Assembly: GCF_030651745.1 (NCBI RefSeq)
Contig: NZ_JAUSCC010000143.1
Location: 1 to 58,760 of the forward strand
Direction of reading: 5' to 3'
From: Methylophaga sp.
Lineage (GTDB): Bacteria; Pseudomonadota; Gammaproteobacteria; Nitrosococcales; Methylophagaceae
DNA length: 58,760 nucleotides
Both the position numbers and the translations under genes were made by a program. Below, piece after piece: positions 1 to 58,760 of this stretch. The first letter of the stretch is position 1; each line of letters opens with the position of its first letter. The notes below the pieces were generated by a model. It saw only the letters and a list, made by a program, of their open reading frames with translations, was not told the DNA's origin and did no database searches.

Positions 1-136
1 GAGTCGTAACACCCGAAACTGGGATTGGCAGCCAGAAGTCTGTTTAAATCCTGATAAACCAAACAATAATGCGGCGAAAAAAACCGACACTACTGTCCAC
101 TAATTTTTAACTGATGCGACAACTACGTTGACATTT

Positions 137-174
137 ACCGGGTCAGGAGCAATCTGCTGTGCAGGCTGCACACC
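137..174. repeat. 38-bp direct repeat with hairpin, copy 1
   Basis: The stretch is closely repeated at 1073-1110, on the other side of the TIGR03761-family gene. Its 3' half holds the inverted repeat TGTGCAG-G-CTGCACA (158-172), which could fold as a hairpin or bind a dimeric regulator. It lies about 30 bases before the start codon at 203. The first 136 bases of the window hold no gene that I can see. Confidence 0.7.
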
Positions 175-202
175 CTGAAATTCAACTCAAGAGGATTAAC
201 GC

Positions 203-1033
203 ATGAATGCTTTCTTTGACCCTGAGCCTCAACCCGCAAGGATTCAACCGGAGCGGACCTTCATCGAACAGCCGGGCGATCTGCGCAGTGAGACGCGGAT
301 GACGATACAAACCCGGCAAGCCCAAAAGCTAGTGGTTGGCCGCAAAAGCAGCGAGCATGTCGAAGCGATTATCGGCTTGCTGGATTTTGGTCGGCGCATG
401 AAGTTGATTTGGTTATCCGCCGAAGCCGATGATCCTTTTGCCGACTGGTTTTTAGTCAAAATCGAACAGTCGCTGGCTGACAGTCAAGCGCTGATCCAGG
501 CCAAGACCACTTGGTTGACGACCTGCCTGGGCGAAATCGAAGGCTTTGACATTCAGGTGGCCCAATCACTGCAGCCCTTGCAGGTTCCGATCTATTTTCA
601 GAACCCGTTTGGTTACATGGGTGCCTATTTGATTGCCGATTATGATGCTTTGGCGCGCAGTGTCTTTACTGCCCGGCACATCGCCCTGATTGATCGCGCA
701 GTGGCCGAACAGCTGTTGCAGGTGACCGGTAAAGCTATTCGACGCACCTTCAATTTGACCAGTCAATGGAAATTCACCGGTGTCATCCGCGACGATGTGC
801 TGGCTCAAAATCCTAACGCGCTGCGAGCACAAGGGCTGTTGGGCGAATGTCCGGAGGCCATTGTCGCCAAAACCCAGCGGGCCAAGATCGCGCCGGTCAT
901 TAAAGCCAAGCCCAAGCCTTCTGCCGTGGTAGTCAGCAACACCAGCGGCCTTAGCGGCAGGGAAAATCCGGATGAAACGCAACGTGGAGAACCTGTCGCA
1001 ACGGCCATCAGCAATGAGCTGTCTTCAGACTGA
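203..1033 (+). CDS. ICE protein, TIGR03761 (PFL_4669) family
   Basis: This 276-residue protein matches the TIGR03761 family, found almost only in PFGI-1 class integrative elements next to replication genes. The recognisable core runs from about residue 30 to 220: a TIQTRQAQKLVVGRK-like start, an acidic DDPFADWFLVKIE stretch, and a conserved QVPIYFQNPFGYMGAYLIADYD-type segment near residue 130. The last 50 residues are rich in K, P, S and E and look disordered. No enzymatic motif is visible and the biochemical role is unknown. The start at 203 has a good GAGGA ribosome site about nine bases upstream. It is followed by DUF3158, the usual neighbour, which supports the assignment. Direct repeats with hairpins lie on both sides. 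Confidence 0.85.
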   Translation: MNAFFDPEPQPARIQPERTFIEQPGDLRSETRMTIQTRQAQKLVVGRKSSEHVEAIIGLLDFGRRMKLIWLSAEADDPFADWFLVKIEQSLADSQALIQAKTTWLTTCLGEIEGFDIQVAQSLQPLQVPIYFQNPFGYMGAYLIADYDALARSVFTARHIALIDRAVAEQLLQVTGKAIRRTFNLTSQWKFTGVIRDDVLAQNPNALRAQGLLGECPEAIVAKTQRAKIAPVIKAKPKPSAVVVSNTSGLSGRENPDETQRGEPVATAISNELSSD

Positions 1034-1054
1034 AGATCTGCGCGGGTTTGCCCC

Positions 1055-1110
1055 TGTGCGGGCTGCACACTTCTCGGGTCAAGAGCAATCAACTGTGCAG
1101 GCTGCACACC
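1055..1110. repeat. Hairpin repeats, copies 2 and 3
   Basis: Two more copies of the TGTGC(A/G)G-G-CTGCACA inverted repeat lie here, at 1055-1069 and 1094-1108. The second sits in a 38-base direct repeat (1073-1110) of 137-174. Between 1111 and 1268 there is no gene. That stretch has runs such as CCTTTAAGGG and AAGGGGGGAAG, which resemble the purine-rich leader at 35717-35830. Confidence 0.65.
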
Positions 1111-1268
1111 CCCTGGTCGCGTTTAGCCATTTTGATCTTTGACCCAACCTGACTTAATGCGGTGCGGGGTAGCTAACAGCACTTACAAAAGGTTTTAACC
1201 CTTTAAGGGTAAGGGGGGAAGCCTTTTGATGAGTTAGCCCTTTTTATCCCTTATCGTTGACTTTCGCT

Positions 1269-1685
1269 ATGGCCAGTGATTTCGAACAACGTCTTCATGT
1301 TATGTTACCGTTCAGCACCCGGCAGGGGGTCTGGCGCAGAATTGCAGTACTTGAATCTGAAATGACCCAGGTGGTCAGGTTGATGAACGACTGTGCCGGG
1401 GCATTTCGGCAGGTGCTGGCCGAACCTCGGGAGCTGTATCTGAACGTTCAACAGGTACGTTCGTTGACGGTGTATATCCGTTGGCGTCGGCGAGGCGTTC
1501 GCGGCCAGCAAGCTTATTGCTTACTCAACAGCCCGGCAGGTCAGGCCGTATTGCTGCGCCAGGCTCCGGAACTTCAGCAGTGCTACCGGCAGTTCGATCA
1601 TTGGGCTCTGGCGTTGAATCTGGCCCATTCACTGCGCTTGAATGAAATCAGGCGCTTGAAAAAATACCTCAAAGACCTGGGTTAA
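1269..1685 (+). CDS. DUF3158 family ICE protein
   Basis: This small basic protein (138 residues from the ATG at 1269) resembles the DUF3158 family. It is known only as a conserved gene beside TIGR03761 in PFGI-1 type elements. It looks mostly alpha-helical, with an arginine-rich middle (VYIRWRRRGVRG) and a basic C-terminal helix (LNEIRRLKKYLKDLG), which would fit nucleic-acid binding, but that is inference. A TTG start at 1257 would add four residues; ATG 1269 is preferred. The function is unknown. Its place right after the TIGR03761 gene is the strongest support. Confidence 0.75.
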   Translation: MASDFEQRLHVMLPFSTRQGVWRRIAVLESEMTQVVRLMNDCAGAFRQVLAEPRELYLNVQQVRSLTVYIRWRRRGVRGQQAYCLLNSPAGQAVLLRQAPELQQCYRQFDHWALALNLAHSLRLNEIRRLKKYLKDLG

Positions 1686-2145
1686 GCCAGGATCGTGTCA
1701 CTCAAAAACCGAGCACAACGGACTAAGGGTTTTCACTTCACATTGCCGCCAATATCAGTACTGTATCGGCAACAGGGGGAGCCGTGCCATTCTTGCCGGC
1801 TGTTTCAGTCGGGCGAACCCCGGCCCATTATGTGAGCAGGTCTTTCATGACAGCACGTTGTTTATGCGAAAAAACCAGTCCGGCAAACGCTATCGCGTGT
1901 GTTTTGGACGCCTGGCTCCGCCAAGACAGTTCATTTAGCGGCGTTCAGGTCTTCGTGATCGGCTATTTTAGCCGTTGGCTGGGCCTGGCGGTACCGGACG
2001 CTGAGGGCCGCTGTTTCAGTCAAGCCGAGGCCCCGATTGCGGCAGACCAGAACCGGAATCAGACTGCCAGTGTCTGGAACATCGCCCCGATCAGGGTCCT
2101 TGTGTCACCGTTCTTATTGTTCTCGGTAGCGAGGTTCCGGCAGGT
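1686..2145 (+). other. Stretch without a recognisable gene
   Basis: In related elements ssb and the catalytic part of topB lie at about this place. Here no single-strand-binding or type IA topoisomerase catalytic motif is seen in any frame I could check. An open frame of 178 codons (1784-2320) has no familiar motif and an unlikely composition. The stretch may be decayed DNA left after deletion of ssb-topB. Confidence 0.4.
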
Positions 2146-2664
2146 GTGCGGCTATGGCCTGGGTGCGCAAATGGGCGTGGCAGGCTCGATGCGCCGTGGG
2201 AGTCCGGCCCAGACCCTGCGACAACTGGCGTCAGGATACAGATCCTGGACGCAAATGCCCAAGGCCGCGGCGAGGCCGATAAGTTTGTTAAAATCCAGGG
2301 CGGCGGCGTGTCGCAGTTAACGGCTCAGGTGAAACAGCAACAGCAACAGCCTGCCGCGTTTAAGGGGCTCAGCGCCCAGATGCAGGTTAACTGTCCCCGC
2401 TGTCAGTATCCGCTGGTCCGGCGCAAGAACCAATACGGTTATTTTTGGGGCTGCCGCAATTATCCGGACTGTCAGGTGATTGTCTCCGATGAGCACGGCA
2501 AACCCGGAACGCTTCGCCAACCCGCCCAAGCCACCGGCGAGGCCTGTCCGGAATGCAGTCAGGGGCAACGGGTCGAGCGCATCGTGCGCAAAGGCCAACG
2601 CCGCGGGCAAACCTTTATCGGCTGCAGCCGGTTTCCGGCCTGTGCTTACACCGAATATCATTGA
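2146..2664 (+). pseudogene. Zinc-ribbon fragment, C-terminus of DNA topoisomerase III
   Basis: The last 95 residues of this frame hold two topoisomerase-type C4 zinc fingers. The first is CPRC followed by GYFWGC and NYPDC (about residues 80-108). The second is CPEC followed by FIGCSRFPAC (about 135-168). These are typical of the C-terminal tail of type IA topoisomerases such as the ICE-borne TopB. The catalytic domains are absent, and the first 75 residues have no family resemblance. The true start is unclear: ATG 2146 opens the frame, while the ATG at about 2380 would encode just the zinc fingers. I read it as the relic of an ICE topB, which usually sits between DUF3158 and STY4534. A functional stand-alone zinc-finger protein cannot be excluded. 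Confidence 0.6.
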
Positions 2665-2742
2665 GTCTGACCGGGAGATAACAGCAGACTGGCGTGGCCA
2701 CCGCGCGATGGCCTTAAGCGATGAACTCAGGTTTACACCGTG

Positions 2743-2822
2743 CTCACTGCGTTTTCAGTGAGACCTTTCGCTACCGCGCATCTGCCCACCGGTAGCCGGT
2801 TCCTGCGGGAATCGCGCAGATG
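2743..2822 (+). promoter_or_regulatory. Conserved two-hairpin leader module, copy 1
   Basis: Hairpin A is CTCACTG (2743-2749) with CAGTGAG (2756-2762). Hairpin B is CATCTGC (2779-2785) with GCAGATG (2816-2822). The same module recurs at 4102-4181, where hairpin B is GTCTGC with GCAGAC, a compensatory change. In both places it lies just upstream of a pseudoknot leader and an ICE gene, so it is probably part of the 5' untranslated RNA. Confidence 0.6.
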
Positions 2823-2823
2823 A

Positions 2824-2862
2824 CCCATCGGGAAACCCTGTTTCCCCTTGGGCGACAGGGCG
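2824..2862 (+). promoter_or_regulatory. Pseudoknot leader 1 (radC-motif-like)
   Basis: Outer stem CCC (2824-2826) with GGG (2850-2852). Inner stem GGGAAA (2830-2835) with TTTCCC (2841-2846). The inner loop CCCTG (2836-2840) pairs with CAGGG (2856-2860), forming a pseudoknot. The same layout recurs before four other ICE genes in this window. It lies 42 bases before the DUF3577 start codon and is probably cis-regulatory. Confidence 0.65.
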
Positions 2863-2903
2863 TTATTCCGGTTTTTTTATTCTTTCCAACCTGGAGAAGC
2901 CTT

Positions 2904-3386
2904 ATGTCGACAGCCACTCAAACCCACTACTTTGATCTTCATATTCACGGCATCGGTTATGTCAACCGCATTCGCGAAGTGAGCGTCAAGCGCGGTGATA
3001 ACTTTTGGGCGTGTGATATCGCCGCCTTACACGGCGCCGAAGATGCGGTGCAATACACCCGCTTCGATTGCCGGGTCAGCGGATCGGAAGCCGAAAAGCT
3101 GATCAAACGCATGCAAAAAGCCGGTCAGGATCAGAAAAAGATCCTGATCGGTTTTAAACTCGGCGATCTGTACACCGATACCTTTACCTACGAATCCGGA
3201 GCCAAACAGGGCGAAACCGGCGTCAGCCTGAAAGCCCGGCTGCTGTTCATCCACTGGATCAAGGTCGACGGTGTCACCGTGTATACCGCTCCGCCGAAAG
3301 CCGAAGCCGGTAACGAGGGCCCGGCCGCATCCCAGAACTCCGATCTTACCGCGCCGGATCAGAGCGCCCAGGCCGCGCCGGCTTAA
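2904..3386 (+). CDS. STY4534 family ICE replication protein (DUF3577)
   Basis: The 160-residue product matches the DUF3577/STY4534 family, annotated as an ICE replication protein and usually found near ssb and topB. The core runs from about residue 8 to 130 (YFDLHIHGIGYVNRIREV, then VKRGDNFWACDIAALHG, then FDCRVSG), a beta-rich pattern like single-strand-binding folds. The last 30 residues are an A/P/Q/S-rich tail, likely flexible. ATG 2904 is chosen over the upstream in-frame ATG at 2820 because CTGGAGAAG precedes it at the right distance and the upstream part overlaps the structured leader. Exact activity is not known. Confidence 0.85.
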   Translation: MSTATQTHYFDLHIHGIGYVNRIREVSVKRGDNFWACDIAALHGAEDAVQYTRFDCRVSGSEAEKLIKRMQKAGQDQKKILIGFKLGDLYTDTFTYESGAKQGETGVSLKARLLFIHWIKVDGVTVYTAPPKAEAGNEGPAASQNSDLTAPDQSAQAAPA

Positions 3387-3407
3387 GCCCGCCGTGAGGT
3401 CAACGCG

Positions 3408-3590
3408 ATGGATGCCCCGGTCATGATCCGTACCCGGTTTGGTGACAAAACCGATCAGGACGGCTTTTTTAACGCTGCACTTGCAACCTTAATTCAGCAA
3501 CCTGAGTGGTGTGCCGCCGTCTTGATGCCAGATGACGTCTATGCCGGCCCGTTTTGTTACACCGCCCTGGAACAGGCGATTCCCTTTTAA
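3408..3590 (+). CDS. Small hypothetical ICE protein (60 residues)
   Basis: A short open frame starts 21 bases after the DUF3577 stop with a GTGAGG ribosome-site-like sequence. The product is acidic, with no membrane segment or known motif; it contains two cysteines and ends in TALEQAIPF. It is probably co-transcribed with the gene before it. The family is not recognised and no function is proposed. It could be a non-coding frame, but the spacing and ribosome site favour a real gene. Confidence 0.5.
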   Translation: MDAPVMIRTRFGDKTDQDGFFNAALATLIQQPEWCAAVLMPDDVYAGPFCYTALEQAIPF

Positions 3591-3720
3591 CCAGCGCTAC
3601 CGGCGCCCGCCAACCCTCAGGGATGAAGGTTGCTGTTTGCGGTAGCGCTCCCTGACCTGTAGCCGTGCCCTTTTCGCAGAAGGTCTTACCGGTTTGAACC
3701 GGCAGGGCCTTCTGGGAAAA
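3591..3720. ncRNA. Candidate structured RNA or DNA hairpin region
   Basis: Two large hairpins sit side by side. The first pairs AGCGCTACCG (3593-3602) with CGGTAGCGCT (3640-3649), a perfect 10-bp stem, with an inner CAACC (3611-3615) to GGTTG (3628-3632) stem. The second pairs CAGAAGG (3677-3683) with CCTTCTG (3708-3714) and encloses CCGGTT-TG-AACCGG (3689-3702). No protein frame is convincing. It may be a small RNA, a replication or transfer site, or a terminator complex. Confidence 0.4.
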
Positions 3721-4101
3721 CGCGCCTTAAAGCGTTGCTTCCTGACCCCACCGACTGCCATCGTCGGCATGTGATGGAACCTTTTGTGCGGTAGACCGTG
3801 CCCACTGAAGAATAGGCGCTGAGAACACTCGATAATCCAGTCAGACCGCCGTGAGTTCTGGTTAAACAACGGGAAACCAGGCTCATGCAGTTACAGAGTG
3901 GCCGGTCGATCATTTCGACCTGAGTAAGGCATGAACGCCTGTCATGTGACAGACCGTCATGGCAATTGACCTTATTTTACCACCCCAACGGTGTCCAGGC
4001 CGACTTGAGATCGCCTGTACACCCGGTTTTTTCCGAAGGGCTTGCCCAAGAGGCAGGGCAGTGGGAAAAAACCGTTACCCACACTCAAGGCTTTACCCGT
4101 G
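3721..4101. other. Intergenic region with further hairpins
   Basis: No convincing gene is seen. Short inverted repeats occur, for example GTCGA-TCATT-TCGAC near 3910 and CTGTCA-TG-TGACAG near 3940. Open frames here have no recognised motif. The region leads into the second leader module at 4102. Confidence 0.5.
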
Positions 4102-4181
4102 CTCACTGCGTTTCAGTGAGACCTTTAGTAACCGCGCGTCTGCCATGCCGGTTGCCAATTCCTGTGGGAATTGCCGCAGAC
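4102..4181 (+). promoter_or_regulatory. Conserved two-hairpin leader module, copy 2
   Basis: Hairpin A is CTCACTG (4102-4108) with CAGTGAG (4114-4120). Hairpin B is GTCTGC (4138-4143) with GCAGAC (4176-4181), enclosing CAATTCC (4156-4162) with GGAATTG (4167-4173). It matches the module at 2743-2822 with pair-preserving changes in hairpin B, which argues that the RNA structure is under selection. Confidence 0.6.
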
Positions 4182-4193
4182 ACTTTTTTTCAA

Positions 4194-4235
4194 ACCCACC
4201 GGGAACGCATTTCCCGGCTTGCGGTGAACGGCGTT
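4194..4235 (+). promoter_or_regulatory. Pseudoknot leader 2 (radC-motif-like)
   Basis: Outer stem CACC (4197-4200) with GGTG (4223-4226). Inner stem GGGAA (4201-4205) with TTCCC (4211-4215). Loop CGC (4206-4208) can pair with GCG (4231-4233), extendable to AACGC with GCGTT. It lies about 30 bases before the start codon at 4268. The pseudoknot pairing is the weakest of the five leaders. Confidence 0.55.
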
Positions 4236-4267
4236 CTTCGATTTTTATAGCTCAACTGGAGACGCTT

Positions 4268-4720
4268 ATGAACCGCTTTCAACCTACTTATCCTGAACCC
4301 TGTTTGGTGTGGGATGCTTTTGAAATTGCCCAACAACATGCCGCTGTGCGGGTCGATCTGGGCACCGCAACGGATGTCGAACAAGGCTTTGCCAAGGCTT
4401 GTGAAGACCCTGATCTTTTGGACCATGAATGGGCTGCGTTAACCGAACAGTTAACCGGGCTCCTCAATACGCTCAATCCCTCAGGCTATTGGCATGCCGA
4501 AGTGACTCACTTCGGATGGCGCAGCCGCAACGGTTTTAAGGACTTTGAGGCCGACACTGGCGGCCGGTTTTTAGCCAGCATCCTGCCCGCTACCGACTGC
4601 ACCTTCAAGGTCTTCGTCACTGAAGACGGCACTGTCCGTCTGCAGAGCTTTCACCACGATGCGCCAACCGGCAACGAGTGGTATACGGTCAAGCCGGCTC
4701 AGCCCTGGCTAAACCTCTAA
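4268..4720 (+). CDS. Hypothetical ICE protein (150 residues)
   Basis: The product is a soluble acidic protein with no signal peptide or membrane segment. It has several conserved-looking aromatic stretches (YPEPCLVWDAFEIAQ near the N-terminus, EVTHFGWRSRNGFKDFEA near residue 80, FHHDAPTGNEWYTVK near the end). I do not recognise a named domain. ATG 4268 is chosen because CTGGAGACG precedes it at good spacing and the leader structures end just before it. It belongs to the run of ICE genes each headed by its own leader RNA, so a role in the recipient shortly after transfer is possible but unproven. Confidence 0.65.
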   Translation: MNRFQPTYPEPCLVWDAFEIAQQHAAVRVDLGTATDVEQGFAKACEDPDLLDHEWAALTEQLTGLLNTLNPSGYWHAEVTHFGWRSRNGFKDFEADTGGRFLASILPATDCTFKVFVTEDGTVRLQSFHHDAPTGNEWYTVKPAQPWLNL

Positions 4721-4799
4721 ATCAAGCCATCCGGTCGACATCTGATCGGTCTTGGAAACCGGCTTATCTGGATTGCTTCAGTGTGAGCCTTTTTAACCA

Positions 4800-4845
4800 C
4801 CCAACCGGGGCAACACAGTCCCCGCGTTGCGGGCGTGCGGTGTGC
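4800..4845 (+). promoter_or_regulatory. Pseudoknot leader 3, before the radC-like gene
   Basis: Outer stem CCC (4800-4802) with GGG (4831-4833). Inner stem CGGGG (4806-4810) with CCCCG (4820-4824). Loop CACA (4814-4817) can pair with TGTG (4841-4844). Its position directly upstream of a radC-like ICE gene is the hallmark of the radC RNA motif described from comparative genomics. Confidence 0.65.
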
Positions 4846-4876
4846 TTCGGTGTCATTCAACCCCGGGAGAACCCCC

Positions 4877-5350
4877 ATGTTATACATTCAAGAAAGCAAC
4901 GGTGCTTACCGTAAAGCGACAGAAGCCGATGTACTCGGTGCTGCCACCGCGCTGTTCAAACGCCATTTTTGCACCGGGAACCCCCTGACCGAACCGGCCA
5001 AGGCGGCGGAATACCTTAAATTGCAATTGGCACAATACGAACATGAAGTCTTTGTGTGCGTGTTTTTAAATAGCCAACACCAAGTGCTGGCCTTGGATGA
5101 ACTGTTCCGAGGCACGATTGACGGCGCCTCTGTCTATCCGCGTGAAGTCATCAAAGCGGTATTGCAGCACAATGCCGCCGCCATGATCGTGGCCCATAAT
5201 CATCCGTCCGGCAAGGCAGAACCCAGCCAGGCCGATAGAACCATTACCGACAAATTGAAAAACGCCTTGGCGTTGATCGATGTCAAATTACTCGATCACT
5301 TCATTATCGGTGAATCGGTGTATTCCTTTGCTGAAAACGGCTTGTTGTAA
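4877..5350 (+). CDS. radC: RadC-like JAB-domain protein
   Basis: This 157-residue protein is a short RadC family member, consisting almost only of the JAB/MPN (JAMM) domain. The metal-binding signature HNHPSG is present near residue 110, followed by the conserved S..D (AEPSQADRTITDKL). The helix-hairpin-helix part of chromosomal RadC is missing, as is usual for ICE and prophage versions. ICE copies are usually grouped with anti-restriction or DNA-processing genes, but the biochemical activity of RadC is not settled. ATG 4877 has CGGGAGAA upstream. It lies between the hypothetical 4268 gene and DUF932, each with its own pseudoknot leader. Confidence 0.9.
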   Translation: MLYIQESNGAYRKATEADVLGAATALFKRHFCTGNPLTEPAKAAEYLKLQLAQYEHEVFVCVFLNSQHQVLALDELFRGTIDGASVYPREVIKAVLQHNAAAMIVAHNHPSGKAEPSQADRTITDKLKNALALIDVKLLDHFIIGESVYSFAENGLL

Positions 5351-5388
5351 CCGGTCTTAAATCCGGTCACCGCTGTTATTTTTTTTAA

Positions 5389-5428
5389 CCCCCTGGGCAT
5401 CCGGTCCCAGTGGGGCGGTAATGCCCAG
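5389..5428 (+). promoter_or_regulatory. Pseudoknot leader 4, before the DUF932 gene
   Basis: Outer stem CCCC (5389-5392) with GGGG (5412-5415). Inner stem CTGGG (5393-5397) with CCCAG (5406-5410). Loop CAT (5398-5400) pairs with ATG (5421-5423). The 8-base CTGGGCAT (5393-5400) can instead pair fully with ATGCCCAG (5421-5428), so two exclusive folds are possible, as expected of a switch. A T-run at 5380-5386 precedes it. Confidence 0.65.
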
Positions 5429-5446
5429 GTTAACTGGAGAATACCC

Positions 5447-6265
5447 ATGTTAGCTTCACGCTTTACCAACGGTCAGCTGCTGCGTTCACACCTGCCTTTG
5501 ACCGATGAACAATTACGTACGGTCGTTCCCTCGATTTATGCCGATACTGCTCATGAATCGCGGTCCGACCGCTATGCCCATATACCGACCCGTGTGGTCT
5601 TGACGGCCCTGCGAAAAGAAGGCTTTCAGCCGTTTATGGCGACCCAGGCCCTGGTGCGGGATGATTCCCGTCAGGGCTTTGCCAAACACATGCTCCGGCT
5701 GCGCCATGCCAGTCAAATTGAAGCAGACGATGCCGCCAATGAAATCATCTTGTTGAATTCACATGACGGCTCCAGTTCCTATCAAATGCTGGCCGGCTGT
5801 TTCCGGTATGTGTGCCAAAACGGCATGGTCTGTGGCGATCAATACCACGATATCCGCGTTCGGCACTGCGGTCAGGTGGTCGACAATGTCATAGAGGGCG
5901 CTTATCAGGTGCTCGCTAACTTTGACCGGATCAGCGCCGCCAAAGCCGACATGTCGGCATTGCGCTTATCCGAGGCTGAACAACAGGCCTTTGCCCACGC
6001 CGCCTTGCCCTTACGCTTCAGTGAAACCGATGCGAAACCAACCGAGCAGGCGGTACTCAGACGCAGACGCTCGGCCGATGCCGGGGATGATTTATGGACC
6101 ACCTTCAACGTGGTTCAGGAAAATCTGCTGAAAGGCGGTCTTCCGCGGCTCAATCAGCAGGGCAAAGTCACCCGCACCCGCCAGATCAATGGCATTGACG
6201 GCGATGTGCGCCTGAACAAAGCGCTGTGGACCCTGGCTGAAGCCATGCAAGCCTTGAAAGCGTAG
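5447..6265 (+). CDS. DUF932 family protein
   Basis: The 272-residue product matches DUF932, a family spread by plasmids, phages and ICEs and often next to radC and anti-restriction genes. Recognisable parts are the N-terminal YAHIPTRVVLTALRKEGFQP segment, the central EIILLNSHDGSSSYQMLAGCFRYVCQNGMVCG stretch (about residues 95-130), and the VIEGAYQVLANFDRI helix. A polar helical region and a C-terminal segment (NGIDGDVRLNKALWTLAEAMQAL) follow. ATG 5447 has an ACTGGAGA ribosome site. No catalytic motif is known for the family. It is preceded by a switch-like pseudoknot leader. Confidence 0.85.
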   Translation: MLASRFTNGQLLRSHLPLTDEQLRTVVPSIYADTAHESRSDRYAHIPTRVVLTALRKEGFQPFMATQALVRDDSRQGFAKHMLRLRHASQIEADDAANEIILLNSHDGSSSYQMLAGCFRYVCQNGMVCGDQYHDIRVRHCGQVVDNVIEGAYQVLANFDRISAAKADMSALRLSEAEQQAFAHAALPLRFSETDAKPTEQAVLRRRRSADAGDDLWTTFNVVQENLLKGGLPRLNQQGKVTRTRQINGIDGDVRLNKALWTLAEAMQALKA

Positions 6266-6274
6266 TGTCATCAA

Positions 6275-6316
6275 CCCAACCGGGGCACACCAATCCCCGG
6301 CTCGGGGAAACGTGTG
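6275..6316 (+). promoter_or_regulatory. Pseudoknot leader 5
   Basis: Outer stem CCC (6275-6277) with GGG (6304-6307). Inner stem CCGGGG (6280-6285) with CCCCGG (6295-6300). Loop CACAC (6286-6290) pairs with GTGTG (6312-6316). This is the clearest pseudoknot of the set. The GGGAA before and TTCCC after the GTGTG could form a competing hairpin. It ends about 30 bases before the start codon at 6348. Confidence 0.7.
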
Positions 6317-6347
6317 TTCCCGCTTTTTCCAACTGTGGAGCAACACC

Positions 6348-6770
6348 ATGACAGAAGCCAATCCAAAACAATCTGGCCAACCCGAACGGGATGCCGCGGC
6401 ATTGCGTTCATCATTAAACCAATTCACCGGTACCGAGCGCTGGTACCGGCATCCTTTCAATCCCACGCTGCTGTATACCGATGGCGTCAAGTACCTGGCC
6501 GAACACGGCGGCAAACAAGGCGCCTATTGGCTGCTCGATACCGTCGCGCTGGAAATAGCCCCGTTCCTGGCAGTCCAGCAACAGGCCTTTGGGGCACTGT
6601 CATTGACGGTTAACCCCGATAAAACGGCGGTCATCACCGTCACGGACGGCAATGACGAGACGCTCGCCAGCTTCGAGCTCTTCTATACCGATCTGCTCCC
6701 AGGGGACTGGCGCTTATTTCTGATCGAAGAGGGCGAGCACCGGATCCTGTTATTACCCAGTGAATATTAA
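6348..6770 (+). CDS. DUF6876-like ICE protein
   Basis: The product has 140 residues and resembles a small family (DUF6876) found with DUF932 in integrative elements and plasmids. The core is FTGTERWYRHPFNPTLLYTDGVKYLAEHGG followed by AYWLLDTVALEI and a C-terminal FELFYTDLLPGDWRLFLIEEGEHRILLLPSEY-like end, rich in beta strands. No enzyme motif is visible. ATG 6348 is chosen because GTGGAGCAAC precedes it. The last bases sit about 25 bases before the next start, so both genes are probably on one transcript. Confidence 0.7.
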   Translation: MTEANPKQSGQPERDAAALRSSLNQFTGTERWYRHPFNPTLLYTDGVKYLAEHGGKQGAYWLLDTVALEIAPFLAVQQQAFGALSLTVNPDKTAVITVTDGNDETLASFELFYTDLLPGDWRLFLIEEGEHRILLLPSEY

Positions 6771-6795
6771 TTGCTCAGCCAAAGGAGGCCATTTT

Positions 6796-6984
6796 ATGAT
6801 GACAGTGACCCTGACTTTAGAACTCAACGATCAAGACGCCTGGGCGCTGGCACAGCTGATTAAACGGATCGGCTGGCAGAGCCTCAGCGATCATGCTGTC
6901 GACACAGACGAAGCCGAACGCATGAGAAACGCGATAGCGGGTTTACAAACCGCATTGTCTCAGAAGGGGTATTCACCTCGCTAA
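6796..6984 (+). CDS. Small hypothetical ICE protein (DUF7706-like)
   Basis: This 62-residue protein starts at ATG 6796 (or 6799) after a perfect AAAGGAGG ribosome site at 6781-6788. The sequence begins MTVTLTLELNDQDAWALAQLIKRIGW and then runs into a charged helix (DTDEAERMRNAIAGLQTAL). It resembles a family of short proteins near the end of ICE replication operons; I am not certain of the family name. The function is unknown. It is followed at once by a strong terminator, so it ends the operon. Confidence 0.7.
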   Translation: MMTVTLTLELNDQDAWALAQLIKRIGWQSLSDHAVDTDEAERMRNAIAGLQTALSQKGYSPR

Positions 6985-6989
6985 CACCC

Positions 6990-7011
6990 GGCCCCGCAAG
7001 GGGCCATTTTT
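6990..7011 (+). terminator. Rho-independent terminator of ICE operon
   Basis: Perfect stem GGCCCC-GCAA-GGGGCC (6990-7005) followed by ATTTTT. It lies five bases after the stop codon of the preceding gene and closes the plus-strand ICE block. Confidence 0.85.
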
Positions 7012-7474
7012 AATGGCATAGTTCGCGGAAGTCGTGGCAAGGACAGCAACGCCGTCATTTCGGCAGGGAATGTCGGAGCCGTTAAAACGCGAAAGCAAAT
7101 CCTGGTCACCCGGCGGTTACAGGACAACGTCAGTCAAAGCTTCCAGACTCCGACAGTCCGGCATCAATTAGCTTGTGCGGGGCTATAACTATCCTGGCAC
7201 AGGGGGCTATAAACGCAACCAATACCCTTTTGATGCCGATCAAGCGCAGACCGCGCTTAAGCACGACCGTGCGAGTGTCAAAAGCCGAAAACGTCCAGTC
7301 ATTCCTGCCCCAATCGCCGTCACTCCTGCAAATCAGTAAACGCTCGAAAGCAAACGTTCAAAATCTTGCCTTACCAATCCCGCCTGATCCTGCTACTTTG
7401 GCGTGAATTTCAGGGTGCGGTCAGTAAGACGCTGTTATATTATTTGCCTGTGCCAGTCCTTGACTAAGGAGACG
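7012..7474. other. Intergenic, no gene recognised
   Basis: No convincing gene. A 77-codon frame (7173-7406) has no motif, no ribosome site and unlikely composition. The stretch is the boundary between the ICE operon and the cargo region. Confidence 0.5.
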
Positions 7475-7600
7475 ATGATGAAACCCGCCGCACTCATGCT
7501 TTTGATCCTGATGATCCTTTGGGGCTGTGAAAATACCAAGGGACAAAATCGACATGATCCCAATCATCATGAAAAGAGCGGACAAATTAATCGCGACTAA
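7475..7600 (+). CDS. Small putative lipoprotein
   Basis: A 41-residue frame with two adjacent start codons (7475 and 7478) and an AAGGAGA ribosome site eight bases upstream. The N-terminus is a hydrophobic signal (ALMLLILMILWGC) ending in a lipobox-like LWGC at about residues 15-18. The tryptophan at position -2 is unusual, so lipidation is inferred with caution. The mature part is very short and hydrophilic (NTKGQNRHDPNHHEKSG). It may be a small lysis- or entry-exclusion-type lipoprotein, but nothing shows this directly. Confidence 0.5.
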   Translation: MMKPAALMLLILMILWGCENTKGQNRHDPNHHEKSGQINRD

Positions 7601-7938
7601 ATAACAGCGAAAAACAAGCTGATCAATGACTCACAGGCATAAGTGTTGGTGGGTTAGGCTGATTGAGCTAAAAGTTGATGAGTAGCGTGAACCGGAAGAT
7701 TGATAAAACGGATATTCGAGGGTAACGATTTTAATCGGTTTGATAGACTGCCAACGAAATAAAACTGACACTTGAAACTATTCAAAAGCAGCCATTGGCC
7801 ATGGGCGTATTTTTGTTTCTGATCGGCGGCGGTCGATCCAAAACCGACAAAAAATAAGCGTGGCTGGCGATGGCTTCCAGCCGATAATCCGCGCGCGTGG
7901 TCGGTTGGGAAATCGGTGAGCGGCGCTTTAATTACTAA
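7601..7938. other. Intergenic before IS5 copy
   Basis: No gene recognised on the plus strand. A minus-strand frame just inside 7938 reads RADYRLEAIASHAYFL, faintly like the short DUF2934 motif, but joining the flanks without the insertion sequence does not restore a longer frame. TAA at 7936-7938 is the target duplication of the insertion sequence. Confidence 0.4.
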
Positions 7939-8824
7939 GTACGTGTCTCAAAAGTTAGCAGGAGAGCCTTTGGTTAGTCTATTGAGCATCAAATTAATCA
8001 TGGCAATAGGGACAAATGCTCGACTGGACTCAGTACTGACTTCATAATCCTTACTCAACCGGCGGTAGCGATAAAGCCAGGCAAAGGTTCGCTCTACGAC
8101 CCAGCGACGTGGCAACAATTCAAAGCCTTTTGCCTTATCGGATCGAAGAACAACAGCCCAGGCAATACGAAAACGCTCCGCTATCCACGCGCTAAATTCT
8201 TGGCCACGGTAGCCACCATCGACCCAAATGCGCCGCAGTTTTTTGCAGCTGCCCGTCAGTGACGCCAGGATCAATTTCGCCCCTTCTCGTTCCGGTACAT
8301 TCGCAGCGGTCACGACGACCACCAGCAACAGACCCAAGGTATCCACCAGAATATGGCGTTTACGACCCTGGATGCACTTGGCCGTATCGTACCCTTTGAT
8401 ACCGGCCAATGCAGTGGTTTTAACACTTTGGCTATCAATACTGCCCGCCGTAGGATGTTTATGACGCCCGGCTTTTCGCCTAACCTGAGCCCTCAGCGTG
8501 TCGTGAATCCGTTCCCACGTTCCGTCTTTAGTCCAGCGCCGGTAGTATCCATATACCGTCTGATAGGGCGGGAAATTATTGAGGGGCAGAAGTCGCCAAG
8601 CGCAACCGCTACGAGCGATATACAAAATAGCATTAACAACTTTGCGTAAATTCACTTGCCTGGGCCTACCACCTGGCAAGGCGGCCGGAAATAAATCTTG
8701 GATCAACTTCCATTTTCTATCGTTTAAATCGGTGGGATAGCGTTTAATCCGTGTCTTCTTGGTCATGGCAAAAATTTAAATTTTTGCAGATTTAGATAGC
8801 ATAGGCGACTTTTAAAACACGCAC
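7939..8824 (-). mobile_element. IS5-family insertion sequence (IS1031-like group)
   Basis: The element is 886 bp with imperfect ends: the left end reads GTACGTGTCTCAAAAGT and the reverse complement of the right end reads GTGCGTGTTTTAAAAGT. It is flanked by TAA at 7936-7938 and 8825-8827, a 3-bp TNA duplication as expected for the IS1031 group. One intact transposase gene fills it, so this looks like a recent, possibly active insertion. Confidence 0.85.
7948..8766 (-). CDS. IS5-family transposase
   Basis: The 272-residue DDE transposase starts with the DUF4096-type N-terminal domain ([18 protein letters not shown], then [21 protein letters not shown]). It has all three catalytic parts: D in [10 protein letters not shown] (about residue 110), D in WVDGGYRG (about residue 183), and E in [12 protein letters not shown] with the Y-R-R-L-SKDYE extension (about residue 225). 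The length is normal for the family and the frame is unbroken. It is the only gene of the element and cuts and pastes or copies it through the terminal repeats on either side. Confidence 0.93.
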
Positions 8825-8942
8825 TAATGGCTCATGCCGATGGTGGTTGGCGGTGATCGGGAGTAATGAAAATAATGTAAGACAGCACGACAAATGAGCA
8901 GTGAACGCATTCGGGTCGGATTAGTTGTCCAAATAAAGCAGT

Positions 8943-9248
8943 TCATTCCTTGATGTCGCATTGAGCGCGCGCTGCATCCACTCGGTCTCTCAATTCCTTG
9001 CCTGGTTTGAAATGAATAACTACTTTAGCCGGTAAATTAATCCTTTCACCCGATTTAGGGTTTCGGGCAAGTCGGGCAGTCCGATGATGCAGATCAAAAC
9101 TACCAAAACCCCTGATTTCGATGCGTTGGCCCTGGACTAATGCATCTACCATCTGGGCCAGCATGCAATTGATGGCCAAATCTACATTTTTTATCGAAAG
9201 TTCAGCTAATTTCTCATTGAGCGCATTTACCAGTTCTGACTTAATCAC
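8943..9248 (-). CDS. ihfB: Integration host factor beta-like DNA-bending protein
   Basis: The 101-residue protein has the HU/IHF fold over its whole length. IHF-beta features are MIKSELVNALNEKL at the start, the GQRIEIRGFGSFDLHHR stretch and the ARNPKSGERINLPAKVVIHFKPGKELRDRV arm and C-terminus. The Arg-Asn-Pro tip that intercalates into DNA is intact. The start is GTG 9248 with AAGGGAG upstream. It is a stand-alone gene, so it is probably an accessory copy carried by the element rather than the chromosomal gene near rpsA. Such proteins bend DNA at att and oriT sites and shape promoters. Confidence 0.85.
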   Translation of the reverse strand: MIKSELVNALNEKLAELSIKNVDLAINCMLAQMVDALVQGQRIEIRGFGSFDLHHRTARLARNPKSGERINLPAKVVIHFKPGKELRDRVDAARAQCDIKE

Positions 9249-9758
9249 TGTTTAACTCCCTTGGTCATAACCTGCTGATTTTATCAGTTTACAGAACCGT
9301 CGTTTGCAGTAAGTTGGTCTTACTTGAAGTGATTTGCTGGCAGGCGAAACTGAATCATACCTCGCCGGGTTAACGTTTCGAGGAACAGTTTTCCCTCTGG
9401 AAATAGGGTCGTCTGATAAGGAAGACTGGGAAATTGATCAGTTGATCAAACAATCGAAGAAGTTCTAAAGTTCACCCACAGTTTCAAATATAAACCGATG
9501 GATATAAATGCTTTGACACCGTTAAACACTGCTCTTGATATTACTTAAAAGCAGTCACTGGCACTAAGCAAAATTTTGTTATCTGGTCGTCGGCAAACGA
9601 CCCCTTTCAGACATTCGGATAGGAATTTCAGCTTCCCGATACCGGTCATTGGCAAAGAAGCACTATCGACCCAATCCGGTCACCGGCATCCCATAGCTGA
9701 ACGACCGGTTCCCCACGGAAAGCGGAAAGTCGCGGAAATTCGCTGACAACGTTTTAGA
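9249..9758. other. Intergenic, no clear gene
   Basis: No gene with a ribosome site is seen. A 46-codon open stretch (9328-9468) ends in EIGSSDKEDWEIDQLIKQSKKF-like sequence and could be the tail of a decayed gene, but it has no start of quality. The rest, with many CGGTC and AAAGCGGAAAG words, looks like worn repeat DNA. Confidence 0.4.
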
Positions 9759-9929
9759 TCATCTAACGAAATACTTAATTAGGCGCACTGGGAGAGAAGC
9801 TACAATTTGACGACATTTGAGCAGCAAGTCTAGCCACATAAAGCTTGCCACACACCATCTTGAACCAACATTTTCAGGACACTGAACAAGATACCAAGCA
9901 GCAGCCAAAAGTAATGCCTTTTCATCCAT
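9759..9929 (-). CDS. Possible small protein (56 residues)
   Basis: A short frame starts at ATG 9929 with CGGGAG about ten bases upstream. It encodes MDEKALLLAAAWYLVQCPEN followed by a cysteine- and tryptophan-rich, fairly hydrophobic sequence. No family is recognised. It follows the 10070-10249 gene on the same strand, so it could share its transcript. The unusual composition makes this a weak call. Confidence 0.25.
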   Translation of the reverse strand: MDEKALLLAAAWYLVQCPENVGSRWCVASFMWLDLLLKCRQIVASLPVRLIKYFVR

Positions 9930-10069
9930 CAAAACAGTCTCCCGAAATAATTTCTCAAAAGTTTGATTGTTCCGATGAGTTTTGAAATACGGAACGCTGT
10001 CATCTCAAGTAGCTTTTGCTTATATGCCGTCTGGTTACAGCTTCGCTAAAACTATGGAAACAATTATAT

Positions 10070-10249
10070 TCAAGCAAAATAATCGGTAGCGCCAAACCAA
10101 TCTATCGTGTTTTGGTTTGCCGGAGCCGGTTTTTCACTGACCAGCTCGTCAAGGACATATTCCAGTCCATAAAAATTTTCATTATCGAAAGCCTGGTTCA
10201 TCGAATTGATAATATTACAATAGTAAGCATTGGGATTTTGGTTAGCCAT
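10070..10249 (-). CDS. Small acidic protein under a Kdp-like promoter (59 residues)
   Basis: The frame starts at ATG 10249 after an excellent AAGGAAGG ribosome site. The product (MANQNPNAYYCNIINSMNQA at the start, ending in DWFGATDYFA) is acidic, rich in N, aromatic residues and D/E, and has no membrane segment. No family is recognised. What stands out is its upstream region. The roughly 300-base leader leads back to a promoter (10405-10522) homologous to those of the kdp operon and of the gene at 18427-18789, so regulation by KdpE in response to K+ limitation or osmotic stress is likely. Codon use is ordinary. Confidence 0.55.
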   Translation of the reverse strand: MANQNPNAYYCNIINSMNQAFDNENFYGLEYVLDELVSEKPAPANQNTIDWFGATDYFA

Positions 10250-10404
10250 CTTTTACCTTCCTTTTACATGGATTGACTTGCTGAACTGATAATATGCAAG
10301 TAAACGAAAGACCAATAACTTACGAAACAAAAATGAGTGTCAGTTATTGATAGTTGTTAATCTGTACGTAACATCAGTTGCTAAGGCAAATCTATCTTAA
10401 TAAA

Positions 10405-10522
10405 TTACCTATAAACTTTGTGTAAAGATTTAGGGTAAAGATATAAAGATTTCATAAAGATTTATCAGCCGGAGAGAGTAAGTACAGCGTAGACAAATGG
10501 AATGTTTAGGCCGTTTGGGAAG
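10405..10522 (-). promoter_or_regulatory. KdpE-type promoter, copy at 10.4 kb
   Basis: Read on the minus strand, the region has repeated ATCTTTA(T/C) boxes between 10465 and 10415, spaced about 10-11 bases, and a TTAAGAT -10-like element near 10395. Upstream is a block conserved with 18929-18950 and 30225-30247 (plus strand GGAATGTTTAGGCCGTTTGG, 10499-10518). About 210 bases align with the region between kdpE and the 18427-18789 gene, down to the last bases of kdpE. Confidence 0.6.
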
Positions 10523-10936
10523 TAATTAACTGAATTCAGAATCCTACTTGGATAGGGAAATCGATTTTGAAAATCGCAGGGAGTTAGACTTCACGCCGGG
10601 AAATGGTAGGCAAAACAGCGCTGTCCATTCAGACTTTAATTCAAAGCCTTGCAAACTTCATCGGCTCAGTGCCTAACACCAGTGAATTAGTCCATTCCAG
10701 CGGCGCTTTTGAAGTGTTGCGAAACTCAATGGTTGCCAGATTATTTTTATAATTTTTTTACACTCGACTGAGTATAATCAAATTTGTCTAATTTTTCTTC
10801 ATAAACCCAGGGAGGCAAGGGACATAAATCTATTCCTTTGGCTAAGCGTTTTTGGGGGCGGTTTTAATCATCTGCCGTATAGACCTGCATCAATATTATT
10901 GGTATAGAAAATTCACTTTTTTGACAAAATAAAAAT
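10523..10936. other. Intergenic upstream of the proB-like gene
   Basis: The first part (to about 10615) still aligns with sequence just downstream of kdpE (AGTTAGACTT shared with the kdpE stop region). The rest is AT-rich, with TTTTTATAATTTTTTTACA near 10745, and holds no gene. No clear ribosome site is seen before the proB-like start at 10937. Confidence 0.45.
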
Positions 10937-12022
10937 ATGCGAATTGTACTAAAGCTAGGTAGCTCACTGCTCGATGGGAGCACCGGGATAAACCATATGC
11001 TCATTGACGAGCTTGCGAACAAGATAATCGGCATGACCGAGCACGAGTTCGCCATAGTCACATCGGGAGCGATATCGACCGGGATGAAGAAGCTCGGCAT
11101 GAGCGAGAAACCAAGGGATGTCGCAACGCTCCAGGCGCTCGCTGCGGTTGGCCAGAGTGACCTCATGAACGCCTACGAAGATGCGTTCAAGGACCGTAAG
11201 ATCCTTGCTCAAGTGCTACTCACGAATCATGATTTCTCAGAAAGGATGAAATACCTAAATATCAGGAACACCCTGAACGCGCTCCTTGCCCGCGGCATCA
11301 TCCCGGTCATCAACGAGAACGACACCGTCACGGTCATGGACATAAAGAAGGCCGCCTTCGGAGACAATGACACTCTCGCGGCCCATGTCTCGGTGGCCAT
11401 CGACGCCGATCTCCTTATCATCTTCACGAATGTTGATGGACTGTATGACCGGAACCCTAAAGCGCAAGGGGCCAAACTCATTCGCAAAGTCGAGAGCATC
11501 ACCGATGACCTGATCGGCATGTGTGACGGGGTCAGCGAGGCCGGGAGAGGAGGCATGCTCTCCAAGCTCCGGGCTGCCAGAATCGCGACCGAGGTGTCTG
11601 TCAAAGTTGTGGTTTGCGACGGGACCGCCAAAAAAGCCTTGAAAAAGGCTATCCATGAGGAGATAGGCACGGTTTTCATCCCTCGAACGATTCCGAAGAT
11701 GAACAATAGGAAACACTGGATCGCGTTTGCATCCGAGCCCAAAGGGCGCATTGTTGTTAATGAACGTGCAATGCAGTGCGCAATAGACAAGAGCTGCGGG
11801 ATAATACCGGCCGATATCCTTTCGGTCTTGGGTACGTTCGACAAGGGTGACGTTCTCGAGATTGCCTCGGGTGACGGCACTGTGCTCTGCAAGGGCATCA
11901 CCAACTATTTCTCGCATGAGCTGGAGAAAATAATGGGGAAATCCACCGAAGACATATTCAATGAACTCGGCTTTGCGTATTCCGAGGCCGTTTCCAGCCC
12001 GGATATGGCTGTTATGGAGTGA
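10937..12022 (+). CDS. proB: Glutamate 5-kinase-like protein with PUA domain
   Basis: The 361-residue protein has an amino-acid kinase domain (about residues 1-255) and a C-terminal PUA domain (about 270-350), as in E. coli ProB. Visible motifs are KLGSSLLDG at the phosphate-binding start, FAIVTSGAISTGMKKLG, VINENDTV, FGDNDTLAAHVSVAIDADLLIIFTNVDGLYDRNP, and the GRGGMLSKLRAA stretch. It should phosphorylate glutamate in proline synthesis. However, no proA is near, and the gene is followed eight bases later by a deacetylase-like gene. It uses many AAG, GAG, ATC and AGG codons, unlike its neighbours, and has no obvious ribosome site, so it is probably a recent transfer, perhaps with another substrate. 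Confidence 0.8.
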   Translation: MRIVLKLGSSLLDGSTGINHMLIDELANKIIGMTEHEFAIVTSGAISTGMKKLGMSEKPRDVATLQALAAVGQSDLMNAYEDAFKDRKILAQVLLTNHDFSERMKYLNIRNTLNALLARGIIPVINENDTVTVMDIKKAAFGDNDTLAAHVSVAIDADLLIIFTNVDGLYDRNPKAQGAKLIRKVESITDDLIGMCDGVSEAGRGGMLSKLRAARIATEVSVKVVVCDGTAKKALKKAIHEEIGTVFIPRTIPKMNNRKHWIAFASEPKGRIVVNERAMQCAIDKSCGIIPADILSVLGTFDKGDVLEIASGDGTVLCKGITNYFSHELEKIMGKSTEDIFNELGFAYSEAVSSPDMAVME

Positions 12023-12029
12023 GGTTAAG

Positions 12030-12407
12030 ATGAGCGATTCGCCAGAGGTCGGATTCGTTTACGACGACCGCTACCTGCAGCACAACCCAGGCTGTGAAAT
12101 GTTTTGGACCGCGCACGGCCCGATACCCGTGCCTTTTGTCGAACCTATCCTGCATCCGTCCAATTACCGGTTGGCGATGCGGACCAAGCATTTACTCGAT
12201 TTGGCCGGGCTTACCCCGCTCATGACGCGTATCGAACCGCGCCCGGCGACGATCGAAGAACTCACGGTATTCCATACATCTGAATACGTCGAACGCGTCC
12301 GGCAATTGTCGGTTAAAGGTTGCGGAGACGCGGGGAAACATGCGCCGGTCGGCCCAGGCAGCTATGAAATTGCCTTGTTAGCAGCGGGCGGCGCCATCAC
12401 GCCATAG
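12030..12407 (+). pseudogene. Truncated class II histone deacetylase-like protein
   Basis: The frame starts at ATG 12030 with GAGGTTAAG upstream, eight bases after proB. The first 124 residues match bacterial class II histone deacetylases/acetylpolyamine amidohydrolases (GFVYDDRYLQHNPG, HPSNYRLAMRTKHLL, FHTSEYVERVRQLS, VGPGSYEIALLAAGGAI). Family members have about 340-370 residues, and the zinc ligands lie after residue 130, so they are lost here. The break is exactly at the left inverted repeat of the recombinase element (12396), and the last three codons and the stop belong to the element. It cannot be an active deacetylase. Confidence 0.8.
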
Positions 12408-12424
12408 ACACAAAAGATAACTTT
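12396..12424 (+). repeat. Left inverted repeat of the recombinase element
   Basis: ATCACGCC (12396-12403), four variable bases, then ACACAAAAGATAACTTT (12408-12424). It matches the reverse complement of 14614-14641 at 25 or more positions. Confidence 0.8.
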
Positions 12425-12504
12425 GAATTTGAACGGCAGATTGAATTCAGTCGCTCAAATTCATTGCTTGACATGAGACGTAAAGGGTAATAAATATATG
12501 ACTC

Positions 12505-12834
12505 ATGACGCGATCCTCAAACACCGACAAAACCCACCGGCTGAATGCCGCATTCAACTTGCTGGCACAGGGTTACACCTTGGCCGAAGCGGCTGGAGCC
12601 TTGACCCAACAGTTTGGCTTGTCGCGCAGACAGGCTTACCGCTATCTTCAGGAAGCGCAGCAAATCGATGCGCCAGCCTTGGTCGCTTCACCCTCTATTC
12701 CGATCACTATCAAAATACCTGCGGATGTCGTGAAGCGACTTCGGTCGCATGCGCAAACCAGCGGCATGTCTATTGGCGAGATTGTGGCACATGCCATCGT
12801 CAGTTTTCTCGACAAGTTGCACCGCCATGGCTAA
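12505..12834 (+). CDS. Helix-turn-helix protein of the recombinase element
   Basis: The 109-residue protein has a homeodomain-like helix-turn-helix near the N-terminus (LNAAFNLLAQGYTLAEAAGALTQQFGLSRRQAYRYLQEA, about residues 12-50). A C-terminal ribbon-helix-helix-like part (IPITIKIPADVVKRLRSHAQTSGMSIGEIVAHAIVSFL, about 65-102) follows. Two DNA-binding modules in one small protein suit a regulator or accessory factor of the recombinase. The ribosome site is weak (AAAGGGTAAT, with a spacer longer than usual). Its stop overlaps the start of the next small frame, so these genes form a tight operon. Confidence 0.7.
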   Translation: MTRSSNTDKTHRLNAAFNLLAQGYTLAEAAGALTQQFGLSRRQAYRYLQEAQQIDAPALVASPSIPITIKIPADVVKRLRSHAQTSGMSIGEIVAHAIVSFLDKLHRHG

Positions 12835-13102
12835 TCGCCATCGGCGAAGTCATGAAATACAGTTGGAATTTGCTTTTGATCGTCTGCATGCCACTAAACT
12901 GGAACAAGTCTTTGCCATCCTGGTTCCGAACCGGGAACGCCGAATTGATGAATCCACAGGACTAAAAGGAGAACACCATGAAAATAGCCGCCATCTACGC
13001 CCGTGTCTCTTCGGATCAACAGAAGGAGGAGAAGACCATAGCCAGTCAGACGGCGGCGCTGATAGAATTTGCCCGCCAAGAAAATTACCAGGTACCGGAT
13101 GA
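12827..13102 (+). CDS. Small basic frame overlapping the recombinase start
   Basis: ATG 12827 overlaps the stop of the helix-turn-helix gene (ATGGCTAA). The first 50 residues (MANRHRRSHEIQLEFAFDRL, then KLEQVFAILVPNRERRI) look protein-like, with a basic start and an amphipathic helix. The frame then runs 125 bases into the recombinase gene in another frame, where the sequence loses sense. The gene may normally end sooner in relatives, or use overlap for translational coupling. No family name is known to me. Confidence 0.4.
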   Translation: MANRHRRSHEIQLEFAFDRLHATKLEQVFAILVPNRERRIDESTGLKGEHHENSRHLRPCLFGSTEGGEDHSQSDGGADRICPPRKLPGTG

Positions 13103-14675
13103 ATGGGTTTTCGAAGATGAAGGTTATAGTGGGGCCCATTTAATCAGGCCAGGGCTTGAGCGAATCAGGGATTTAGCCGCAGAAGGTCAAATCCAAGCGG
13201 TTTTAGCGCTGTCACCTGATCGCTTGAGCCGCAAATATGCCTATAAGGTTTTGCTTACTGAGGAGCTGGCCCGTCATGGGGTCGATATGGTATTCATCAA
13301 AGCACCACACTCAGGTACCCCGGAAGATCAATTGTTGTTGCAGTTCCAGGGGATGATTGCCGAATACGAGCGGGCGCAGATTCTGGAACGCTCACGGCGT
13401 GGCAAACGGCATCGAGCAAAACAGGGGGAAGTCAGCGTATTGAGTGGTGCGCCCTATGGTTATCGCTACATTCGTAAGACCGATGAGACAGCAGCTTACT
13501 ACGAAGTCATTGAAGCCGAAGCAGATGTGGTGCGCAAGGTTTTCAATCTCTACACAGTTGAAGGACTGAGCATTGGTGCTATTACCCGCCAGTTAACCGA
13601 CTTAGGTTTGCCAACCCGTAAACAAAAGGCCCGTTGGGAACGTTCCGTTATATGGGCAATGCTGCGTAATCCTGCCTACCAAGGTCGTGCCTGTTTTGGC
13701 AAAACGGGTATGGCGGCACGTCAACGCATTACCCGACCACTACGTTTACGCGGCGGCTTTGCAGAGTCAAATAGTGCTAGCCATGAGCGTCCACGCACGG
13801 AATGGTTAGAGATTCCTGTACCCGCTTTGGTCAGTGAGGAAACATTCGCCATGGCTCAGGAAAATTTGGACTACAACAAACAGCATGGGCCACGACGTAC
13901 CATTGAGCCCAGTATTCTCCAGGGAATGGTGCATTGTCGTCAGTGTAGCTATGCACTCTATCGAAGCTCAGCACGTACGTCAACACGCAAAATCTACTAC
14001 TATCGTTGCTCGGGTTCCGATGCCTATCGTCATGGCGGTAAAGCCATCTGTGATCAAAAACCCATTCGCCAGGATTTGCTTGATCAATTGGTTTGGGACG
14101 AAATTCTCCGTCTTCTGGAAGATCCGACACTCATCCAGAACGAGTTGAATCGCCGACTGGAAGCCGCCCGTGAATCCAGTCCAACCCAGCGGCGGCTGGA
14201 AACGCTAAACCGCGATTTGATTCGGGTGCGTAAAAGCATGGAGCTATTATTAACGGCCTACCAGGAAGAGTTGCTGTCGCTTGACGAACTTCGTGTCAGA
14301 ATGCCGCCATTGCGGCAACGAGAACAGGCTATGCAGGCAGAACTTCAAGCGATCAATCACCAAACAGCGGATCGTGCGGCGTATTTACAGCTTGCCGAAA
14401 CCCTAACGGCGTTTCTGGAACGCTTGCGCTCAAATGCCGATACCCTCGATATTGGTCAACGCCAACGAATTATGAGACTGCTGGTCAAAGAGGTGATTGT
14501 GGGAAAAGATTTGATTACGATTAAACATTCGATACCAGGACAGGCTGCACCATCGGGAGGTAATTCCCAATCGTCGAAATCGACTGCCCAGCATAATATG
14601 GCACAGACCGATAAAAGTTATCTTTTGTGTAAGGGCGTGATCGCCGCGATCTTAACCGTGTGTGGGAATTCCTAA
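12978..14675 (+). CDS. Large serine recombinase
   Basis: The 565-residue protein has an N-terminal resolvase domain (about 1-150) with the catalytic serine in YARVSSDQQ (residue 11) and the usual arginines in SPDRLSRKYAY and ERSRRGKRH. A recombinase domain follows (about 165-300; YGYRYIRKT, WERSVIWAMLRNPAYQGRA), then a zinc ribbon (CRQCSYALYRS to CSGSDAYRHGGKAICDQK, about 315-365) and a coiled coil. It should cut and rejoin DNA of the element through serine-linked intermediates. ATG 12978 has AAAAGGAGA upstream. The frame runs past the right repeat and takes its last dozen codons from flanking DNA. Confidence 0.9.
   Translation: MKIAAIYARVSSDQQKEEKTIASQTAALIEFARQENYQVPDEWVFEDEGYSGAHLIRPGLERIRDLAAEGQIQAVLALSPDRLSRKYAYKVLLTEELARHGVDMVFIKAPHSGTPEDQLLLQFQGMIAEYERAQILERSRRGKRHRAKQGEVSVLSGAPYGYRYIRKTDETAAYYEVIEAEADVVRKVFNLYTVEGLSIGAITRQLTDLGLPTRKQKARWERSVIWAMLRNPAYQGRACFGKTGMAARQRITRPLRLRGGFAESNSASHERPRTEWLEIPVPALVSEETFAMAQENLDYNKQHGPRRTIEPSILQGMVHCRQCSYALYRSSARTSTRKIYYYRCSGSDAYRHGGKAICDQKPIRQDLLDQLVWDEILRLLEDPTLIQNELNRRLEAARESSPTQRRLETLNRDLIRVRKSMELLLTAYQEELLSLDELRVRMPPLRQREQAMQAELQAINHQTADRAAYLQLAETLTAFLERLRSNADTLDIGQRQRIMRLLVKEVIVGKDLITIKHSIPGQAAPSGGNSQSSKSTAQHNMAQTDKSYLLCKGVIAAILTVCGNS
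14614..14641 (-). repeat. Right inverted repeat of the recombinase element
   Basis: AAAGTTATCTTTTGTGT (14614-14630) and GGCGTGAT (14634-14641), the reverse complement of the left repeat. It lies within the 3' end of the recombinase frame. Confidence 0.8.
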
Positions 14676-15169
14676 AGCTGGTGTTTCGCGACGTCAACCG
14701 CGAGACCGTCGAATACCAGCGTCCACGGCTGAAACAGCATTTTTTCGACATCTACGAAAAGGAAGGCATCGAGCAGCTTTTGTTCGAGTTGAAAAAAGGC
14801 GAAAAACATGAATTGGTCGGCTACGTCGAGTTCGCTTACGAAATCGTCGGTTCGGACAACTTTATGAATCACCGCTATTTCGCCAAACGGGACATGCGCC
14901 CGCTGTTCGTGGAAGAAATCGCCGTGCATCCGGGATACCACGGGCTGGGCATTGGTTCCTTCATCTTCGAGCAGATTGAGCACGCAGCGCGGCTGCGCGG
15001 TTGCACTCACATCGTGCTCGAGGTCGCCGAGAACAACGAACGAGCGCTGAAGTTTTACCGCAAACGCAACTTCATTAAACTCGACGCCGCAATCTTTCTG
15101 GCGAAGAAGTTGGATGTGGAGGCCGAGTTATTGAAGCCGCGCAAGATGACGCTTCGCAAAACGAAGTGA
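14642..15169 (+). pseudogene. GNAT acetyltransferase, N-terminus cut off
   Basis: The frame continues directly from the right repeat (RRDLNRVWEFLKLVFRDVNR) and encodes about 170 residues of a GCN5-related acetyltransferase. The acetyl-CoA binding part is clear: LFVEEIAVHPGYHGLGIGSFIFEQIE with the Q/RxxGxG-like loop near the middle, then THIVLEVAENNERALKFYRKRNFIKL. The frame is open without a good start; GTG 14660 is the only candidate and has no ribosome site. The missing N-terminus was probably removed with the rest of the deacetylase gene. It originally would have formed, with the proB-like and deacetylase genes, a small acetylation/deacetylation operon. Confidence 0.65.
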
Positions 15170-15360
15170 ATTGCCACCACTGCGTTCGTTCTCTACTATA
15201 TTGCGCAGAAATTGAACCATCGTGTTGGATTGAATACACAAGGCCGGACATCAGTTTTGTGTAGAACTTTCGGAAGTGAGCCAAGGGAATGCGATCGTTA
15301 CGGGGCTGAAGTCATTTGACAGGACTTCGCTTGCGCTCGGTTTCGAATGAAGAGTGGCAC
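15170..15360. other. Short intergenic stretch
   Basis: Between the GNAT remnant and the convergent HlyC/CorC gene. No gene or clear terminator hairpin with a T-run is seen. Confidence 0.5.
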
Positions 15361-16698
15361 TTACTCATCCTCACGCTTGCCGGGTGTTGCTTCATGCGAT
15401 GAGAACGGTTCTACCCCGATCCTGGAGACGATGAGTTTGTCCACACGATTTTGGTCCATGTCGACGATCTCAAACCGGAGGCCGTCACTGACGAATTGAT
15501 CCTCGACCTGCGGCACGCGCCCCAGGCACATCATGGCAAATCCGGCCAGCGTCCGGTAGGCCTGCATGCCCTCGCCAGGTAGCTTGTGATCGAGTTTCAT
15601 TGCCTCCCGAAAACGCTCAATCGGGATGTTGCCGTCAACCAGCCATGATCCGTCTTCCCTTCGCACGATTTCTGGCTGCAACTCGTCTTCGACACTCGCG
15701 ACATCGCCAACCAATGTCCCCATCACGTTATTTATCGTCACCAGTCCCTGAAGTTCCCCGTATTCATCGACCACCAAGGCGAGATGCTGGCGGTGTTTCT
15801 TGAAGGCTTCGAGCAATTCGATCATCGTCATGGTTTCCGGTACATAAAGCGGCTTGACTGCATCACTGGCGAAGTCGAAGGGCTTGCCTTCAAGGAAGGC
15901 GTCCAGTACAGACTTAGCCCGCAGCACACCTACCACCTCGCCGAGCCCACCCTTGCAGATCAGGAACCGCGAATGGCCGCTTCTCAGCAACTTTTGGCGA
16001 TTGGTCTCGAAGGAGTCACTCAGGTCGAAATAGACAATATCGCCTCGCGGTGTCATCACGCTCCTGATTGATTGATCATCCAGCCGGAAAATACGCGACA
16101 CCAGCGCCTGCTCGTGTTGCTCGAACACACCATCTTCTGCTCCCTGCTCCATGAGCACGTTGATCTCTTCCTTAGTAATGGGAGAGTGCACAGGTTCCCG
16201 CACTCCGAGCACCCAAAGCACCCTATCGGTAACGAAACTTATTAGCCGCACCAGCGGGAAGGCGATTGCCGAGATAACCTCCATCGGTCGCGCCATGGCG
16301 CTGGCGATGCCTTCCGGATTTAAAAGGGCCAAGCGCTTGGGCACAAGCTCGCCGAGGATCAGCGAGAAAAAGGCTATTCCCGTGACCGGGATCCAGAACG
16401 CCAGCAAGTCGGCGTAGGGCTGCAACCAAGCGATATGAGACAGGCTCTCGGCAACCTGCTCGGACAAGGTGGCTTCGCCCATTGCGCCGCTGAGAATGGC
16501 GATAACCGTGATGCCCAACTGGACGGTCGATAGAAAATTTGCGGGCTTATTGGCGAGGGCGAGCGCCCGGCCGGCACCTGTGCGGCCACCCTCGCTCAAT
16601 TGCTGCAAGCGTGCCTTGCGCGCAGACACAATCGCCATTTCCGACATGACGAAGACGCCGCTAAGGATGATCAAAAAGGCAATAACGAAGATAGTCAT
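15361..16698 (-). CDS. HlyC/CorC family membrane protein (DUF21-CBS)
   Basis: The 445-residue protein has the full architecture of the family. The DUF21 membrane domain (about 1-190) has helices such as IFVIAFLIILSGVFVMSEMAIVSARKARL, VQLGITVIAILSGAMGEATL and ITGIAFFSLILGELVPKRLALLNPE-like segments. A CBS pair (about 205-335; MTPRGDIVYFDL, ALVVDEYGELQGLVTINNVMGTLVGDV) and a CorC/HlyC domain (about 350-430) follow. Relatives export or protect against Mg2+, Co2+ or Na+, or resist polyamines; the old name hemolysin is misleading. It lies downstream of marC on the same strand, in a region full of ion transport genes. Confidence 0.88.
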   Translation of the reverse strand: MTIFVIAFLIILSGVFVMSEMAIVSARKARLQQLSEGGRTGAGRALALANKPANFLSTVQLGITVIAILSGAMGEATLSEQVAESLSHIAWLQPYADLLAFWIPVTGIAFFSLILGELVPKRLALLNPEGIASAMARPMEVISAIAFPLVRLISFVTDRVLWVLGVREPVHSPITKEEINVLMEQGAEDGVFEQHEQALVSRIFRLDDQSIRSVMTPRGDIVYFDLSDSFETNRQKLLRSGHSRFLICKGGLGEVVGVLRAKSVLDAFLEGKPFDFASDAVKPLYVPETMTMIELLEAFKKHRQHLALVVDEYGELQGLVTINNVMGTLVGDVASVEDELQPEIVRREDGSWLVDGNIPIERFREAMKLDHKLPGEGMQAYRTLAGFAMMCLGRVPQVEDQFVSDGLRFEIVDMDQNRVDKLIVSRIGVEPFSSHEATPGKREDE

Positions 16699-16776
16699 AC
16701 AGTGTTTTCAAAATGAAATAATTACGGTGATATTTCTACATAAAAGAGGCTGGGCAAGACAGGACAAAATCAGGGC

Positions 16777-17418
16777 TCACGCCGGTTGCCCCAATATAGG
16801 GAAAACAGCGGCCAATCCTTTGGTGATAAACTCCACCGCGATGGATAAAATAATCAAACCAAATACGCGAGTAATCACATTCATACCGGTTGTCCCCAGC
16901 CAATCCTCAATCTTTTCCGCCATCAACAAACAGAGCAACACTGCCAAAGCTACCGTAGCGATAACGCCAGCTGCCAGCACATCATAGTTCCAGGAAGGAT
17001 TCAGGTTATGGTTGACAATAACGGTACTCATGGCACCGGGACCGCTCAGCAGAGGAATTGCCATCGGTACGACGGCGATAGACTCTTTATCAACCGACTC
17101 TACCCGCTCCTCCGGCGTATTTCGGGAGCGGTCATGCGACGCTTTGACCATGGAAATCCCCATAAACAGAACGACAATACCGCCCGCAATTTGAAACGAG
17201 GGAATACCTATGCCGAAAATTTTTAGCCAAAAACTGCCGCCTATATGGGCAATCAGCAGCGCAACACCGACTGACATCGCACAAACCCAGGCGATACGCT
17301 GCCGCTCCGCGGAACTTCGATGTTCAGTCAGGCTTATGAAAAGCGGGATGGCGCCGATAGGGTCTACCACCGGCAACAGCCCAGCCAGCAGTTTGATGTA
17401 TGCTTCTAATTCCACCAT
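16777..17418 (-). CDS. MarC family integral membrane protein
   Basis: The 213-residue protein has about six membrane helices and the MarC/YchE signature: AGLLPVVDPIGAIPLFISLT near the N-terminus, FQIAGGIVVLFMGISM near residue 75, and PMAIPLLSGPGAMSTVIV near residue 125. The transported substrate, if any, is unknown; the early link with multiple antibiotic resistance did not hold for E. coli MarC. Its start lies 21 bases after the dapA stop, so it is probably translated from the dapA transcript. Confidence 0.88.
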   Translation of the reverse strand: MVELEAYIKLLAGLLPVVDPIGAIPLFISLTEHRSSAERQRIAWVCAMSVGVALLIAHIGGSFWLKIFGIGIPSFQIAGGIVVLFMGISMVKASHDRSRNTPEERVESVDKESIAVVPMAIPLLSGPGAMSTVIVNHNLNPSWNYDVLAAGVIATVALAVLLCLLMAEKIEDWLGTTGMNVITRVFGLIILSIAVEFITKGLAAVFPILGQPA

Positions 17419-17439
17419 CAGTATTACTCCACGGCAGGG

Positions 17440-18390
17440 TCATAAAAATTTCGTTAAGACTTGGTCGTAAGGAACATGATGCGCGGAAAGCCGGGTTACC
17501 ATCATCTGCAACTCATAACAAAGCGTTGCTGCCTTTTCTTTCGATAAATCCACCAAGGGTTTCCGGCATGATCCAACCTTCATACCCGCACGGTTCATTA
17601 CCGATTTAATAGGCGCCGGATTTGAACCCGAGCTAAGTAAAGCGCAACAAAAACCATGAACAGCATGCATGATGATCCTGGATTGATTCAAGTCCGAGCG
17701 CGTGAAACTGGCAACCAGTTCGTCCATCACCCGAGGCATAATGTTTGCCGCCACTGAAAACACACCGACTCCTCCTACTGAAAGTATGGGCAGCGTCAAC
17801 GAATCATCGCCGGAAAATACCGAGAAGGGCCTTCCAAGCTGTGAAGATCGGTAGATAACCTCAGTAATTTGATCAAGATCGCCGTTTGATGCCTTTAATC
17901 CGGCTATTGACGGACACTTTTCGCAGAGTTCCATGATGAGGTCAGCCCCAAGATCGATTCCGGTTCGGCTGGGAATATTATAAAGAATGAGCGGAATACC
18001 GACTTTATCCAGTTCCTGAAAATGCGCAAGCAAACCTTCCGGACTGGGTCTATTGTAGTAAGGCGTTACCACCAGACATGCATCGGCGCCCAGTTCTGCC
18101 GCACGCTCCGTCAATCTGAGCGCTTCCCGCGTGCTGTTCGAACCGGTGCCGGGAATAACTTTGAGCGTTGTATTTCGGGCTGCTTCAATTACCGTAGATA
18201 CGACTACTTCCCACTCTTCTTTAAGCAGCGTTGGTGATTCGCCAGTCGTGCCGCAAGGCACAATCGCCGCAGTTTTGCTGTCGGCGTGCAGCTTGACCAG
18301 TTCAGCGAGTTTGTCCTTGTTGACAGATTGCTCCGCATCATCAACAAAGGGGGTAATAAGCGCTACAACAGAACCTTTCAATAATTTCAT
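17440..18390 (-). CDS. dapA: 4-hydroxy-tetrahydrodipicolinate synthase
   Basis: DapA condenses pyruvate with aspartate semialdehyde in the lysine and diaminopimelate pathway, in the cytoplasm. The 316-residue TIM barrel shows PCGTTGESPTL near residue 47, the catalytic tyrosine in LILYNIPSRTG (about 135) and the Schiff-base lysine in IAGLKASNGD (about 165). It is somewhat longer than the 292 residues of the E. coli enzyme because of the C-terminus. A dapA next to marC and a Kdp-type promoter is not a usual setting, so it may be a second copy or a related aldolase such as a sugar-acid lyase. It probably shares its transcript with the gene 36 bases upstream. Confidence 0.85.
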   Translation of the reverse strand: MKLLKGSVVALITPFVDDAEQSVNKDKLAELVKLHADSKTAAIVPCGTTGESPTLLKEEWEVVVSTVIEAARNTTLKVIPGTGSNSTREALRLTERAAELGADACLVVTPYYNRPSPEGLLAHFQELDKVGIPLILYNIPSRTGIDLGADLIMELCEKCPSIAGLKASNGDLDQITEVIYRSSQLGRPFSVFSGDDSLTLPILSVGGVGVFSVAANIMPRVMDELVASFTRSDLNQSRIIMHAVHGFCCALLSSGSNPAPIKSVMNRAGMKVGSCRKPLVDLSKEKAATLCYELQMMVTRLSAHHVPYDQVLTKFL

Positions 18391-18426
18391 GGTATTTTTT
18401 GGTGAGAGGTTTCAGAACCGTGCCGC

Positions 18427-18789
18427 TTAGAACTTACGTTCAGCGCAATTGGCAAGTATCTCTGCTTCATCGAAAGTCGCATTACAATTTCTTACGATGT
18501 TTTTCGGCAAACAGGTTTGGTACTGTTTAAATCCCGCCTGCGAAACAAGCATGACCTCAATATCAGGAATGCCACAGAGATATTTCAAAAGACTCAATGT
18601 CGCATTGCCAGTCGATTTAATATAGATTTTCGGCTTTTCACACCGGCTTTTTATAAACTTAGAAAGCTCATTGAGTCCATCTATCGTATTTTGGAATCGC
18701 CGTAAAAACACGGTTTTTCCCTCGCTACGCTGAACGAGTAACCATGCATTTTCATCATTATCAAGACCAAAAAAGGTTTGAAGTGTCAT
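18427..18789 (-). CDS. Stand-alone IS110-like RuvC-fold domain protein
   Basis: The 120-residue protein aligns in pattern with the N-terminal DEDD domain of IS110 transposases: GLDNDENAWLLVQ (first Asp, residue 9), FQNTIDGLNELSKFI, then YIKSTGNATLSLLKYL where transposases have EATG, then VMLVSQAGFKQYQ and FDEAEILANCAE where they have KTDxxDA. The second acidic residue is replaced by Lys-Ser, so DNA cleavage is unlikely. The C-terminal serine domain of IS110 is absent and the frame ends cleanly. With its own conserved Kdp-like promoter it looks like a domesticated domain rather than a broken transposon. A decayed copy is the alternative. Confidence 0.55.
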   Translation of the reverse strand: MTLQTFFGLDNDENAWLLVQRSEGKTVFLRRFQNTIDGLNELSKFIKSRCEKPKIYIKSTGNATLSLLKYLCGIPDIEVMLVSQAGFKQYQTCLPKNIVRNCNATFDEAEILANCAERKF

Positions 18790-18950
18790 ACGGTTTTTTT
18801 CACCTTGTTGTTAAGACAGGCCTATCTTAATCAATTACGCATAAAATTTTTGTAAAGAGTTACGGTCACTATATAAAAATTTTATAAAAATAGTTCAGCT
18901 GGTGAAAGTAAGACCCGCGTAAACAAACGGGATATTTCGACCGTTTGGGA
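18790..18950 (-). promoter_or_regulatory. KdpE-type promoter, copy at 18.9 kb
   Basis: On the minus strand the region shows ATTTTTATA, ATTTTTATATAG and CTCTTTACAAAAATTTTA boxes (18900-18845) and a TTAAGATAG -10-like element near 18825. The upstream block (plus strand GGGATATTTCGACCGTTTGG, 18929-18948) matches blocks at 10499 and 30225. It lies just after the kdpE stop and should drive the IS110-like gene and perhaps dapA-marC. Confidence 0.6.
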
Positions 18951-19015
18951 GATAATTAACTGGATTTAGGACCGACCCGGATGGAGTAACCGGTTTTGAA
19001 ACCAACCTCAGGAAG

Positions 19016-19711
19016 TTAGACTTTAAGCCGGTAGCCTACACCCGATTCCGTCAATATATACTGAGGCTGAGCCGGGTCGGTTTCCAGTTTCTGTCTGAGT
19101 TGACTCATGTAAATCCGCAGATAATGCGAATTATCCCTATAAGAGGGCCCCCAGACTTCCTTGAGCAGGTATTGATGCGTCAATACCTTGCCGGCATTTT
19201 TAATCAGCACGGACAAAAGCCGGTACTGAATTGGCGTGAGATGGACTTCCCTATCGCCGATAACGACCTGACGCTTCAGTAAATCGACTTTTAGCGCTCC
19301 GGTAGTAAATACACCGCTTTGATCCTGCGTCGGACTACTTACCGAATGGCGCATTTCTACCCGTATCCTGGCAAGCAATTCACCTAAACCGAAAGGCTTG
19401 GTCAGGTAATCGTCGGCGCCGGCATCCAGCGCATCGATTTTATGCTGCTCGGCGCTGCGTGCGGACAAAATAATGATAGGCATGACCGACCATTCCCGGA
19501 TGGTCTTGATAACGTCAATACCGTCCATGTCTGGCAAGCCCAGATCCAGGATAATGAGGTCAGGTTTGCGTACACCTGCCTCAACAATGCCTTGCCGGCC
19601 AGTTTCTGCTTCGAACACCCTGAAGCCATGAACACCAAGGCCGGTTCGTAAAAACAGGCGTATCGCCGGATCATCCTCTATAACAACAATAATAGGGCTG
19701 GTATTAGTCAT
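19016..19711 (-). CDS. kdpE: Kdp operon response regulator KdpE
   Basis: The 231-residue OmpR-type regulator has a receiver domain (1-115) with acidic pocket EDD (12-14) and phospho-acceptor Asp56 in LIILDLGLPDMDG. The signal residues IILSARS and Lys near 105 are in place, and a winged-helix domain (about 135-228; VHLTPIQYRLLSVLIKNAGKVLTHQYLLKEVWG, then YLRIYMSQLRQKLE) binds DNA. Phosphorylated by KdpD, it activates kdpFABC when K+ is scarce. It follows kdpD with a 63-base gap holding a small hairpin. The candidate targets are the three T-rich promoters described here. Confidence 0.93.
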   Translation of the reverse strand: MTNTSPIIVVIEDDPAIRLFLRTGLGVHGFRVFEAETGRQGIVEAGVRKPDLIILDLGLPDMDGIDVIKTIREWSVMPIIILSARSAEQHKIDALDAGADDYLTKPFGLGELLARIRVEMRHSVSSPTQDQSGVFTTGALKVDLLKRQVVIGDREVHLTPIQYRLLSVLIKNAGKVLTHQYLLKEVWGPSYRDNSHYLRIYMSQLRQKLETDPAQPQYILTESGVGYRLKV

Positions 19712-19735
19712 GGCTAACTACTCTCCTCTCCCCAA

Positions 19736-19755
19736 CCCTCTCCATCAGGAGAGGG
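19736..19755. repeat. Hairpin between kdpD and kdpE
   Basis: CCCTCTCC-ATCA-GGAGAGGG, a perfect 8-bp stem with a tetraloop and no T-run. It may pause or partly end transcription, or stabilise the kdpD message, or be a dispersed repeat. Confidence 0.6.
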
Positions 19756-19774
19756 AGTAACATCGATATACGAC

Positions 19775-22516
19775 TCATTCTTCCGGTCCCAGCATTGGCG
19801 GCGCGTGATCTAATGGAATCATGAATGAAAACACCGCACCTCCCGTGGGCCGGTTTTGTGCCCGGATGCTCCCGCCATGCGCTTCAATGATGGCCCGGCA
19901 AATCGCCAAACCCAGTCCTACACCGCTTTGCGCCGCCTCGTGGCGAACCCGGTAAAATTTTTCAAACAGCTGGCTTTCGAAGCCCTTGGGTATGCCCGGC
20001 CCCTGATCGGCTACCGAGATTTCCACGGCAAAAGAAGAAGCTTCTGCCGTGATTTCAACGGGGCTTTTCTCCGGTGTATAACGGAGAACATTTTCCAGCA
20101 GATTGATCAAAACCTGTTCAATCATCACCGTATCGACATAAATCATCGGGGTGCCGGGCGGCAATTTAACGGTTACCGTACGGCCTTCGAGACGTTTTTG
20201 CAAGCGCGTCAACACGACGCCGATAATTTCGTCAAGCGGATACCACTGTTTGTTCAGCACTACGGCGCCCGCATCAAGCCGGGCCATATCCAGGATATTA
20301 TTGACCAGTGTCGACATCCGTTGCGCTTCATCATAAATGGCGCGGTTCAGTTCAAGCTTGTCTTCTGCCTTGAGTGCTTTGTCTTCTTCTACTAACGTAC
20401 TGGCTGAACCGACGATGGTCGCCAAGGGCGTGCGCAGATCATGGGAAATGGAACTGAGCAGCGAGTTACGCAAACGCTCGGCTTCCATATCCAGTTGCGT
20501 TTTTTTGGCTTGTTCGGCTAGCCTGACGCGCGTAATCGCCTGGGCGATCTGTTGGAGAAAAGTATCCAGCAATTTCTGTTGTTCGGGAAGGAATATGCGG
20601 CGCAAGTTGACGGGCAGCAATACCAACACGCCCACCACCGCTTCGCCATTGCTGAGAGGAAAATAAGTGGCCTCGGCACCTGCCAGGGTATGGGTTCCCT
20701 GGCCGGCAATCTCATTATTATCCAAAACCCACTGGGCCACACTCAGGTCTGCGGCATGGAGCGATTCCCGCATACTGGGATCTTTCGGGTAGACAATCAG
20801 GCCATTGGGATCAGGAAGCAAAATGACATTACGGCTGCCGAACTCCGAATGGAGATGGCGCACCGCCGTGCGCACGATTTCATCCTCATTCCGGCTGCTT
20901 GCCAGATCCTTGCTCATCGCATAAAGAACGGTAGCGCGGCGTTCCCGGTGCGCAGCTACCTTGGCCTGGGAGCGCACATTGGCCATAAGGTTACTGATCA
21001 CCATCCCCACAGTTAACATCGCCACGAAGGTCACCAGATACTGACTGTCGGCTACCGAAAAGCTGAGGTAAGGCCTGACAAAGAAAAAGTCAAACAGGGC
21101 GACTCCGAGCAAGGAGGCCAGAATGGAGGGCCCCCGCCCGAAACGGGTAGCAATAAAAACCACACCCAGCAAAAAAAACATGATCAGATTGGCCAACTCG
21201 AACTTGCCGAACGTCAGATGCGCTAACAGGGCGCTGGCTAGCGTCACGACGATGGCCCAGACATAGCCGAAATAGTAGCCTTTTTTGCGTGTCTTAAGTC
21301 TCGCGCTGAGTCCGGGAAGCGGGCTTTTCCGGTACAGGGAGCTCTCTGATTTATCCCCGCTACCGCCCTTTTCAGATCTGGGACTGCCCAGCAGATACAG
21401 ATTGATGTTGTGCGCATCGCTAATCAGCACATCCACCACCGAACCCAGCAGCAAACGCTTCCAGCCCCGGCGGGTCGGTTTCCCCATGACGATCTTGGTA
21501 ATATTTCTTTCCTTGGAGAGCTTGATGATGGCGGAGCTCATATCGGGCGCACTCAATGCCATGGTTTCGGCGCCCAACTGTTCGGCAAGACGCAAAATGC
21601 GCAGTACGCCATCCCGTTTTTCCGCCGGCAAGCGTTGCAATTCGGGCGTTTCGACATACATTACCAGCCAATGAGCGCGCAGGCTGGTAGCCAGGCGCTT
21701 GCCGGCACGGACCAGTCGTTCCGCCAAGGCATTGGGGCCGATACAGACCATAATGCGTTCATTGACCTGCCAGACTTCGCGGATAGCGTTATCCTCGCGG
21801 TAATCCAGCATCTGGGCATCGACGCGGTTGGCGGTATGCCGGAGAGCCAGTTCCCGCAAGGCAATCAGATTGCCTTTGCGGAAAAAATGCTTAATCGCTT
21901 CCTGAGCCTGTTGCGGCAAATAAACCTTGCCGTCTTTCAGTCTATCGAGCAACTCGTCGGGCGGCAAATCCACCAGTTCGATTTCATTGGCCTCTTCAAA
22001 CACCGTATCCGGCACGGTTTCCCAAACCCGTATGCCGGAAATCTGGCCTATATCGTCATTGAGGCTTTCCAGATGCTGTACATTGAGTGCCGTATACACA
22101 TCGATGCCGGCATCGAGGAGCTCTTCGATGTCCTGCCAACGCTTGGGATGCCTGCAACCCTGTGCATTGGTGTGCGCCAGTTCGTCAACCAGAATGATTG
22201 AAGGCTTGCGCTTGAGGGCTGCATCCAGGTCGAACTCCCGCAAAGTCGCCCCGCGATAGTCAATCTGCTGGGGCGGCAACACCTCCAAGCCTTCCAGCAA
22301 AGCGGCCGTTTCCTTGCGTCCATGGGTTTCCACCAGACCGACAATGATGTCAATATTTTCGGCTCGTCTCTCCCTGGCCGCCAGCAACATGGCATAGGTC
22401 TTACCTACGCCGGCTACCGCACCGAAAAATATCTTCAGCCGGCCTCGCCGGGCCTTGGCTTTATCCCGCTCGACGCGAGCCAGCAATTGATCGGGATCGG
22501 GGCGTTCGTTGTTCAT
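19775..22516 (-). CDS. kdpD: K+-sensing histidine kinase KdpD
   Basis: At 913 residues it has the full length of the family. The order is a KdpD N-terminal domain with Walker A GAVAGVGKT (32-40, probable c-di-AMP/ATP-binding region), a universal-stress domain (about 250-375), and four membrane helices (DUF4118, about 410-510). A GAF-like region (about 540-670), a HisKA domain with His692 in SSISHDLRTPL, and a HATPase domain (NLLENVLRYT, ADQGPGIP, GVGLGLAICRAI) complete it. It senses low K+ and osmotic stress and phosphorylates KdpE. Here it sits after corA rather than directly after kdpC, with 36 bases between corA and kdpD. Confidence 0.95.
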   Translation of the reverse strand: MNNERPDPDQLLARVERDKAKARRGRLKIFFGAVAGVGKTYAMLLAARERRAENIDIIVGLVETHGRKETAALLEGLEVLPPQQIDYRGATLREFDLDAALKRKPSIILVDELAHTNAQGCRHPKRWQDIEELLDAGIDVYTALNVQHLESLNDDIGQISGIRVWETVPDTVFEEANEIELVDLPPDELLDRLKDGKVYLPQQAQEAIKHFFRKGNLIALRELALRHTANRVDAQMLDYREDNAIREVWQVNERIMVCIGPNALAERLVRAGKRLATSLRAHWLVMYVETPELQRLPAEKRDGVLRILRLAEQLGAETMALSAPDMSSAIIKLSKERNITKIVMGKPTRRGWKRLLLGSVVDVLISDAHNINLYLLGSPRSEKGGSGDKSESSLYRKSPLPGLSARLKTRKKGYYFGYVWAIVVTLASALLAHLTFGKFELANLIMFFLLGVVFIATRFGRGPSILASLLGVALFDFFFVRPYLSFSVADSQYLVTFVAMLTVGMVISNLMANVRSQAKVAAHRERRATVLYAMSKDLASSRNEDEIVRTAVRHLHSEFGSRNVILLPDPNGLIVYPKDPSMRESLHAADLSVAQWVLDNNEIAGQGTHTLAGAEATYFPLSNGEAVVGVLVLLPVNLRRIFLPEQQKLLDTFLQQIAQAITRVRLAEQAKKTQLDMEAERLRNSLLSSISHDLRTPLATIVGSASTLVEEDKALKAEDKLELNRAIYDEAQRMSTLVNNILDMARLDAGAVVLNKQWYPLDEIIGVVLTRLQKRLEGRTVTVKLPPGTPMIYVDTVMIEQVLINLLENVLRYTPEKSPVEITAEASSFAVEISVADQGPGIPKGFESQLFEKFYRVRHEAAQSGVGLGLAICRAIIEAHGGSIRAQNRPTGGAVFSFMIPLDHAPPMLGPEE

Positions 22517-22552
22517 GATGATGATCTCGCGTATCGTGTATGCATTGTTAAT

Positions 22553-23542
22553 TTATAGCCAGCCGGTTCTTTTCAGGCGTAAATACAGCAGCAGACTGCC
22601 TAACGCCACGCCGCCGACCACCACCGGATAGCTGTATTGCCAATCCAGCTCCGGCATGTGCCTGAAATTCATTCCGTACCAGCTGAAGACCATGGTGGGT
22701 ATCGCCAGGATCGCGCCCCAGCCGGCCAGCCGTTTGACGACTTCGTTCTGACGCACCGTTTCAAAGGTCAGGTGTACTTGCATCGCCGCGACCAACATCT
22801 CGCGCATGCCGTGAATCGTTCGATCGATGCGTTTAACATGATCAGCAATATCGCGAAAATACACGCGTCCTTCCTTGGGAATAACGGTGTTATGAAGGCG
22901 CATCAGTTCGTTGCAGATATCCAATACCGGAGAAATGGCGCCTTCCAGCAGCAGCAACTCGCGCTTCAGTTCGTAAAGGTCTTCCATGGTCTGCAGGCTG
23001 GGCCGGTGTTGAAAAATAGCCGACTCCAGCATATCGAACCGTGCCTGCAAACCGTTGATAACCGGCACATAGTTATCGACGATAAAATCCATGATCGCAT
23101 ACAACGCAAAGCCAGGCCCTTTGGCCAATTTCTGCGGCATGGCCTCGCACCGCTCTCTGACTTTGCTGTGACTGCTAGAATAGCCGTGCCTGATTGTCAC
23201 CAGAAAATGCGAGCCCAGAAAAAAATGGGTTTCCCCGAACTCGACCCGACCTCCCGCAAGATGAGCGGTATGCAACACGATGAACAGTGAGTCGCCGTAT
23301 TCCTCGATCTTCGGACGCTGATGTGCCGCACAGGCATCTTCGATAGCCAAATCATGCAGTCCGAATTCCTCCTGGATTTTGGCCAGCAGCTCATGGTTCG
23401 CTTCGCGTAAACCCAGCCAGACAAAGGTGTGATCCCGTTGCAGCACTTCACTGATGTCTTCGATGGTTACGTCGCCGATACTGACGCCATTTTGATAGGC
23501 CACGCACTTCATGACCATGGGGTTATCGATTGTATCTGACAT
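22553..23542 (-). CDS. corA: CorA family divalent cation transporter
   Basis: The 329-residue protein is a CorA/MIT-type channel. A large cytoplasmic N-terminal domain with long helices (to about residue 265) is followed by two C-terminal membrane helices. The YGMNF signature lies in the loop between them (IPTMVFSWYGMNFRHMPELDW), then a last helix VVVGGVALGSLLLYL. It moves Mg2+ and sometimes Co2+ or Zn2+. ATG 23542 is chosen for its GAGGGAGA ribosome site; a longer frame to 23659 would overlap the HAD remnant. Its position between the kdp structural genes and kdpD suggests co-regulation with potassium uptake. Confidence 0.9.
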   Translation of the reverse strand: MSDTIDNPMVMKCVAYQNGVSIGDVTIEDISEVLQRDHTFVWLGLREANHELLAKIQEEFGLHDLAIEDACAAHQRPKIEEYGDSLFIVLHTAHLAGGRVEFGETHFFLGSHFLVTIRHGYSSSHSKVRERCEAMPQKLAKGPGFALYAIMDFIVDNYVPVINGLQARFDMLESAIFQHRPSLQTMEDLYELKRELLLLEGAISPVLDICNELMRLHNTVIPKEGRVYFRDIADHVKRIDRTIHGMREMLVAAMQVHLTFETVRQNEVVKRLAGWGAILAIPTMVFSWYGMNFRHMPELDWQYSYPVVVGGVALGSLLLYLRLKRTGWL

Positions 23543-23556
23543 AAATGTCTCCCTCT

Positions 23557-23742
23557 TTAACTCAATTGTGGAACGTAATCCAATCGGTATGCACTTTGTC
23601 CCAATCCTGAAGTGCCGAACACATTCTCCGAGGGGATGATGGCTTCGAGCGCCGGGCACACGACCTCTCGCGGCCCGGCGGAAATCACGTAGAACTGGAA
23701 AAGGTTTTTACCCAAGCCTTCGCTCAAGATTTTGGCGAACAA
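23557..23742 (-). pseudogene. Fragment of a HAD-type hydrolase
   Basis: About 45 codons read KNLFQFYVISAGPREVVCPALEAIIPSENVFGT in pieces, which resembles the internal part of bacterial haloacid dehalogenase-like phosphatases (QFYVISAAP followed by ALEGIVPPDHIYGTE). Neither the DxD motif nor the C-terminal part is present, and the frame ends soon after in unrelated sequence. It is best read as the relic of a gene that once stood between corA and the sensor-like gene. Confidence 0.5.
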
Positions 23743-23833
23743 CTTGACAAGTCCTTGCGGATGTATTCACGCCATGTCTTGATGACCGGATAAGGCTACC
23801 CCTATCGGGTCGCTTTGAACTGCTGAGCCGTTA

Positions 23834-24769
23834 TTATTCAATCCCCCCTTTTTTTTTCAAACGGGGAAGCGAATAATTACCCTGAGCTTGAACTGTCTCT
23901 TGGAGGTTGGTTAGAATCTCCTGGCATTGCGAAGAAATCAACCTTAGTTTACCCAGCGATAAATCCGCTGACTTGATATTCGTATTCATCCGGGAAAGCT
24001 TCAAGACCTCACCCGTCAAGTTCATGAATCGTTCGTATGCAGTTTCTGCATTCTTCAGATCATCATTATTTTTTAGATCAGCAATACCACGAAGAGATAT
24101 AAGCGCTTTCTTGACTGATTCATCATAAGACTTGATGCTTTGCTCGATTTTATCCATGTCTTGATCATCCGCTTCTTCAATATGAGGCTTGTGGAGAGCA
24201 AATATATTCAGGCCGGCAGTGAGTGCCTCATACGTGAGCATGACTGCCTCATTACACTGGCTGCCGTGCGTGTTCCGGTGGATGAGGCGGTTCAAGCTCG
24301 CTTCAAAATACTCCATTTCTTGAGCACATTGCGTCGCGGAGATCTTTTGGGCCTTGAGATTGGTGTTTTGAATGGCAAGATCCAGAATGGTTTCATCTAA
24401 TTTTCTATAGTGTGCCCAACAAACAGTGAATTCATTGATCATCTCAGTCTCTCCAGGGAGCTTCTCCTGAAGGATGATGGCTTCGATTTCCTTCCGGCTG
24501 CTTTCTACGCCATCGGCCGCTTGGCGAGCCTGGGCGGCAAATGCTTCCGATGCCTCATCGGTAATGGCTAGAACGGCGTTCTTCTCGGCCTCAATAGCTT
24601 CGAGAAGATGACTCCTCATCGTTGAGAGTAGATCAAGCTTGATAAACTTCGTCTCGAAAGGATTGTATCTCTCGCCATAATAGCCATAGAGCGTAGCTGC
24701 TACCAAAACAACAAGGGTCAGTACCCATGGTAAGTAAATATATAATCTTCTCTCTGTCTTTTCTTCCAT
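23834..24769 (-). CDS. Membrane-tethered helical-bundle protein
   Basis: The 311-residue protein starts with a short cytoplasmic stretch and a single membrane helix (about 9-31; YLPWVLTLVVLVAATLYGYY). The rest is almost all alpha-helical, with heptad-like stretches and cysteines near 125, 155 and 180. The layout resembles the four-helix-bundle sensing part of chemoreceptors (4HB_MCP), but no second membrane helix, HAMP or signalling domain follows. It would project into the periplasm. It starts 16 bases after the K+ channel gene, so it is part of the kdp transcript. It may sense osmotic state or modulate the channel; this is inference. Confidence 0.6.
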   Translation of the reverse strand: MEEKTERRLYIYLPWVLTLVVLVAATLYGYYGERYNPFETKFIKLDLLSTMRSHLLEAIEAEKNAVLAITDEASEAFAAQARQAADGVESSRKEIEAIILQEKLPGETEMINEFTVCWAHYRKLDETILDLAIQNTNLKAQKISATQCAQEMEYFEASLNRLIHRNTHGSQCNEAVMLTYEALTAGLNIFALHKPHIEEADDQDMDKIEQSIKSYDESVKKALISLRGIADLKNNDDLKNAETAYERFMNLTGEVLKLSRMNTNIKSADLSLGKLRLISSQCQEILTNLQETVQAQGNYSLPRLKKKGGIE

Positions 24770-24785
24770 ACCTCAGCCTCTCGCC

Positions 24786-25265
24786 TTAGTCTATGTTCGA
24801 TGACAACTGCTTCTCCAGCGCCTTCAGCCGCTCGTGCAGTCGGGCCAACTCGGCTAGAATCCGGTCTTCCCCGGTTTGAATGTGACCCGCCTTCTGTTCG
24901 ATTTGCAGCATATCAGCTCCCAAAGCATCCATATTTCTGCCGATCAGAGCGACCGAAACCAGGGCGGTGAACAGTGAAAAGAATACCAGTCCAAACAATA
25001 TCAGCCCCGCTGCCAGCAAACGCCCGAAAAAGGAGATCGGAACCACGTCACCAAAGCCCACATGAGTCATCGTCACCCAGGCGGACCAAATGCCATCGAA
25101 GGGCGACTTAATATTGGGATCAATCAGGAAAAGTATCAGTCCGACAGCCAAGGTCACCATAATTGCAAGCAAAACCAGATAGCCCAGAGTCTTAACCCTG
25201 AAGAGTTCGACCCTGAGGTTGCTCCCCCAATGAATTGCATTACGACATTCTTCTAGCCAACGCAT
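24786..25265 (-). CDS. Two-helix potassium channel-like protein
   Basis: The 159-residue protein has two membrane helices (about 28-48 and 83-108) with a pore loop between them carrying the selectivity filter GFGD (THVGFGDVVP, about residue 70). This marks it as a 2-TM ion channel of the potassium type; the usual filter is GYGD, and GFGD is a known variant. The C-terminal 45 residues form a coiled coil (AELARLHERLKALEKQL) that may set the tetramer. No RCK/TrkA-N domain is fused. It lies 22 bases after kdpC on the same strand. A channel in a Kdp pump operon could balance membrane potential or release K+ after stress. Confidence 0.78.
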   Translation of the reverse strand: MRWLEECRNAIHWGSNLRVELFRVKTLGYLVLLAIMVTLAVGLILFLIDPNIKSPFDGIWSAWVTMTHVGFGDVVPISFFGRLLAAGLILFGLVFFSLFTALVSVALIGRNMDALGADMLQIEQKAGHIQTGEDRILAELARLHERLKALEKQLSSNID

Positions 25266-25287
25266 ATATTTTGTCCTTCAGTCTCGT

Positions 25288-25863
25288 CTAAAGAATGGCA
25301 TCCAGCGCCAAATTTAATGTCAGGACGTTAACCCTCGGCTCTCCCAGAAAGCCCCACTGACGGGATTCAGTGTTAGCATCAATCAGGGCGCGGAGTTTTT
25401 CAGGTTTCATATTACGAGCCTTGGCCACGCGATTAATTTGATAATCCGCTGCTGCAGGACTGATATGTGGATCCAGCCCGCTACCCGATGCCGTAATCAG
25501 ATCAACCGGAACCGGAGCCTTATTATCAGGATCGGCTACTTTTAACGCCTCAATACGGGCTTTAACGGCATCTACCAGAGCCGGATTGGTCGGACCCAGG
25601 TTTGAACCGCTGGAAGCGCCGGCATTATTGGGGAAAGGTCCTGTTGCGGAAGGCCGTCCCCAAAAATGACCGGGGCTGCTGAACGACTGTCCGATCAGAC
25701 TGGAGCCCGTCAGCTTGCCACCATTGTCTGTCAACTGGCTGCCGTTTGCCTGAGAGGGAAACAGAAGCTGTGCCAGACCCGTCACTACGGCGGGATAAAT
25801 CACGCCGGTTAACACACTCAATAGAACAAACAAAATAACCGCCGGTTTGAAATGTTTAATCAT
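25288..25863 (-). CDS. kdpC: K+-transporting ATPase subunit KdpC
   Basis: The 191-residue subunit has one N-terminal membrane helix (about 8-30; [29 protein letters not shown]) and a periplasmic domain with family signatures [29 protein letters not shown] and GSNLGPTNP, and ends with [22 protein letters not shown]. It stabilises the KdpFABC complex. The gene follows kdpB by 11 bases and has normal length. Confidence 0.95.
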
Positions 25864-25874
25864 TGCAATCTCCT

Positions 25875-27956
25875 TTAAACTAGACCCAGCGTGACCAGAA
25901 ACAGGTCAATCGCCTTGATGCCGATAAATGGAACAATCAACCCGCCTACGCCATAAATCAGCAAATTGTTTTGCAGCAGTGTGGCGGCGCCGACCGGCTT
26001 GTACTTGATGCCTTTTAAGGCCAGTGGAATCAGCGCGACAATAATCAGCGCATTGAAAATCACGGCCGATAAAATCGCGCTCGCCGGCGTTGCGAGATGC
26101 ATTACATTCAATACGTTAAGCACCGGATAAGTGGTTGCGAACGCGGCCGGAATGATTGCGAAATATTTCGCCACGTCATTGGCGATACTGAATGTCGTTA
26201 AGGCGCCGCGCGTCATCAACATCTGCTTGCCGGTTTCGACGATCTCGATTAACTTGGTCGGGTTCGAATCGAGATCCACCATATTGCCGGCTTCCTTGGC
26301 CGCCTGGGTGCCGCTGTTCATCGCAACCGCGACATCGGCCTGGGCCAGTGCCGGCGCATCGTTGGTGCCGTCTCCGGTCATCGCGACCAGACGCCCCTCA
26401 GCCTGGTATTTCCTGATTAGCTTCAGCTTCTCCTCTGGTGTAGCTTCGGCGAGAAAATCATCGACACCGGCCTCGGCAGCAATCGCGGCAGCAGTCAACC
26501 GATTATCGCCGGTAATCATGATGGTCTTGATGCCCATCTGACGCAATTCGGCAAAACGTTCCTTGATCCCGCCTTTGACGATATCCTTGAGTTCGATGAC
26601 GCCCAGCACGCGCGCGTCTTCAGCAACCACCAGCGGGGTACTGCCGCGACGCGCTACCTCATCGACCAATCTCTGGAACTCCGGCGGAAATTTGCTGCCC
26701 AGCCCGCCCAGCCGTTCAACCTGAATACGGATGGCATCGGCGGCACCCTTGCGAATCTGTCGGCCGTCAATATTAACGCCGCTCATCCGGGTTTGGGCGC
26801 TGAAATGCACAAAAGTGGCTCCCAGCGCATGCACGTCCCGTTCTCTGAGCCCGTATCTCTGCTTAGCCAAAATCACAATACTGCGTCCTTCCGGGGTTTC
26901 GTCAGCCAGTGAAGCCAATTGCGCGGCATCAGCCAGTTCTTTATCGGTTACGCCTTTAACGGGTATAAAAGCGGAGGCTTGCCGATTACCCAAAGTAATC
27001 GTACCTGTTTTGTCCAGCAGCAATACATCGATGTCGCCAGCCGCTTCTACGGCCCTGCCGGAGGTGGCAATCACGTTTTTCTGCATCATCCGGCCAATTC
27101 CGGCTACCCCGATGGCAGATAACAAACCGCCAATGGTTGTCGGGATCAGACAGACCAGCAACGCCACCAGAACGGTAATCGTGATCGGTTGTCCTGCGCC
27201 CGAGGTTGCCACGGCATACAAGGAGAACGGCAGCAAGGTCACGGTAGCCATCAGGAAGACCAGGGTCAATGCGACCAGCAGAATGGTCAAGGCAATTTCA
27301 TTAGGCGTTTTCTGCCGTTTTGCGCTTTCCACCATGGAAATCATCCGGTCCAGAAAAGCTTCGCCCGGATTGGCGGTAATACGCACGACCAGCCAGTCCG
27401 ATAACACGCGCGTACCGCCGGTCACCGAACTGAAATCGCCGCCCGATTCGCGGATTACAGGGGCACTTTCGCCGGTAATCGCGCTTTCGTCCACTGAGGC
27501 AACGCCTTCAATGACTTCGCCATCACCGGGAACAAAATCGCCGGCTTCTATCAAAACCACATCACCGCGCCGCAAACCGGAGCCTTCCACTTTGGAATAA
27601 TTGGCACCATAACGCGGCTCATCCAGTTTTTTCGCCGCAATATCACGCTTGGCGCTCCGCAAAAATGCGGCTTGCGCCTTGCTGCGCCCTTCGGCGACGG
27701 CCTCGGCGAAATTGGCGAACAGTACCGTTCCCCATAACCATAACGTGATGGCCAAAATGAAATTGGCGGGCTCTTCCCCTTTTCCGTCCAGAGCCAGCAC
27801 CCAAAGCAGGGTAGTCAGGAGACTGCCTATATAAACGACAAACATCACCGGATTTTTCCATTGCTGCCGTGGAGTCAGCTTCCGGAATGAATCCACCAAG
27901 GCTGCACCCAGGATGTCCCGATCGAACAAAGACGTTGAAACAGATTTTTGACTCAT
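25875..27956 (-). CDS. kdpB: K+-transporting ATPase catalytic subunit KdpB
   Basis: KdpB is the P-type ATPase that energises K+ uptake. The 693-residue protein shows the TGES loop ([13 protein letters not shown]), the phosphorylated aspartate in DKTGTIT (about residue 315), the nucleotide-binding part, and the hinge [20 protein letters not shown]. Several membrane helices lie at the N-terminus and around 220-260 and 570-680. ATG 27956 is chosen for its TTGGAGAA ribosome site; the frame extends five codons further. The gene is intact. Confidence 0.96.
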
Positions 27957-27976
27957 GAAATTCTCCAATTAACTGA

Positions 27977-29785
27977 TTATTTAGCCCCGATCATCTGAAG
28001 ATGTTCGACCACAGGCCCCAGAGCCAGGGCAGGTACAAACGTCAGCGCACCGACCATGAGTACGACTCCGATCAATAACGCCACAAACAGCGGGGTATGC
28101 GTCGGTAAGGTACCGAGACCGACCGGCACTTTCTTCTTCTCGGCCAGGGAACCCGCGATTGCGAGTACCGGTACGGCCAGCCAGTAACGGGAAAACAGCA
28201 TAGCTAGACCCAACATCGCGTTATAGAAGGGCGTATTCGCCCCAAACCCGGCGAATGCACTGCCGTTGTTGTTACCCGCCGACGAGAACGCATACAGCAC
28301 TTCGCTGAAACCGTGTGCGCCCGGATTGAAGACCGATGCCTTGCCGACCTCGACCATGATTGCGAGCGCTGTACCGCCCAATACGACCAGCGGCGGAATC
28401 AGAATAGCGATCGCGGCCATTTTCATCTCGTAGGCTTCGATTTTTTTACCCAGATATTCGGGCGTGCGGCCTATCATTAAACCGGACACAAACACCGCGA
28501 CAATCGCAAACATGATCATGCCGTAAAGGCCCGAGCCGACGCCGCCGTAAATCACTTCACCCAATTGCATCAGCCACATCGGCACCATGCCTCCGATCGG
28601 CGTGAAGGAGTCGTGCATGGAGTTTACCGAGCCATTAGAGGCCGACGTGGTAGCAACCGCCCACAGCGCGGAGTTGGTAATTCCGAACCGGGTCTCCTTG
28701 CCTTCCATGTTGCCGCCGGACTGGCTGACGTTTGCCGATTGATCGACGTTCAATGCTGCCAGAGCAGGATTACCGCTTTGCTCCGCCGGTACCGCGACAA
28801 AAATCAGCGCGACAAAAATCAGTGTCATCGCCGCCAGAATCGCCCAGCCTTGCCGGGTGTCACCCACCATCATGCCGAAGGTATAGCACAGCGCGCCCGG
28901 GATAAGCAGTATCGACAGCATCTCCAGAAAATTGCTTAACGGCGTCGGATTTTCCAAGGGATGCGCCGAGTTGACGTTGAAAAAGCCGCCGCCGTTGGTG
29001 CCGAGTTGCTTGATGGCTACCTGGGAAGCCGCTGGCCCTACCGCTATGACTTGCTCTTTGACTTCGACCGGTTCCATGACCGGCTTGCCGTTGACGTCTT
29101 GCAAGGCCTGACCGTCTGCGCCCAGTTTAGGTTGTTCATAAGTGACTGTTTCGACTAGCGGTACAGCTTGATAGGGACTAAAAGTCTGCACCACGCCCTG
29201 TCCTACCAGTACCAAAGCCAGGATCAGCGATAGCGGCATCAGGATGTACAACGTGCTGCGGGTGAGGTCCACCCAGAAATTGCCGATGGTATTTGCATTG
29301 CGCCGGGTAAATCCGCGGATCAATGCGACCAGCACTGCCATGCCCGCTGCGGCGGAGACGAAGTTCTGCACTGTCAGACCCAGCATCTGCGTTAGATAAC
29401 TCATCGTTGTTTCGCCGCCATAGCCCTGCCAGTTGGTATTCGTGGCAAAACTGGCCGCCGTGTTGAATGATGAGTCAGGGCTGACGCCGGGCAGGTTCTG
29501 CGGATTAAAAGGCAGGGAGGCTTGCAGGCGTTGCAGCGCAAAGACCGCCAGCGCACCCAGAAGATTAAAGACCAAAAAACCGATGGCGTAATCGGTCCAG
29601 CGCATTTCCTCTTCGGGATTCACGCCGCTTAGGCGATAGATCACTCTTTCGACCGGCGCCAATAAGCGGTTCAAACCCACGGACTCGCCCTCATAGACTC
29701 TGGCCATATACCAGCCTAGCGGCTTTGCCAAGGCGATCAGGGTAACGACATAAAATAGTATTTGAACATAACTGTTACTTGTCAT
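27977..29785 (-). CDS. kdpA: K+-transporting ATPase channel subunit KdpA
   Basis: The 602-residue subunit forms the high-affinity K+ path in the inner membrane. All four filter-like regions of the SKT superfamily are present: [10 protein letters not shown] (about residue 115), [12 protein letters not shown] (about 255), [12 protein letters not shown] (about 375) and [11 protein letters not shown] (about 495). About ten membrane helices are seen. The ATG at 29785 overlaps the stop of kdpF (TGATGA), giving translational coupling. Confidence 0.96.
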
Positions 29786-29874
29786 CAGAATTTCTCCGGA
29801 TAAAACAACGCGGCAACCAGGTAAACGAAAATCGCCAGCGCCAGTACGCCACTTAACAAATAAACCCAGCTCAT
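29785..29874 (-). CDS. kdpF: K+-transporting ATPase small subunit KdpF
   Basis: The 29-residue peptide [20 protein letters not shown] followed by AALFYPEKF is a textbook KdpF: one membrane helix and the typical LFYPEKF end. It stabilises the KdpABC complex. The start at 29874 has AAGGGGGCA upstream and overlaps the stop of the preceding small frame; the stop overlaps the kdpA start. Confidence 0.92.
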
Positions 29875-29963
29875 GACTGCCCCCTTAATTTTTCACAGGC
29901 ATAAACCAGAGCGACGGTGACGGCAAAAAAAACAAGCGTCAGTAGAAGATATACACTATCCAT
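29871..29963 (-). CDS. Small membrane protein upstream of kdpF
   Basis: A 30-residue frame (starting [20 protein letters not shown]) encodes one membrane helix followed by [10 protein letters not shown]. It begins after a GAGGTGG ribosome site and its stop overlaps the kdpF start (ATGA). Similar tiny frames are found before kdpF in several bacteria but are usually unannotated. It may be a further accessory peptide of the Kdp complex; this is inference from position. Confidence 0.7.
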
Positions 29964-30039
29964 AAAACCACCTCACATAAGACGACCAAAACTAATCGTT
30001 GATTACAGAATCTTTGTTAAAACACTAGCGTGCAGTCTA

Positions 30040-30247
30040 CTCTGGAAAGGTGTAAAAAAACTGTAAAAATTTAAGCTGGCGATGTAAAAAAAATGTTAGC
30101 TTTTCAGGGTTCTGTCACAATTATTTAATGGCCTTAAGTAGCCACATATTTGCTGACAAAGTTATCTTGCTAAAACCATGAACCGCTTATAAGAGGGAAT
30201 ATTTTCCTCGGAAAATAATAATGTGGGCTGTTTCGATCGCTTGGGGA
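30040..30247 (-). promoter_or_regulatory. kdp operon promoter with KdpE-like boxes
   Basis: Read on the minus strand, the sequence has TTTTTTTTACATC (30093-30081), then AAATTTTTACAG and TTTTTTTACACC (30072-30049), which closely resembles the E. coli KdpE operator around TTTATACTTTTTTTACA. A -10-like TAGACT follows near 30040. Upstream lies a block (plus strand GGGCTGTTTCGATCGCTTGG, 30225-30244) shared with the promoters at 10.4 and 18.9 kb. Confidence 0.7.
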
Positions 30248-30829
30248 CTAGTAGTCAGTCATTTTAATTATGACGGGTAAGATTAAGTGTAACTTTTCTG
30301 TTCCCTTCTTTTTCAAAGGGGGAAGCGAATATGCAATTGCTGACTAATAATAGTTTTACACGACATAACAATAGCGACTGAGTACTAGGTCTAGGCTAAG
30401 GTAATACAAGCCTCATCACTTTAGTGAACACATCGCGCTAAAGGTTGCTTAACATCACCTCATAACTCAACGGAGGGGCTTTTACCATTTGTTTGATACA
30501 GTGTTTTTTCATTGAACAGTGACAACTTTGGGTGTGTGAGAGCTGATCACTGGCGACCTCTGAATGACTCCTTTCAAGAGTTAATCGGCCATTCACTGGA
30601 AGCCTGTGTATGTCCCTTCCAAGCACATTGGCAAACTTCATCCTGTATAATTCATCGCCATAAAGCGGCCAGTCGCGACCGGCAGGTTTTGGCCGGTAGG
30701 TGCCCGCCACACAGAATCAATATCAACGTCAGCTAACGAGAAACGCATGTGTCAGCAGCACAGACCCCTTGCAGGCATAGAGTAATGATAACTTTCAATT
30801 GATGCTGACACTTCAGACTACTTGATTAT
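30248..30829. other. Intergenic upstream of kdp
   Basis: No credible gene. The open frames seen have no ribosome site or motif. Words such as CGACCGGCAGGTTTTGGCCGG near 30680, related to ones near 9690, suggest worn repeat DNA. Confidence 0.45.
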
Positions 30830-31795
30830 CTAATCATTAAAATAATCATGAATTAATAGTTTATTATCTTTTAAAGCATAATCTTTCATGTATTCAATGA
30901 CCGTTGCTTGAGGTTGCGTTTCTGAAAACTTTAGGCCTTTGGCTATAGTTTGCTTAAATATTTCTTTATTAATAATTGCTGGTTCATAGTTAGGGTCTAA
31001 TGCAATAGCTCTGTCGAAAGCCTCTATCGCCTTCTTATCTTCGTTTAAATGAGCATAACAAAGAGCCATATTGCCAAAAGCTTGTAGTGCTGATGGGTTG
31101 ATTCTGATAACTTCTTTATAGCCAGCAATTGCTTTTTCCCATTGTCTATTCTGCATTAACTCAAAAGTGGCATTAAATCTTTTTAAGCTTCCAATATACT
31201 CATCTAATTCAAGCCCTGTTGTTTTATAAGTTATCTGCTCAAAATCACCTAAAAGTTCCTTTGCCATCCCAACAGCTTCGTCACTATTTTCACCTAATTC
31301 GATGACTTTACGGAGCGAAACAACCATTTCTATAATATCCATTTTTTTCTGCGCACTTAGGGCTCTATTAAACCAACAGTCGACATAATATGGATATATT
31401 TCTATTGATTTATCGAAGCACGCCATTGCTTCGTCATGCTGTCCTTTAAAGCCGTGAATGGTTCCCATAGCAAAATGAATGGTGTATAAGTCAGCATTTG
31501 CTTTCATCAATGAACGTATAACTAACTCTCCATTTGCAATATTACCGGCTTCAACCATCCGTAAAGCACGATCAATTTCATCATCAACTTCTGGTGCTAT
31601 GCGTATAGTAAAATGTTGAGGTGATTTCTTGGCTTTTTCAATGGCAAACTTCCGCGAGTCTTTGTAATATGAACAGCCTTCACATTCCGCGTTACGAATT
31701 TCAGCACAACAACGAGGGCAAATAAGCGTCATGTCCTTTAATAAGCAACCTCGCTTACCCTTTGCATTTGAGCAAATAATACAATTTTGTTTCAT
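30830..31795 (-). CDS. TPR protein with N-terminal cysteine-rich motif
   Basis: The 321-residue protein starts with a cysteine-rich segment (C5xxC8, C17, C26xxCC30, C38xxC41) that probably binds zinc. TPR-type repeats follow at about 80-160 (NADLYTIHFAMGTIHGFKGQHDEAMACFDKSIEIYP) and 215-290 (QWEKAIAGYKEVIRINPSALQAFGNMALCYAHLNEDKKAIEAFDRAIALDPNYEPA). TPRs bind other proteins. No partner is evident nearby; it is a lone minus-strand gene with AT-rich flanks and lower GC than its neighbours, suggesting separate acquisition. Its role is unknown; SEC-C-like or chaperone adaptor functions are possible. Confidence 0.65.
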   Translation of the reverse strand: MKQNCIICSNAKGKRGCLLKDMTLICPRCCAEIRNAECEGCSYYKDSRKFAIEKAKKSPQHFTIRIAPEVDDEIDRALRMVEAGNIANGELVIRSLMKANADLYTIHFAMGTIHGFKGQHDEAMACFDKSIEIYPYYVDCWFNRALSAQKKMDIIEMVVSLRKVIELGENSDEAVGMAKELLGDFEQITYKTTGLELDEYIGSLKRFNATFELMQNRQWEKAIAGYKEVIRINPSALQAFGNMALCYAHLNEDKKAIEAFDRAIALDPNYEPAIINKEIFKQTIAKGLKFSETQPQATVIEYMKDYALKDNKLLIHDYFND

Positions 31796-32033
31796 ACACT
31801 TCTGTTGGTTATCTAATTTATTGATATTTTATACATTTACACAGGAAATATACATTTTCATCTCTAAATATCAATACCGACAGAATACATGATTATTTTA
31901 AACGTCCGGTTTGGCCGTGAGTTGCTCGTCATTACTGCATCAATATCTACAACAGCCTCGGGGGGGAACGCTTGCGTCAGCAGCTGGCCGTTTCGAGCCA
32001 TTTTTACTAGTTCTTTTCAGTGTCAGCTTTAAA

Positions 32034-32157
32034 ACGGCATTCGGCGACGGCGTCACGATTGGCCCGATTCTGCTGGGCGCGGTTAAACCCATTCACATGC
32101 TCACGCCTCTGTGGATCGTCAACTTGTCCGCGCACGGTCATGGACGCCAACGTGTAA
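32034..32157 (+). pseudogene. C-terminal relic of NADP malic enzyme/phosphotransacetylase
   Basis: The frame reads FGDGVTIGPILLGAVKPIHMLTP and IVN shortly after, very like the end of the phosphotransacetylase-type domain of MaeB (VTIGPILLGAAKPVHILTPS, then IVNMTA). After a shift of frame the sequence reads VMDANV and a TAA at 32155, matching the usual C-terminus. Nothing of the malic enzyme part precedes it. The rest of the 31796-32224 gap holds no gene. Confidence 0.55.
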
Positions 32158-32224
32158 GGTCTAAGGGCGATCGAGTTGCGCTGAACAAATTACCGCGCGA
32201 GCAAAGGTTACGAGCCGGCCTCGA

Positions 32225-34390
32225 TCAAACCAACTCCCTGTTGGGACAGGCTCTCAGGTCCAAGCCATAATCAGTTGTAGCCAACGGGGGCGGTTCGACC
32301 AAGGCCAGTACTGTGTGAGGTCCCAAAGTTTCCATTACCATTCGCTCGTTTCGCCTGCGCCGGCTTTCCTCCCCGTCGCCGGGCAGCCCATTATAGCCCC
32401 CTCCCTCGGGTTTCCAGTCGTGCAGGGTAATGCGGTAGGTTTCGCCAGTACTGGCTTGTTGAAAGGTCAATTCGACCGGTGTTTGTATCCCAAGGGTCGG
32501 GTGCAATCCACGCCAAGGCATGAATAACCGATATTGAAGCCCGAAGACCAGCACCGGTCCAGCGTGATCCTGTTCGTAGCGAACTGGAATTCTCCATCTT
32601 CCGCTGCTGACGCGCCAGTCCCTGATATCTGCCATAGATCCGCTAGGGGGTCTGAGCGTAACCTGAATACGAGTCGTACTTGAGTCGATCAGTCGCGACG
32701 TGCCTCGGTCCTGTCCGGCGGAGGCTTCGACCAATGGCCAGAATTCCAAAGCTCGTTTAATGCTCAACCGGCAGCCGCCAAGTTCGGCATGCCCCAAGAT
32801 GCGATCACTGTCGTCTACCAGGCGTTCAACGATGGGCTTGCCCAAGCCCAAACCTGCCAGAGATAGATCCTTCAGAATTTCGAGCAAATCCTGCTTCAAG
32901 AAAAAGGGCAATGCAAAACGTTTGTGCAATTCGGCTCCCCAGTCGATCAGGCCGGTGAGGTCCTTTTGAACTGCCAGCATTGCGATCACGGCGCGGAATA
33001 ACGCGGCGCGGGCAGTCAGCGTCTCCGCTGACGATGCCATGCAAAATGCCCTGAACTCAACCAAACCGAGGCATCCGCGCCCAATCAGGTTGGGATTCCA
33101 GAGTTTTTCCACGTTAATTTCACTGCGGTGCGAATTGCCGGACGCATCGGTCAGGAAGGGGGCGAGGCTGGCCCAAAGTAGCTCCGGTTCGCAGTTGTCT
33201 TGCATCGCCAACAAGTCCAGCGCGAGTTTGAGTTCCTCAAAGGATTCGCGAAATCGCTCATCGGGCCGGGGCGATTGACTCGAACTTCCGACACAGGTGG
33301 GGGTGAAGAAATATGACAATGCCGGGTGGCGATTAAAGTAACGGATGATGTTCGGTAGCAGCCATGGCTTCAGGAAAAACGGACTTGCTTCCGGGGCGGG
33401 GCCGCCAAAGGTGATTTGTCCGCCGCCGCCGGAATCGGTGACATCCCCATTGTAATGGAAACGATAGGCCGAAAGGCCTTGATCGATTGCCGATGGGTAG
33501 AGGCTCCGGGCCATGCCAAGGAATTCCTCAACGTTTGGAGAGGGCGCCATATTGATCTCGATCACGGCAGGATCGGGCGTAACCGTGGTCCAAGCGATGC
33601 TGCGATCTACGGGTGGGGGATAACCAGCCAGAATCAACCCCTTCAGTCCCGCCTCCGTGGCTGCCTGACCGATTTCAATCAGACACGCCAAGAAGGCCTG
33701 CACATTTGGAAAAGCCGGCAGTTCGAGTTGTGGCATAGGGAGCGAATCCGATGCTTCGGCCTTTGGCTTCCGGCCTGGCATCGGGTAAACGCTGATCAGG
33801 TAGATGCCTTCGGCCGCAAGAGGATCGGACCAGCCCTCGGACGGGATGGCTTGTGCATGAAGGGATGGACGTACAAGACGCACGTCCGCGGCGGGATTTT
33901 CGGGCGGCGACTGAGCATCGAGACGAAAAGCGATGCGCCAGTCTGGCTGATCGTCACACCTAAACCGGATGTTGCCCCAATCGCGTTCGTCAAACCGTCG
34001 CGCTAAAATAGTAAGGAATCCTTCGAATGACGATTCCGGTGAGCCTAAGCCACCCACCGTCGGATCAACAGGCCCCGACCATAACGGAGCGCCGTCCCGA
34101 CGTTGGTAAATCCCGAAATTCCAGCGTGGCAGGTTCTCGCCTGGATATTGTCTGCCCAGGGTGCGTAAGATGAGCGAGCGAGGCAAGTCTTGACTTAGCC
34201 TGGCCAGCAAACCCAGGGCACGGCTTGCCTTGTCACCACCTTCCGCTTCGTAAAGCCACTCCGGTGCCTCTGAGAGTCGGTCCGTAAAGGTGGGTTCTGC
34301 GCCCACCCAAATCGTCAGTCCCTTGGCGGCAACCGACCGGTCGTGATGCCGTATCGCCTTATCGAAGGCTTCTTTATCGTGATCAAGCAT
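32225..34390 (-). CDS. DUF2126 family protein without transglutaminase part
   Basis: The product (721 residues from ATG 34390; a TTG at 34420 would add ten) matches DUF2126. That domain usually forms the C-terminal two thirds of about 1100-residue bacterial transglutaminase-like proteins. Visible family blocks are KGLTIWVGAEPTFTDRLSEAPEWL near the start, RPRW-like NLPRWNFGIYQRRDG, VIEINMAPSPNVEEF (about 275), GGGGQITFGGP (about 335), and SYFFTPTCVGSSSQSPRPDE (about 370), and the C-terminal YNGLPGDGEESRRRRNERM. The transglutaminase domain is missing and no separate one is nearby. The function is unknown; the conserved acidic and glycine-rich blocks suggest an enzyme. Confidence 0.78.
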   Translation of the reverse strand: MLDHDKEAFDKAIRHHDRSVAAKGLTIWVGAEPTFTDRLSEAPEWLYEAEGGDKASRALGLLARLSQDLPRSLILRTLGRQYPGENLPRWNFGIYQRRDGAPLWSGPVDPTVGGLGSPESSFEGFLTILARRFDERDWGNIRFRCDDQPDWRIAFRLDAQSPPENPAADVRLVRPSLHAQAIPSEGWSDPLAAEGIYLISVYPMPGRKPKAEASDSLPMPQLELPAFPNVQAFLACLIEIGQAATEAGLKGLILAGYPPPVDRSIAWTTVTPDPAVIEINMAPSPNVEEFLGMARSLYPSAIDQGLSAYRFHYNGDVTDSGGGGQITFGGPAPEASPFFLKPWLLPNIIRYFNRHPALSYFFTPTCVGSSSQSPRPDERFRESFEELKLALDLLAMQDNCEPELLWASLAPFLTDASGNSHRSEINVEKLWNPNLIGRGCLGLVEFRAFCMASSAETLTARAALFRAVIAMLAVQKDLTGLIDWGAELHKRFALPFFLKQDLLEILKDLSLAGLGLGKPIVERLVDDSDRILGHAELGGCRLSIKRALEFWPLVEASAGQDRGTSRLIDSSTTRIQVTLRPPSGSMADIRDWRVSSGRWRIPVRYEQDHAGPVLVFGLQYRLFMPWRGLHPTLGIQTPVELTFQQASTGETYRITLHDWKPEGGGYNGLPGDGEESRRRRNERMVMETLGPHTVLALVEPPPLATTDYGLDLRACPNRELV

Positions 34391-34495
34391 GGGTATTCCG
34401 GGCGTAAAGACCGTTATCAAAAGGGATTCATTGCCTTCATGGCGTCTGAGTCGGTCGTGCGAAACCTGCTGATGCCAGGGCCGTGCCGCGATCGA

Positions 34496-35275
34496 TCATA
34501 AGCCTAGCGCGGCGGGTAAATCGCGGATTGAGTCGACGATCCAATCCGGCTTGATCTTCGCTGCTTCTGCGTAAGCCGGTCGGTATTTGCCGGTTTTCAC
34601 CAAAATGCCTCTTAGGCCGGCCAGCTGTCCGCCGCCCACGTCCGTATCGATGTCATCTCCGATGATGACGGCCTCGGAAGCCTTTAGCCCCATGTCATCC
34701 AGAGCGACCTGAAAGAAATCGGGAGAAGGCTTACCGATAATCATCGCTTGGACTCCGCTGGCGTATTCCAATGCTTCGATAAAGCCACCGATGTCCATCT
34801 GCAATCCCGCCTCGGTCTGCCAGAACCGGTTTTTATGGATGGCGATGAGCTTGGCGCCGCCGATCAGGCAGTTGAACACCTCGTTTAACAACCGGTAAGA
34901 CCAGACGTCACCAATATCGCCTACCACCACGTAATCGGCTTCCGTGTCGGATTGCCGAAATTCCCCAAAATCCTGTTTTATATCATCCGCCAATAGCAAG
35001 CGGCAAACTGGATCGGACTGGCGTCTCAGAAAGAGCCGTGCGGCTTGTGGCGCACTGATGATTTCCTCCCGGGTCACGGAAAAGCCCAGGGCGTTGATTT
35101 TTTGTTGGAGCGAAACCAACGACAAGTTGCTGGTGTTGGTGATGAACCGACAGGTAAAGCCGGCAGTTCGGATGTGCTCCACAGACTCGCTGGCGCCTTC
35201 GATGGCACGAGAGCCGATGTAAAGTACACCGTCCAGGTCAAACAGGACGCCTTTGATAACGGACAGGGAGTTCAT
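34496..35275 (-). CDS. HAD-IIA family hydrolase (LHPP/TIGR01458-like)
   Basis: The 259-residue protein is a class IIA haloacid dehalogenase-type phosphatase. Motif I is FDLDGVLYIG (about residue 12), motif II FITNTSN (about 45), the motif III lysine lies in IIGKPSPDFF (about 180), and motif IV is IIGDDIDTDVGGGQLAG (about 205). The family includes LHPP, which acts on phospholysine, phosphohistidine and pyrophosphate; the substrate here is not known. It lies upstream of the DUF2126 gene on the same strand (about 105 bases between stop and start), so they may be co-transcribed. Confidence 0.85.
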   Translation of the reverse strand: MNSLSVIKGVLFDLDGVLYIGSRAIEGASESVEHIRTAGFTCRFITNTSNLSLVSLQQKINALGFSVTREEIISAPQAARLFLRRQSDPVCRLLLADDIKQDFGEFRQSDTEADYVVVGDIGDVWSYRLLNEVFNCLIGGAKLIAIHKNRFWQTEAGLQMDIGGFIEALEYASGVQAMIIGKPSPDFFQVALDDMGLKASEAVIIGDDIDTDVGGGQLAGLRGILVKTGKYRPAYAEAAKIKPDWIVDSIRDLPAALGL

Positions 35276-35979
35276 GATGATCGGGTTTGTCGTTGGGAAA
35301 CGAGGGATAGGAAATTCAACTGTCTTTTTTTAACTGGTTCGGGTGAACATTATTATAAGCTGAACTGTATTACAAGACTTATTGCTTGGTTGCTCTCTAT
35401 CTGAGCCTACAAACTCAGCTTTTGTGGGTTTTTGGGGCGAACACGATACCTTGAGACCCTTATCTGAAAGGTGCGCACAAGGGAGCCTCTCCCCGTCAAA
35501 AGGGTTGACTGGCAAGGGCACCGAGAGGTTACCCGTTCACGGTCTGATCAAACGCAAATTCCGGTAGGGGTTCCGCTGTTTCAGATTCATTCGGGTGCTT
35601 GATCGATATCCGTATCCGGCCCGTCGGGTAAAGCGCGAGCTGGTTCTCCGAGCAATAGTCGGCAATCATAGCGATCACCGATGCTGAGTTACAACGCTGC
35701 CCTATTCAGCGCCTGCAACGGGAAAGGCTCACGGCAAAAGGCTTAAAGCAAAGGGAAAAAGGTAAAAAAGGTGCAAAGGGAAGGGGGCCTTAACGGGAAA
35801 GGGCTTATCCCTAAAAGGCTTATCTGCTGGTTAAAAACGGGGCCGATAGATCAAAACCCTCGCAAAAGCAGACACGGTTTTACCTGTATCTTTACCGGCC
35901 AACCCGGCAGAATTTACTCACACATGACGGAGATTCAAGGTCCAGTCCTGGGCGCTCCTGAGTCATTGCGAGTGTAACC
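35276..35979. other. Leader region of the conjugation block
   Basis: No gene recognised in 704 bases. The 3' part (35717-35830) is purine-rich with many AAAGG/GGGAAA words (GGGAAAGG, CAAAGGGAAAAAGG, GGGAAGGGGG), resembling the leader before the DUF3158 gene. It marks the junction between cargo and the conjugation genes and probably contains the promoter of the PilL operon. Confidence 0.4.
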
Positions 35980-36549
35980 ATGAAGCCAAACCTTTGTTAT
36001 CCTGCCTCTTTGATGTTGCTGCCAACCGTTCTGGCATTGCTAGCCGGCTGTGCTTACCAACCACCCCAGCACGCCCGTAGCAGTAAACCGGATCCCAACC
36101 CGATTAGTGCTCTGGATGCGAACCGTAGCGGATCAGCCACGGCCCAGCGCCTGGTAATTTATCAAAACAGCGCCAAGAGCCGGTCCGCGTCCAGCGTTCA
36201 AACCGGGCGTTACAGTGCCCTGAGCGCAGGCCCGACGGATCCGCAGCGTCATCCCCTGCACGTCATCATCGAGGTGACGATTCCGGAGGAACACAGCACC
36301 GTCGAACAAGCCCTTCGCTATCTGTTAAGACGCAGTGGTTATAGCTTAGATGCTGCGCTCCGTCCCGATGTCGTCCGTCTGCTGGCCAAGCCACTGCCGG
36401 AGGTGCATCGCAAATTGGGCCCGATAACTTTGCAAGACGCGCTGACCGTGCTGGTGACGCCTTACTTTGTGGTCTGCGAAGACCCAATCAACCGGCTGAT
36501 CCGCTTCGTGCCCATTAATGCAGCAGGGGAGGGCCGTGATGATGCCTGA
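35980..36549 (+). CDS. pilL: PilL-type ICE protein, TIGR03748 family
   Basis: The 189-residue protein has a lipoprotein signal (LPTVLALLAGC, cysteine at about residue 24) and then a low-complexity linker. The TIGR03748/PilL domain follows: GRYSALSAGPTDPQRHPLHVIIEVTIP, TVEQALRYLLRRSGYSL, LPEVHRKLGPITLQDALTVLV. It belongs to the type IV-pilus-like part of PFGI-1 class conjugation systems and sits in the outer membrane or periplasm. It is the first gene of the plus-strand conjugation operon; its stop overlaps the next start. Confidence 0.85.
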   Translation: MKPNLCYPASLMLLPTVLALLAGCAYQPPQHARSSKPDPNPISALDANRSGSATAQRLVIYQNSAKSRSASSVQTGRYSALSAGPTDPQRHPLHVIIEVTIPEEHSTVEQALRYLLRRSGYSLDAALRPDVVRLLAKPLPEVHRKLGPITLQDALTVLVTPYFVVCEDPINRLIRFVPINAAGEGRDDA

Positions 36550-37342
36550 GCCGCAAACCTCGACTCCAAACCAGGCAGCCCAAGCCGGCCAATTTCAGCC
36601 TTTGCCGCACTGGCTCTTGCTCGGCGGCATCGTCTTGAGCGTGCTGGTAATGAGTCTGCTCGGCGGGTTATTATCCGGCAGGCTTCATAAGCCCGCGCCT
36701 GATGCCCTGATTGCCGTTGAAACCCAGGTTGCTACAGCCCATCTCAAACAAGCTGGTCAGCCACTTGCTGCACCAGACAAAACCGCGGTCACGCCAGCGC
36801 CTGAAGCAGGGGATAAACCGGATGTGGCCAGCAGCCCAAACGCTGATCCGCTGGCCGCCGCCCCATTCCCAACCCAAGAGCCAAAGGCCATGCTGACTCA
36901 GGACATCACCGCGCTCAAAGCCGCGCTGGCCGATCAGTTCAGGCACCAACAGGAGGGGCACCGCCAACAGGCAACTCAACTCGCCGCCTTGCAGCAGCAA
37001 CTGACGGCCCAAGCCAGCCAGCTTGCCCAGCTCGACCGCCTTTTAAATGAGACCGCGGCGAAAGCCAAACCGCACACCCCGCCGAAACCTAAAGCCATCG
37101 GCAACCGGAAAGAACCGGCCACAGTCGCGGTTCCCTTCCAATTGGTCAGCATCGATCAATGGGGTGAGACCCACGTAGCGGTTCTGCGCCAGGGCGGACA
37201 ACTGCATGAAAAAACCACCGGACAGACCCTCCAGGACTGGCAGCTCATCGCCATTAACCCGGTTGAACAGACGCTGAGCGTCAAATCGCCGGCCGGCTTC
37301 CTGCACACCCTGGCCATCAGCACCCTCCTGAATAGCCACTAG
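36539..37342 (+). CDS. Inner-membrane coiled-coil ICE protein
   Basis: From ATG 36539 (or 36542) the product has 267 residues. One membrane helix (about 25-47; WLLLGGIVLSVLVMSLLGGLLSG) is followed by a proline/alanine-rich linker, a coiled coil (about 125-180; QATQLAALQQQLTAQASQLAQLDRLLNE) and a small C-terminal beta domain (VAPFQLVSIDQWGETHVAVLRQGG-like). It overlaps the pilL end and precedes TIGR03759, a place where PFGI-1 elements carry an unnamed membrane protein. It probably spans the periplasm as part of the channel or pilus. Confidence 0.65.
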   Translation: MMPEPQTSTPNQAAQAGQFQPLPHWLLLGGIVLSVLVMSLLGGLLSGRLHKPAPDALIAVETQVATAHLKQAGQPLAAPDKTAVTPAPEAGDKPDVASSPNADPLAAAPFPTQEPKAMLTQDITALKAALADQFRHQQEGHRQQATQLAALQQQLTAQASQLAQLDRLLNETAAKAKPHTPPKPKAIGNRKEPATVAVPFQLVSIDQWGETHVAVLRQGGQLHEKTTGQTLQDWQLIAINPVEQTLSVKSPAGFLHTLAISTLLNSH

Positions 37343-37350
37343 GGCAGACC

Positions 37351-38127
37351 ATGCTACTCCAGCAGCACCCGGCAACCGTCTTCGCCGTCGTTATGACTAT
37401 CATGAACGGAGGCCTGCAACCGGCCCTGGCAGCCGATTCCCAGGCCCAGGCCCTGACTTATAAAGACTCCCAAACCCAAGCCCTTGATGAAAGCACGCAG
37501 CGCCGGCAACAGTGGTCACTCACGGAGGAACAATGGACGCGTTATCAAACCTTGTTGCAAGGCATTCGTGGCAGTATCAGTCCGGCCACGATTTCACCGA
37601 TCGAAGTGCTGGGCACGCATGCGGAAACCGAGCAGGAACGCCGGTACTATGCGGAACTCTGGGCCCGAATGCGCCATGAGGATGCCGAGCGCATACTCGC
37701 GTTTCAGCAGGCTTATGATGAAGCCTTTCAAAAACTGTACCCCCATGAAACGCTGATCGACAGAGCCCGCCTGCCGCGCCCGGCAGCTAACGATCAGACG
37801 ATTGCCGAGGGCGACCGGCTCCTGGTCTTCCTGCAACTCAAGCACTGCCCGGCCTGTGACAACCTGGTCCAGCGTATCGTCCATCAGGCCGCGCTTAAAA
37901 ACCACCAGCTGGATCTGTATTTTGTCGATACCCAGCACCAACGCGATGAGGGTTTGATAAAACAGTGGGCACAGCAGCAAAACTTAAATCCCCAGCGCTT
38001 AACAGCCGGCACTCTCACCCTGAACCACGATCAGGGCACCTATTTCAAATTAACCCGTCAGCGGCTCGGGCCGATCCCGCAGGTCTTTAAACTTCATGGT
38101 AAGACACTGGCAGCGCTGCGTTTATAG
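37351..38127 (+). CDS. ICE protein, TIGR03759 (PFL_4693) family
   Basis: The 258-residue protein has an N-terminal signal-like stretch. A family core follows (WSLTEEQWTRYQTLLQGIRGSISPATISPIEVLGTHAETEQERRYYAE in parts, about 50-100), then a C-terminal thioredoxin-like region with CPAC in LQLKHCPACDNLVQRI (about residue 165) and a cis-proline-like GPIPQVF near the end. A periplasmic redox or disulfide role in pilus or channel assembly is likely from the CPAC motif. It starts nine bases after the preceding stop and lies before the transglycosylase, the standard order. Confidence 0.85.
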   Translation: MLLQQHPATVFAVVMTIMNGGLQPALAADSQAQALTYKDSQTQALDESTQRRQQWSLTEEQWTRYQTLLQGIRGSISPATISPIEVLGTHAETEQERRYYAELWARMRHEDAERILAFQQAYDEAFQKLYPHETLIDRARLPRPAANDQTIAEGDRLLVFLQLKHCPACDNLVQRIVHQAALKNHQLDLYFVDTQHQRDEGLIKQWAQQQNLNPQRLTAGTLTLNHDQGTYFKLTRQRLGPIPQVFKLHGKTLAALRL

Positions 38128-38183
38128 TCCCTTCACGGTACCGTGTCATGACAGGCCGGTCTGAACGGCGCGAGAACCCATTG

Positions 38184-38762
38184 ATGAACCCAACCGTCTT
38201 GCTCCGCCGCAGCCTACCGATAGTCTGTTGTGTCTGGCTTCAGCCCGGAACTGCCCATGAGGCCATACCGGCCAGCTATCAACGCATCGCCGCTGAACAC
38301 CACCTGCCGCCGGCGGTGCTGTACAGTGTTGCGATGACCGAGAGCGGTCGAACACTGCCCAACGGCCAAGTCCGGCCCTGGCCGTGGACCCTGAATGTAG
38401 CCGGCCTGACGAAACGCTATCCGACCCGCTTAGCAGCCTGGCAGGGACTGACGGCCTATTTAAAACAAGGCATCGATTTGATCGACATCGGCCTCATGCA
38501 AGTCAACTGGCGCTATCACCGGCAGCAACTGGGCTCGCCCTGGCAAGCCCTGGAACCGTTCAACAATACCCGCACCGGTGCCAAGATCCTCCAAGGTCAC
38601 TATCAACAGACCGGCACCTGGCCCAGCGCCATCGGCCGCTATCATTCACCCGGCTCAAAGCCCGCCCAACGGCACCGGGCCCAACAGTACGCGCAACGCG
38701 TGATTAAACAGATGGCCCGTGTTCAAGGTGGGCCTAACGTCCTTGGTTCAGAAGGGTATTAA
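38184..38762 (+). CDS. Lytic transglycosylase of the conjugation apparatus
   Basis: The 192-residue protein has a signal peptide and an SLT domain. The catalytic glutamate is in YSVAMTESGR, and the supporting motifs IDIGLMQVNWRYH and AIGRYHSPG are clear. It cuts peptidoglycan to open a path for the secretion channel. ATG 38184 is chosen over 38148 because it begins the signal peptide directly. It follows TIGR03759 as usual. In canonical elements TIGR03765 comes next; here a 3.5-kb island is inserted between them. Confidence 0.87.
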   Translation: MNPTVLLRRSLPIVCCVWLQPGTAHEAIPASYQRIAAEHHLPPAVLYSVAMTESGRTLPNGQVRPWPWTLNVAGLTKRYPTRLAAWQGLTAYLKQGIDLIDIGLMQVNWRYHRQQLGSPWQALEPFNNTRTGAKILQGHYQQTGTWPSAIGRYHSPGSKPAQRHRAQQYAQRVIKQMARVQGGPNVLGSEGY

Positions 38763-38844
38763 CCCCAGCAAACAGCGTGCTGAGCAAGAAAGAGGGCAGC
38801 AGAACGTCTGATTTTGGATCACCTACCAATTTAAAAGATAACAG

Positions 38845-39486
38845 CTACGCCCTGTTCAGCAGATCGGCTATTTGCTCCAGCATCGTTTGAGGGGTGAAAT
38901 AATCAACGGTAATCGCCGACTGCTGACCCTCATGCAGTAGGCGTAAGGACGGATAAGCCGTGACGCCCATGCCTCGTGAAGATTGAATGTCATGCTGTAA
39001 AGCCTGCGCAATCGCGGGACTCCGTAAAGCTCGACCAAACGCAACCGTATCCAGGCCCACCTCCGCAGCGCATTGTTCAAGCGTGTCAAGCAGCGATGGA
39101 TTTCGGGCCTGTTGGTAATAGGCTGACTGAATGGCCCGTAACAGCCGCGTTTCACAGTCAGGGCCTTGTTGCCTCGCGGCCAATAAGGCCCGGCAGGCCG
39201 GATAGGTGGAACGGACCGGCGTGCTCGCTGTCCAGAAGTCAAAATTGAACCGCACTCCGGGCACCGTTGTTTCAATGCGCCGCCAGGTTTGCTGAAGGGC
39301 CTGCTGCATCTCCATCGGCATCGGCGTTGTGGTGTCCGGCGCCAGGCCGCCCAGGACATAATCAAACACTATCCCCGGCGGCAAATCCCGTTGCAACGCC
39401 TGCAAGCTCGCGCTGAACGCATAGCACCAACTGCACATTGGGTCATGGATATAAATTAATCGTGGTTCCGGCATGGCTTTACTCAT
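38845..39486 (-). CDS. DsbA/FrnE-like thioredoxin-fold oxidoreductase
   Basis: The 213-residue protein lacks a signal peptide and starts RLIYIHDPMCSWCYAF, with a CSWC redox pair at about residues 18-21 and a DsbA-type helical insertion. A cis-proline segment lies near the C-terminus (VTAYPSLRLL). It belongs to the FrnE/DsbA-like 2-hydroxychromene isomerase fold group and is probably a cytoplasmic thiol oxidoreductase. It is the only minus-strand gene of the accessory island within the conjugation block. Its function in the element is unknown. Confidence 0.82.
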   Translation of the reverse strand: MSKAMPEPRLIYIHDPMCSWCYAFSASLQALQRDLPPGIVFDYVLGGLAPDTTTPMPMEMQQALQQTWRRIETTVPGVRFNFDFWTASTPVRSTYPACRALLAARQQGPDCETRLLRAIQSAYYQQARNPSLLDTLEQCAAEVGLDTVAFGRALRSPAIAQALQHDIQSSRGMGVTAYPSLRLLHEGQQSAITVDYFTPQTMLEQIADLLNRA

Positions 39487-39622
39487 CTTTTATCTTTGAC
39501 AGGATAGGGCCTCATTGTAACCAGCGCGATGACTTTACGCCCGGTTAAAAAGCCGGAAAAAGCCCGCAGGTTGCGCTAAGCTAAATCAACCGATCAAGAC
39601 CTGAACCGTTACACTGACCGAC

Positions 39623-40273
39623 ATGAATCAAAACATGAGTACGCAACAAGGAAAACTGGCGCGCTGGATTGAGGCGAGGGGCTTTGGCTTCATTAAACCT
39701 GAAACCGGTCAGGGCGAACTGTTCATTCATATCAGCGCCTTTAAAAACCGGGTCCGTCAACCTGTGGTTGGTGATGTCATTTTCTATCAGGTCAGTGTTG
39801 ATCGTGACGGTAAAACCCGCGCCATCAATGCCCGAATCGAGGGGGCCAGCGAAGATAACATAAACCCAGCCACCTGGTCATTGATGCCAATAGGCACCGA
39901 CTTACCCAACCAACGAAGCGTCCCTGAAAACAAAGCCTATTCCAACAAGGCCAACTTGCCATCGCAACGGCCTCAGGCGCAACGACCCCCAAAAAGTTTC
40001 AATAGCCAACCTGTTGTCCTGCTGATAGCAGTGACAATTGGCATTGCCGCGTGGATTAAAGTCCAGGGTTTGACTCAACAGACAGCGCCGCAAACCGTTG
40101 CAGTCAGCCAACCGACATTGCCGACACAAGCACCTCGGTTCCACTGCCAGGGAAAAGAATGGTGTTCGGAGATGACATCCTGTGAAGAAGCCACTTTCTA
40201 CTTGGAGAACTGCCCCAACACCAAAATGGATGGGGACAACGATGGCATTCCGTGCGAAAGTCAGTGGTGCTGA
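39623..40273 (+). CDS. Cold-shock domain, membrane helix and Excalibur fusion
   Basis: The 216-residue protein starts with a cold-shock domain (about 8-75; GKLARWIEARGFGFIKPETGQGELFIHISAFKN, with RNP1-like GFGFIKP and RNP2-like LFIHIS). A polar linker follows, then one membrane helix (about 133-150; PVVLLIAVTIGIAAWI) and a C-terminal Excalibur domain with cysteines and the calcium loop DGDNDGIPCE. This would put nucleic-acid binding inside and calcium binding outside the membrane. Such fusions occur in other bacteria, often with DUF1294 in place of the single helix. Confidence 0.85.
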   Translation: MNQNMSTQQGKLARWIEARGFGFIKPETGQGELFIHISAFKNRVRQPVVGDVIFYQVSVDRDGKTRAINARIEGASEDNINPATWSLMPIGTDLPNQRSVPENKAYSNKANLPSQRPQAQRPPKSFNSQPVVLLIAVTIGIAAWIKVQGLTQQTAPQTVAVSQPTLPTQAPRFHCQGKEWCSEMTSCEEATFYLENCPNTKMDGDNDGIPCESQWC

Positions 40274-40320
40274 TGAGTGCCTCTGACCGTGTTAACGCTC
40301 TTCCAACTCGAGGAACAACG

Positions 40321-40626
40321 ATGAAACTGGCCATCCTGTTAAACCTGCTGTTATTAGCCACTGCCGCTCACGCCCAAGAGCCGGCGCAAGCCGATTATTG
40401 CCACGATGCCACCATTAATAATGATTGGCGCAAACACATTGCCACGTATCCGCAGGACCCGATCATATTAAAACTGGCGGGCCTGCGCGAAGGGTTGTGC
40501 CTGATGATTGAGCGAGGTCAGATCACCCAAGAGCAGGGCATCAACATCTGGGAAGATGAACGGCAACGCAGCCTGGTCGACAGAAACAAAGAACAAGCCC
40601 TGCACATGCCCAACTATACGCTGTAG
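40321..40626 (+). CDS. Small secreted protein
   Basis: The 101-residue product starts at ATG 40321 with AGGAACA upstream. It has a clear signal peptide (MKLAILLNLLLLATAAHAQE, cleavage after AHA at about residue 18). The mature part is helical with two cysteines (DYCHDA and EGLCLM) that could form a disulfide. No family is recognised. It follows the cold-shock/Excalibur gene by 47 bases on the same strand and may be co-expressed with it. Confidence 0.65.
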   Translation: MKLAILLNLLLLATAAHAQEPAQADYCHDATINNDWRKHIATYPQDPIILKLAGLREGLCLMIERGQITQEQGINIWEDERQRSLVDRNKEQALHMPNYTL

Positions 40627-40761
40627 TGATTAACCTCAATGACGCGTTAGTGGCTACACAACAGCAACGCATCGCCAGCATTCCCCGATCATCCGCAACG
40701 GGCGGGTACTTTGATTTCGAATCTCGCGTAAAATATCACCTTGTTGCCAGGGAGAGTCGTT

Positions 40762-41496
40762 ATGTCTGACGTGTTGATAGTTATTTTTGTCCTCTATATT
40801 ATTTATCTCATTATGAAAAAACCAAAATCCACCCCCGAAACAGCCGTCCCTAAAAAGCCCAGCCCCGCTCAGACCCCCCCTGAAAAGGTTCAAGCTGAAG
40901 AGGCCAAAGCTACCATTGAAGTGCCCGCTGTTGCCAAAGTGACGCCAGCTAAAGCGGCACCTAAAAAGTCCAGCCCCGCTCAGAACCCCCCTGAAAATGT
41001 TCAAGCCGAAGAGGCCAAAGCTACGATTGAAGTTCCTTCTGTTGCCGAAGTGACGCCAGCTAAAGCGGCACCTAAAAAGTCCAGCCCCGCTCAGAAACCC
41101 TCTAAAAAGGTTCAAGCCGAACAGGCCGAAGCTACGATTGAAGTGCCCGTTGCTTCAAAAGTGACCCCAGCTCAAGCGGCGGCGCCCATAAAGCCAGCCG
41201 TCAAAGCGGCACCTAAAAAACCCAATGTCCTGCAGAAAGCACCCAAGACGGCTGAAGATCTGTTTGTCGAGCCGGTAGCGACGTCGGACATCACCGTAAA
41301 AGACCGTATCGGCCTGACTGCAGGCCTTATTTGGCAATACCTCGCAGACCATGGCGCTACCCCGGTAGCCAAATTGATGCGGGAGCTTCCGGAAGAAGAA
41401 AAAATCATTCACCGCAGTATCGGCTGGTTAGCGCAGGAAGGTAAAATAACCCTGGACATCGTTGACCGGGCCGAGACTATCGCGCTGAAAGACTAA
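40762..41496 (+). CDS. Membrane-anchored repeat protein with winged-helix end
   Basis: The 244-residue protein has an N-terminal membrane helix (MSDVLIVIFVLYIIYLIMKK). Next come three 37-residue repeats rich in K, P, A and E (pattern KKxSPAQxPPExVQAEEAKATIEVP) and a C-terminal winged-helix domain of the DUF2582 type (about 175-240; IGLTAGLIWQYLADHGATPVAKLMRELPEEEKIIHRSIGWLAQEGKITL). The repeat part looks like an extended histone-H1-like linker. It might tether DNA or a regulator to the membrane. ATG 40762 has a GGGAGAG ribosome site. No fixed function is known. Confidence 0.7.
   Translation: MSDVLIVIFVLYIIYLIMKKPKSTPETAVPKKPSPAQTPPEKVQAEEAKATIEVPAVAKVTPAKAAPKKSSPAQNPPENVQAEEAKATIEVPSVAEVTPAKAAPKKSSPAQKPSKKVQAEQAEATIEVPVASKVTPAQAAAPIKPAVKAAPKKPNVLQKAPKTAEDLFVEPVATSDITVKDRIGLTAGLIWQYLADHGATPVAKLMRELPEEEKIIHRSIGWLAQEGKITLDIVDRAETIALKD
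40849..41211 (+). repeat. Tandem 111-bp coding repeats
   Basis: Units start at 40849, 40960 and 41071, each beginning CCTAAAAAG; the third is longer by 30 bases (to 41211). They encode the 37-residue repeats of the preceding gene. Near identity of the first units suggests recent copy-number change. Confidence 0.85.
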
Positions 41497-41520
41497 CGGT
41501 ATTTCAGACTGGCGAAGGTG

Positions 41521-41580
41521 CCGAGCAAGGGGCTCGGTCATCCATGGCTTCTGGACCCCGGCCATCCGTGCCGGGGCGAC
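41521..41580. repeat. Intergenic hairpin repeat
   Basis: Two adjacent hairpins: CCGAGC (41521-41526) with GCTCGG (41532-41537), and CCCCGG (41556-41561) with CCGGGG (41571-41576). The sequence around them (CATCCATGGCTTCTGGACC) has the look of a dispersed intergenic repeat. It may also end the preceding transcript, though no T-run follows. Confidence 0.5.
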
Positions 41581-41762
41581 AGCTACGATTAACGCGAACA
41601 GGGCCTTCGAAAACACGACTCCCTAGCCCAAAATCCTGATAAGGACAGGCTTCAGCGCCCCCAGGTTGCCAAGAAAAATTAACCTCAGGACGTGAAGAAT
41701 TGTTATTTTTACACTATAAATAAAGCGCACCTTTTTTTCATCCTGACTCAGGAACCTCCTTT

Positions 41763-42038
41763 ATGAATAAATCCGAATTAATCGATGCCATCGCCCAGCA
41801 CGCCCAATTAACCAAAGCTGATTCAGGCCGGGCGCTGGACGGTTTGCTCCACACCATCGAGACCGCATTAAAAGCCGGCGACTCGGTTGCTTTGGTCGGC
41901 TTTGGCACGTTTGCCGTCAAAGCCCGCGCCGAGCGCACCGGACGGAATCCCCAAAGCGGAGAAGCCATCACTATTGCAGCCGCCAACATTCCAGGCTTCA
42001 AACCTGGAAAAAACCTGAAAGACGCGGTTAACCCTTAA
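41763..42038 (+). CDS. HU family DNA-binding protein
   Basis: The 91-residue protein is a full-length [42 protein letters not shown] in parts at the N-terminus, [28 protein letters not shown] for the beta-arm with the RNP tip, and [14 protein letters not shown] at the end. It bends and compacts DNA without sequence choice. Like the IHF-beta-like gene at 8943 it seems to be an element-borne copy, perhaps for nucleoid compatibility or for recombination. Confidence 0.9.
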
Positions 42039-42163
42039 GCGCTGCGGGGCTGATGCCATCGGCCCCGGTATTTGTCTCGTGTTTTCGCAGCTTTTAGAGC
42101 CAGCGCCGCCTGCGTTTAACACGCCTTACCTTTCATAATACTCCTGGCAAACCCTCACTCGAT

Positions 42164-42192
42164 AAAACCCTGGCCTCTTAAAACAGGGTTTT
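42164..42192 (+). terminator. Terminator-like hairpin before the TIGR03765 gene
   Basis: AAAACCCTG (42164-42172) pairs perfectly with CAGGGTTTT (42184-42192), with an 11-base loop. The T-run is only four bases but lies in the stem end, and the A-run on the other side would serve the opposite strand. It separates the accessory island from the next conjugation gene. Confidence 0.55.
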
Positions 42193-42257
42193 GAGTTCGC
42201 TTTAAGCGGGCCATGATCCACAATGCGGACGTTTCTCAGCTAACGCAGTGAATCACC

Positions 42258-42749
42258 ATGCCCAATCGATCCATCGCCTTGTGTCTGCTCATCTTGCTTT
42301 TGCCGGTGCTCAGTGCCGGCGCACCGGTGATCATTTATGACAGCGGCCGCACCACACCGTTGCCGGATCAGCCGGACACCGTCCAAGTGCAAACGCCGGT
42401 GACTGCGGACTTTTCGGTGCACCTTGAGCCGTTACCGGTCACCAGTCCCACGCTGTCACCGGGTAAAGTCGAGGCCCGCAGCCTCGACCGGCGCTATCTG
42501 GAGCGCCCGGTCTTCATGGTCGGCGCGGATGGGCTGTCCCTGCGCTGGTTAGCGGTGCACCAAGCCCGGCTCAAGCAGCATCAGGCCATCGGTATTGCCG
42601 TGAATGTCGATACTGCAGAACACTTACAACAATTGCAACAGGCCGCCGGTGGCCTGGTCATCTACCCGCTGGCCGGCGATGCCCTGGCCGAGCAACTGGA
42701 CTTGACCCATTACCCGGTGTTGATTTCCCCGACCCGGATCGAGCAATGA
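42258..42749 (+). CDS. ICE protein, TIGR03765 (PFL_4695) family
   Basis: The 163-residue protein has a signal peptide (LCLLILLLPVLSAGA) and family blocks VIIYDSGRTTPLP, RSLDRRYLERPVFMVGADGLSLRWLAVHQARLKQHQAIGIAVNV in parts, and YPVLISPTRIEQ at the very end. It is a periplasmic component that always precedes TraD in this class. The stop overlaps the TraD start (ATGA), showing translational coupling. Its role is unknown. Confidence 0.87.
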   Translation: MPNRSIALCLLILLLPVLSAGAPVIIYDSGRTTPLPDQPDTVQVQTPVTADFSVHLEPLPVTSPTLSPGKVEARSLDRRYLERPVFMVGADGLSLRWLAVHQARLKQHQAIGIAVNVDTAEHLQQLQQAAGGLVIYPLAGDALAEQLDLTHYPVLISPTRIEQ

Positions 42750-44800
42750 AGTCGCATTATCCGGTCGAAGCCTTATTGCGGCCGCCGGTGGAACTCTGGT
42801 CCGCCGCATGTGCGTTCAGTTGCGCGCTTATCGCAGGTCTTGCCCCCTGGGCCATGATGATGACCCCCTCGGTGGCCTATGCGACAGCGGTTTTATTGAC
42901 CCTGTTCGGGCTGAGTCGCACCCGGGACGCGTGGAGAGTTCTGCGCTACCAACGCAACATGCGCAAACTCCCCCGTTATGAGATCACCGCAAATGCGATA
43001 CCGGTCAGTCACCAGCGCCTGTTTCTGGGTAAAGGCTTCCTCTGGCAGCAACAACACAGCCAGCGGTTACGCGACACGCTCAATCCTCGGGTTAGACACT
43101 ATATCGAACCTTCAGTCCTGTATCAGTTAGCCCGGCGTCTGGAAATCCGCTGGGAACACACCCCGATCTTAAAAGGCTTGGCCAGCTGCTTGCAATCGCC
43201 AGTCTGGTGGAATCCGGTGGCCCCTTTGCCACCGGTAGGAGGGAAAGCTGCTATTCATGCCGTGGAATGGCGTGAGCAGACCGTGACCATGGACCTGCGC
43301 GAACGGGTCGGCCATATCCTGGTGTTAGGCACCACCCGGGTCGGCAAAACCCGGCTGGCGGAACTCCTGATCACCCAGGATATCGCCCGCGGCGATACCG
43401 TCATCGTCTTCGATCCCAAAGGCGATGCCGCACTGATGAAACGCGTGGTCGCCGAAGCCAAACGCGCCGGCCGTAGCAAAGCGCTCTATATTTTCCATCT
43501 CGGTTATCCCGAGATCTCCTGCCGTTATAACGCGATCGGCAATTTCTCACGCATCACCGAAGTCGCAACCCGGCTGACCAATCCCTTGCCTAGCGAAGGC
43601 AACTCCGCCGCGTTTCGGGAATTTGCCTGGCGCTTTACCAACATGATTGCCGTCGCCCTGGTCAAGATGGGCAAACGCCCCGACTATCAGTTGATCACTC
43701 GTTATATCACCCACATCGAACCGTTGTTGACCGACTACTACCGGCACTGGCTGCCCGAGGTGGCACCGCCGGACTGGCCGCAGCAGGTGCAGCGGATCGC
43801 TGAAACCATCAACGAACGGGACTTGCCCTTTGCCCTCAAAGGCCGCTCGCCGGAAGTCATTGCCCTGGTGCGCTATGTCAAAGAGCAGGGCTTTTACGAT
43901 GCCGTCGCCGACGGCTTGCGCTCGGCTTTTGAATACGACAAAACCTACTTCGATAAAATTGTGGCCTCCTTGTTGCCGCTGATGGAAAAACTGATCACCG
44001 GCAAAACCGCGGCCTTGATCTCTCCGGACTACACCGACCTGACCGATACCCGACCCATCATCGACTGGCGGCAGATCATCCGCCGCCAAGGCATTGTCTA
44101 TGTGGGGCTGGATGCCTTATCGGACATGGCTGTTGCGGCCGCCGTCGGCAATTCCATGTTTGCCGATCTGGTCTCGGTATCCGGGGAGATCTACAAGCAC
44201 GGCACTGACCGTGGCCTGCCCGATGCCGAAAAAACCCAGACCTTGCCGACCATCTCCCTGCATGCCGATGAATTCAACGAACTGATCGGTGATGAGTTCA
44301 TCCCCTTACTGAACAAAGCCGGCGGCTCCGGCTTTCAAGTCACCGCTTATACGCAAACCTGGTCCGACGTCGAAGCCCGGATCGGCAACAAAGCCAAAGC
44401 CGGGCAGGTGGCCGGTAACTTCAATACCCTGATCATGCTCCGGGTCAAAGAGCTGGCCACCGCTGAAATGCTCACCAATCAACTGGATACCTGCAATATC
44501 AGCACCCTCATGGAAGTCTCCGGCGTCAACGATTCCGCCGATCCCGATTCCCCGATCGATTTTACCTCACAAAACCAGGACCGCATTTCCGTCACCGACA
44601 TGCCAATGCTAGCCCCGGCCACCGTGATGGCCTTACCCAAAGGCCAAGCCTTTGCCTTGCTGGAAGGCGGCCATCTGTGGAAAATCCGCATCCCCTTGCC
44701 CACCCAAGCCAACGATGCGCTACTACCGAAAAACCTGCAGGAGGTCGCCAACGAAATGAACCGGCGCTATTTGAGCAATGATCACTGGTGGGCTAGTTGA
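42746..44800 (+). CDS. traD: Conjugative coupling factor TraD (SXT/PFGI-1 class)
   Basis: The 684-residue ATPase couples relaxosome DNA to the secretion channel. Two membrane helices lie at about 18-60 (LWSAACAFSCALIAGLAPWAMMM and ATAVLLTLFGL). Walker A is LGTTRVGKTRLAELL (about residue 195) and Walker B is SLHADEFNEL (about 510). A TraG/VirD4-type C-terminal part carries GSGFQVTAYTQTWSD and GNFNTLIMLRVKE. It belongs to TIGR03743. The length and motifs are normal, so it should be functional. Confidence 0.93.
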   Translation: MKSHYPVEALLRPPVELWSAACAFSCALIAGLAPWAMMMTPSVAYATAVLLTLFGLSRTRDAWRVLRYQRNMRKLPRYEITANAIPVSHQRLFLGKGFLWQQQHSQRLRDTLNPRVRHYIEPSVLYQLARRLEIRWEHTPILKGLASCLQSPVWWNPVAPLPPVGGKAAIHAVEWREQTVTMDLRERVGHILVLGTTRVGKTRLAELLITQDIARGDTVIVFDPKGDAALMKRVVAEAKRAGRSKALYIFHLGYPEISCRYNAIGNFSRITEVATRLTNPLPSEGNSAAFREFAWRFTNMIAVALVKMGKRPDYQLITRYITHIEPLLTDYYRHWLPEVAPPDWPQQVQRIAETINERDLPFALKGRSPEVIALVRYVKEQGFYDAVADGLRSAFEYDKTYFDKIVASLLPLMEKLITGKTAALISPDYTDLTDTRPIIDWRQIIRRQGIVYVGLDALSDMAVAAAVGNSMFADLVSVSGEIYKHGTDRGLPDAEKTQTLPTISLHADEFNELIGDEFIPLLNKAGGSGFQVTAYTQTWSDVEARIGNKAKAGQVAGNFNTLIMLRVKELATAEMLTNQLDTCNISTLMEVSGVNDSADPDSPIDFTSQNQDRISVTDMPMLAPATVMALPKGQAFALLEGGHLWKIRIPLPTQANDALLPKNLQEVANEMNRRYLSNDHWWAS

Positions 44801-45547
44801 GTGGCGGCACCGCGTCCGAGTCGCTCATCCGCGCAACAAACGGTAGAGCAGGGCCTGTTGGCCGCAACCCTGAGCCACCTGCTGCAAGCACTGCTCTTCC
44901 TCCTGATCACCTTGTTGTTCTCGATACTGCTGGAATGGCTGGGCATGGCCACCGGCTTTTGGCAGGCGCCCGGCAGCCAACACAGTGAACGGATGCTGGA
45001 ACAAGAACTTCGTGTCCTCAATGACGAATTCCAACGCAGTGTCATCGTGGCCCAACCGGCCGACTTTGCAAGGCGTTTTGCTGATCAATTCTATGACCTG
45101 ACCTTCCGGCAAACCGGCCTGCAAGCCGCGGTGATCTGGCTGGCAACGCCCACGGCCGGCGTCAACGACCAACCCTTCAGACGCCGCTTGCACGCGGTCT
45201 ATCAACAGGTCGAAGCCTAAATCGAAGCAGCCATCAACGTCATCCGCATTTTTGCCGTGCGCCTGGCGGTTTTGACCCTGGCCTTGCCGGCCTTTATCCT
45301 GCTCGCCTTGCTGGGCCTAACCGACGGTCTGGTGCAGCGCGACATCCGGCGCTGGAGCGGCGGCCGGGAAAGCTCATTTGTCTACCACTGGGCCAAAAAA
45401 CTCATCTATCCCGCCCTGATCACCCCCTGGATACTCTATCTGGCCATTCCCGACAGCATCCACCCCAACCTGATCGTCCTGCCGTTTGCCGTATTATTTG
45501 CCGTCTCGGTCATGGTCATGGCTTCGACGTTTAAGAAGTATTTGTAA
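44801..45547 (+). pseudogene. ICE membrane protein TIGR03747, split by an in-frame stop
   Basis: The gene starts at GTG 44801 right after the traD stop. The first 139 codons (one membrane helix at about 30-50, then FADQFYDLTFRQTGLQAAVIWLATP and VYQQVEA) end in TAA at 45218-45220. The next codons, in the same frame, continue the family sequence (IEAAINVIRIFAVRLAVLTLALPAFILLALLGLTDGLVQRDIRRWSGGRESSFVYHWAKK in parts) to 45547. A single change, for example TAC to TAA, explains it. Unless the stop is read through or the second half is made separately, this inner-membrane channel component is lost. Confidence 0.8.
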
Positions 45548-45853
45548 GTATTCAGCGGCGATTTACCTCATAACAATTTTCGTAAATGGCTTAACCCTGA
45601 GTGTCATTTCCATATAATTTGCCGCGGTCTGCGCTAATCGTGAACTCTCCGTTTTACGGCTATTGGGTCTAAACGCCGCCTCAAATATATTCAGCCATTC
45701 TGAGTTTACTTTTCGCATTCGCTTTGAAAAATCGTGAACCTGCTCTTAAATGATTCGATTGCACTTGACAAGGATTTGAACTATTGTTCAAAAAAAATAA
45801 ATTCTTCAATTTTGACCTAACCCTTTCTGTGTTCTTCAAAAGAGGGAGGACGT
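45548..45853. other. Intergenic upstream of patatin gene
   Basis: AT-rich stretch of about 300 bases. It holds TTGACA at 45765-45770, but no -10 element at ideal spacing. No gene is seen. It marks the left edge of the second accessory island. Confidence 0.45.
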
Positions 45854-47782
45854 ATGGCGGACAAAAATTTCTACATCGGCTTTGCGTCTGCCGGTGCGAT
45901 CTCGGCGGGTGCTTATTCGGCCGGCGTACTGGATTTTTTGATCTTGGCCCTCGACGAATGGGCAAAAGAAAGGAATGAAGAAGACCATCAGGTCGTAATA
46001 CCGGTATTCTCCGGCGCATCCGCAGGATCGATTACTTCCGCGATCGGCATGCTTGCAGCAGCGCGGGAAAAGGAACCGAATCTCAAACTGGGAGAAGCGG
46101 AGCATTACCTACAAACTCTCTATGATTGCTGGGTCTCTGGCCCGGATCTGAACGTATCGGGGTATGTTGCCGGCACCTTGCTGAGTCTGTCTGATTTAGA
46201 TGGCGACGAGGTCTTTTCGCTGCTTAATAGCCGATTATTGGACGATATCGCCGAACAAGCATTCAAGGACCTAGCCGGCCTTAAACAGGAAACTCCCGGA
46301 TATTTTCCGCAACGCGTTCACCTTTACATGACGCAAACCAATACCCGGGGCGTCCCTTACCAGATCAAATTCGACTGCGGCAAGGATAGCGGATACCACA
46401 TGCTCTGCCATGCCGATAGAGCGCATTATGTGATTGAAGGGTTGGGTACCGCATCGTTCGTCAGCAAATGGGCCGATGCGGATCAAGCCTTTCTTCCGCT
46501 CAATGCCGATACTCTGAAAACGCCGACGGTCGGCGGAACATTACCTTCGCCATGGAAAGACTACAGCCAACATACGCTCGCTTCCGGCGCCTTTCCGATC
46601 GGCCTGAAAGCCCGATTTTTCGATGTCAGTAAGGATCATTACGAAAAACGCAGATGGCCGTCCTCCATCGGAGCCGACTATCTGGATAAAGTCCAACCGG
46701 ATTGGCCGGACGCATCGACCAGCAATAACAATTATTCCTATACGGCGATCGATGGAGGGGTGATCAACAATCATCCTTTCGAATACACGCGATACAGTTT
46801 GATGAAAGATTATCCGGAGCGCAATGAACGGAATCCGGAGTATGCCGACCGTACCGTCATCATGGTCAACCCGTTTCCGGAGCCGCCCGCTTTCGCATCG
46901 GATCAAGAAGCGAAAAAATATGATTTGTTGACCATATTGCTCCGCTTATTTCCGACCCTGCTCAATCAAAACCGATTCAAATTCGAAGAAATGGTTTTAG
47001 CGTTAGATGAAGATACCGCGAGCCGCTGGCTTATTTCGCCGCGTAGATATGTCGGCGATGCGCTGCAGGAACATGGCATCGCATGCGGTTTACTCGGCGG
47101 TTTCGGAGGATTTGTCGACCGGGCATTCAGAGAACACGATTACGAGTTAGGACGAAAAAATTGCCAGGATTTTCTATCGCGATGGTTCGGCGTAGACTCC
47201 GGAAATAAGCACGTTTCCACTAAAAACATAACGTTGCCTCAATTGCAAATCGGACTCCCATCCAACGAGGGCAAAGCGCCGATTATCCCCTTATACGGCA
47301 AGGCCCGAGATCCGGTTGCAGTCAGACCGTGGCCGAGAATATCCAAACGCAAAGTGCGCGACATTGCCGAAATGGCCGCGCTACGCCTGGATAAATTGGT
47401 TCCCAAACTCTTGTCGAAACACCTGAACGGACCGAAGTGGGTTGCTATACGCACTGTGTATGCATTGGCTAGTGTCAAAGATACGGTGTATTACGCCTGC
47501 CTGGCGGACTTGACCCGCCGTGACCAATGCAGCGATTTCAAAGACCTAACCGATCCGCAGAGAAAAGTATTGGCGGCCTGCATGAATCCGTCATACGACT
47601 ACCTTACGCCGAACGGCATCGCGGAAGACTCCGGCCATGCCATTGCCGTTGTTAACGATGCGATTAGTGAATTGTTAAAGAAGAAGCTCTTGTACAAGTT
47701 TCGCGGAGTGATCAATAGAAAAGAACTCTACACCTACGAACCGCGCGGCAAATTTTACGACACGAATCCGAAATATAAATAA
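45854..47782 (+). CDS. Patatin-like phospholipase
   Basis: The 642-residue protein has an N-terminal patatin domain. The nucleophile serine lies in GASAG (54-58, Ser56) and the catalytic aspartate in IDGGVINNHPFE (about residue 300). The N-terminal glycine-rich strand GFASAGAISAGAYSAG replaces the usual G-G-G-x-R/K-G oxyanion loop. The second half has no named domain; its end (DAISELLKKKLLYKFRGVINR) resembles a winged helix. Patatins release fatty acids from membrane lipids; some act as suicide effectors in anti-phage systems. No cyclase or sensor gene stands beside it. AGGGAGGA is the ribosome site. Confidence 0.82.
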   Translation: MADKNFYIGFASAGAISAGAYSAGVLDFLILALDEWAKERNEEDHQVVIPVFSGASAGSITSAIGMLAAAREKEPNLKLGEAEHYLQTLYDCWVSGPDLNVSGYVAGTLLSLSDLDGDEVFSLLNSRLLDDIAEQAFKDLAGLKQETPGYFPQRVHLYMTQTNTRGVPYQIKFDCGKDSGYHMLCHADRAHYVIEGLGTASFVSKWADADQAFLPLNADTLKTPTVGGTLPSPWKDYSQHTLASGAFPIGLKARFFDVSKDHYEKRRWPSSIGADYLDKVQPDWPDASTSNNNYSYTAIDGGVINNHPFEYTRYSLMKDYPERNERNPEYADRTVIMVNPFPEPPAFASDQEAKKYDLLTILLRLFPTLLNQNRFKFEEMVLALDEDTASRWLISPRRYVGDALQEHGIACGLLGGFGGFVDRAFREHDYELGRKNCQDFLSRWFGVDSGNKHVSTKNITLPQLQIGLPSNEGKAPIIPLYGKARDPVAVRPWPRISKRKVRDIAEMAALRLDKLVPKLLSKHLNGPKWVAIRTVYALASVKDTVYYACLADLTRRDQCSDFKDLTDPQRKVLAACMNPSYDYLTPNGIAEDSGHAIAVVNDAISELLKKKLLYKFRGVINRKELYTYEPRGKFYDTNPKYK

Positions 47783-47891
47783 TCAGTAGATCGTTCGTGA
47801 TTAAGCCTTAACACTTTAATATAAACTAACGAGACAGTAACAAGTTTGGGCAACCTAATAAAAGTTTAACGGGGTAGTCAATTAGCGCCTC

Positions 47892-48221
47892 TTGGTACAA
47901 GATATAGGGGTGGAAAATTTACAAAATCAAACAAAAACTAAGCCAATCCTGCAACCAGGGCGCGACTACCCACGAAATTATCGAGAATTTGTTGAATGGT
48001 TTCCTGACAATGAATCCTGCATTGCCTATTTGGAAAAGTTACGCTGGCCTATCGGTTTTATCTGCCCCGTATGTGATTTTGCCTCTGATCCATGGCATCA
48101 AACTCGCGGGAGACTGGTCTGCCGGAATTGTCGCCGCCAAACCTCAGCAACCAGAGGTACGATCTTCGATAAAACGCGCACCCCTCTAACGGTTTTGCTG
48201 GTCACCTTTCTATCCTTCTGA
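47892..48221 (+). pseudogene. IS1595-family transposase fragment
   Basis: About 95 codons match the N-terminal zinc-ribbon part of ISXO2/IS1595 transposases: FVEWFPDNESCIAYLEKLRWPIGFICPVC, then RLVCRNCRRQTSATRGTIFDKTRTPLTV. The cysteines C-x2-C and C-x2-C are intact. The DDE core is missing and the frame ends soon after TPLTV. It is a relic and hints at how the neighbouring cargo arrived. Confidence 0.75.
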
Positions 48222-48577
48222 GGTTAGGTTGTCATTCATGGTTAAAGCAATGGGTGTGTAGGGTTGCGACTCAGTTTATGATGTTTAATTAGATTTTGAC
48301 AAGTTGATGTTATTAACAGTAAATCACTTACTTATTTTGGACGATTTTCTTTTTTATTATTGGCTGAACGGACTGTTGATAAGCGCCGATGATGATTGCC
48401 ATTCAATTTGTGGCAGGGAAATATCCAGTGTCTGAGTAAAATAAATTTTGGATAGAAATTTAACTTTAATATGACCCAATTACTTAATTTTATTGCTGGT
48501 ATAAATGTTTTACAGTAGAAATACAGAACCTTATAATCACATGTCGCTCTGTCGAGCGTTGAAACAAGGATATCAGT
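48222..48577. other. AT-rich intergenic
   Basis: No gene seen. The low GC content contrasts with the ICE backbone and may mark foreign DNA. A promoter for the gene at 48578 probably lies near its end. Confidence 0.45.
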
Positions 48578-49162
48578 ATGAAAGCTCCGTTTTCGGTGAT
48601 AGACCTCGATAATTTACTCCATGCATGCATCGAATTCACGCAGCACCATGAGCCCCTTTTCTATACGGGCAATATTTGCGGAAGAAATGGCGTAGCAACT
48701 GATGCTGATGTCGTTCAAAACATGTTTAGCTGGATTGCGGAAACGGACAAAGACTTACTGGAGGACTGCGGGTTTGGAAAGGACGATATCCACTATTTTC
48801 GGTTGGGACACGGCGCGATTGAAATAATGAAGCGCGGTGGTTTTAAGACATACCTTAGCAGTCGATCATGGACTGAGCGCCTGGAGAAAGTCCGATTATG
48901 GGCTCCAATAGCTATTTCGATCATCGCCATCGCCGTTTCCTTGTTCGCCTTGAATAAGCCTACAGTGACCGCCAATAAAGTTGATGATCTGCACAGTCAA
49001 TGGGTCGAGTTGCACAAGGAGCAGGAGCAACTGAAGGCTGTTGTCGAGAGATTGTCAAAGGCTCAAGAGCAATTGTCGAAACAGGCTACTCCAGTCGCCC
49101 CAGTAAGCAATGAACCAGTGCCTGAAAGACCCTTGCAACCGATTACGCCGGCTGAACGTTAG
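48578..49162 (+). CDS. Membrane-anchored coiled-coil protein of unknown family
   Basis: The 194-residue protein has an N-terminal soluble part of about 100 residues (LLHACIEFTQHHEPLFYTGN, DLLEDCGFGKDDIHYFRLGHGAIEIMKRGGFKTYL), with cysteines at 17, 34 and 64. One membrane helix (107-125; LWAPIAISIIAIAVSLFAL), a coiled coil (about 135-170; WVELHKEQEQLKAVVERLSKAQEQLSK) and a proline-rich tail follow. The N-terminal domain is not recognised. Because it lies beside a patatin and a toxin-antitoxin pair, a defence or stress role is conceivable, but nothing in the sequence proves it. Confidence 0.6.
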   Translation: MKAPFSVIDLDNLLHACIEFTQHHEPLFYTGNICGRNGVATDADVVQNMFSWIAETDKDLLEDCGFGKDDIHYFRLGHGAIEIMKRGGFKTYLSSRSWTERLEKVRLWAPIAISIIAIAVSLFALNKPTVTANKVDDLHSQWVELHKEQEQLKAVVERLSKAQEQLSKQATPVAPVSNEPVPERPLQPITPAER

Positions 49163-49292
49163 CGTCAAATTCGTCCACCCGGCTTTGCGTTTAGAAAGTA
49201 GGCCGAGTTACCGATAGCATAACCCGGTATTTAATTGGCTGGTGGTGATCTTCGTCAATTCTTGGATTAAAAATAAAAACCCAGCACTCACG

Positions 49293-49648
49293 TTATTCAT
49301 CATCCGTAGGGATACGCAAGGACCTGAGACCTGCCAATAACTCAGGCAATGCCGTCATTACCGTATCCCAAACACATCCAGATTAATTTCAAAGTAGCCG
49401 TGGGCGATGCGGTTCCGCATGCCGCGCATACTCCGCCAGGGAATTTCCGGATGTTGTTCGGCAAAATCGGGGTAGTGATCCATCACTTTGGAAGCGGCTT
49501 CGCCGATGACGATAAGACTCATGACGACAGCTTGTTGTGTGCGTTTGTCTGAACGAAAATCATCACGGCTAAAACCCTCCAGGAAGCTGCAGGCATCATA
49601 AGCCGCTTGTTGAACGTGATCGAGATAGTCAGGAAGACGATTTACCAT
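49293..49648 (-). pseudogene. hepT: HepT-type RNase toxin, frameshifted near the end
   Basis: HepT toxins are HEPN-fold ribonucleases. The catalytic motif RNxxxHxY is intact (RNRIAHGY, residues 78-85). After FEINLDV the current frame reads FGIR and stops at 49358 (96 residues). In the next frame the sequence continues as WDTVMTALPELLAGLRSLRIPTDDE and stops at 49293, the normal C-terminal helix of the family. A one-base loss in a GTGGTTTGG-like context explains it. The catalytic part remains, so the short protein may be inactive, less stable or still partly toxic. The start overlaps the end of mntA. Confidence 0.75.
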
Positions 49649-49938
49649 CAGATAGGAAGCGCTTGGGCGAGTACCTGGGTTCTAATTTTCTGAGGTAAAT
49701 CGGCGGGTGTTAATACATCGACGGGAACGCCCAGCAGATGCTCCAATTCTTCTTGCAAACCGCCCAGGTCGAAAAGCGTAGTGCCCGGCAACGCGTCCAC
49801 TAACAGGTCAAGATCGCTGCCCTCTTTATCGGTTCCCAACAGCACCGATCCAAAGATTCGAGGGTTCGTTGCCCGAAAGCGGTGTGTAGCAGCGCGGACT
49901 GCCGATCGGTTGCGGTCAAGGGCAATTGATGGGCGCAT
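49648..49938 (-). CDS. mntA: MntA-type nucleotidyltransferase antitoxin
   Basis: The 96-residue protein is a minimal nucleotidyltransferase: GSVLLGTDKEGSDLDLLVD carries the GS-x10-DxD signature (Gly30-Ser31, Asp42, Asp44). In HepT/MntA pairs this protein adds AMP to a tyrosine of the toxin and so silences it. The third acidic residue may be the aspartate in VPVDVLTPAD. It is the first gene of the pair and its stop overlaps the toxin start (TGATG). The antitoxin is intact while the toxin is frameshifted. Confidence 0.88.
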   Translation of the reverse strand: MRPSIALDRNRSAVRAATHRFRATNPRIFGSVLLGTDKEGSDLDLLVDALPGTTLFDLGGLQEELEHLLGVPVDVLTPADLPQKIRTQVLAQALPI

Positions 49939-50356
49939 GGGTTTTCCTCTCGGTAGGATCAGTGATTATGATAGCGTGATTGCGGGTTGCGGGTCCAGCC
50001 AGACGATGACTGCAGCTGACGGCGCAGGTCACCTGAAGCAGAGAGACTGTAGAAGCGACGAAAATGCCTAAAAAAGCTGCCGCCGAAAAGCTATTCCACG
50101 CGAGCGAACCGTTACCTGATAGCACTGCCACGCCTCGATCGACTGCCTCAACGCGCGCTTTGGAGCTAAGTATTTCGTCCCCATTCCGAAGGGTCATGGT
50201 GGTCTCCCAAGCGTTAAACCATTCCGTCCTGTCTGGCCAATCAGACTGATGGTCACCAACAGGCAGCTAACCCTCTCCTGTTGAGTTAGGGTTTTCAGTA
50301 GGCTTTTTCTGGCCGGTCATCAACAATAGCCCCCATCTTTTCTCGTTCAGGTATTC
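49939..50356. other. Intergenic before the RAQPRD gene
   Basis: About 420 bases with no secure gene. A 61-codon plus-strand frame from 50064 (MPKKAAAEKLFHASEPLPDS at its start) could be the N-terminal relic of a DNA-binding or partition protein, but it has no ribosome site. AACCCT/AGGGTT words near 50270-50295 can form a weak hairpin. Confidence 0.4.
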
Positions 50357-50653
50357 ATGCCGATGCGCTGTAAAAATGAGATCTTGCTGCTGTTGCTTTG
50401 TGTGCCCTTGTCGGTCCTGGCCGATGCCGATGGCGAACGGTCCGCCTTGGCCAGGCTCATCCATGAACTGGAAGGCTTGGAACCGCTGGTTGCCGCCGCC
50501 CAGGCGCAGGCGGATCAAGACGGCCGGGTGCACTTTCAGTACGACTGGCTGCTGCTGGATATCGAACGGATCAAACTGGGTATCCAGGAACATCTGACAT
50601 CTCCCCGTCAGGCGCGTCGTATTCAGCCGCTGCAAGGCGATTACCGGCGTTGA
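50357..50653 (+). CDS. ICE protein, RAQPRD family
   Basis: The 98-residue protein has a signal peptide (LLLLLCVPLSVLADA) and then the RAQPRD family core: LARLIHELEGLEPLVAAAQAQADQDGRVHFQYDWLLLDIERIKLGIQEHL in parts, ending in QPLQGDYRR. It is a small periplasmic protein that precedes the TIGR03758-TIGR03745 membrane genes in PFGI-1 class elements. Function is unknown. Starts at 50357 and 50363 are both possible. Confidence 0.87.
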   Translation: MPMRCKNEILLLLLCVPLSVLADADGERSALARLIHELEGLEPLVAAAQAQADQDGRVHFQYDWLLLDIERIKLGIQEHLTSPRQARRIQPLQGDYRR

Positions 50654-50661
50654 CTTTAACC

Positions 50662-50895
50662 ATGACGGATGCGCAAGTCTCAGCCTTTTCACAGTCAACC
50701 GGCGGTGTGGCGCCCGGGCATCTGGTTTGGGTGATTGCCGGGGTGCTGGCGGTCATTTATCTGATCTGGCTCGCCTGGCTCGCTCATGCGCACTTGTACG
50801 CCTGGCAAACCGGCCAAGGGGTTTTTTATGACCTGCTGGTGGCGGTCATGCGCGGCGCCGTGGTGGCTTTGTTACTCGGTTATTTACTCCGTTAA
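50662..50895 (+). CDS. ICE membrane protein, TIGR03758 (PFL_4701) family
   Basis: The 77-residue protein has two membrane helices (about 23-43, LVWVIAGVLAVIYLIWLAW; about 57-76, DLLVAVMRGAVVALLLGYLLR). It starts at ATG 50662; a TTG at 50650 overlaps the preceding stop and may also be used. The family is a small inner-membrane component of the transfer channel and always stands here in the gene order. Confidence 0.85.
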   Translation: MTDAQVSAFSQSTGGVAPGHLVWVIAGVLAVIYLIWLAWLAHAHLYAWQTGQGVFYDLLVAVMRGAVVALLLGYLLR

Positions 50896-50921
50896 TGCGT
50901 TTTTTATCAGAGGACCTCCTT

Positions 50922-51281
50922 ATGTTGAAGCGATTGCAACACACACTCTATCCCAAACTGCTGGCCGCCGCGACCGGTCTGCTGCTGTTCAGTGACCAGT
51001 TGGTTGCTGCCTTACCGACCGCGGTGGCACCCAGTAATGCCCCTAAAGCCGGCGACTGGCTAACCTTGATCAAAGGCTATGCCAAAGATGCCGGATTGGT
51101 CATCGGCCTGGTGCTGGCCGTGGTCGCTTTCCTGTGGATTGCCTGGATCAGCATCTCCAAATTCAATGAAGCCCGCACCGGCAAAGCCGAATGGGGTGAA
51201 GTCGGATTAACCGCTGTGGTCGCAGCCGGCGTGATGATCTTTATCAGTTACCTGCTCACTGAAGCTTCCAACGTCATTTAA
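50922..51281 (+). CDS. ICE pilin-like membrane protein, TIGR03745 (PFL_4702) family
   Basis: The 119-residue protein has an N-terminal signal (LLAAATGLLLFSDQLVAALP), followed by two membrane helices (about 60-80, AGLVIGLVLAVVAFLWIAWI; about 97-115, VVAAGVMIFISYLL). The layout resembles VirB2/TraA pilins with their short loop, so it may be the pilus or channel subunit; this is inference. ATG 50922 has AGGACCTCC upstream. It is followed three bases later by TIGR03750. Confidence 0.83.
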   Translation: MLKRLQHTLYPKLLAAATGLLLFSDQLVAALPTAVAPSNAPKAGDWLTLIKGYAKDAGLVIGLVLAVVAFLWIAWISISKFNEARTGKAEWGEVGLTAVVAAGVMIFISYLLTEASNVI

Positions 51282-51283
51282 AC

Positions 51284-51655
51284 ATGGACCAGCCCACCGA
51301 GCTCTTGGCCGACCGGCTCAATCAGGAGCCGGTCATCTTCCGCGGCAGCACGCAATCGGAGTTAGGCTTGATTTTACTGCTGGCCACGCTGTTCTGGTTG
51401 CCGACCGGCTTAGTCGTCGCCGCCTGTTTTGGCGTCGTGGCCATGGGACTGGGACTGGCCATGCTGGGTGTACTCCTGACCATTGTCGTGGGTTCGACGC
51501 TGTTTCAACGCATCAAACGCGGCCGGCCTGATCATTATTATCAGCATCGGCTGATCATCTGGCTCCAGCACCGGGGGCTGCGTTCCAGTCAGTTGATCGT
51601 GCGCGGCGGCCGCTGGGATCTGGGCCGGACCCAACCGCCCCGGCTGGGCCACTGA
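51284..51655 (+). CDS. Conjugation protein, TIGR03750 family
   Basis: The 123-residue membrane protein has two close helices (about 28-70; LGLILLLATLFWLPTGLVVAA and MGLGLAMLGVLLTIVVGSTL) and a basic cytoplasmic tail (RIKRGRPDHYYQHRLIIWLQHRG). The layout is like TraL/VirB3 proteins that link pilin and ATPase. The N-terminus DRLNQEPVIFRGSTQSEL is the family signature. Confidence 0.87.
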   Translation: MDQPTELLADRLNQEPVIFRGSTQSELGLILLLATLFWLPTGLVVAACFGVVAMGLGLAMLGVLLTIVVGSTLFQRIKRGRPDHYYQHRLIIWLQHRGLRSSQLIVRGGRWDLGRTQPPRLGH

Positions 51656-51660
51656 GACTT

Positions 51661-52329
51661 ATGCGCTACCAGGATGTGAACAGCCGGCTTACCGCTCATA
51701 TTACCAGCTTACGCGCCGTCATTGCCGGGCTGATGATCATGATCGGGCTGCTGGGCTATGCCTGGCATGCCGCCCGCACCGCTATTCGCATCCATATTCC
51801 GCCTGATCTGCGCTCCGGTGCCGTGGTCAAAGCCGATGATCTGGCACCGGCCCATGTCTATGCTTTTGCCGCCTATATCTTCCAGCAGCTCAATCACTGG
51901 GATAGCAACGGCGAGAGCGATTACGGCCAACAGATTTTTCGCATGGCGGCCTATTTGACCCCGGATTTTCGCGAATACCTGAGCAACGACCTCGCCCTCC
52001 GCGGCCAACGCGGCGAACTGTCCGGCCGGGTGCGCTCGATTCAACCGGTCGCCGGGCGCGGCTATGAAGAACGCCGGGTGACGGTCATCGACCCGCAAAC
52101 CTGGCAAGTCTGGCTGGATATGAGCATACAGGAAACGGTAAGAGGCATGGACGTCAAACAGGTCCGGATTCGCTATCCGCTGACGGTGGTGCGCTATGAC
52201 GTTGATCCGGAACTCAATCCCTGGGGCTTGGCATTGAGCGGCTTCGGTGCCGAGGGCCCCCAACGCATCGACATGAACGAAGAAACCGAGATTTCGCGCG
52301 CGAGAGGTGGTCATGAAACAGGTCCTTAA
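51661..52329 (+). CDS. ICE protein, TIGR03746 (PFL_4703) family
   Basis: The 222-residue protein has one N-terminal membrane helix (about 20-37; VIAGLMIMIGLLGYAWHA) and a periplasmic domain with HIPPDLRSGAVVKADDLAPAHVYAFAAYIFQQLNHW in parts and YPLTVVRYDVDPELNPWGLAL. Topology and position match the TraE/VirB8 bridge protein. It overlaps the next start by 17 bases. Confidence 0.88.
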   Translation: MRYQDVNSRLTAHITSLRAVIAGLMIMIGLLGYAWHAARTAIRIHIPPDLRSGAVVKADDLAPAHVYAFAAYIFQQLNHWDSNGESDYGQQIFRMAAYLTPDFREYLSNDLALRGQRGELSGRVRSIQPVAGRGYEERRVTVIDPQTWQVWLDMSIQETVRGMDVKQVRIRYPLTVVRYDVDPELNPWGLALSGFGAEGPQRIDMNEETEISRARGGHETGP

Positions 52330-53155
52330 TCAGCCGTCAACAGGCATCCCGGGCATCGGCTCACTCCTGTTCCTGTGCCTGGCCTTCAGTTATGGTGCTT
52401 GGGCCGATGAAGCGGTCGAACGGCTGTTTTGGGACAAAGTGCCGCTGCGCATTACCTTGCCGGTAGACCGCGAACGCCGGGTGAGCTTTCCCGGTGAGGT
52501 TCGGGTCGGCATCCCGGTGCAACTGGCCAGTCAGTTACGTACCCAAAGCAATGCCGGCACTGTCTATTGGTTAGCTCACGCGCCGTTCGAGCCGCAGCGT
52601 ATCGAAGTGCGCGATCTGGCCGGGCAGGGCAGTGTGCTGATCGATCTGAGTGCCGAAAACGATCCGGATTTACCCGCGCCTCCGCTGGAAATACAATTCC
52701 GGCAGCAACCGGGCGGCAGCGAGGCGGACCCAAGCACGGGATCCGACGCGCATCAGTTGTCCCGTCGCGCCTCTGCAAAGACCCCGACCCGGGCACCGGG
52801 CCTGGTGACCTTGACCCGGTTTGCCGCGCAGCAACTGTATGCCCCGGCGCGTTTACTGAAAGCCGCGCCGGGTATCCACCGGGTTTCGGTCAGCCTCAAG
52901 CCGATAAGCCATTTGCTGAAAGGTGCAGCGATCACCGCAACGCCCATCGCCGGCTGGCAGAGTGGACGGTGGTATATGACTGCGGTGGCGCTCAACAACA
53001 CCGGTGCCCAGTTTATCGAACTGGATCCCCGACACCTGCGCGGTCAGTGGCGGGCCGCCACCTTTCAACACAGCCGCCTGCATCCGGCCGGCAGCGAGGC
53101 TGATACCACCGCCGTCTATCTGATCTCAGACCGGCCGTTTCACGAGGCGCTGTGA
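52313..53155 (+). CDS. ICE protein, TIGR03749 (PFL_4704) family
   Basis: The 280-residue protein has a signal peptide (LLFLCLAFSYGAWA) and a beta-rich body: VERLFWDKVPLRITLPVDRERRVSFP in parts, then TVYWLAHAPF and RFAAQQLYAPARLL. It corresponds to the TraK/VirB9-type secretin-like component of the outer-membrane complex. ATG 52313 is chosen for its GAGAGGTGG ribosome site rather than the GTG two codons upstream. No break is seen. Confidence 0.87.
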   Translation: MKQVLNQPSTGIPGIGSLLFLCLAFSYGAWADEAVERLFWDKVPLRITLPVDRERRVSFPGEVRVGIPVQLASQLRTQSNAGTVYWLAHAPFEPQRIEVRDLAGQGSVLIDLSAENDPDLPAPPLEIQFRQQPGGSEADPSTGSDAHQLSRRASAKTPTRAPGLVTLTRFAAQQLYAPARLLKAAPGIHRVSVSLKPISHLLKGAAITATPIAGWQSGRWYMTAVALNNTGAQFIELDPRHLRGQWRAATFQHSRLHPAGSEADTTAVYLISDRPFHEAL

Positions 53156-53156
53156 G

Positions 53157-54563
53157 ATGGGCGCAAATCGGCTGGTTCCGATGCTTGCCGGCATCATTGT
53201 GTTGATCCTGGTCGTGGTCACCGTTAAAACCTTCAGGCAAAGCCCGGCAGATGTTCACCTTGCTACCGTGCCGGTGGCCGGCAGTCCCGATGTGGATTCC
53301 CCGGCCGATACCATCCGGACTTTGACGGCCGAAGTTGCGGCCATCAAGAGCGAAAGCGAAAAACTGCAGATGCAGAATGACGCCTTGCTCAAACAGCGCG
53401 ATGAAATCGAAACCCGGGTCAAAGCCGATCTACAGACCCAACTGGCCCAAGATGCCCAACAACAAGCAGCGAATGCGGTCAGCCAACTGGCTCAGCAAGT
53501 CGATGTTTTCAAAAACCGGCTCGATGAACTGAGTGCCGCCCCAAACCGGCCCTCGCCCGAAACCGGCAGCGACATTCCGATCGGTTTCGGCATCGAGGCT
53601 AACGATACGCTCAAGCCACCCGATGCCGCATTGATCTGGATCGAACCCCTCGGTACCGCAACCGATGGCAACGGCCAGGCGGTGTTCCCAAAGCCGACCC
53701 CAGCCGCGCAGTCGTTACTCGGTGACGGCTCAACCGCTGCCGACACCGCCGAACAGTACCTCACTGAAACCGCAAACGGGCTGACCGAAGCCGACCGGCC
53801 GGTCTATACCGTCCCGCGTAATGCCACCTTGATCGGTGCCACGGGCATGACGGCCCTGATTGGCAGAATCCCGATCAAAGGCGCGATTGAAGATCCGTTT
53901 CCGTTCAAAGTCATCGTCGGCCGTGAAAACCTGGCCGCCAACGGCATCGAAATGCCGGGACTCGATGGCGTCATCTTCAGCGGCAAGGCCTCCGGCGACT
54001 GGACCTTAGCCTGTGTGCGCGGGCAGGTTCACGCCGTGACTTACGTGTTTGCCGACGGCACCATCCGAACCTTAGCCTCGGATGACAACAGCCTGGGCCA
54101 GAACAACCAACAACCAGTCGGCACCGCATCGGATAATCAACCCCGTGCCCTGGGTTGGATCTCCGACCGGCGCGGCATTCCCTGTGTCACCGGCACCCGG
54201 ATCAGCAATGCCGCCAGCTATTTGTCCGGCCGCATCTTGGCCGCCGCTGCGGAAGCGGCAGCCGGTGCCTTCAGTCAAAGCCAGGTCACCAACACTGTCT
54301 CGGCGGCACAAGGGGTGGCGACTTCAGTCATCACCGGCGATGCGGCTCAGTTCGCCGGCGGTCAGGCCTTGGCCGGCGGCGCTTCGGAAGTCAGTGACTA
54401 CTTACGCGAACGGGCGGCGCAAGCATTTGATGTGGTGTATGTCGATACCGGCTCGGAACTGGCGATCCACATCGATGTGGCACTGCCGATCGATTATGAA
54501 CCGAAGGGGCGCAAAACCCACTATGACGTGGCTGACAACGAGGTGGACGATGAGCTGGATTAG
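53157..54563 (+). CDS. ICE protein, TIGR03752 (PFL_4705) family, TraB/VirB10-like
   Basis: The 468-residue protein has one N-terminal membrane helix (about 5-22; VPMLAGIIVLILVVVTV) and a coiled coil (about 55-125; AEVAAIKSESEKLQMQNDALLKQRDEIE in parts). A C-terminal beta-barrel-type domain (about 215-330; TVPRNATLIGATGMTALIGRIP, FKVIVGRENLAANG) and a helical end follow. It matches the TraB/VirB10 core subunit that spans both membranes. It starts one base after the preceding stop. Confidence 0.9.
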   Translation: MGANRLVPMLAGIIVLILVVVTVKTFRQSPADVHLATVPVAGSPDVDSPADTIRTLTAEVAAIKSESEKLQMQNDALLKQRDEIETRVKADLQTQLAQDAQQQAANAVSQLAQQVDVFKNRLDELSAAPNRPSPETGSDIPIGFGIEANDTLKPPDAALIWIEPLGTATDGNGQAVFPKPTPAAQSLLGDGSTAADTAEQYLTETANGLTEADRPVYTVPRNATLIGATGMTALIGRIPIKGAIEDPFPFKVIVGRENLAANGIEMPGLDGVIFSGKASGDWTLACVRGQVHAVTYVFADGTIRTLASDDNSLGQNNQQPVGTASDNQPRALGWISDRRGIPCVTGTRISNAASYLSGRILAAAAEAAAGAFSQSQVTNTVSAAQGVATSVITGDAAQFAGGQALAGGASEVSDYLRERAAQAFDVVYVDTGSELAIHIDVALPIDYEPKGRKTHYDVADNEVDDELD

Positions 54564-54585
54564 ACAAAGGGTATCCAACGGGATA

Positions 54586-55128
54586 ATGAGTAGACAGCGA
54601 CGCGCTGGATACAAGGGCGCAAGGACGAGTTCCAGCCTGACACAGAGAGTGACCGACGCGCCAACCGGGAGAGTTTATGCCCTGTTGACTGCGGTCATGT
54701 TAAGTATCGGTTTACTCACCGGTTGTGCAACCGGCGATAAAGACCGCATTCTGCCTCAGGCGGGTCCGACCATGAAAGAAGTCTATCAACGGCATTTTTC
54801 CGGCGGTGATCTGAACGCTTCATCCGCATCAGGCAGTGAAGCCCCGTCCAGCCCCGCCGTTCTTAATGCCTCAATCAAGCCTTACCGGCCTTCAGAACGA
54901 GATTCAGAGATCAACGCTCAACCGCAAATGAACCCGACCTACAGCGATGACGTGATGAATGATCTGCAGACCGTCTTTCCGCGCTTAAAAAACCCGACCT
55001 TGGTGCTCTATGTCTTTGCGCATCTGAGCCCGGTTGAAAAGCATCCGGTGCCCGGCTATGCAACCGCCTTCAGTTTATATCAGAGCATCGAGTTTGCGTT
55101 GCCGGGCGAGCCGGAGGCCGGGTACTGA
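54586..55128 (+). CDS. ICE lipoprotein, TIGR03751 family (TraV-like)
   Basis: The product has a signal ending in the lipobox LLTGC (AVMLSIGLLTGCATGDKDR), so it is an outer-membrane lipoprotein. The family part follows: TMKEVYQRHFSGGD, and a C-terminal FPRLKNPTLVLYVFAHLSP with VPGYATAFSLYQSIEFALPGEP. It would pair with the VirB9- and VirB10-like proteins as TraV/VirB7 does. The start is uncertain: ATG 54586, or ATG 54550 which overlaps the stop of the upstream gene and has GAGGTGG before it; both give a long leader before the hydrophobic part. Confidence 0.8.
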   Translation: MSRQRRAGYKGARTSSSLTQRVTDAPTGRVYALLTAVMLSIGLLTGCATGDKDRILPQAGPTMKEVYQRHFSGGDLNASSASGSEAPSSPAVLNASIKPYRPSERDSEINAQPQMNPTYSDDVMNDLQTVFPRLKNPTLVLYVFAHLSPVEKHPVPGYATAFSLYQSIEFALPGEPEAGY

Positions 55129-57938
55129 TGGTTGCCTTTCGACGCTTGCTTATCCGGTCTCAGCGTGAGGCGATTCCTCAGCAACGCCGGAGCACCGACC
55201 ATCCACCAACCCGGGAACGCCTGCGCCAAGCGTATGAACGGCCGTGCTCGTTTACCAATCTGTTACCCTGGCTGGAATACGATCCGTCCTCGCAGTGTTT
55301 TTTACTGGATGACGGCTACAGTGTCGGGGCGTTGTTCAAGATTATGACCGTGAGTTCGGAAGCCCGCACGGAGGACTTTTTAAGCGAACTGCGCGATAAG
55401 CTGCACAGCGCCCTGATCTCGCTGCCCGAGGAAGTTGACCATCCCTGGATCGTGCAGTGGTATGTTCAGGATGAGCCGAATCTGAGTTATCTCAGTGAGG
55501 CGATCCGCCGTTATGCCCAGCCACGGGCACGAGGCAGTGCCTTGAGCGAGGCTTACTTTACGGTTTTATCCCGGCATCTGGCCACCATCTCGCGCAGCGG
55601 CGGCCTGTTTGAAGACAAGCTGGTGACCGGCGGTCCCTGGCGCGGCCAAACCCGGACGGTGCGAGCGACCCTGTACCGGCGCCGCCCCTTCAGTCAGCTG
55701 GCCTATGATTATGATCACCCGTCACCCGAAGCGGAACTCAACGAGGTGGCCGGCAAATTCACCACTGCCTTGGCGACGGCCGGGATCCCCGCTATCCGCT
55801 GCGGCGGGCAGGCGCTCTATGACTGGCTGTTTCGCTGGTTCAATCCCAAGCCTCCGACCGGCACTACCGACACCTTGTTGAGCCAGGCACCTTATCCCGG
55901 TGATCAAGACATGCCTTTCGGTCATGACTTTAGCGAGTCGCTGATGCTCGGCATGCCGCATTCCGATGCCCAACGCGGCCTGTGGTGGTTTGACGGCCTG
56001 CCGCATCAGGTCATCAGCGTACAGGCTTTGCGCAAAATGCCGCCGATCGGCTTGTTCGGTGCCGAACGGCAGGTCGGCGAACACCGCTTTGCCCTGTTCG
56101 ACCGGCTGCCCGAAAACACCGTGCTGGCCATGACGATCACCATCAAAGCCCAGGATGCGGTGCGCAGGCACCTGGCCCAGGTGCAACGCGGCGCGGTCGG
56201 AGATTACCCGGAAGCGCAACTGGCCGCCCGTGATGCCGGCCAGGCCCAGATGGAAATCGCCAAGAACAACAAACTGTATCCGGTCCAACTGGCCTTTTAT
56301 GTGCGCGGCGACGATGAACCCAGTTTGCATCGCCGCAGCAATCAAGTCACTTCCTTATTACTGGCCAACGGCCTGCACCCGATCCGTGCCCAAGACGACC
56401 TGCTGGCCCTGGACAGTTACCTGCGCAACCTGCCGATGGCGTACAGTGCCGAACACGATCAGCGCGAAGCGCGGCGTTCCCGCTTACTGTTCTCCCAACA
56501 GGCCGCCAATTTGGCACCGGTCTATGGCCGCGCTACCGGTACCGGGCATCCGGGCATCGTGTTTTTTAACCGCGGCGCCGAACCGTTACTGTTTGATCCT
56601 TTACACAGTGACGACCGGAAGAAGAACGGTCATGCCCTGATCATCGGCCCGACCGGGGCCGGAAAATCCGCCACCCTGGTGTATTTACTGCTGCACATGA
56701 TGGCCCTCTACCGGCCCCGGGTGTTTATCATCGAAGTGGGGAACTCCTTTGGCTTACTGGGGCAGTACCTGCAAGCCCACGGCGTCAGCCTCAATCAGGT
56801 GACCTTGGCACCTAATTCCGACGTCAGTCTGCCGCCGTTCAGTGACGCCTTGAAACTGCTCGATGATCCGTTGCGCAAAGGGGAAGGCTTTCGCTTTCAG
56901 GACGAAACGGATCTGCTGGATGACTGGACGGTAGGCGCTGATGAGACACATCCGGCGAGTGACACCGGTGATGCGGAAGAAGAACGCGATAACGCCGATG
57001 AGAACCGGGATTTACTCGGCGAAATGGAAATCGCGGCGCGGATCATGATCACCGGCGGCGATAAACGCGAAGACGATCGGATGACCCGGGCCGATCGGCT
57101 GATGATCCGCAATGCCCTGTTACTGGCCGCGCAAACGGTGTTCGAGGCCGGCGGCGACCAGGTGTTGACCGAGGATGTGGCGCAAGCGCTGCGCCGCTTA
57201 CCCGGCTTATCGGAACGGCGCCAGGAGCGGGCCGTGGAGATGGCCGATGGCATGAGCCTGTTTTGTAACGGCCTGGCCGGACACTTTTTTAACCGGCCCG
57301 GCAGCCGCTGGCCCGCTGTCGATGTCACCATTGTCGATATGGGCATACTGGCCCGGGAAGGGTATGAAGATCAGTTGACAGTGGCCTATATCGGCCTGAT
57401 GAATCACATCCATGACCGGGTCGAGCGCCAGCAGAACGATGCCCGGCCCACCCTGGTGATCACCGATGAAGGCCACATCATCACCACCAATCCGTTGTTG
57501 TCGCCGTATGTCATCAAGATCGTCAAAATGTGGCGCAAACTCGGCGCCTGGTTCTGGATCGCCACGCAAAACCTTGAAGATTTCCCCAATGCCAGTAAAC
57601 GCATGCTCAACATGCTGGAATGGTGGCTGTGTCTGGTCATGCCCAAAGAAGAAGTTGAGCAGATTGCCCGTTTCAAGGAGCTCAGTGCCGAACAAAAAGC
57701 CCTGTTGCTGGCGACCCGAAAATCCCCCAAGCAGTATACCGAAGGCGTCGTGCTTACCGACGAACGGGCCTTGCTGTTCAGGAACGTGCCGCCGCCGTTG
57801 GCGCTGGCTCTGGCCATGACCGAGAAAGATGAAAAAGCCCGGCGCCATCAGATCATGCAGGAACGTGGTTGTTCGGAACTGGAGGCAGTTAGCGTCATGG
57901 CTGAAGAACTCAGTCGCAAGCGTGGAGGAACTTCATGA
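55128..57938 (+). CDS. traC: Conjugative transfer ATPase, TraC/VirB4-like (TIGR03744)
   Basis: The 936-residue ATPase energises channel assembly and substrate transfer at the inner membrane. The TraC_F_IV-type N-terminal half includes SFTNLLPWLEYDPSSQCFLLDDGYSVGALF in parts. Walker A is IIGPTGAGKSATLVYLL (about residue 510) and Walker B is PTLVITDEGHII (about 780), followed by FWIATQNLEDF and NMLEWWLCLVMPKEEVEQI. The start overlaps the preceding stop (TGATG) and the stop overlaps the next start (ATGA), so three genes are coupled. It has full length for the family. Confidence 0.94.
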   Translation: MVAFRRLLIRSQREAIPQQRRSTDHPPTRERLRQAYERPCSFTNLLPWLEYDPSSQCFLLDDGYSVGALFKIMTVSSEARTEDFLSELRDKLHSALISLPEEVDHPWIVQWYVQDEPNLSYLSEAIRRYAQPRARGSALSEAYFTVLSRHLATISRSGGLFEDKLVTGGPWRGQTRTVRATLYRRRPFSQLAYDYDHPSPEAELNEVAGKFTTALATAGIPAIRCGGQALYDWLFRWFNPKPPTGTTDTLLSQAPYPGDQDMPFGHDFSESLMLGMPHSDAQRGLWWFDGLPHQVISVQALRKMPPIGLFGAERQVGEHRFALFDRLPENTVLAMTITIKAQDAVRRHLAQVQRGAVGDYPEAQLAARDAGQAQMEIAKNNKLYPVQLAFYVRGDDEPSLHRRSNQVTSLLLANGLHPIRAQDDLLALDSYLRNLPMAYSAEHDQREARRSRLLFSQQAANLAPVYGRATGTGHPGIVFFNRGAEPLLFDPLHSDDRKKNGHALIIGPTGAGKSATLVYLLLHMMALYRPRVFIIEVGNSFGLLGQYLQAHGVSLNQVTLAPNSDVSLPPFSDALKLLDDPLRKGEGFRFQDETDLLDDWTVGADETHPASDTGDAEEERDNADENRDLLGEMEIAARIMITGGDKREDDRMTRADRLMIRNALLLAAQTVFEAGGDQVLTEDVAQALRRLPGLSERRQERAVEMADGMSLFCNGLAGHFFNRPGSRWPAVDVTIVDMGILAREGYEDQLTVAYIGLMNHIHDRVERQQNDARPTLVITDEGHIITTNPLLSPYVIKIVKMWRKLGAWFWIATQNLEDFPNASKRMLNMLEWWLCLVMPKEEVEQIARFKELSAEQKALLLATRKSPKQYTEGVVLTDERALLFRNVPPPLALALAMTEKDEKARRHQIMQERGCSELEAVSVMAEELSRKRGGTS

Positions 57939-58453
57939 ACAGCTTAACGCTCGCTCTGTTAAAGCCTGCCCAAGTCTTTACTGTGGGCTTCCTGTTGACG
58001 GCTTTATTGCCTGCGATCGCTCAGTCTGCTCAGCCGGCTCAATCAGCGCCTCTGCCTCAGCAGCCTCCGGTCATTGAGGTCATCCACAGCGATGCCGAGG
58101 TCATCACCGGCACTGAAAGCCTGCTGCAACAGGGTTACGCCGTCCAACAGTACAATCTGGATGCTCCGCGGCACGTGCTTGCGCGCTTGAGTCAACACTT
58201 ACCGGCCCATCAGGCAGCGGCCCAACAGCAGTTGGAACAGCAACTCCAAGCCCGCGGCCCCCAGTCCCTGCATCAGCAGTTGTTGACCGCCTACCAAGGC
58301 CTGTCGCTGGCCACCCAGTACCGGCTCGACCGTTACCCTGCCGTCGTCTTTGAGCAGGGCAGGGCCGTGGTGTATGGAGTCACCGATTTGCATCAGGCGC
58401 TGCTGCGGTATCGGCAGTGGCAAAAATCCCTTCAGCCCGGCGGAGCCCGCTGA
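57935..58453 (+). CDS. ICE protein, TIGR03757 (PFL_4709) family
   Basis: The 172-residue protein has a signal peptide (FTVGFLLTALLPAIAQSA), a short Q/P/A-rich stretch and then the family core VIEVIHSDAEVITGTESLLQQGYAVQQYNLDAP in parts. A TrbC/TraW-like end follows (YRLDRYPAVVFEQGRAVVYGVTDLHQAL). It is periplasmic and probably helps pilus assembly. It overlaps the stop of the TraC-like gene and its own stop overlaps the next start. Confidence 0.87.
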   Translation: MNSLTLALLKPAQVFTVGFLLTALLPAIAQSAQPAQSAPLPQQPPVIEVIHSDAEVITGTESLLQQGYAVQQYNLDAPRHVLARLSQHLPAHQAAAQQQLEQQLQARGPQSLHQQLLTAYQGLSLATQYRLDRYPAVVFEQGRAVVYGVTDLHQALLRYRQWQKSLQPGGAR

Positions 58454-58695
58454 TGCCGTCCGGTTTAGGCAAACGGCGTGGGCTGTTGTTGGGCTTAACC
58501 CTGAGTCTGCTAATCACCGCTTCAGTCGGGGCCGAGGACTGTGTTCAACTGCGCGTCGTCGGGGTCTGTATCTGGATAATCTGTACATCGTTCGGGTGTG
58601 ATATCGAAGTCACGCCTAAAATCCTAAAAAGAGCGGTTGAATCCACTAAGCAGGCGCTGACAGGCATTCCGGCGACTGCAATTGACGCCCCTTGA
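58453..58695 (+). pseudogene. Short TIGR03756 (TraU-like) N-terminal piece
   Basis: The frame encodes 80 residues. A signal peptide (LLLGLTLSLLITASVGA) is followed by DCVQLRVVGVCIWIICTSFGC, the cysteine-rich start of the TIGR03756/TraU-like family, which normally has about 300 residues. After TPKI the sequence no longer resembles the family and a TGA follows at 58693. No continuation is seen in the remaining 65 bases. It may be a gene broken by an insertion or rearrangement at about 58610, or a separate short form; the window ends too soon to decide. Confidence 0.6.
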
Positions 58696-58760
58696 GATAC
58701 TTAACCAGCGCTAAACTCAAGATTCGGTACCAGCGCTGGATCGCTGTCAACTGCTCCGCA

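Follow-up and report, generated by a model that had tools for sequence, protein, structure and literature searches.

The kdp locus and its regulator

The window, that is, the whole stretch of 58,760 nucleotides analysed here, carries on its minus strand the genes kdpF-kdpA-kdpB-kdpC, a K+ channel gene, a gene for a 311-aa protein, corA, kdpD, kdpE, IS110L (a 120-aa IS110 RuvC-domain relic), dapA and marC, in this order. The best NCBIfam model for kdpE (19016..19711, minus strand) is the KdpE equivalog, which tops 97 families, though its 312.5 bits lie below the cut-off of 325; the structure 4kny is matched with E 3e-83. The product is 85-93% identical to its nine best matches, which come from Methylovulum, Methylobacter and Methylococcales genomes; this assigns the window to a gammaproteobacterial methanotroph similar to Methylovulum and Methylobacter. 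The comparison set consisted of 237 genomes from the family of Methylovulum miyakonense (G007), 114 of which encode KdpA.

As described in PMC3264566, E. coli KdpE binds the repeats TTTATA and TTTACA with 5 bp between them and contacts DNA by R193, R200 and T215. All three residues are kept in the window KdpE (by eye in the alignment with 4kny, numbering offset 2), which is thereby predicted to be able to read such an operator. The kdpF promoter offers one: the predicted operator TTTACA-N5-TTTACA (30051..30067, minus strand) ranks first in the window with 34.1 bits, and the resemblance of the kdpF boxes to the E. coli operator TTTATA-N5-TTTACA (PMC3264566), pointed out in the initial annotation, is confirmed. 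The matrix used for this scoring was obtained by EM from the upstream regions of kdpF in 29 relatives, representing 29 of the 30 kdpA loci examined (one upstream region was too short) from the 114 genomes with KdpA; the window and the kdpF coding sequence were excluded, and the ranks count both strands of the window. The probable -10 box TAGACT (30034..30039, minus strand) lies 11 bp behind the operator, in a column conserved in the 30 aligned promoters of relatives, and the distance from operator to -10 is 10 or 11 bp in the kdpF promoters of relatives and in distant IS110L promoters. A 29-nt repeat occurs in two copies 90% alike (23847-23875 and 30303-30331), one of them upstream of kdpF.

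Two paralogous promoter regions

At the end of kdpE lies region B (18807..19031, minus strand), which includes the final 16 bases of that gene (19016-19031) and runs up to 17 nt before the start of the 120-aa gene. Its paralogue, region A (10377..10599, minus strand), keeps a vestige of the 3' end of kdpE. The two regions are 75.7% identical over 226 nt (blastn, E 2.9e-42), and their Smith-Waterman score is 175, whereas 300 shuffles gave 34 at most. A and B are true paralogues, and the alignment of about 210 bases, kdpE end included, that had been proposed for the two non-kdp copies is borne out.

The same proposal counted the kdpF promoter as a third homologue, and this part does not hold. 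In the alignments of the kdpF region with A and B the scores were 21 and 23, at the chance level given by shuffling (means 20.0 and 19.4, maxima 31 and 28), and three-way homology was rejected. The kdpF promoter resembles A and B in operator architecture, without demonstrable common descent: all three carry an operator of two TTTATA/TTTACA-like repeats with 5 bp between them.

A 22-nt block common to A and B also occurs upstream of kdpF (30225..30246, minus strand). The block and the boxes sit where they had been placed, with block starts at 10520, 18950 and 30246 on the minus strand; nowhere else in the window does a sequence reach at least 17/22 identity to the B block. For the kdpF-upstream block, itself 17/22, this exceeds chance (0/2000 shuffles); upstream of kdpF in 28 relatives the block was not found, the best match being 14/22. 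In A and B it is not part of the conserved core.

Operators of A and B and their conservation

The core has a common plan in A and B: two TTTAYR-N5-TTTAYR pairs 32 bp apart, followed by N10 and TAAGAT. In B, operator 1 is TTTATAAAATTTTTATA (18872..18888, rank 13, 3.7 bits), operator 2 is TTTACAAAAATTTTATG (18840..18856, rank 6, 7.0 bits; 32 bp from operator 1), and the probable -10 box TAAGAT (18824..18829) stands 10 bp behind operator 2, with a mean conservation of 96% in 13 copies. In A, where the plan is the same, operator 1 is TTTATGAAATCTTTATA (10442..10458, rank 3, 9.3 bits), operator 2 is TTTACACAAAGTTTATA (10410..10426, rank 11, 4.6 bits) and the probable -10 box TAAGAT is at 10394..10399; all are on the minus strand.

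These sites, with 3.7-9.3 bits against 34 for kdpF, would not stand out alone on a genome-wide scale, and A-T richness favours any site of the KdpE type. In shuffles of their own upstream sequences, the site score was reached 12 times in 1000 for A and 21 times for B. With up to two mismatches allowed, the pattern TTTAYR-N5-TTTAYR-N10-TAAGATA has exactly two occurrences in the window, one in A and one in B, while shuffles expect none; since it was derived from A and B, this is evidence of rarity and not of function.

The core is present in 10 of the 237 family genomes. An alignment of 13 copies (the two of the window and eleven from elsewhere, one of which precedes a broken gene) demonstrates that the operators are conserved: the half-sites reach 93% and the -10 box 96%, against 85% for the repeat spacers, 74% for other columns and 79% for other A/T columns. 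The half-site mask peaks in its own register (0.93), and a shift by one or two columns still gives 0.92.

The IS110L gene behind region B

Region B precedes IS110L (18427..18789, minus strand), probably the first gene of a unit with dapA (17440..18390, minus strand; Pfam DHDPS), which follows after a gap of 36 nt, may be co-transcribed and is also found near kdp genes in several relatives. The genes behind A and B had been described as never linked with K+ uptake; for IS110L this does not hold by position, as the gene resides in the kdp locus of relatives. All 19 carriers of IS110L encode KdpA, compared with 114 of the 237 genomes overall, and kdp genes lie within 12 kb of IS110L in 16 of the 19.

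The best KdpE-type site within 150 nt upstream is located at about -68..-74 or -100..-106 in 19/19 IS110L loci, and its distance from the start codon is kept over 32-83% protein identity. The site reaches p<=0.05 in 15 of the 19 loci, although the relatives are not independent; G203 (50/1000) and G134 (47/1000) are borderline, and the site is not significant in G064 (277/1000), G148 (193), G002 (96) and G133 (51). The gene evolves under purifying selection, with dN/dS below 0.6 in 7 comparisons with the window (these relatives, like those used for the 59-aa gene below, were picked among the closer ones). Among 78 database homologues, 76 have 115-132 residues, in a search limited to 0.55-1.75 times the query length, so that full IS110 transposases could not appear. 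A broken copy occurs in G005.

The protein has the IS110-type RuvC (RNase H) fold. It matches only residues 5-117 of IS621, i.e. the RuvC domain, and ends where the domain ends, so in comparison with IS621 and ISCro4 it is a stand-alone protein of 120 aa without the coiled coil and without the catalytic Ser of the Tnp domain (domain layout of IS621 from PMC11208158). In a weak alignment (E 0.011) the EATG motif of IS621 corresponds to KSTG, the E60 position being Lys. A complete DEDD active site was not found in IS110L, the D102/D105 region lying outside the alignment and being compared by eye only. The catalytic parts of IS110 have been lost.

The 59-residue gene behind region A

Region A precedes a 59-aa gene, orf59 (10070..10249, minus strand), whose family gave 59 matches in 52 of the 237 genomes (E<=0.01). 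It is also under purifying selection (dN/dS below 0.6 in 10 comparisons with the window) and is not tied to Kdp, as KdpA is encoded in 35 of the 52 orf59 genomes (p 0.001). Its predicted structure was unusable (pLDDT 55).

Promoters were examined for 30 loci out of the 59 matches in 52 genomes, and 27 of them carry another repeat upstream, TTCAG-N6-TTCAG, located at -92 to -135. This repeat (e.g. in L124-L150) is perhaps the operator of a second response regulator. Among the loci examined, the core takes the place of this usual promoter only in the window and in G099; when G099 was set aside, a KdpE-type site with p<=0.05 was detected in just 1 of 29 orf59 upstream regions (250 nt, 300 shuffles). 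We read the KdpE-type promoter of orf59 as a local swap (the window and one of the 30 examined loci). The gene order in G099 is kdpD-kdpE-corA-core-orf59-core-IS110L, and A with orf59 is 83% identical to its G099 counterpart over 402 bp. The swap is read as older than the split of the window and G099 lineages; transfer between these lineages may have occurred instead. A third target of the core was not readable, since transposase-like remnants (by eye) come after the core in G075, and the start codon behind it in G070 falls at the contig end.

Between the core and orf59 lies a decayed 92-nt MITE-like insert (10286..10377, minus strand), which starts where the A/B homology ends (10377). It is 77-80% identical to repeats in three other genomes, and two of those repeats are 93 nt long with CTGATGTTACG/CGTAACATCAG ends (L265, 311-403; L266, 1468-1560). 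In these two relatives, the copies of 93 nt and their inverted ends recall MITEs, whereas in the window one end of the copy has decayed and the element now makes up most of the orf59 leader.

Promoters of the same type in other genomes

A second profile, R1, was built from the sequences of 22 kdpF and 8 distant IS110L promoters and was run on 16 genomes, with 150 candidates scored per genome. Its source list already lacked duplicates and kdpF sites below 18 bits and drew on 9 of the 11 distant IS110L loci; R1 further omits the kdpF sites of G083, G011 and G143 and the IS110L site of G213, so that 22 of 25 distinct kdpF and 8 of 9 IS110L sites were used. Since IS110L sites were in its training set, R1 is not independent of IS110L, while the kdpF-only matrix is.

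At E<0.02, R1 gave 28 hits, with about 0.3 expected by chance from the stated, rough E-values. Fourteen were training sites; of the 14 others, 11 have a K+ connection, through kdp genes, other K+ genes or a place on a kdp contig. For several hits in relatives the gene was named by eye from its translation. These 11 matches precede kdpA (G083, G203, G064), what by eye is a kdpA-like fragment (G099), kdpD (G213), a K+ uptake permease of PF02705 (G133), IS110L (G213), a gene of the kdp contig (G099) and a small exported-looking protein ahead of the K+ channel (G050 and G064; decayed in G002). Three non-training matches have no K+ link (G128, G083 C255 and G068). In the window, R1 scored kdpF with E 6e-12, a site facing a proB-type gene with 6e-4, A with 0.15 and B with 0.66 and 1.4. 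The small exported-looking protein, which starts with MN(S/N)KFIKK and matches no Pfam family, has its own predicted KdpE-type promoter in L238 and L248 (G050, G064); the protein is decayed in L122 (G002).

Proposed mechanism and alternatives

We consider it likely, from the arrangement and conservation of the sites, that A and B both stem from a single promoter cassette, which phosphorylated KdpE binds and activates, with B serving IS110L and A serving orf59. KdpE control of non-kdp genes, as the initial annotation suggested, is the best reading of the kdpF-only matrix, the conservation, the contact residues and the R1 matches, although it does not operate through three homologous promoters. 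Each core would contain a pair of KdpE operators, each made of 6-bp direct repeats with 5 bp between them, at which phosphorylated KdpE would bind and activate transcription. Being 32 bp apart, the operators would be exposed on about the same face of DNA. PhoB-type activators take the place of the -35 box; here the nearer operator ends 10 bp before the -10 box, at the place of -35, so KdpE most likely replaces it. B would drive IS110L and, over the 36-nt gap, perhaps dapA. A segment with the kdpE end and the core would have been duplicated in a promoter swap after which A would drive orf59, and the MITE-like insert would have come to lie between the A core and orf59. Both proteins may have a K+ function.

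Several regulators of the OmpR/PhoB family use 11-bp repeats, and the core might serve another member of this family, its likeness to the KdpE operator coming from the common 11-bp direct-repeat layout and from A-T richness. The core half-sites are indeed mostly TTTATA/TTTATG, while those of kdpF here are TTTAC(A/G), and the usual orf59 promoter displays a different 11-bp repeat, the TTCAG-N6-TTCAG mentioned above. However, TTTATA is the first half-site of E. coli KdpE's own operator (PMC3264566), the TTTAC form occurs at the same position in distant IS110L promoters, and the IS110L genes are located in the kdp locus, which makes us regard this explanation as unlikely.

Still far less probable, in our opinion, is that A and B are duplicated debris, B being the spacer between kdpE and dapA, in which an IS110 fragment decays, and A its functionless translocated copy. 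The kdpE tail in A is useless, the region holds a transposase gene (7948-8766), a serine recombinase gene (12978-14675) and the MITE-like insert, and the IS110L copy of G005 is broken; but conservation is focused on the repeats and the -10 box, dN/dS is low in all 7 IS110L and 10 orf59 comparisons, the length of the IS110L homologues is nearly constant in the length-limited search, and so is the distance from site to start over divergent proteins. The conserved upstream region could also be taken for an IS110 bridge RNA and not for a promoter, which we find highly improbable: the repeats and the -10 box hold the conservation, the protein corresponds to the RuvC domain of IS621 alone, and at A this region stands before an unrelated gene. 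An RNA explanation was rejected, as the sole Rfam match in 9500-31000 is insignificant (E 0.23) and lies elsewhere.

Implications of the proposed KdpE control

The proposed KdpE control has a known model in E. coli kdpFABC, with the same TTTATA/TTTACA repeats 5 bp apart and a KdpE homologue whose contact residues agree. It differs from this model in having operators in tandem, with 10 bp between the nearer one and the -10 box, and in their position before genes other than kdpFABC. PMC8249747 counts E. coli KdpE among the regulators with a single target, and three further E. coli KdpE genes are given from ChIP-exo and expression data (PMC7657598). A duplicated KdpE-type promoter, with 13 conserved copies, before two unrelated small genes would open a KdpE regulon wider than the one operon of E. 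coli to testing in a group with cultured strains; it would also mean that the cell has kept a transposase domain within an ion-homeostasis locus. In the papers listed, neither titles nor the beginnings of abstracts concern these candidate targets.

A broader interpretation seems to us evenly balanced between true and false: a catalytically dead IS110 bridge-RNA recombinase, reduced to its RuvC domain, would have been domesticated by methanotrophs as a K+-starvation protein run by KdpE, KdpE promoters would move as cassettes and capture genes such as orf59, and KdpE would govern a regulon instead of a single operon.

The proB region and neighbouring mobile DNA

A strong KdpE-like site of doubtful membership (10746..10762, plus strand; 17.7 bits, rank 2, its score reached in 0/1000 shuffles) faces the proB-type (glutamate 5-kinase) gene (10937-12022, plus strand). 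We do not claim proB as a third KdpE target, given that the best named relatives of this gene are Micrarchaeota. Its product is 79% identical to that of Candidatus Bilamarchaeum and 95% to a metagenome protein, compared with 36-40% for the family matches listed (216 of 237 genomes have a match). Since proB is Micrarchaeota-like, the site may represent a promoter of archaeal type, or the contig may be chimeric; the proB region may thus represent gene transfer or an assembly chimera. In the case of a chimeric contig, A may belong to another methanotroph genome, and its nature would be unchanged because G099 carries core-orf59.

Region A adjoins DNA that may be foreign or chimeric, which holds the Micrarchaeota-like proB, the serine recombinase gene (plus strand) and mobile-element genes; the transposase gene is also nearby. 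A short ORF resembling histone deacetylases (positions 6-90 of the 298 in the profile) stands ahead of the large serine recombinase (11961-14675 together, plus strand). Positions 1-7000 contain genes that recall an integrative conjugative element, namely AcaB, DUF3577, RadC, DUF6876 and DUF932.
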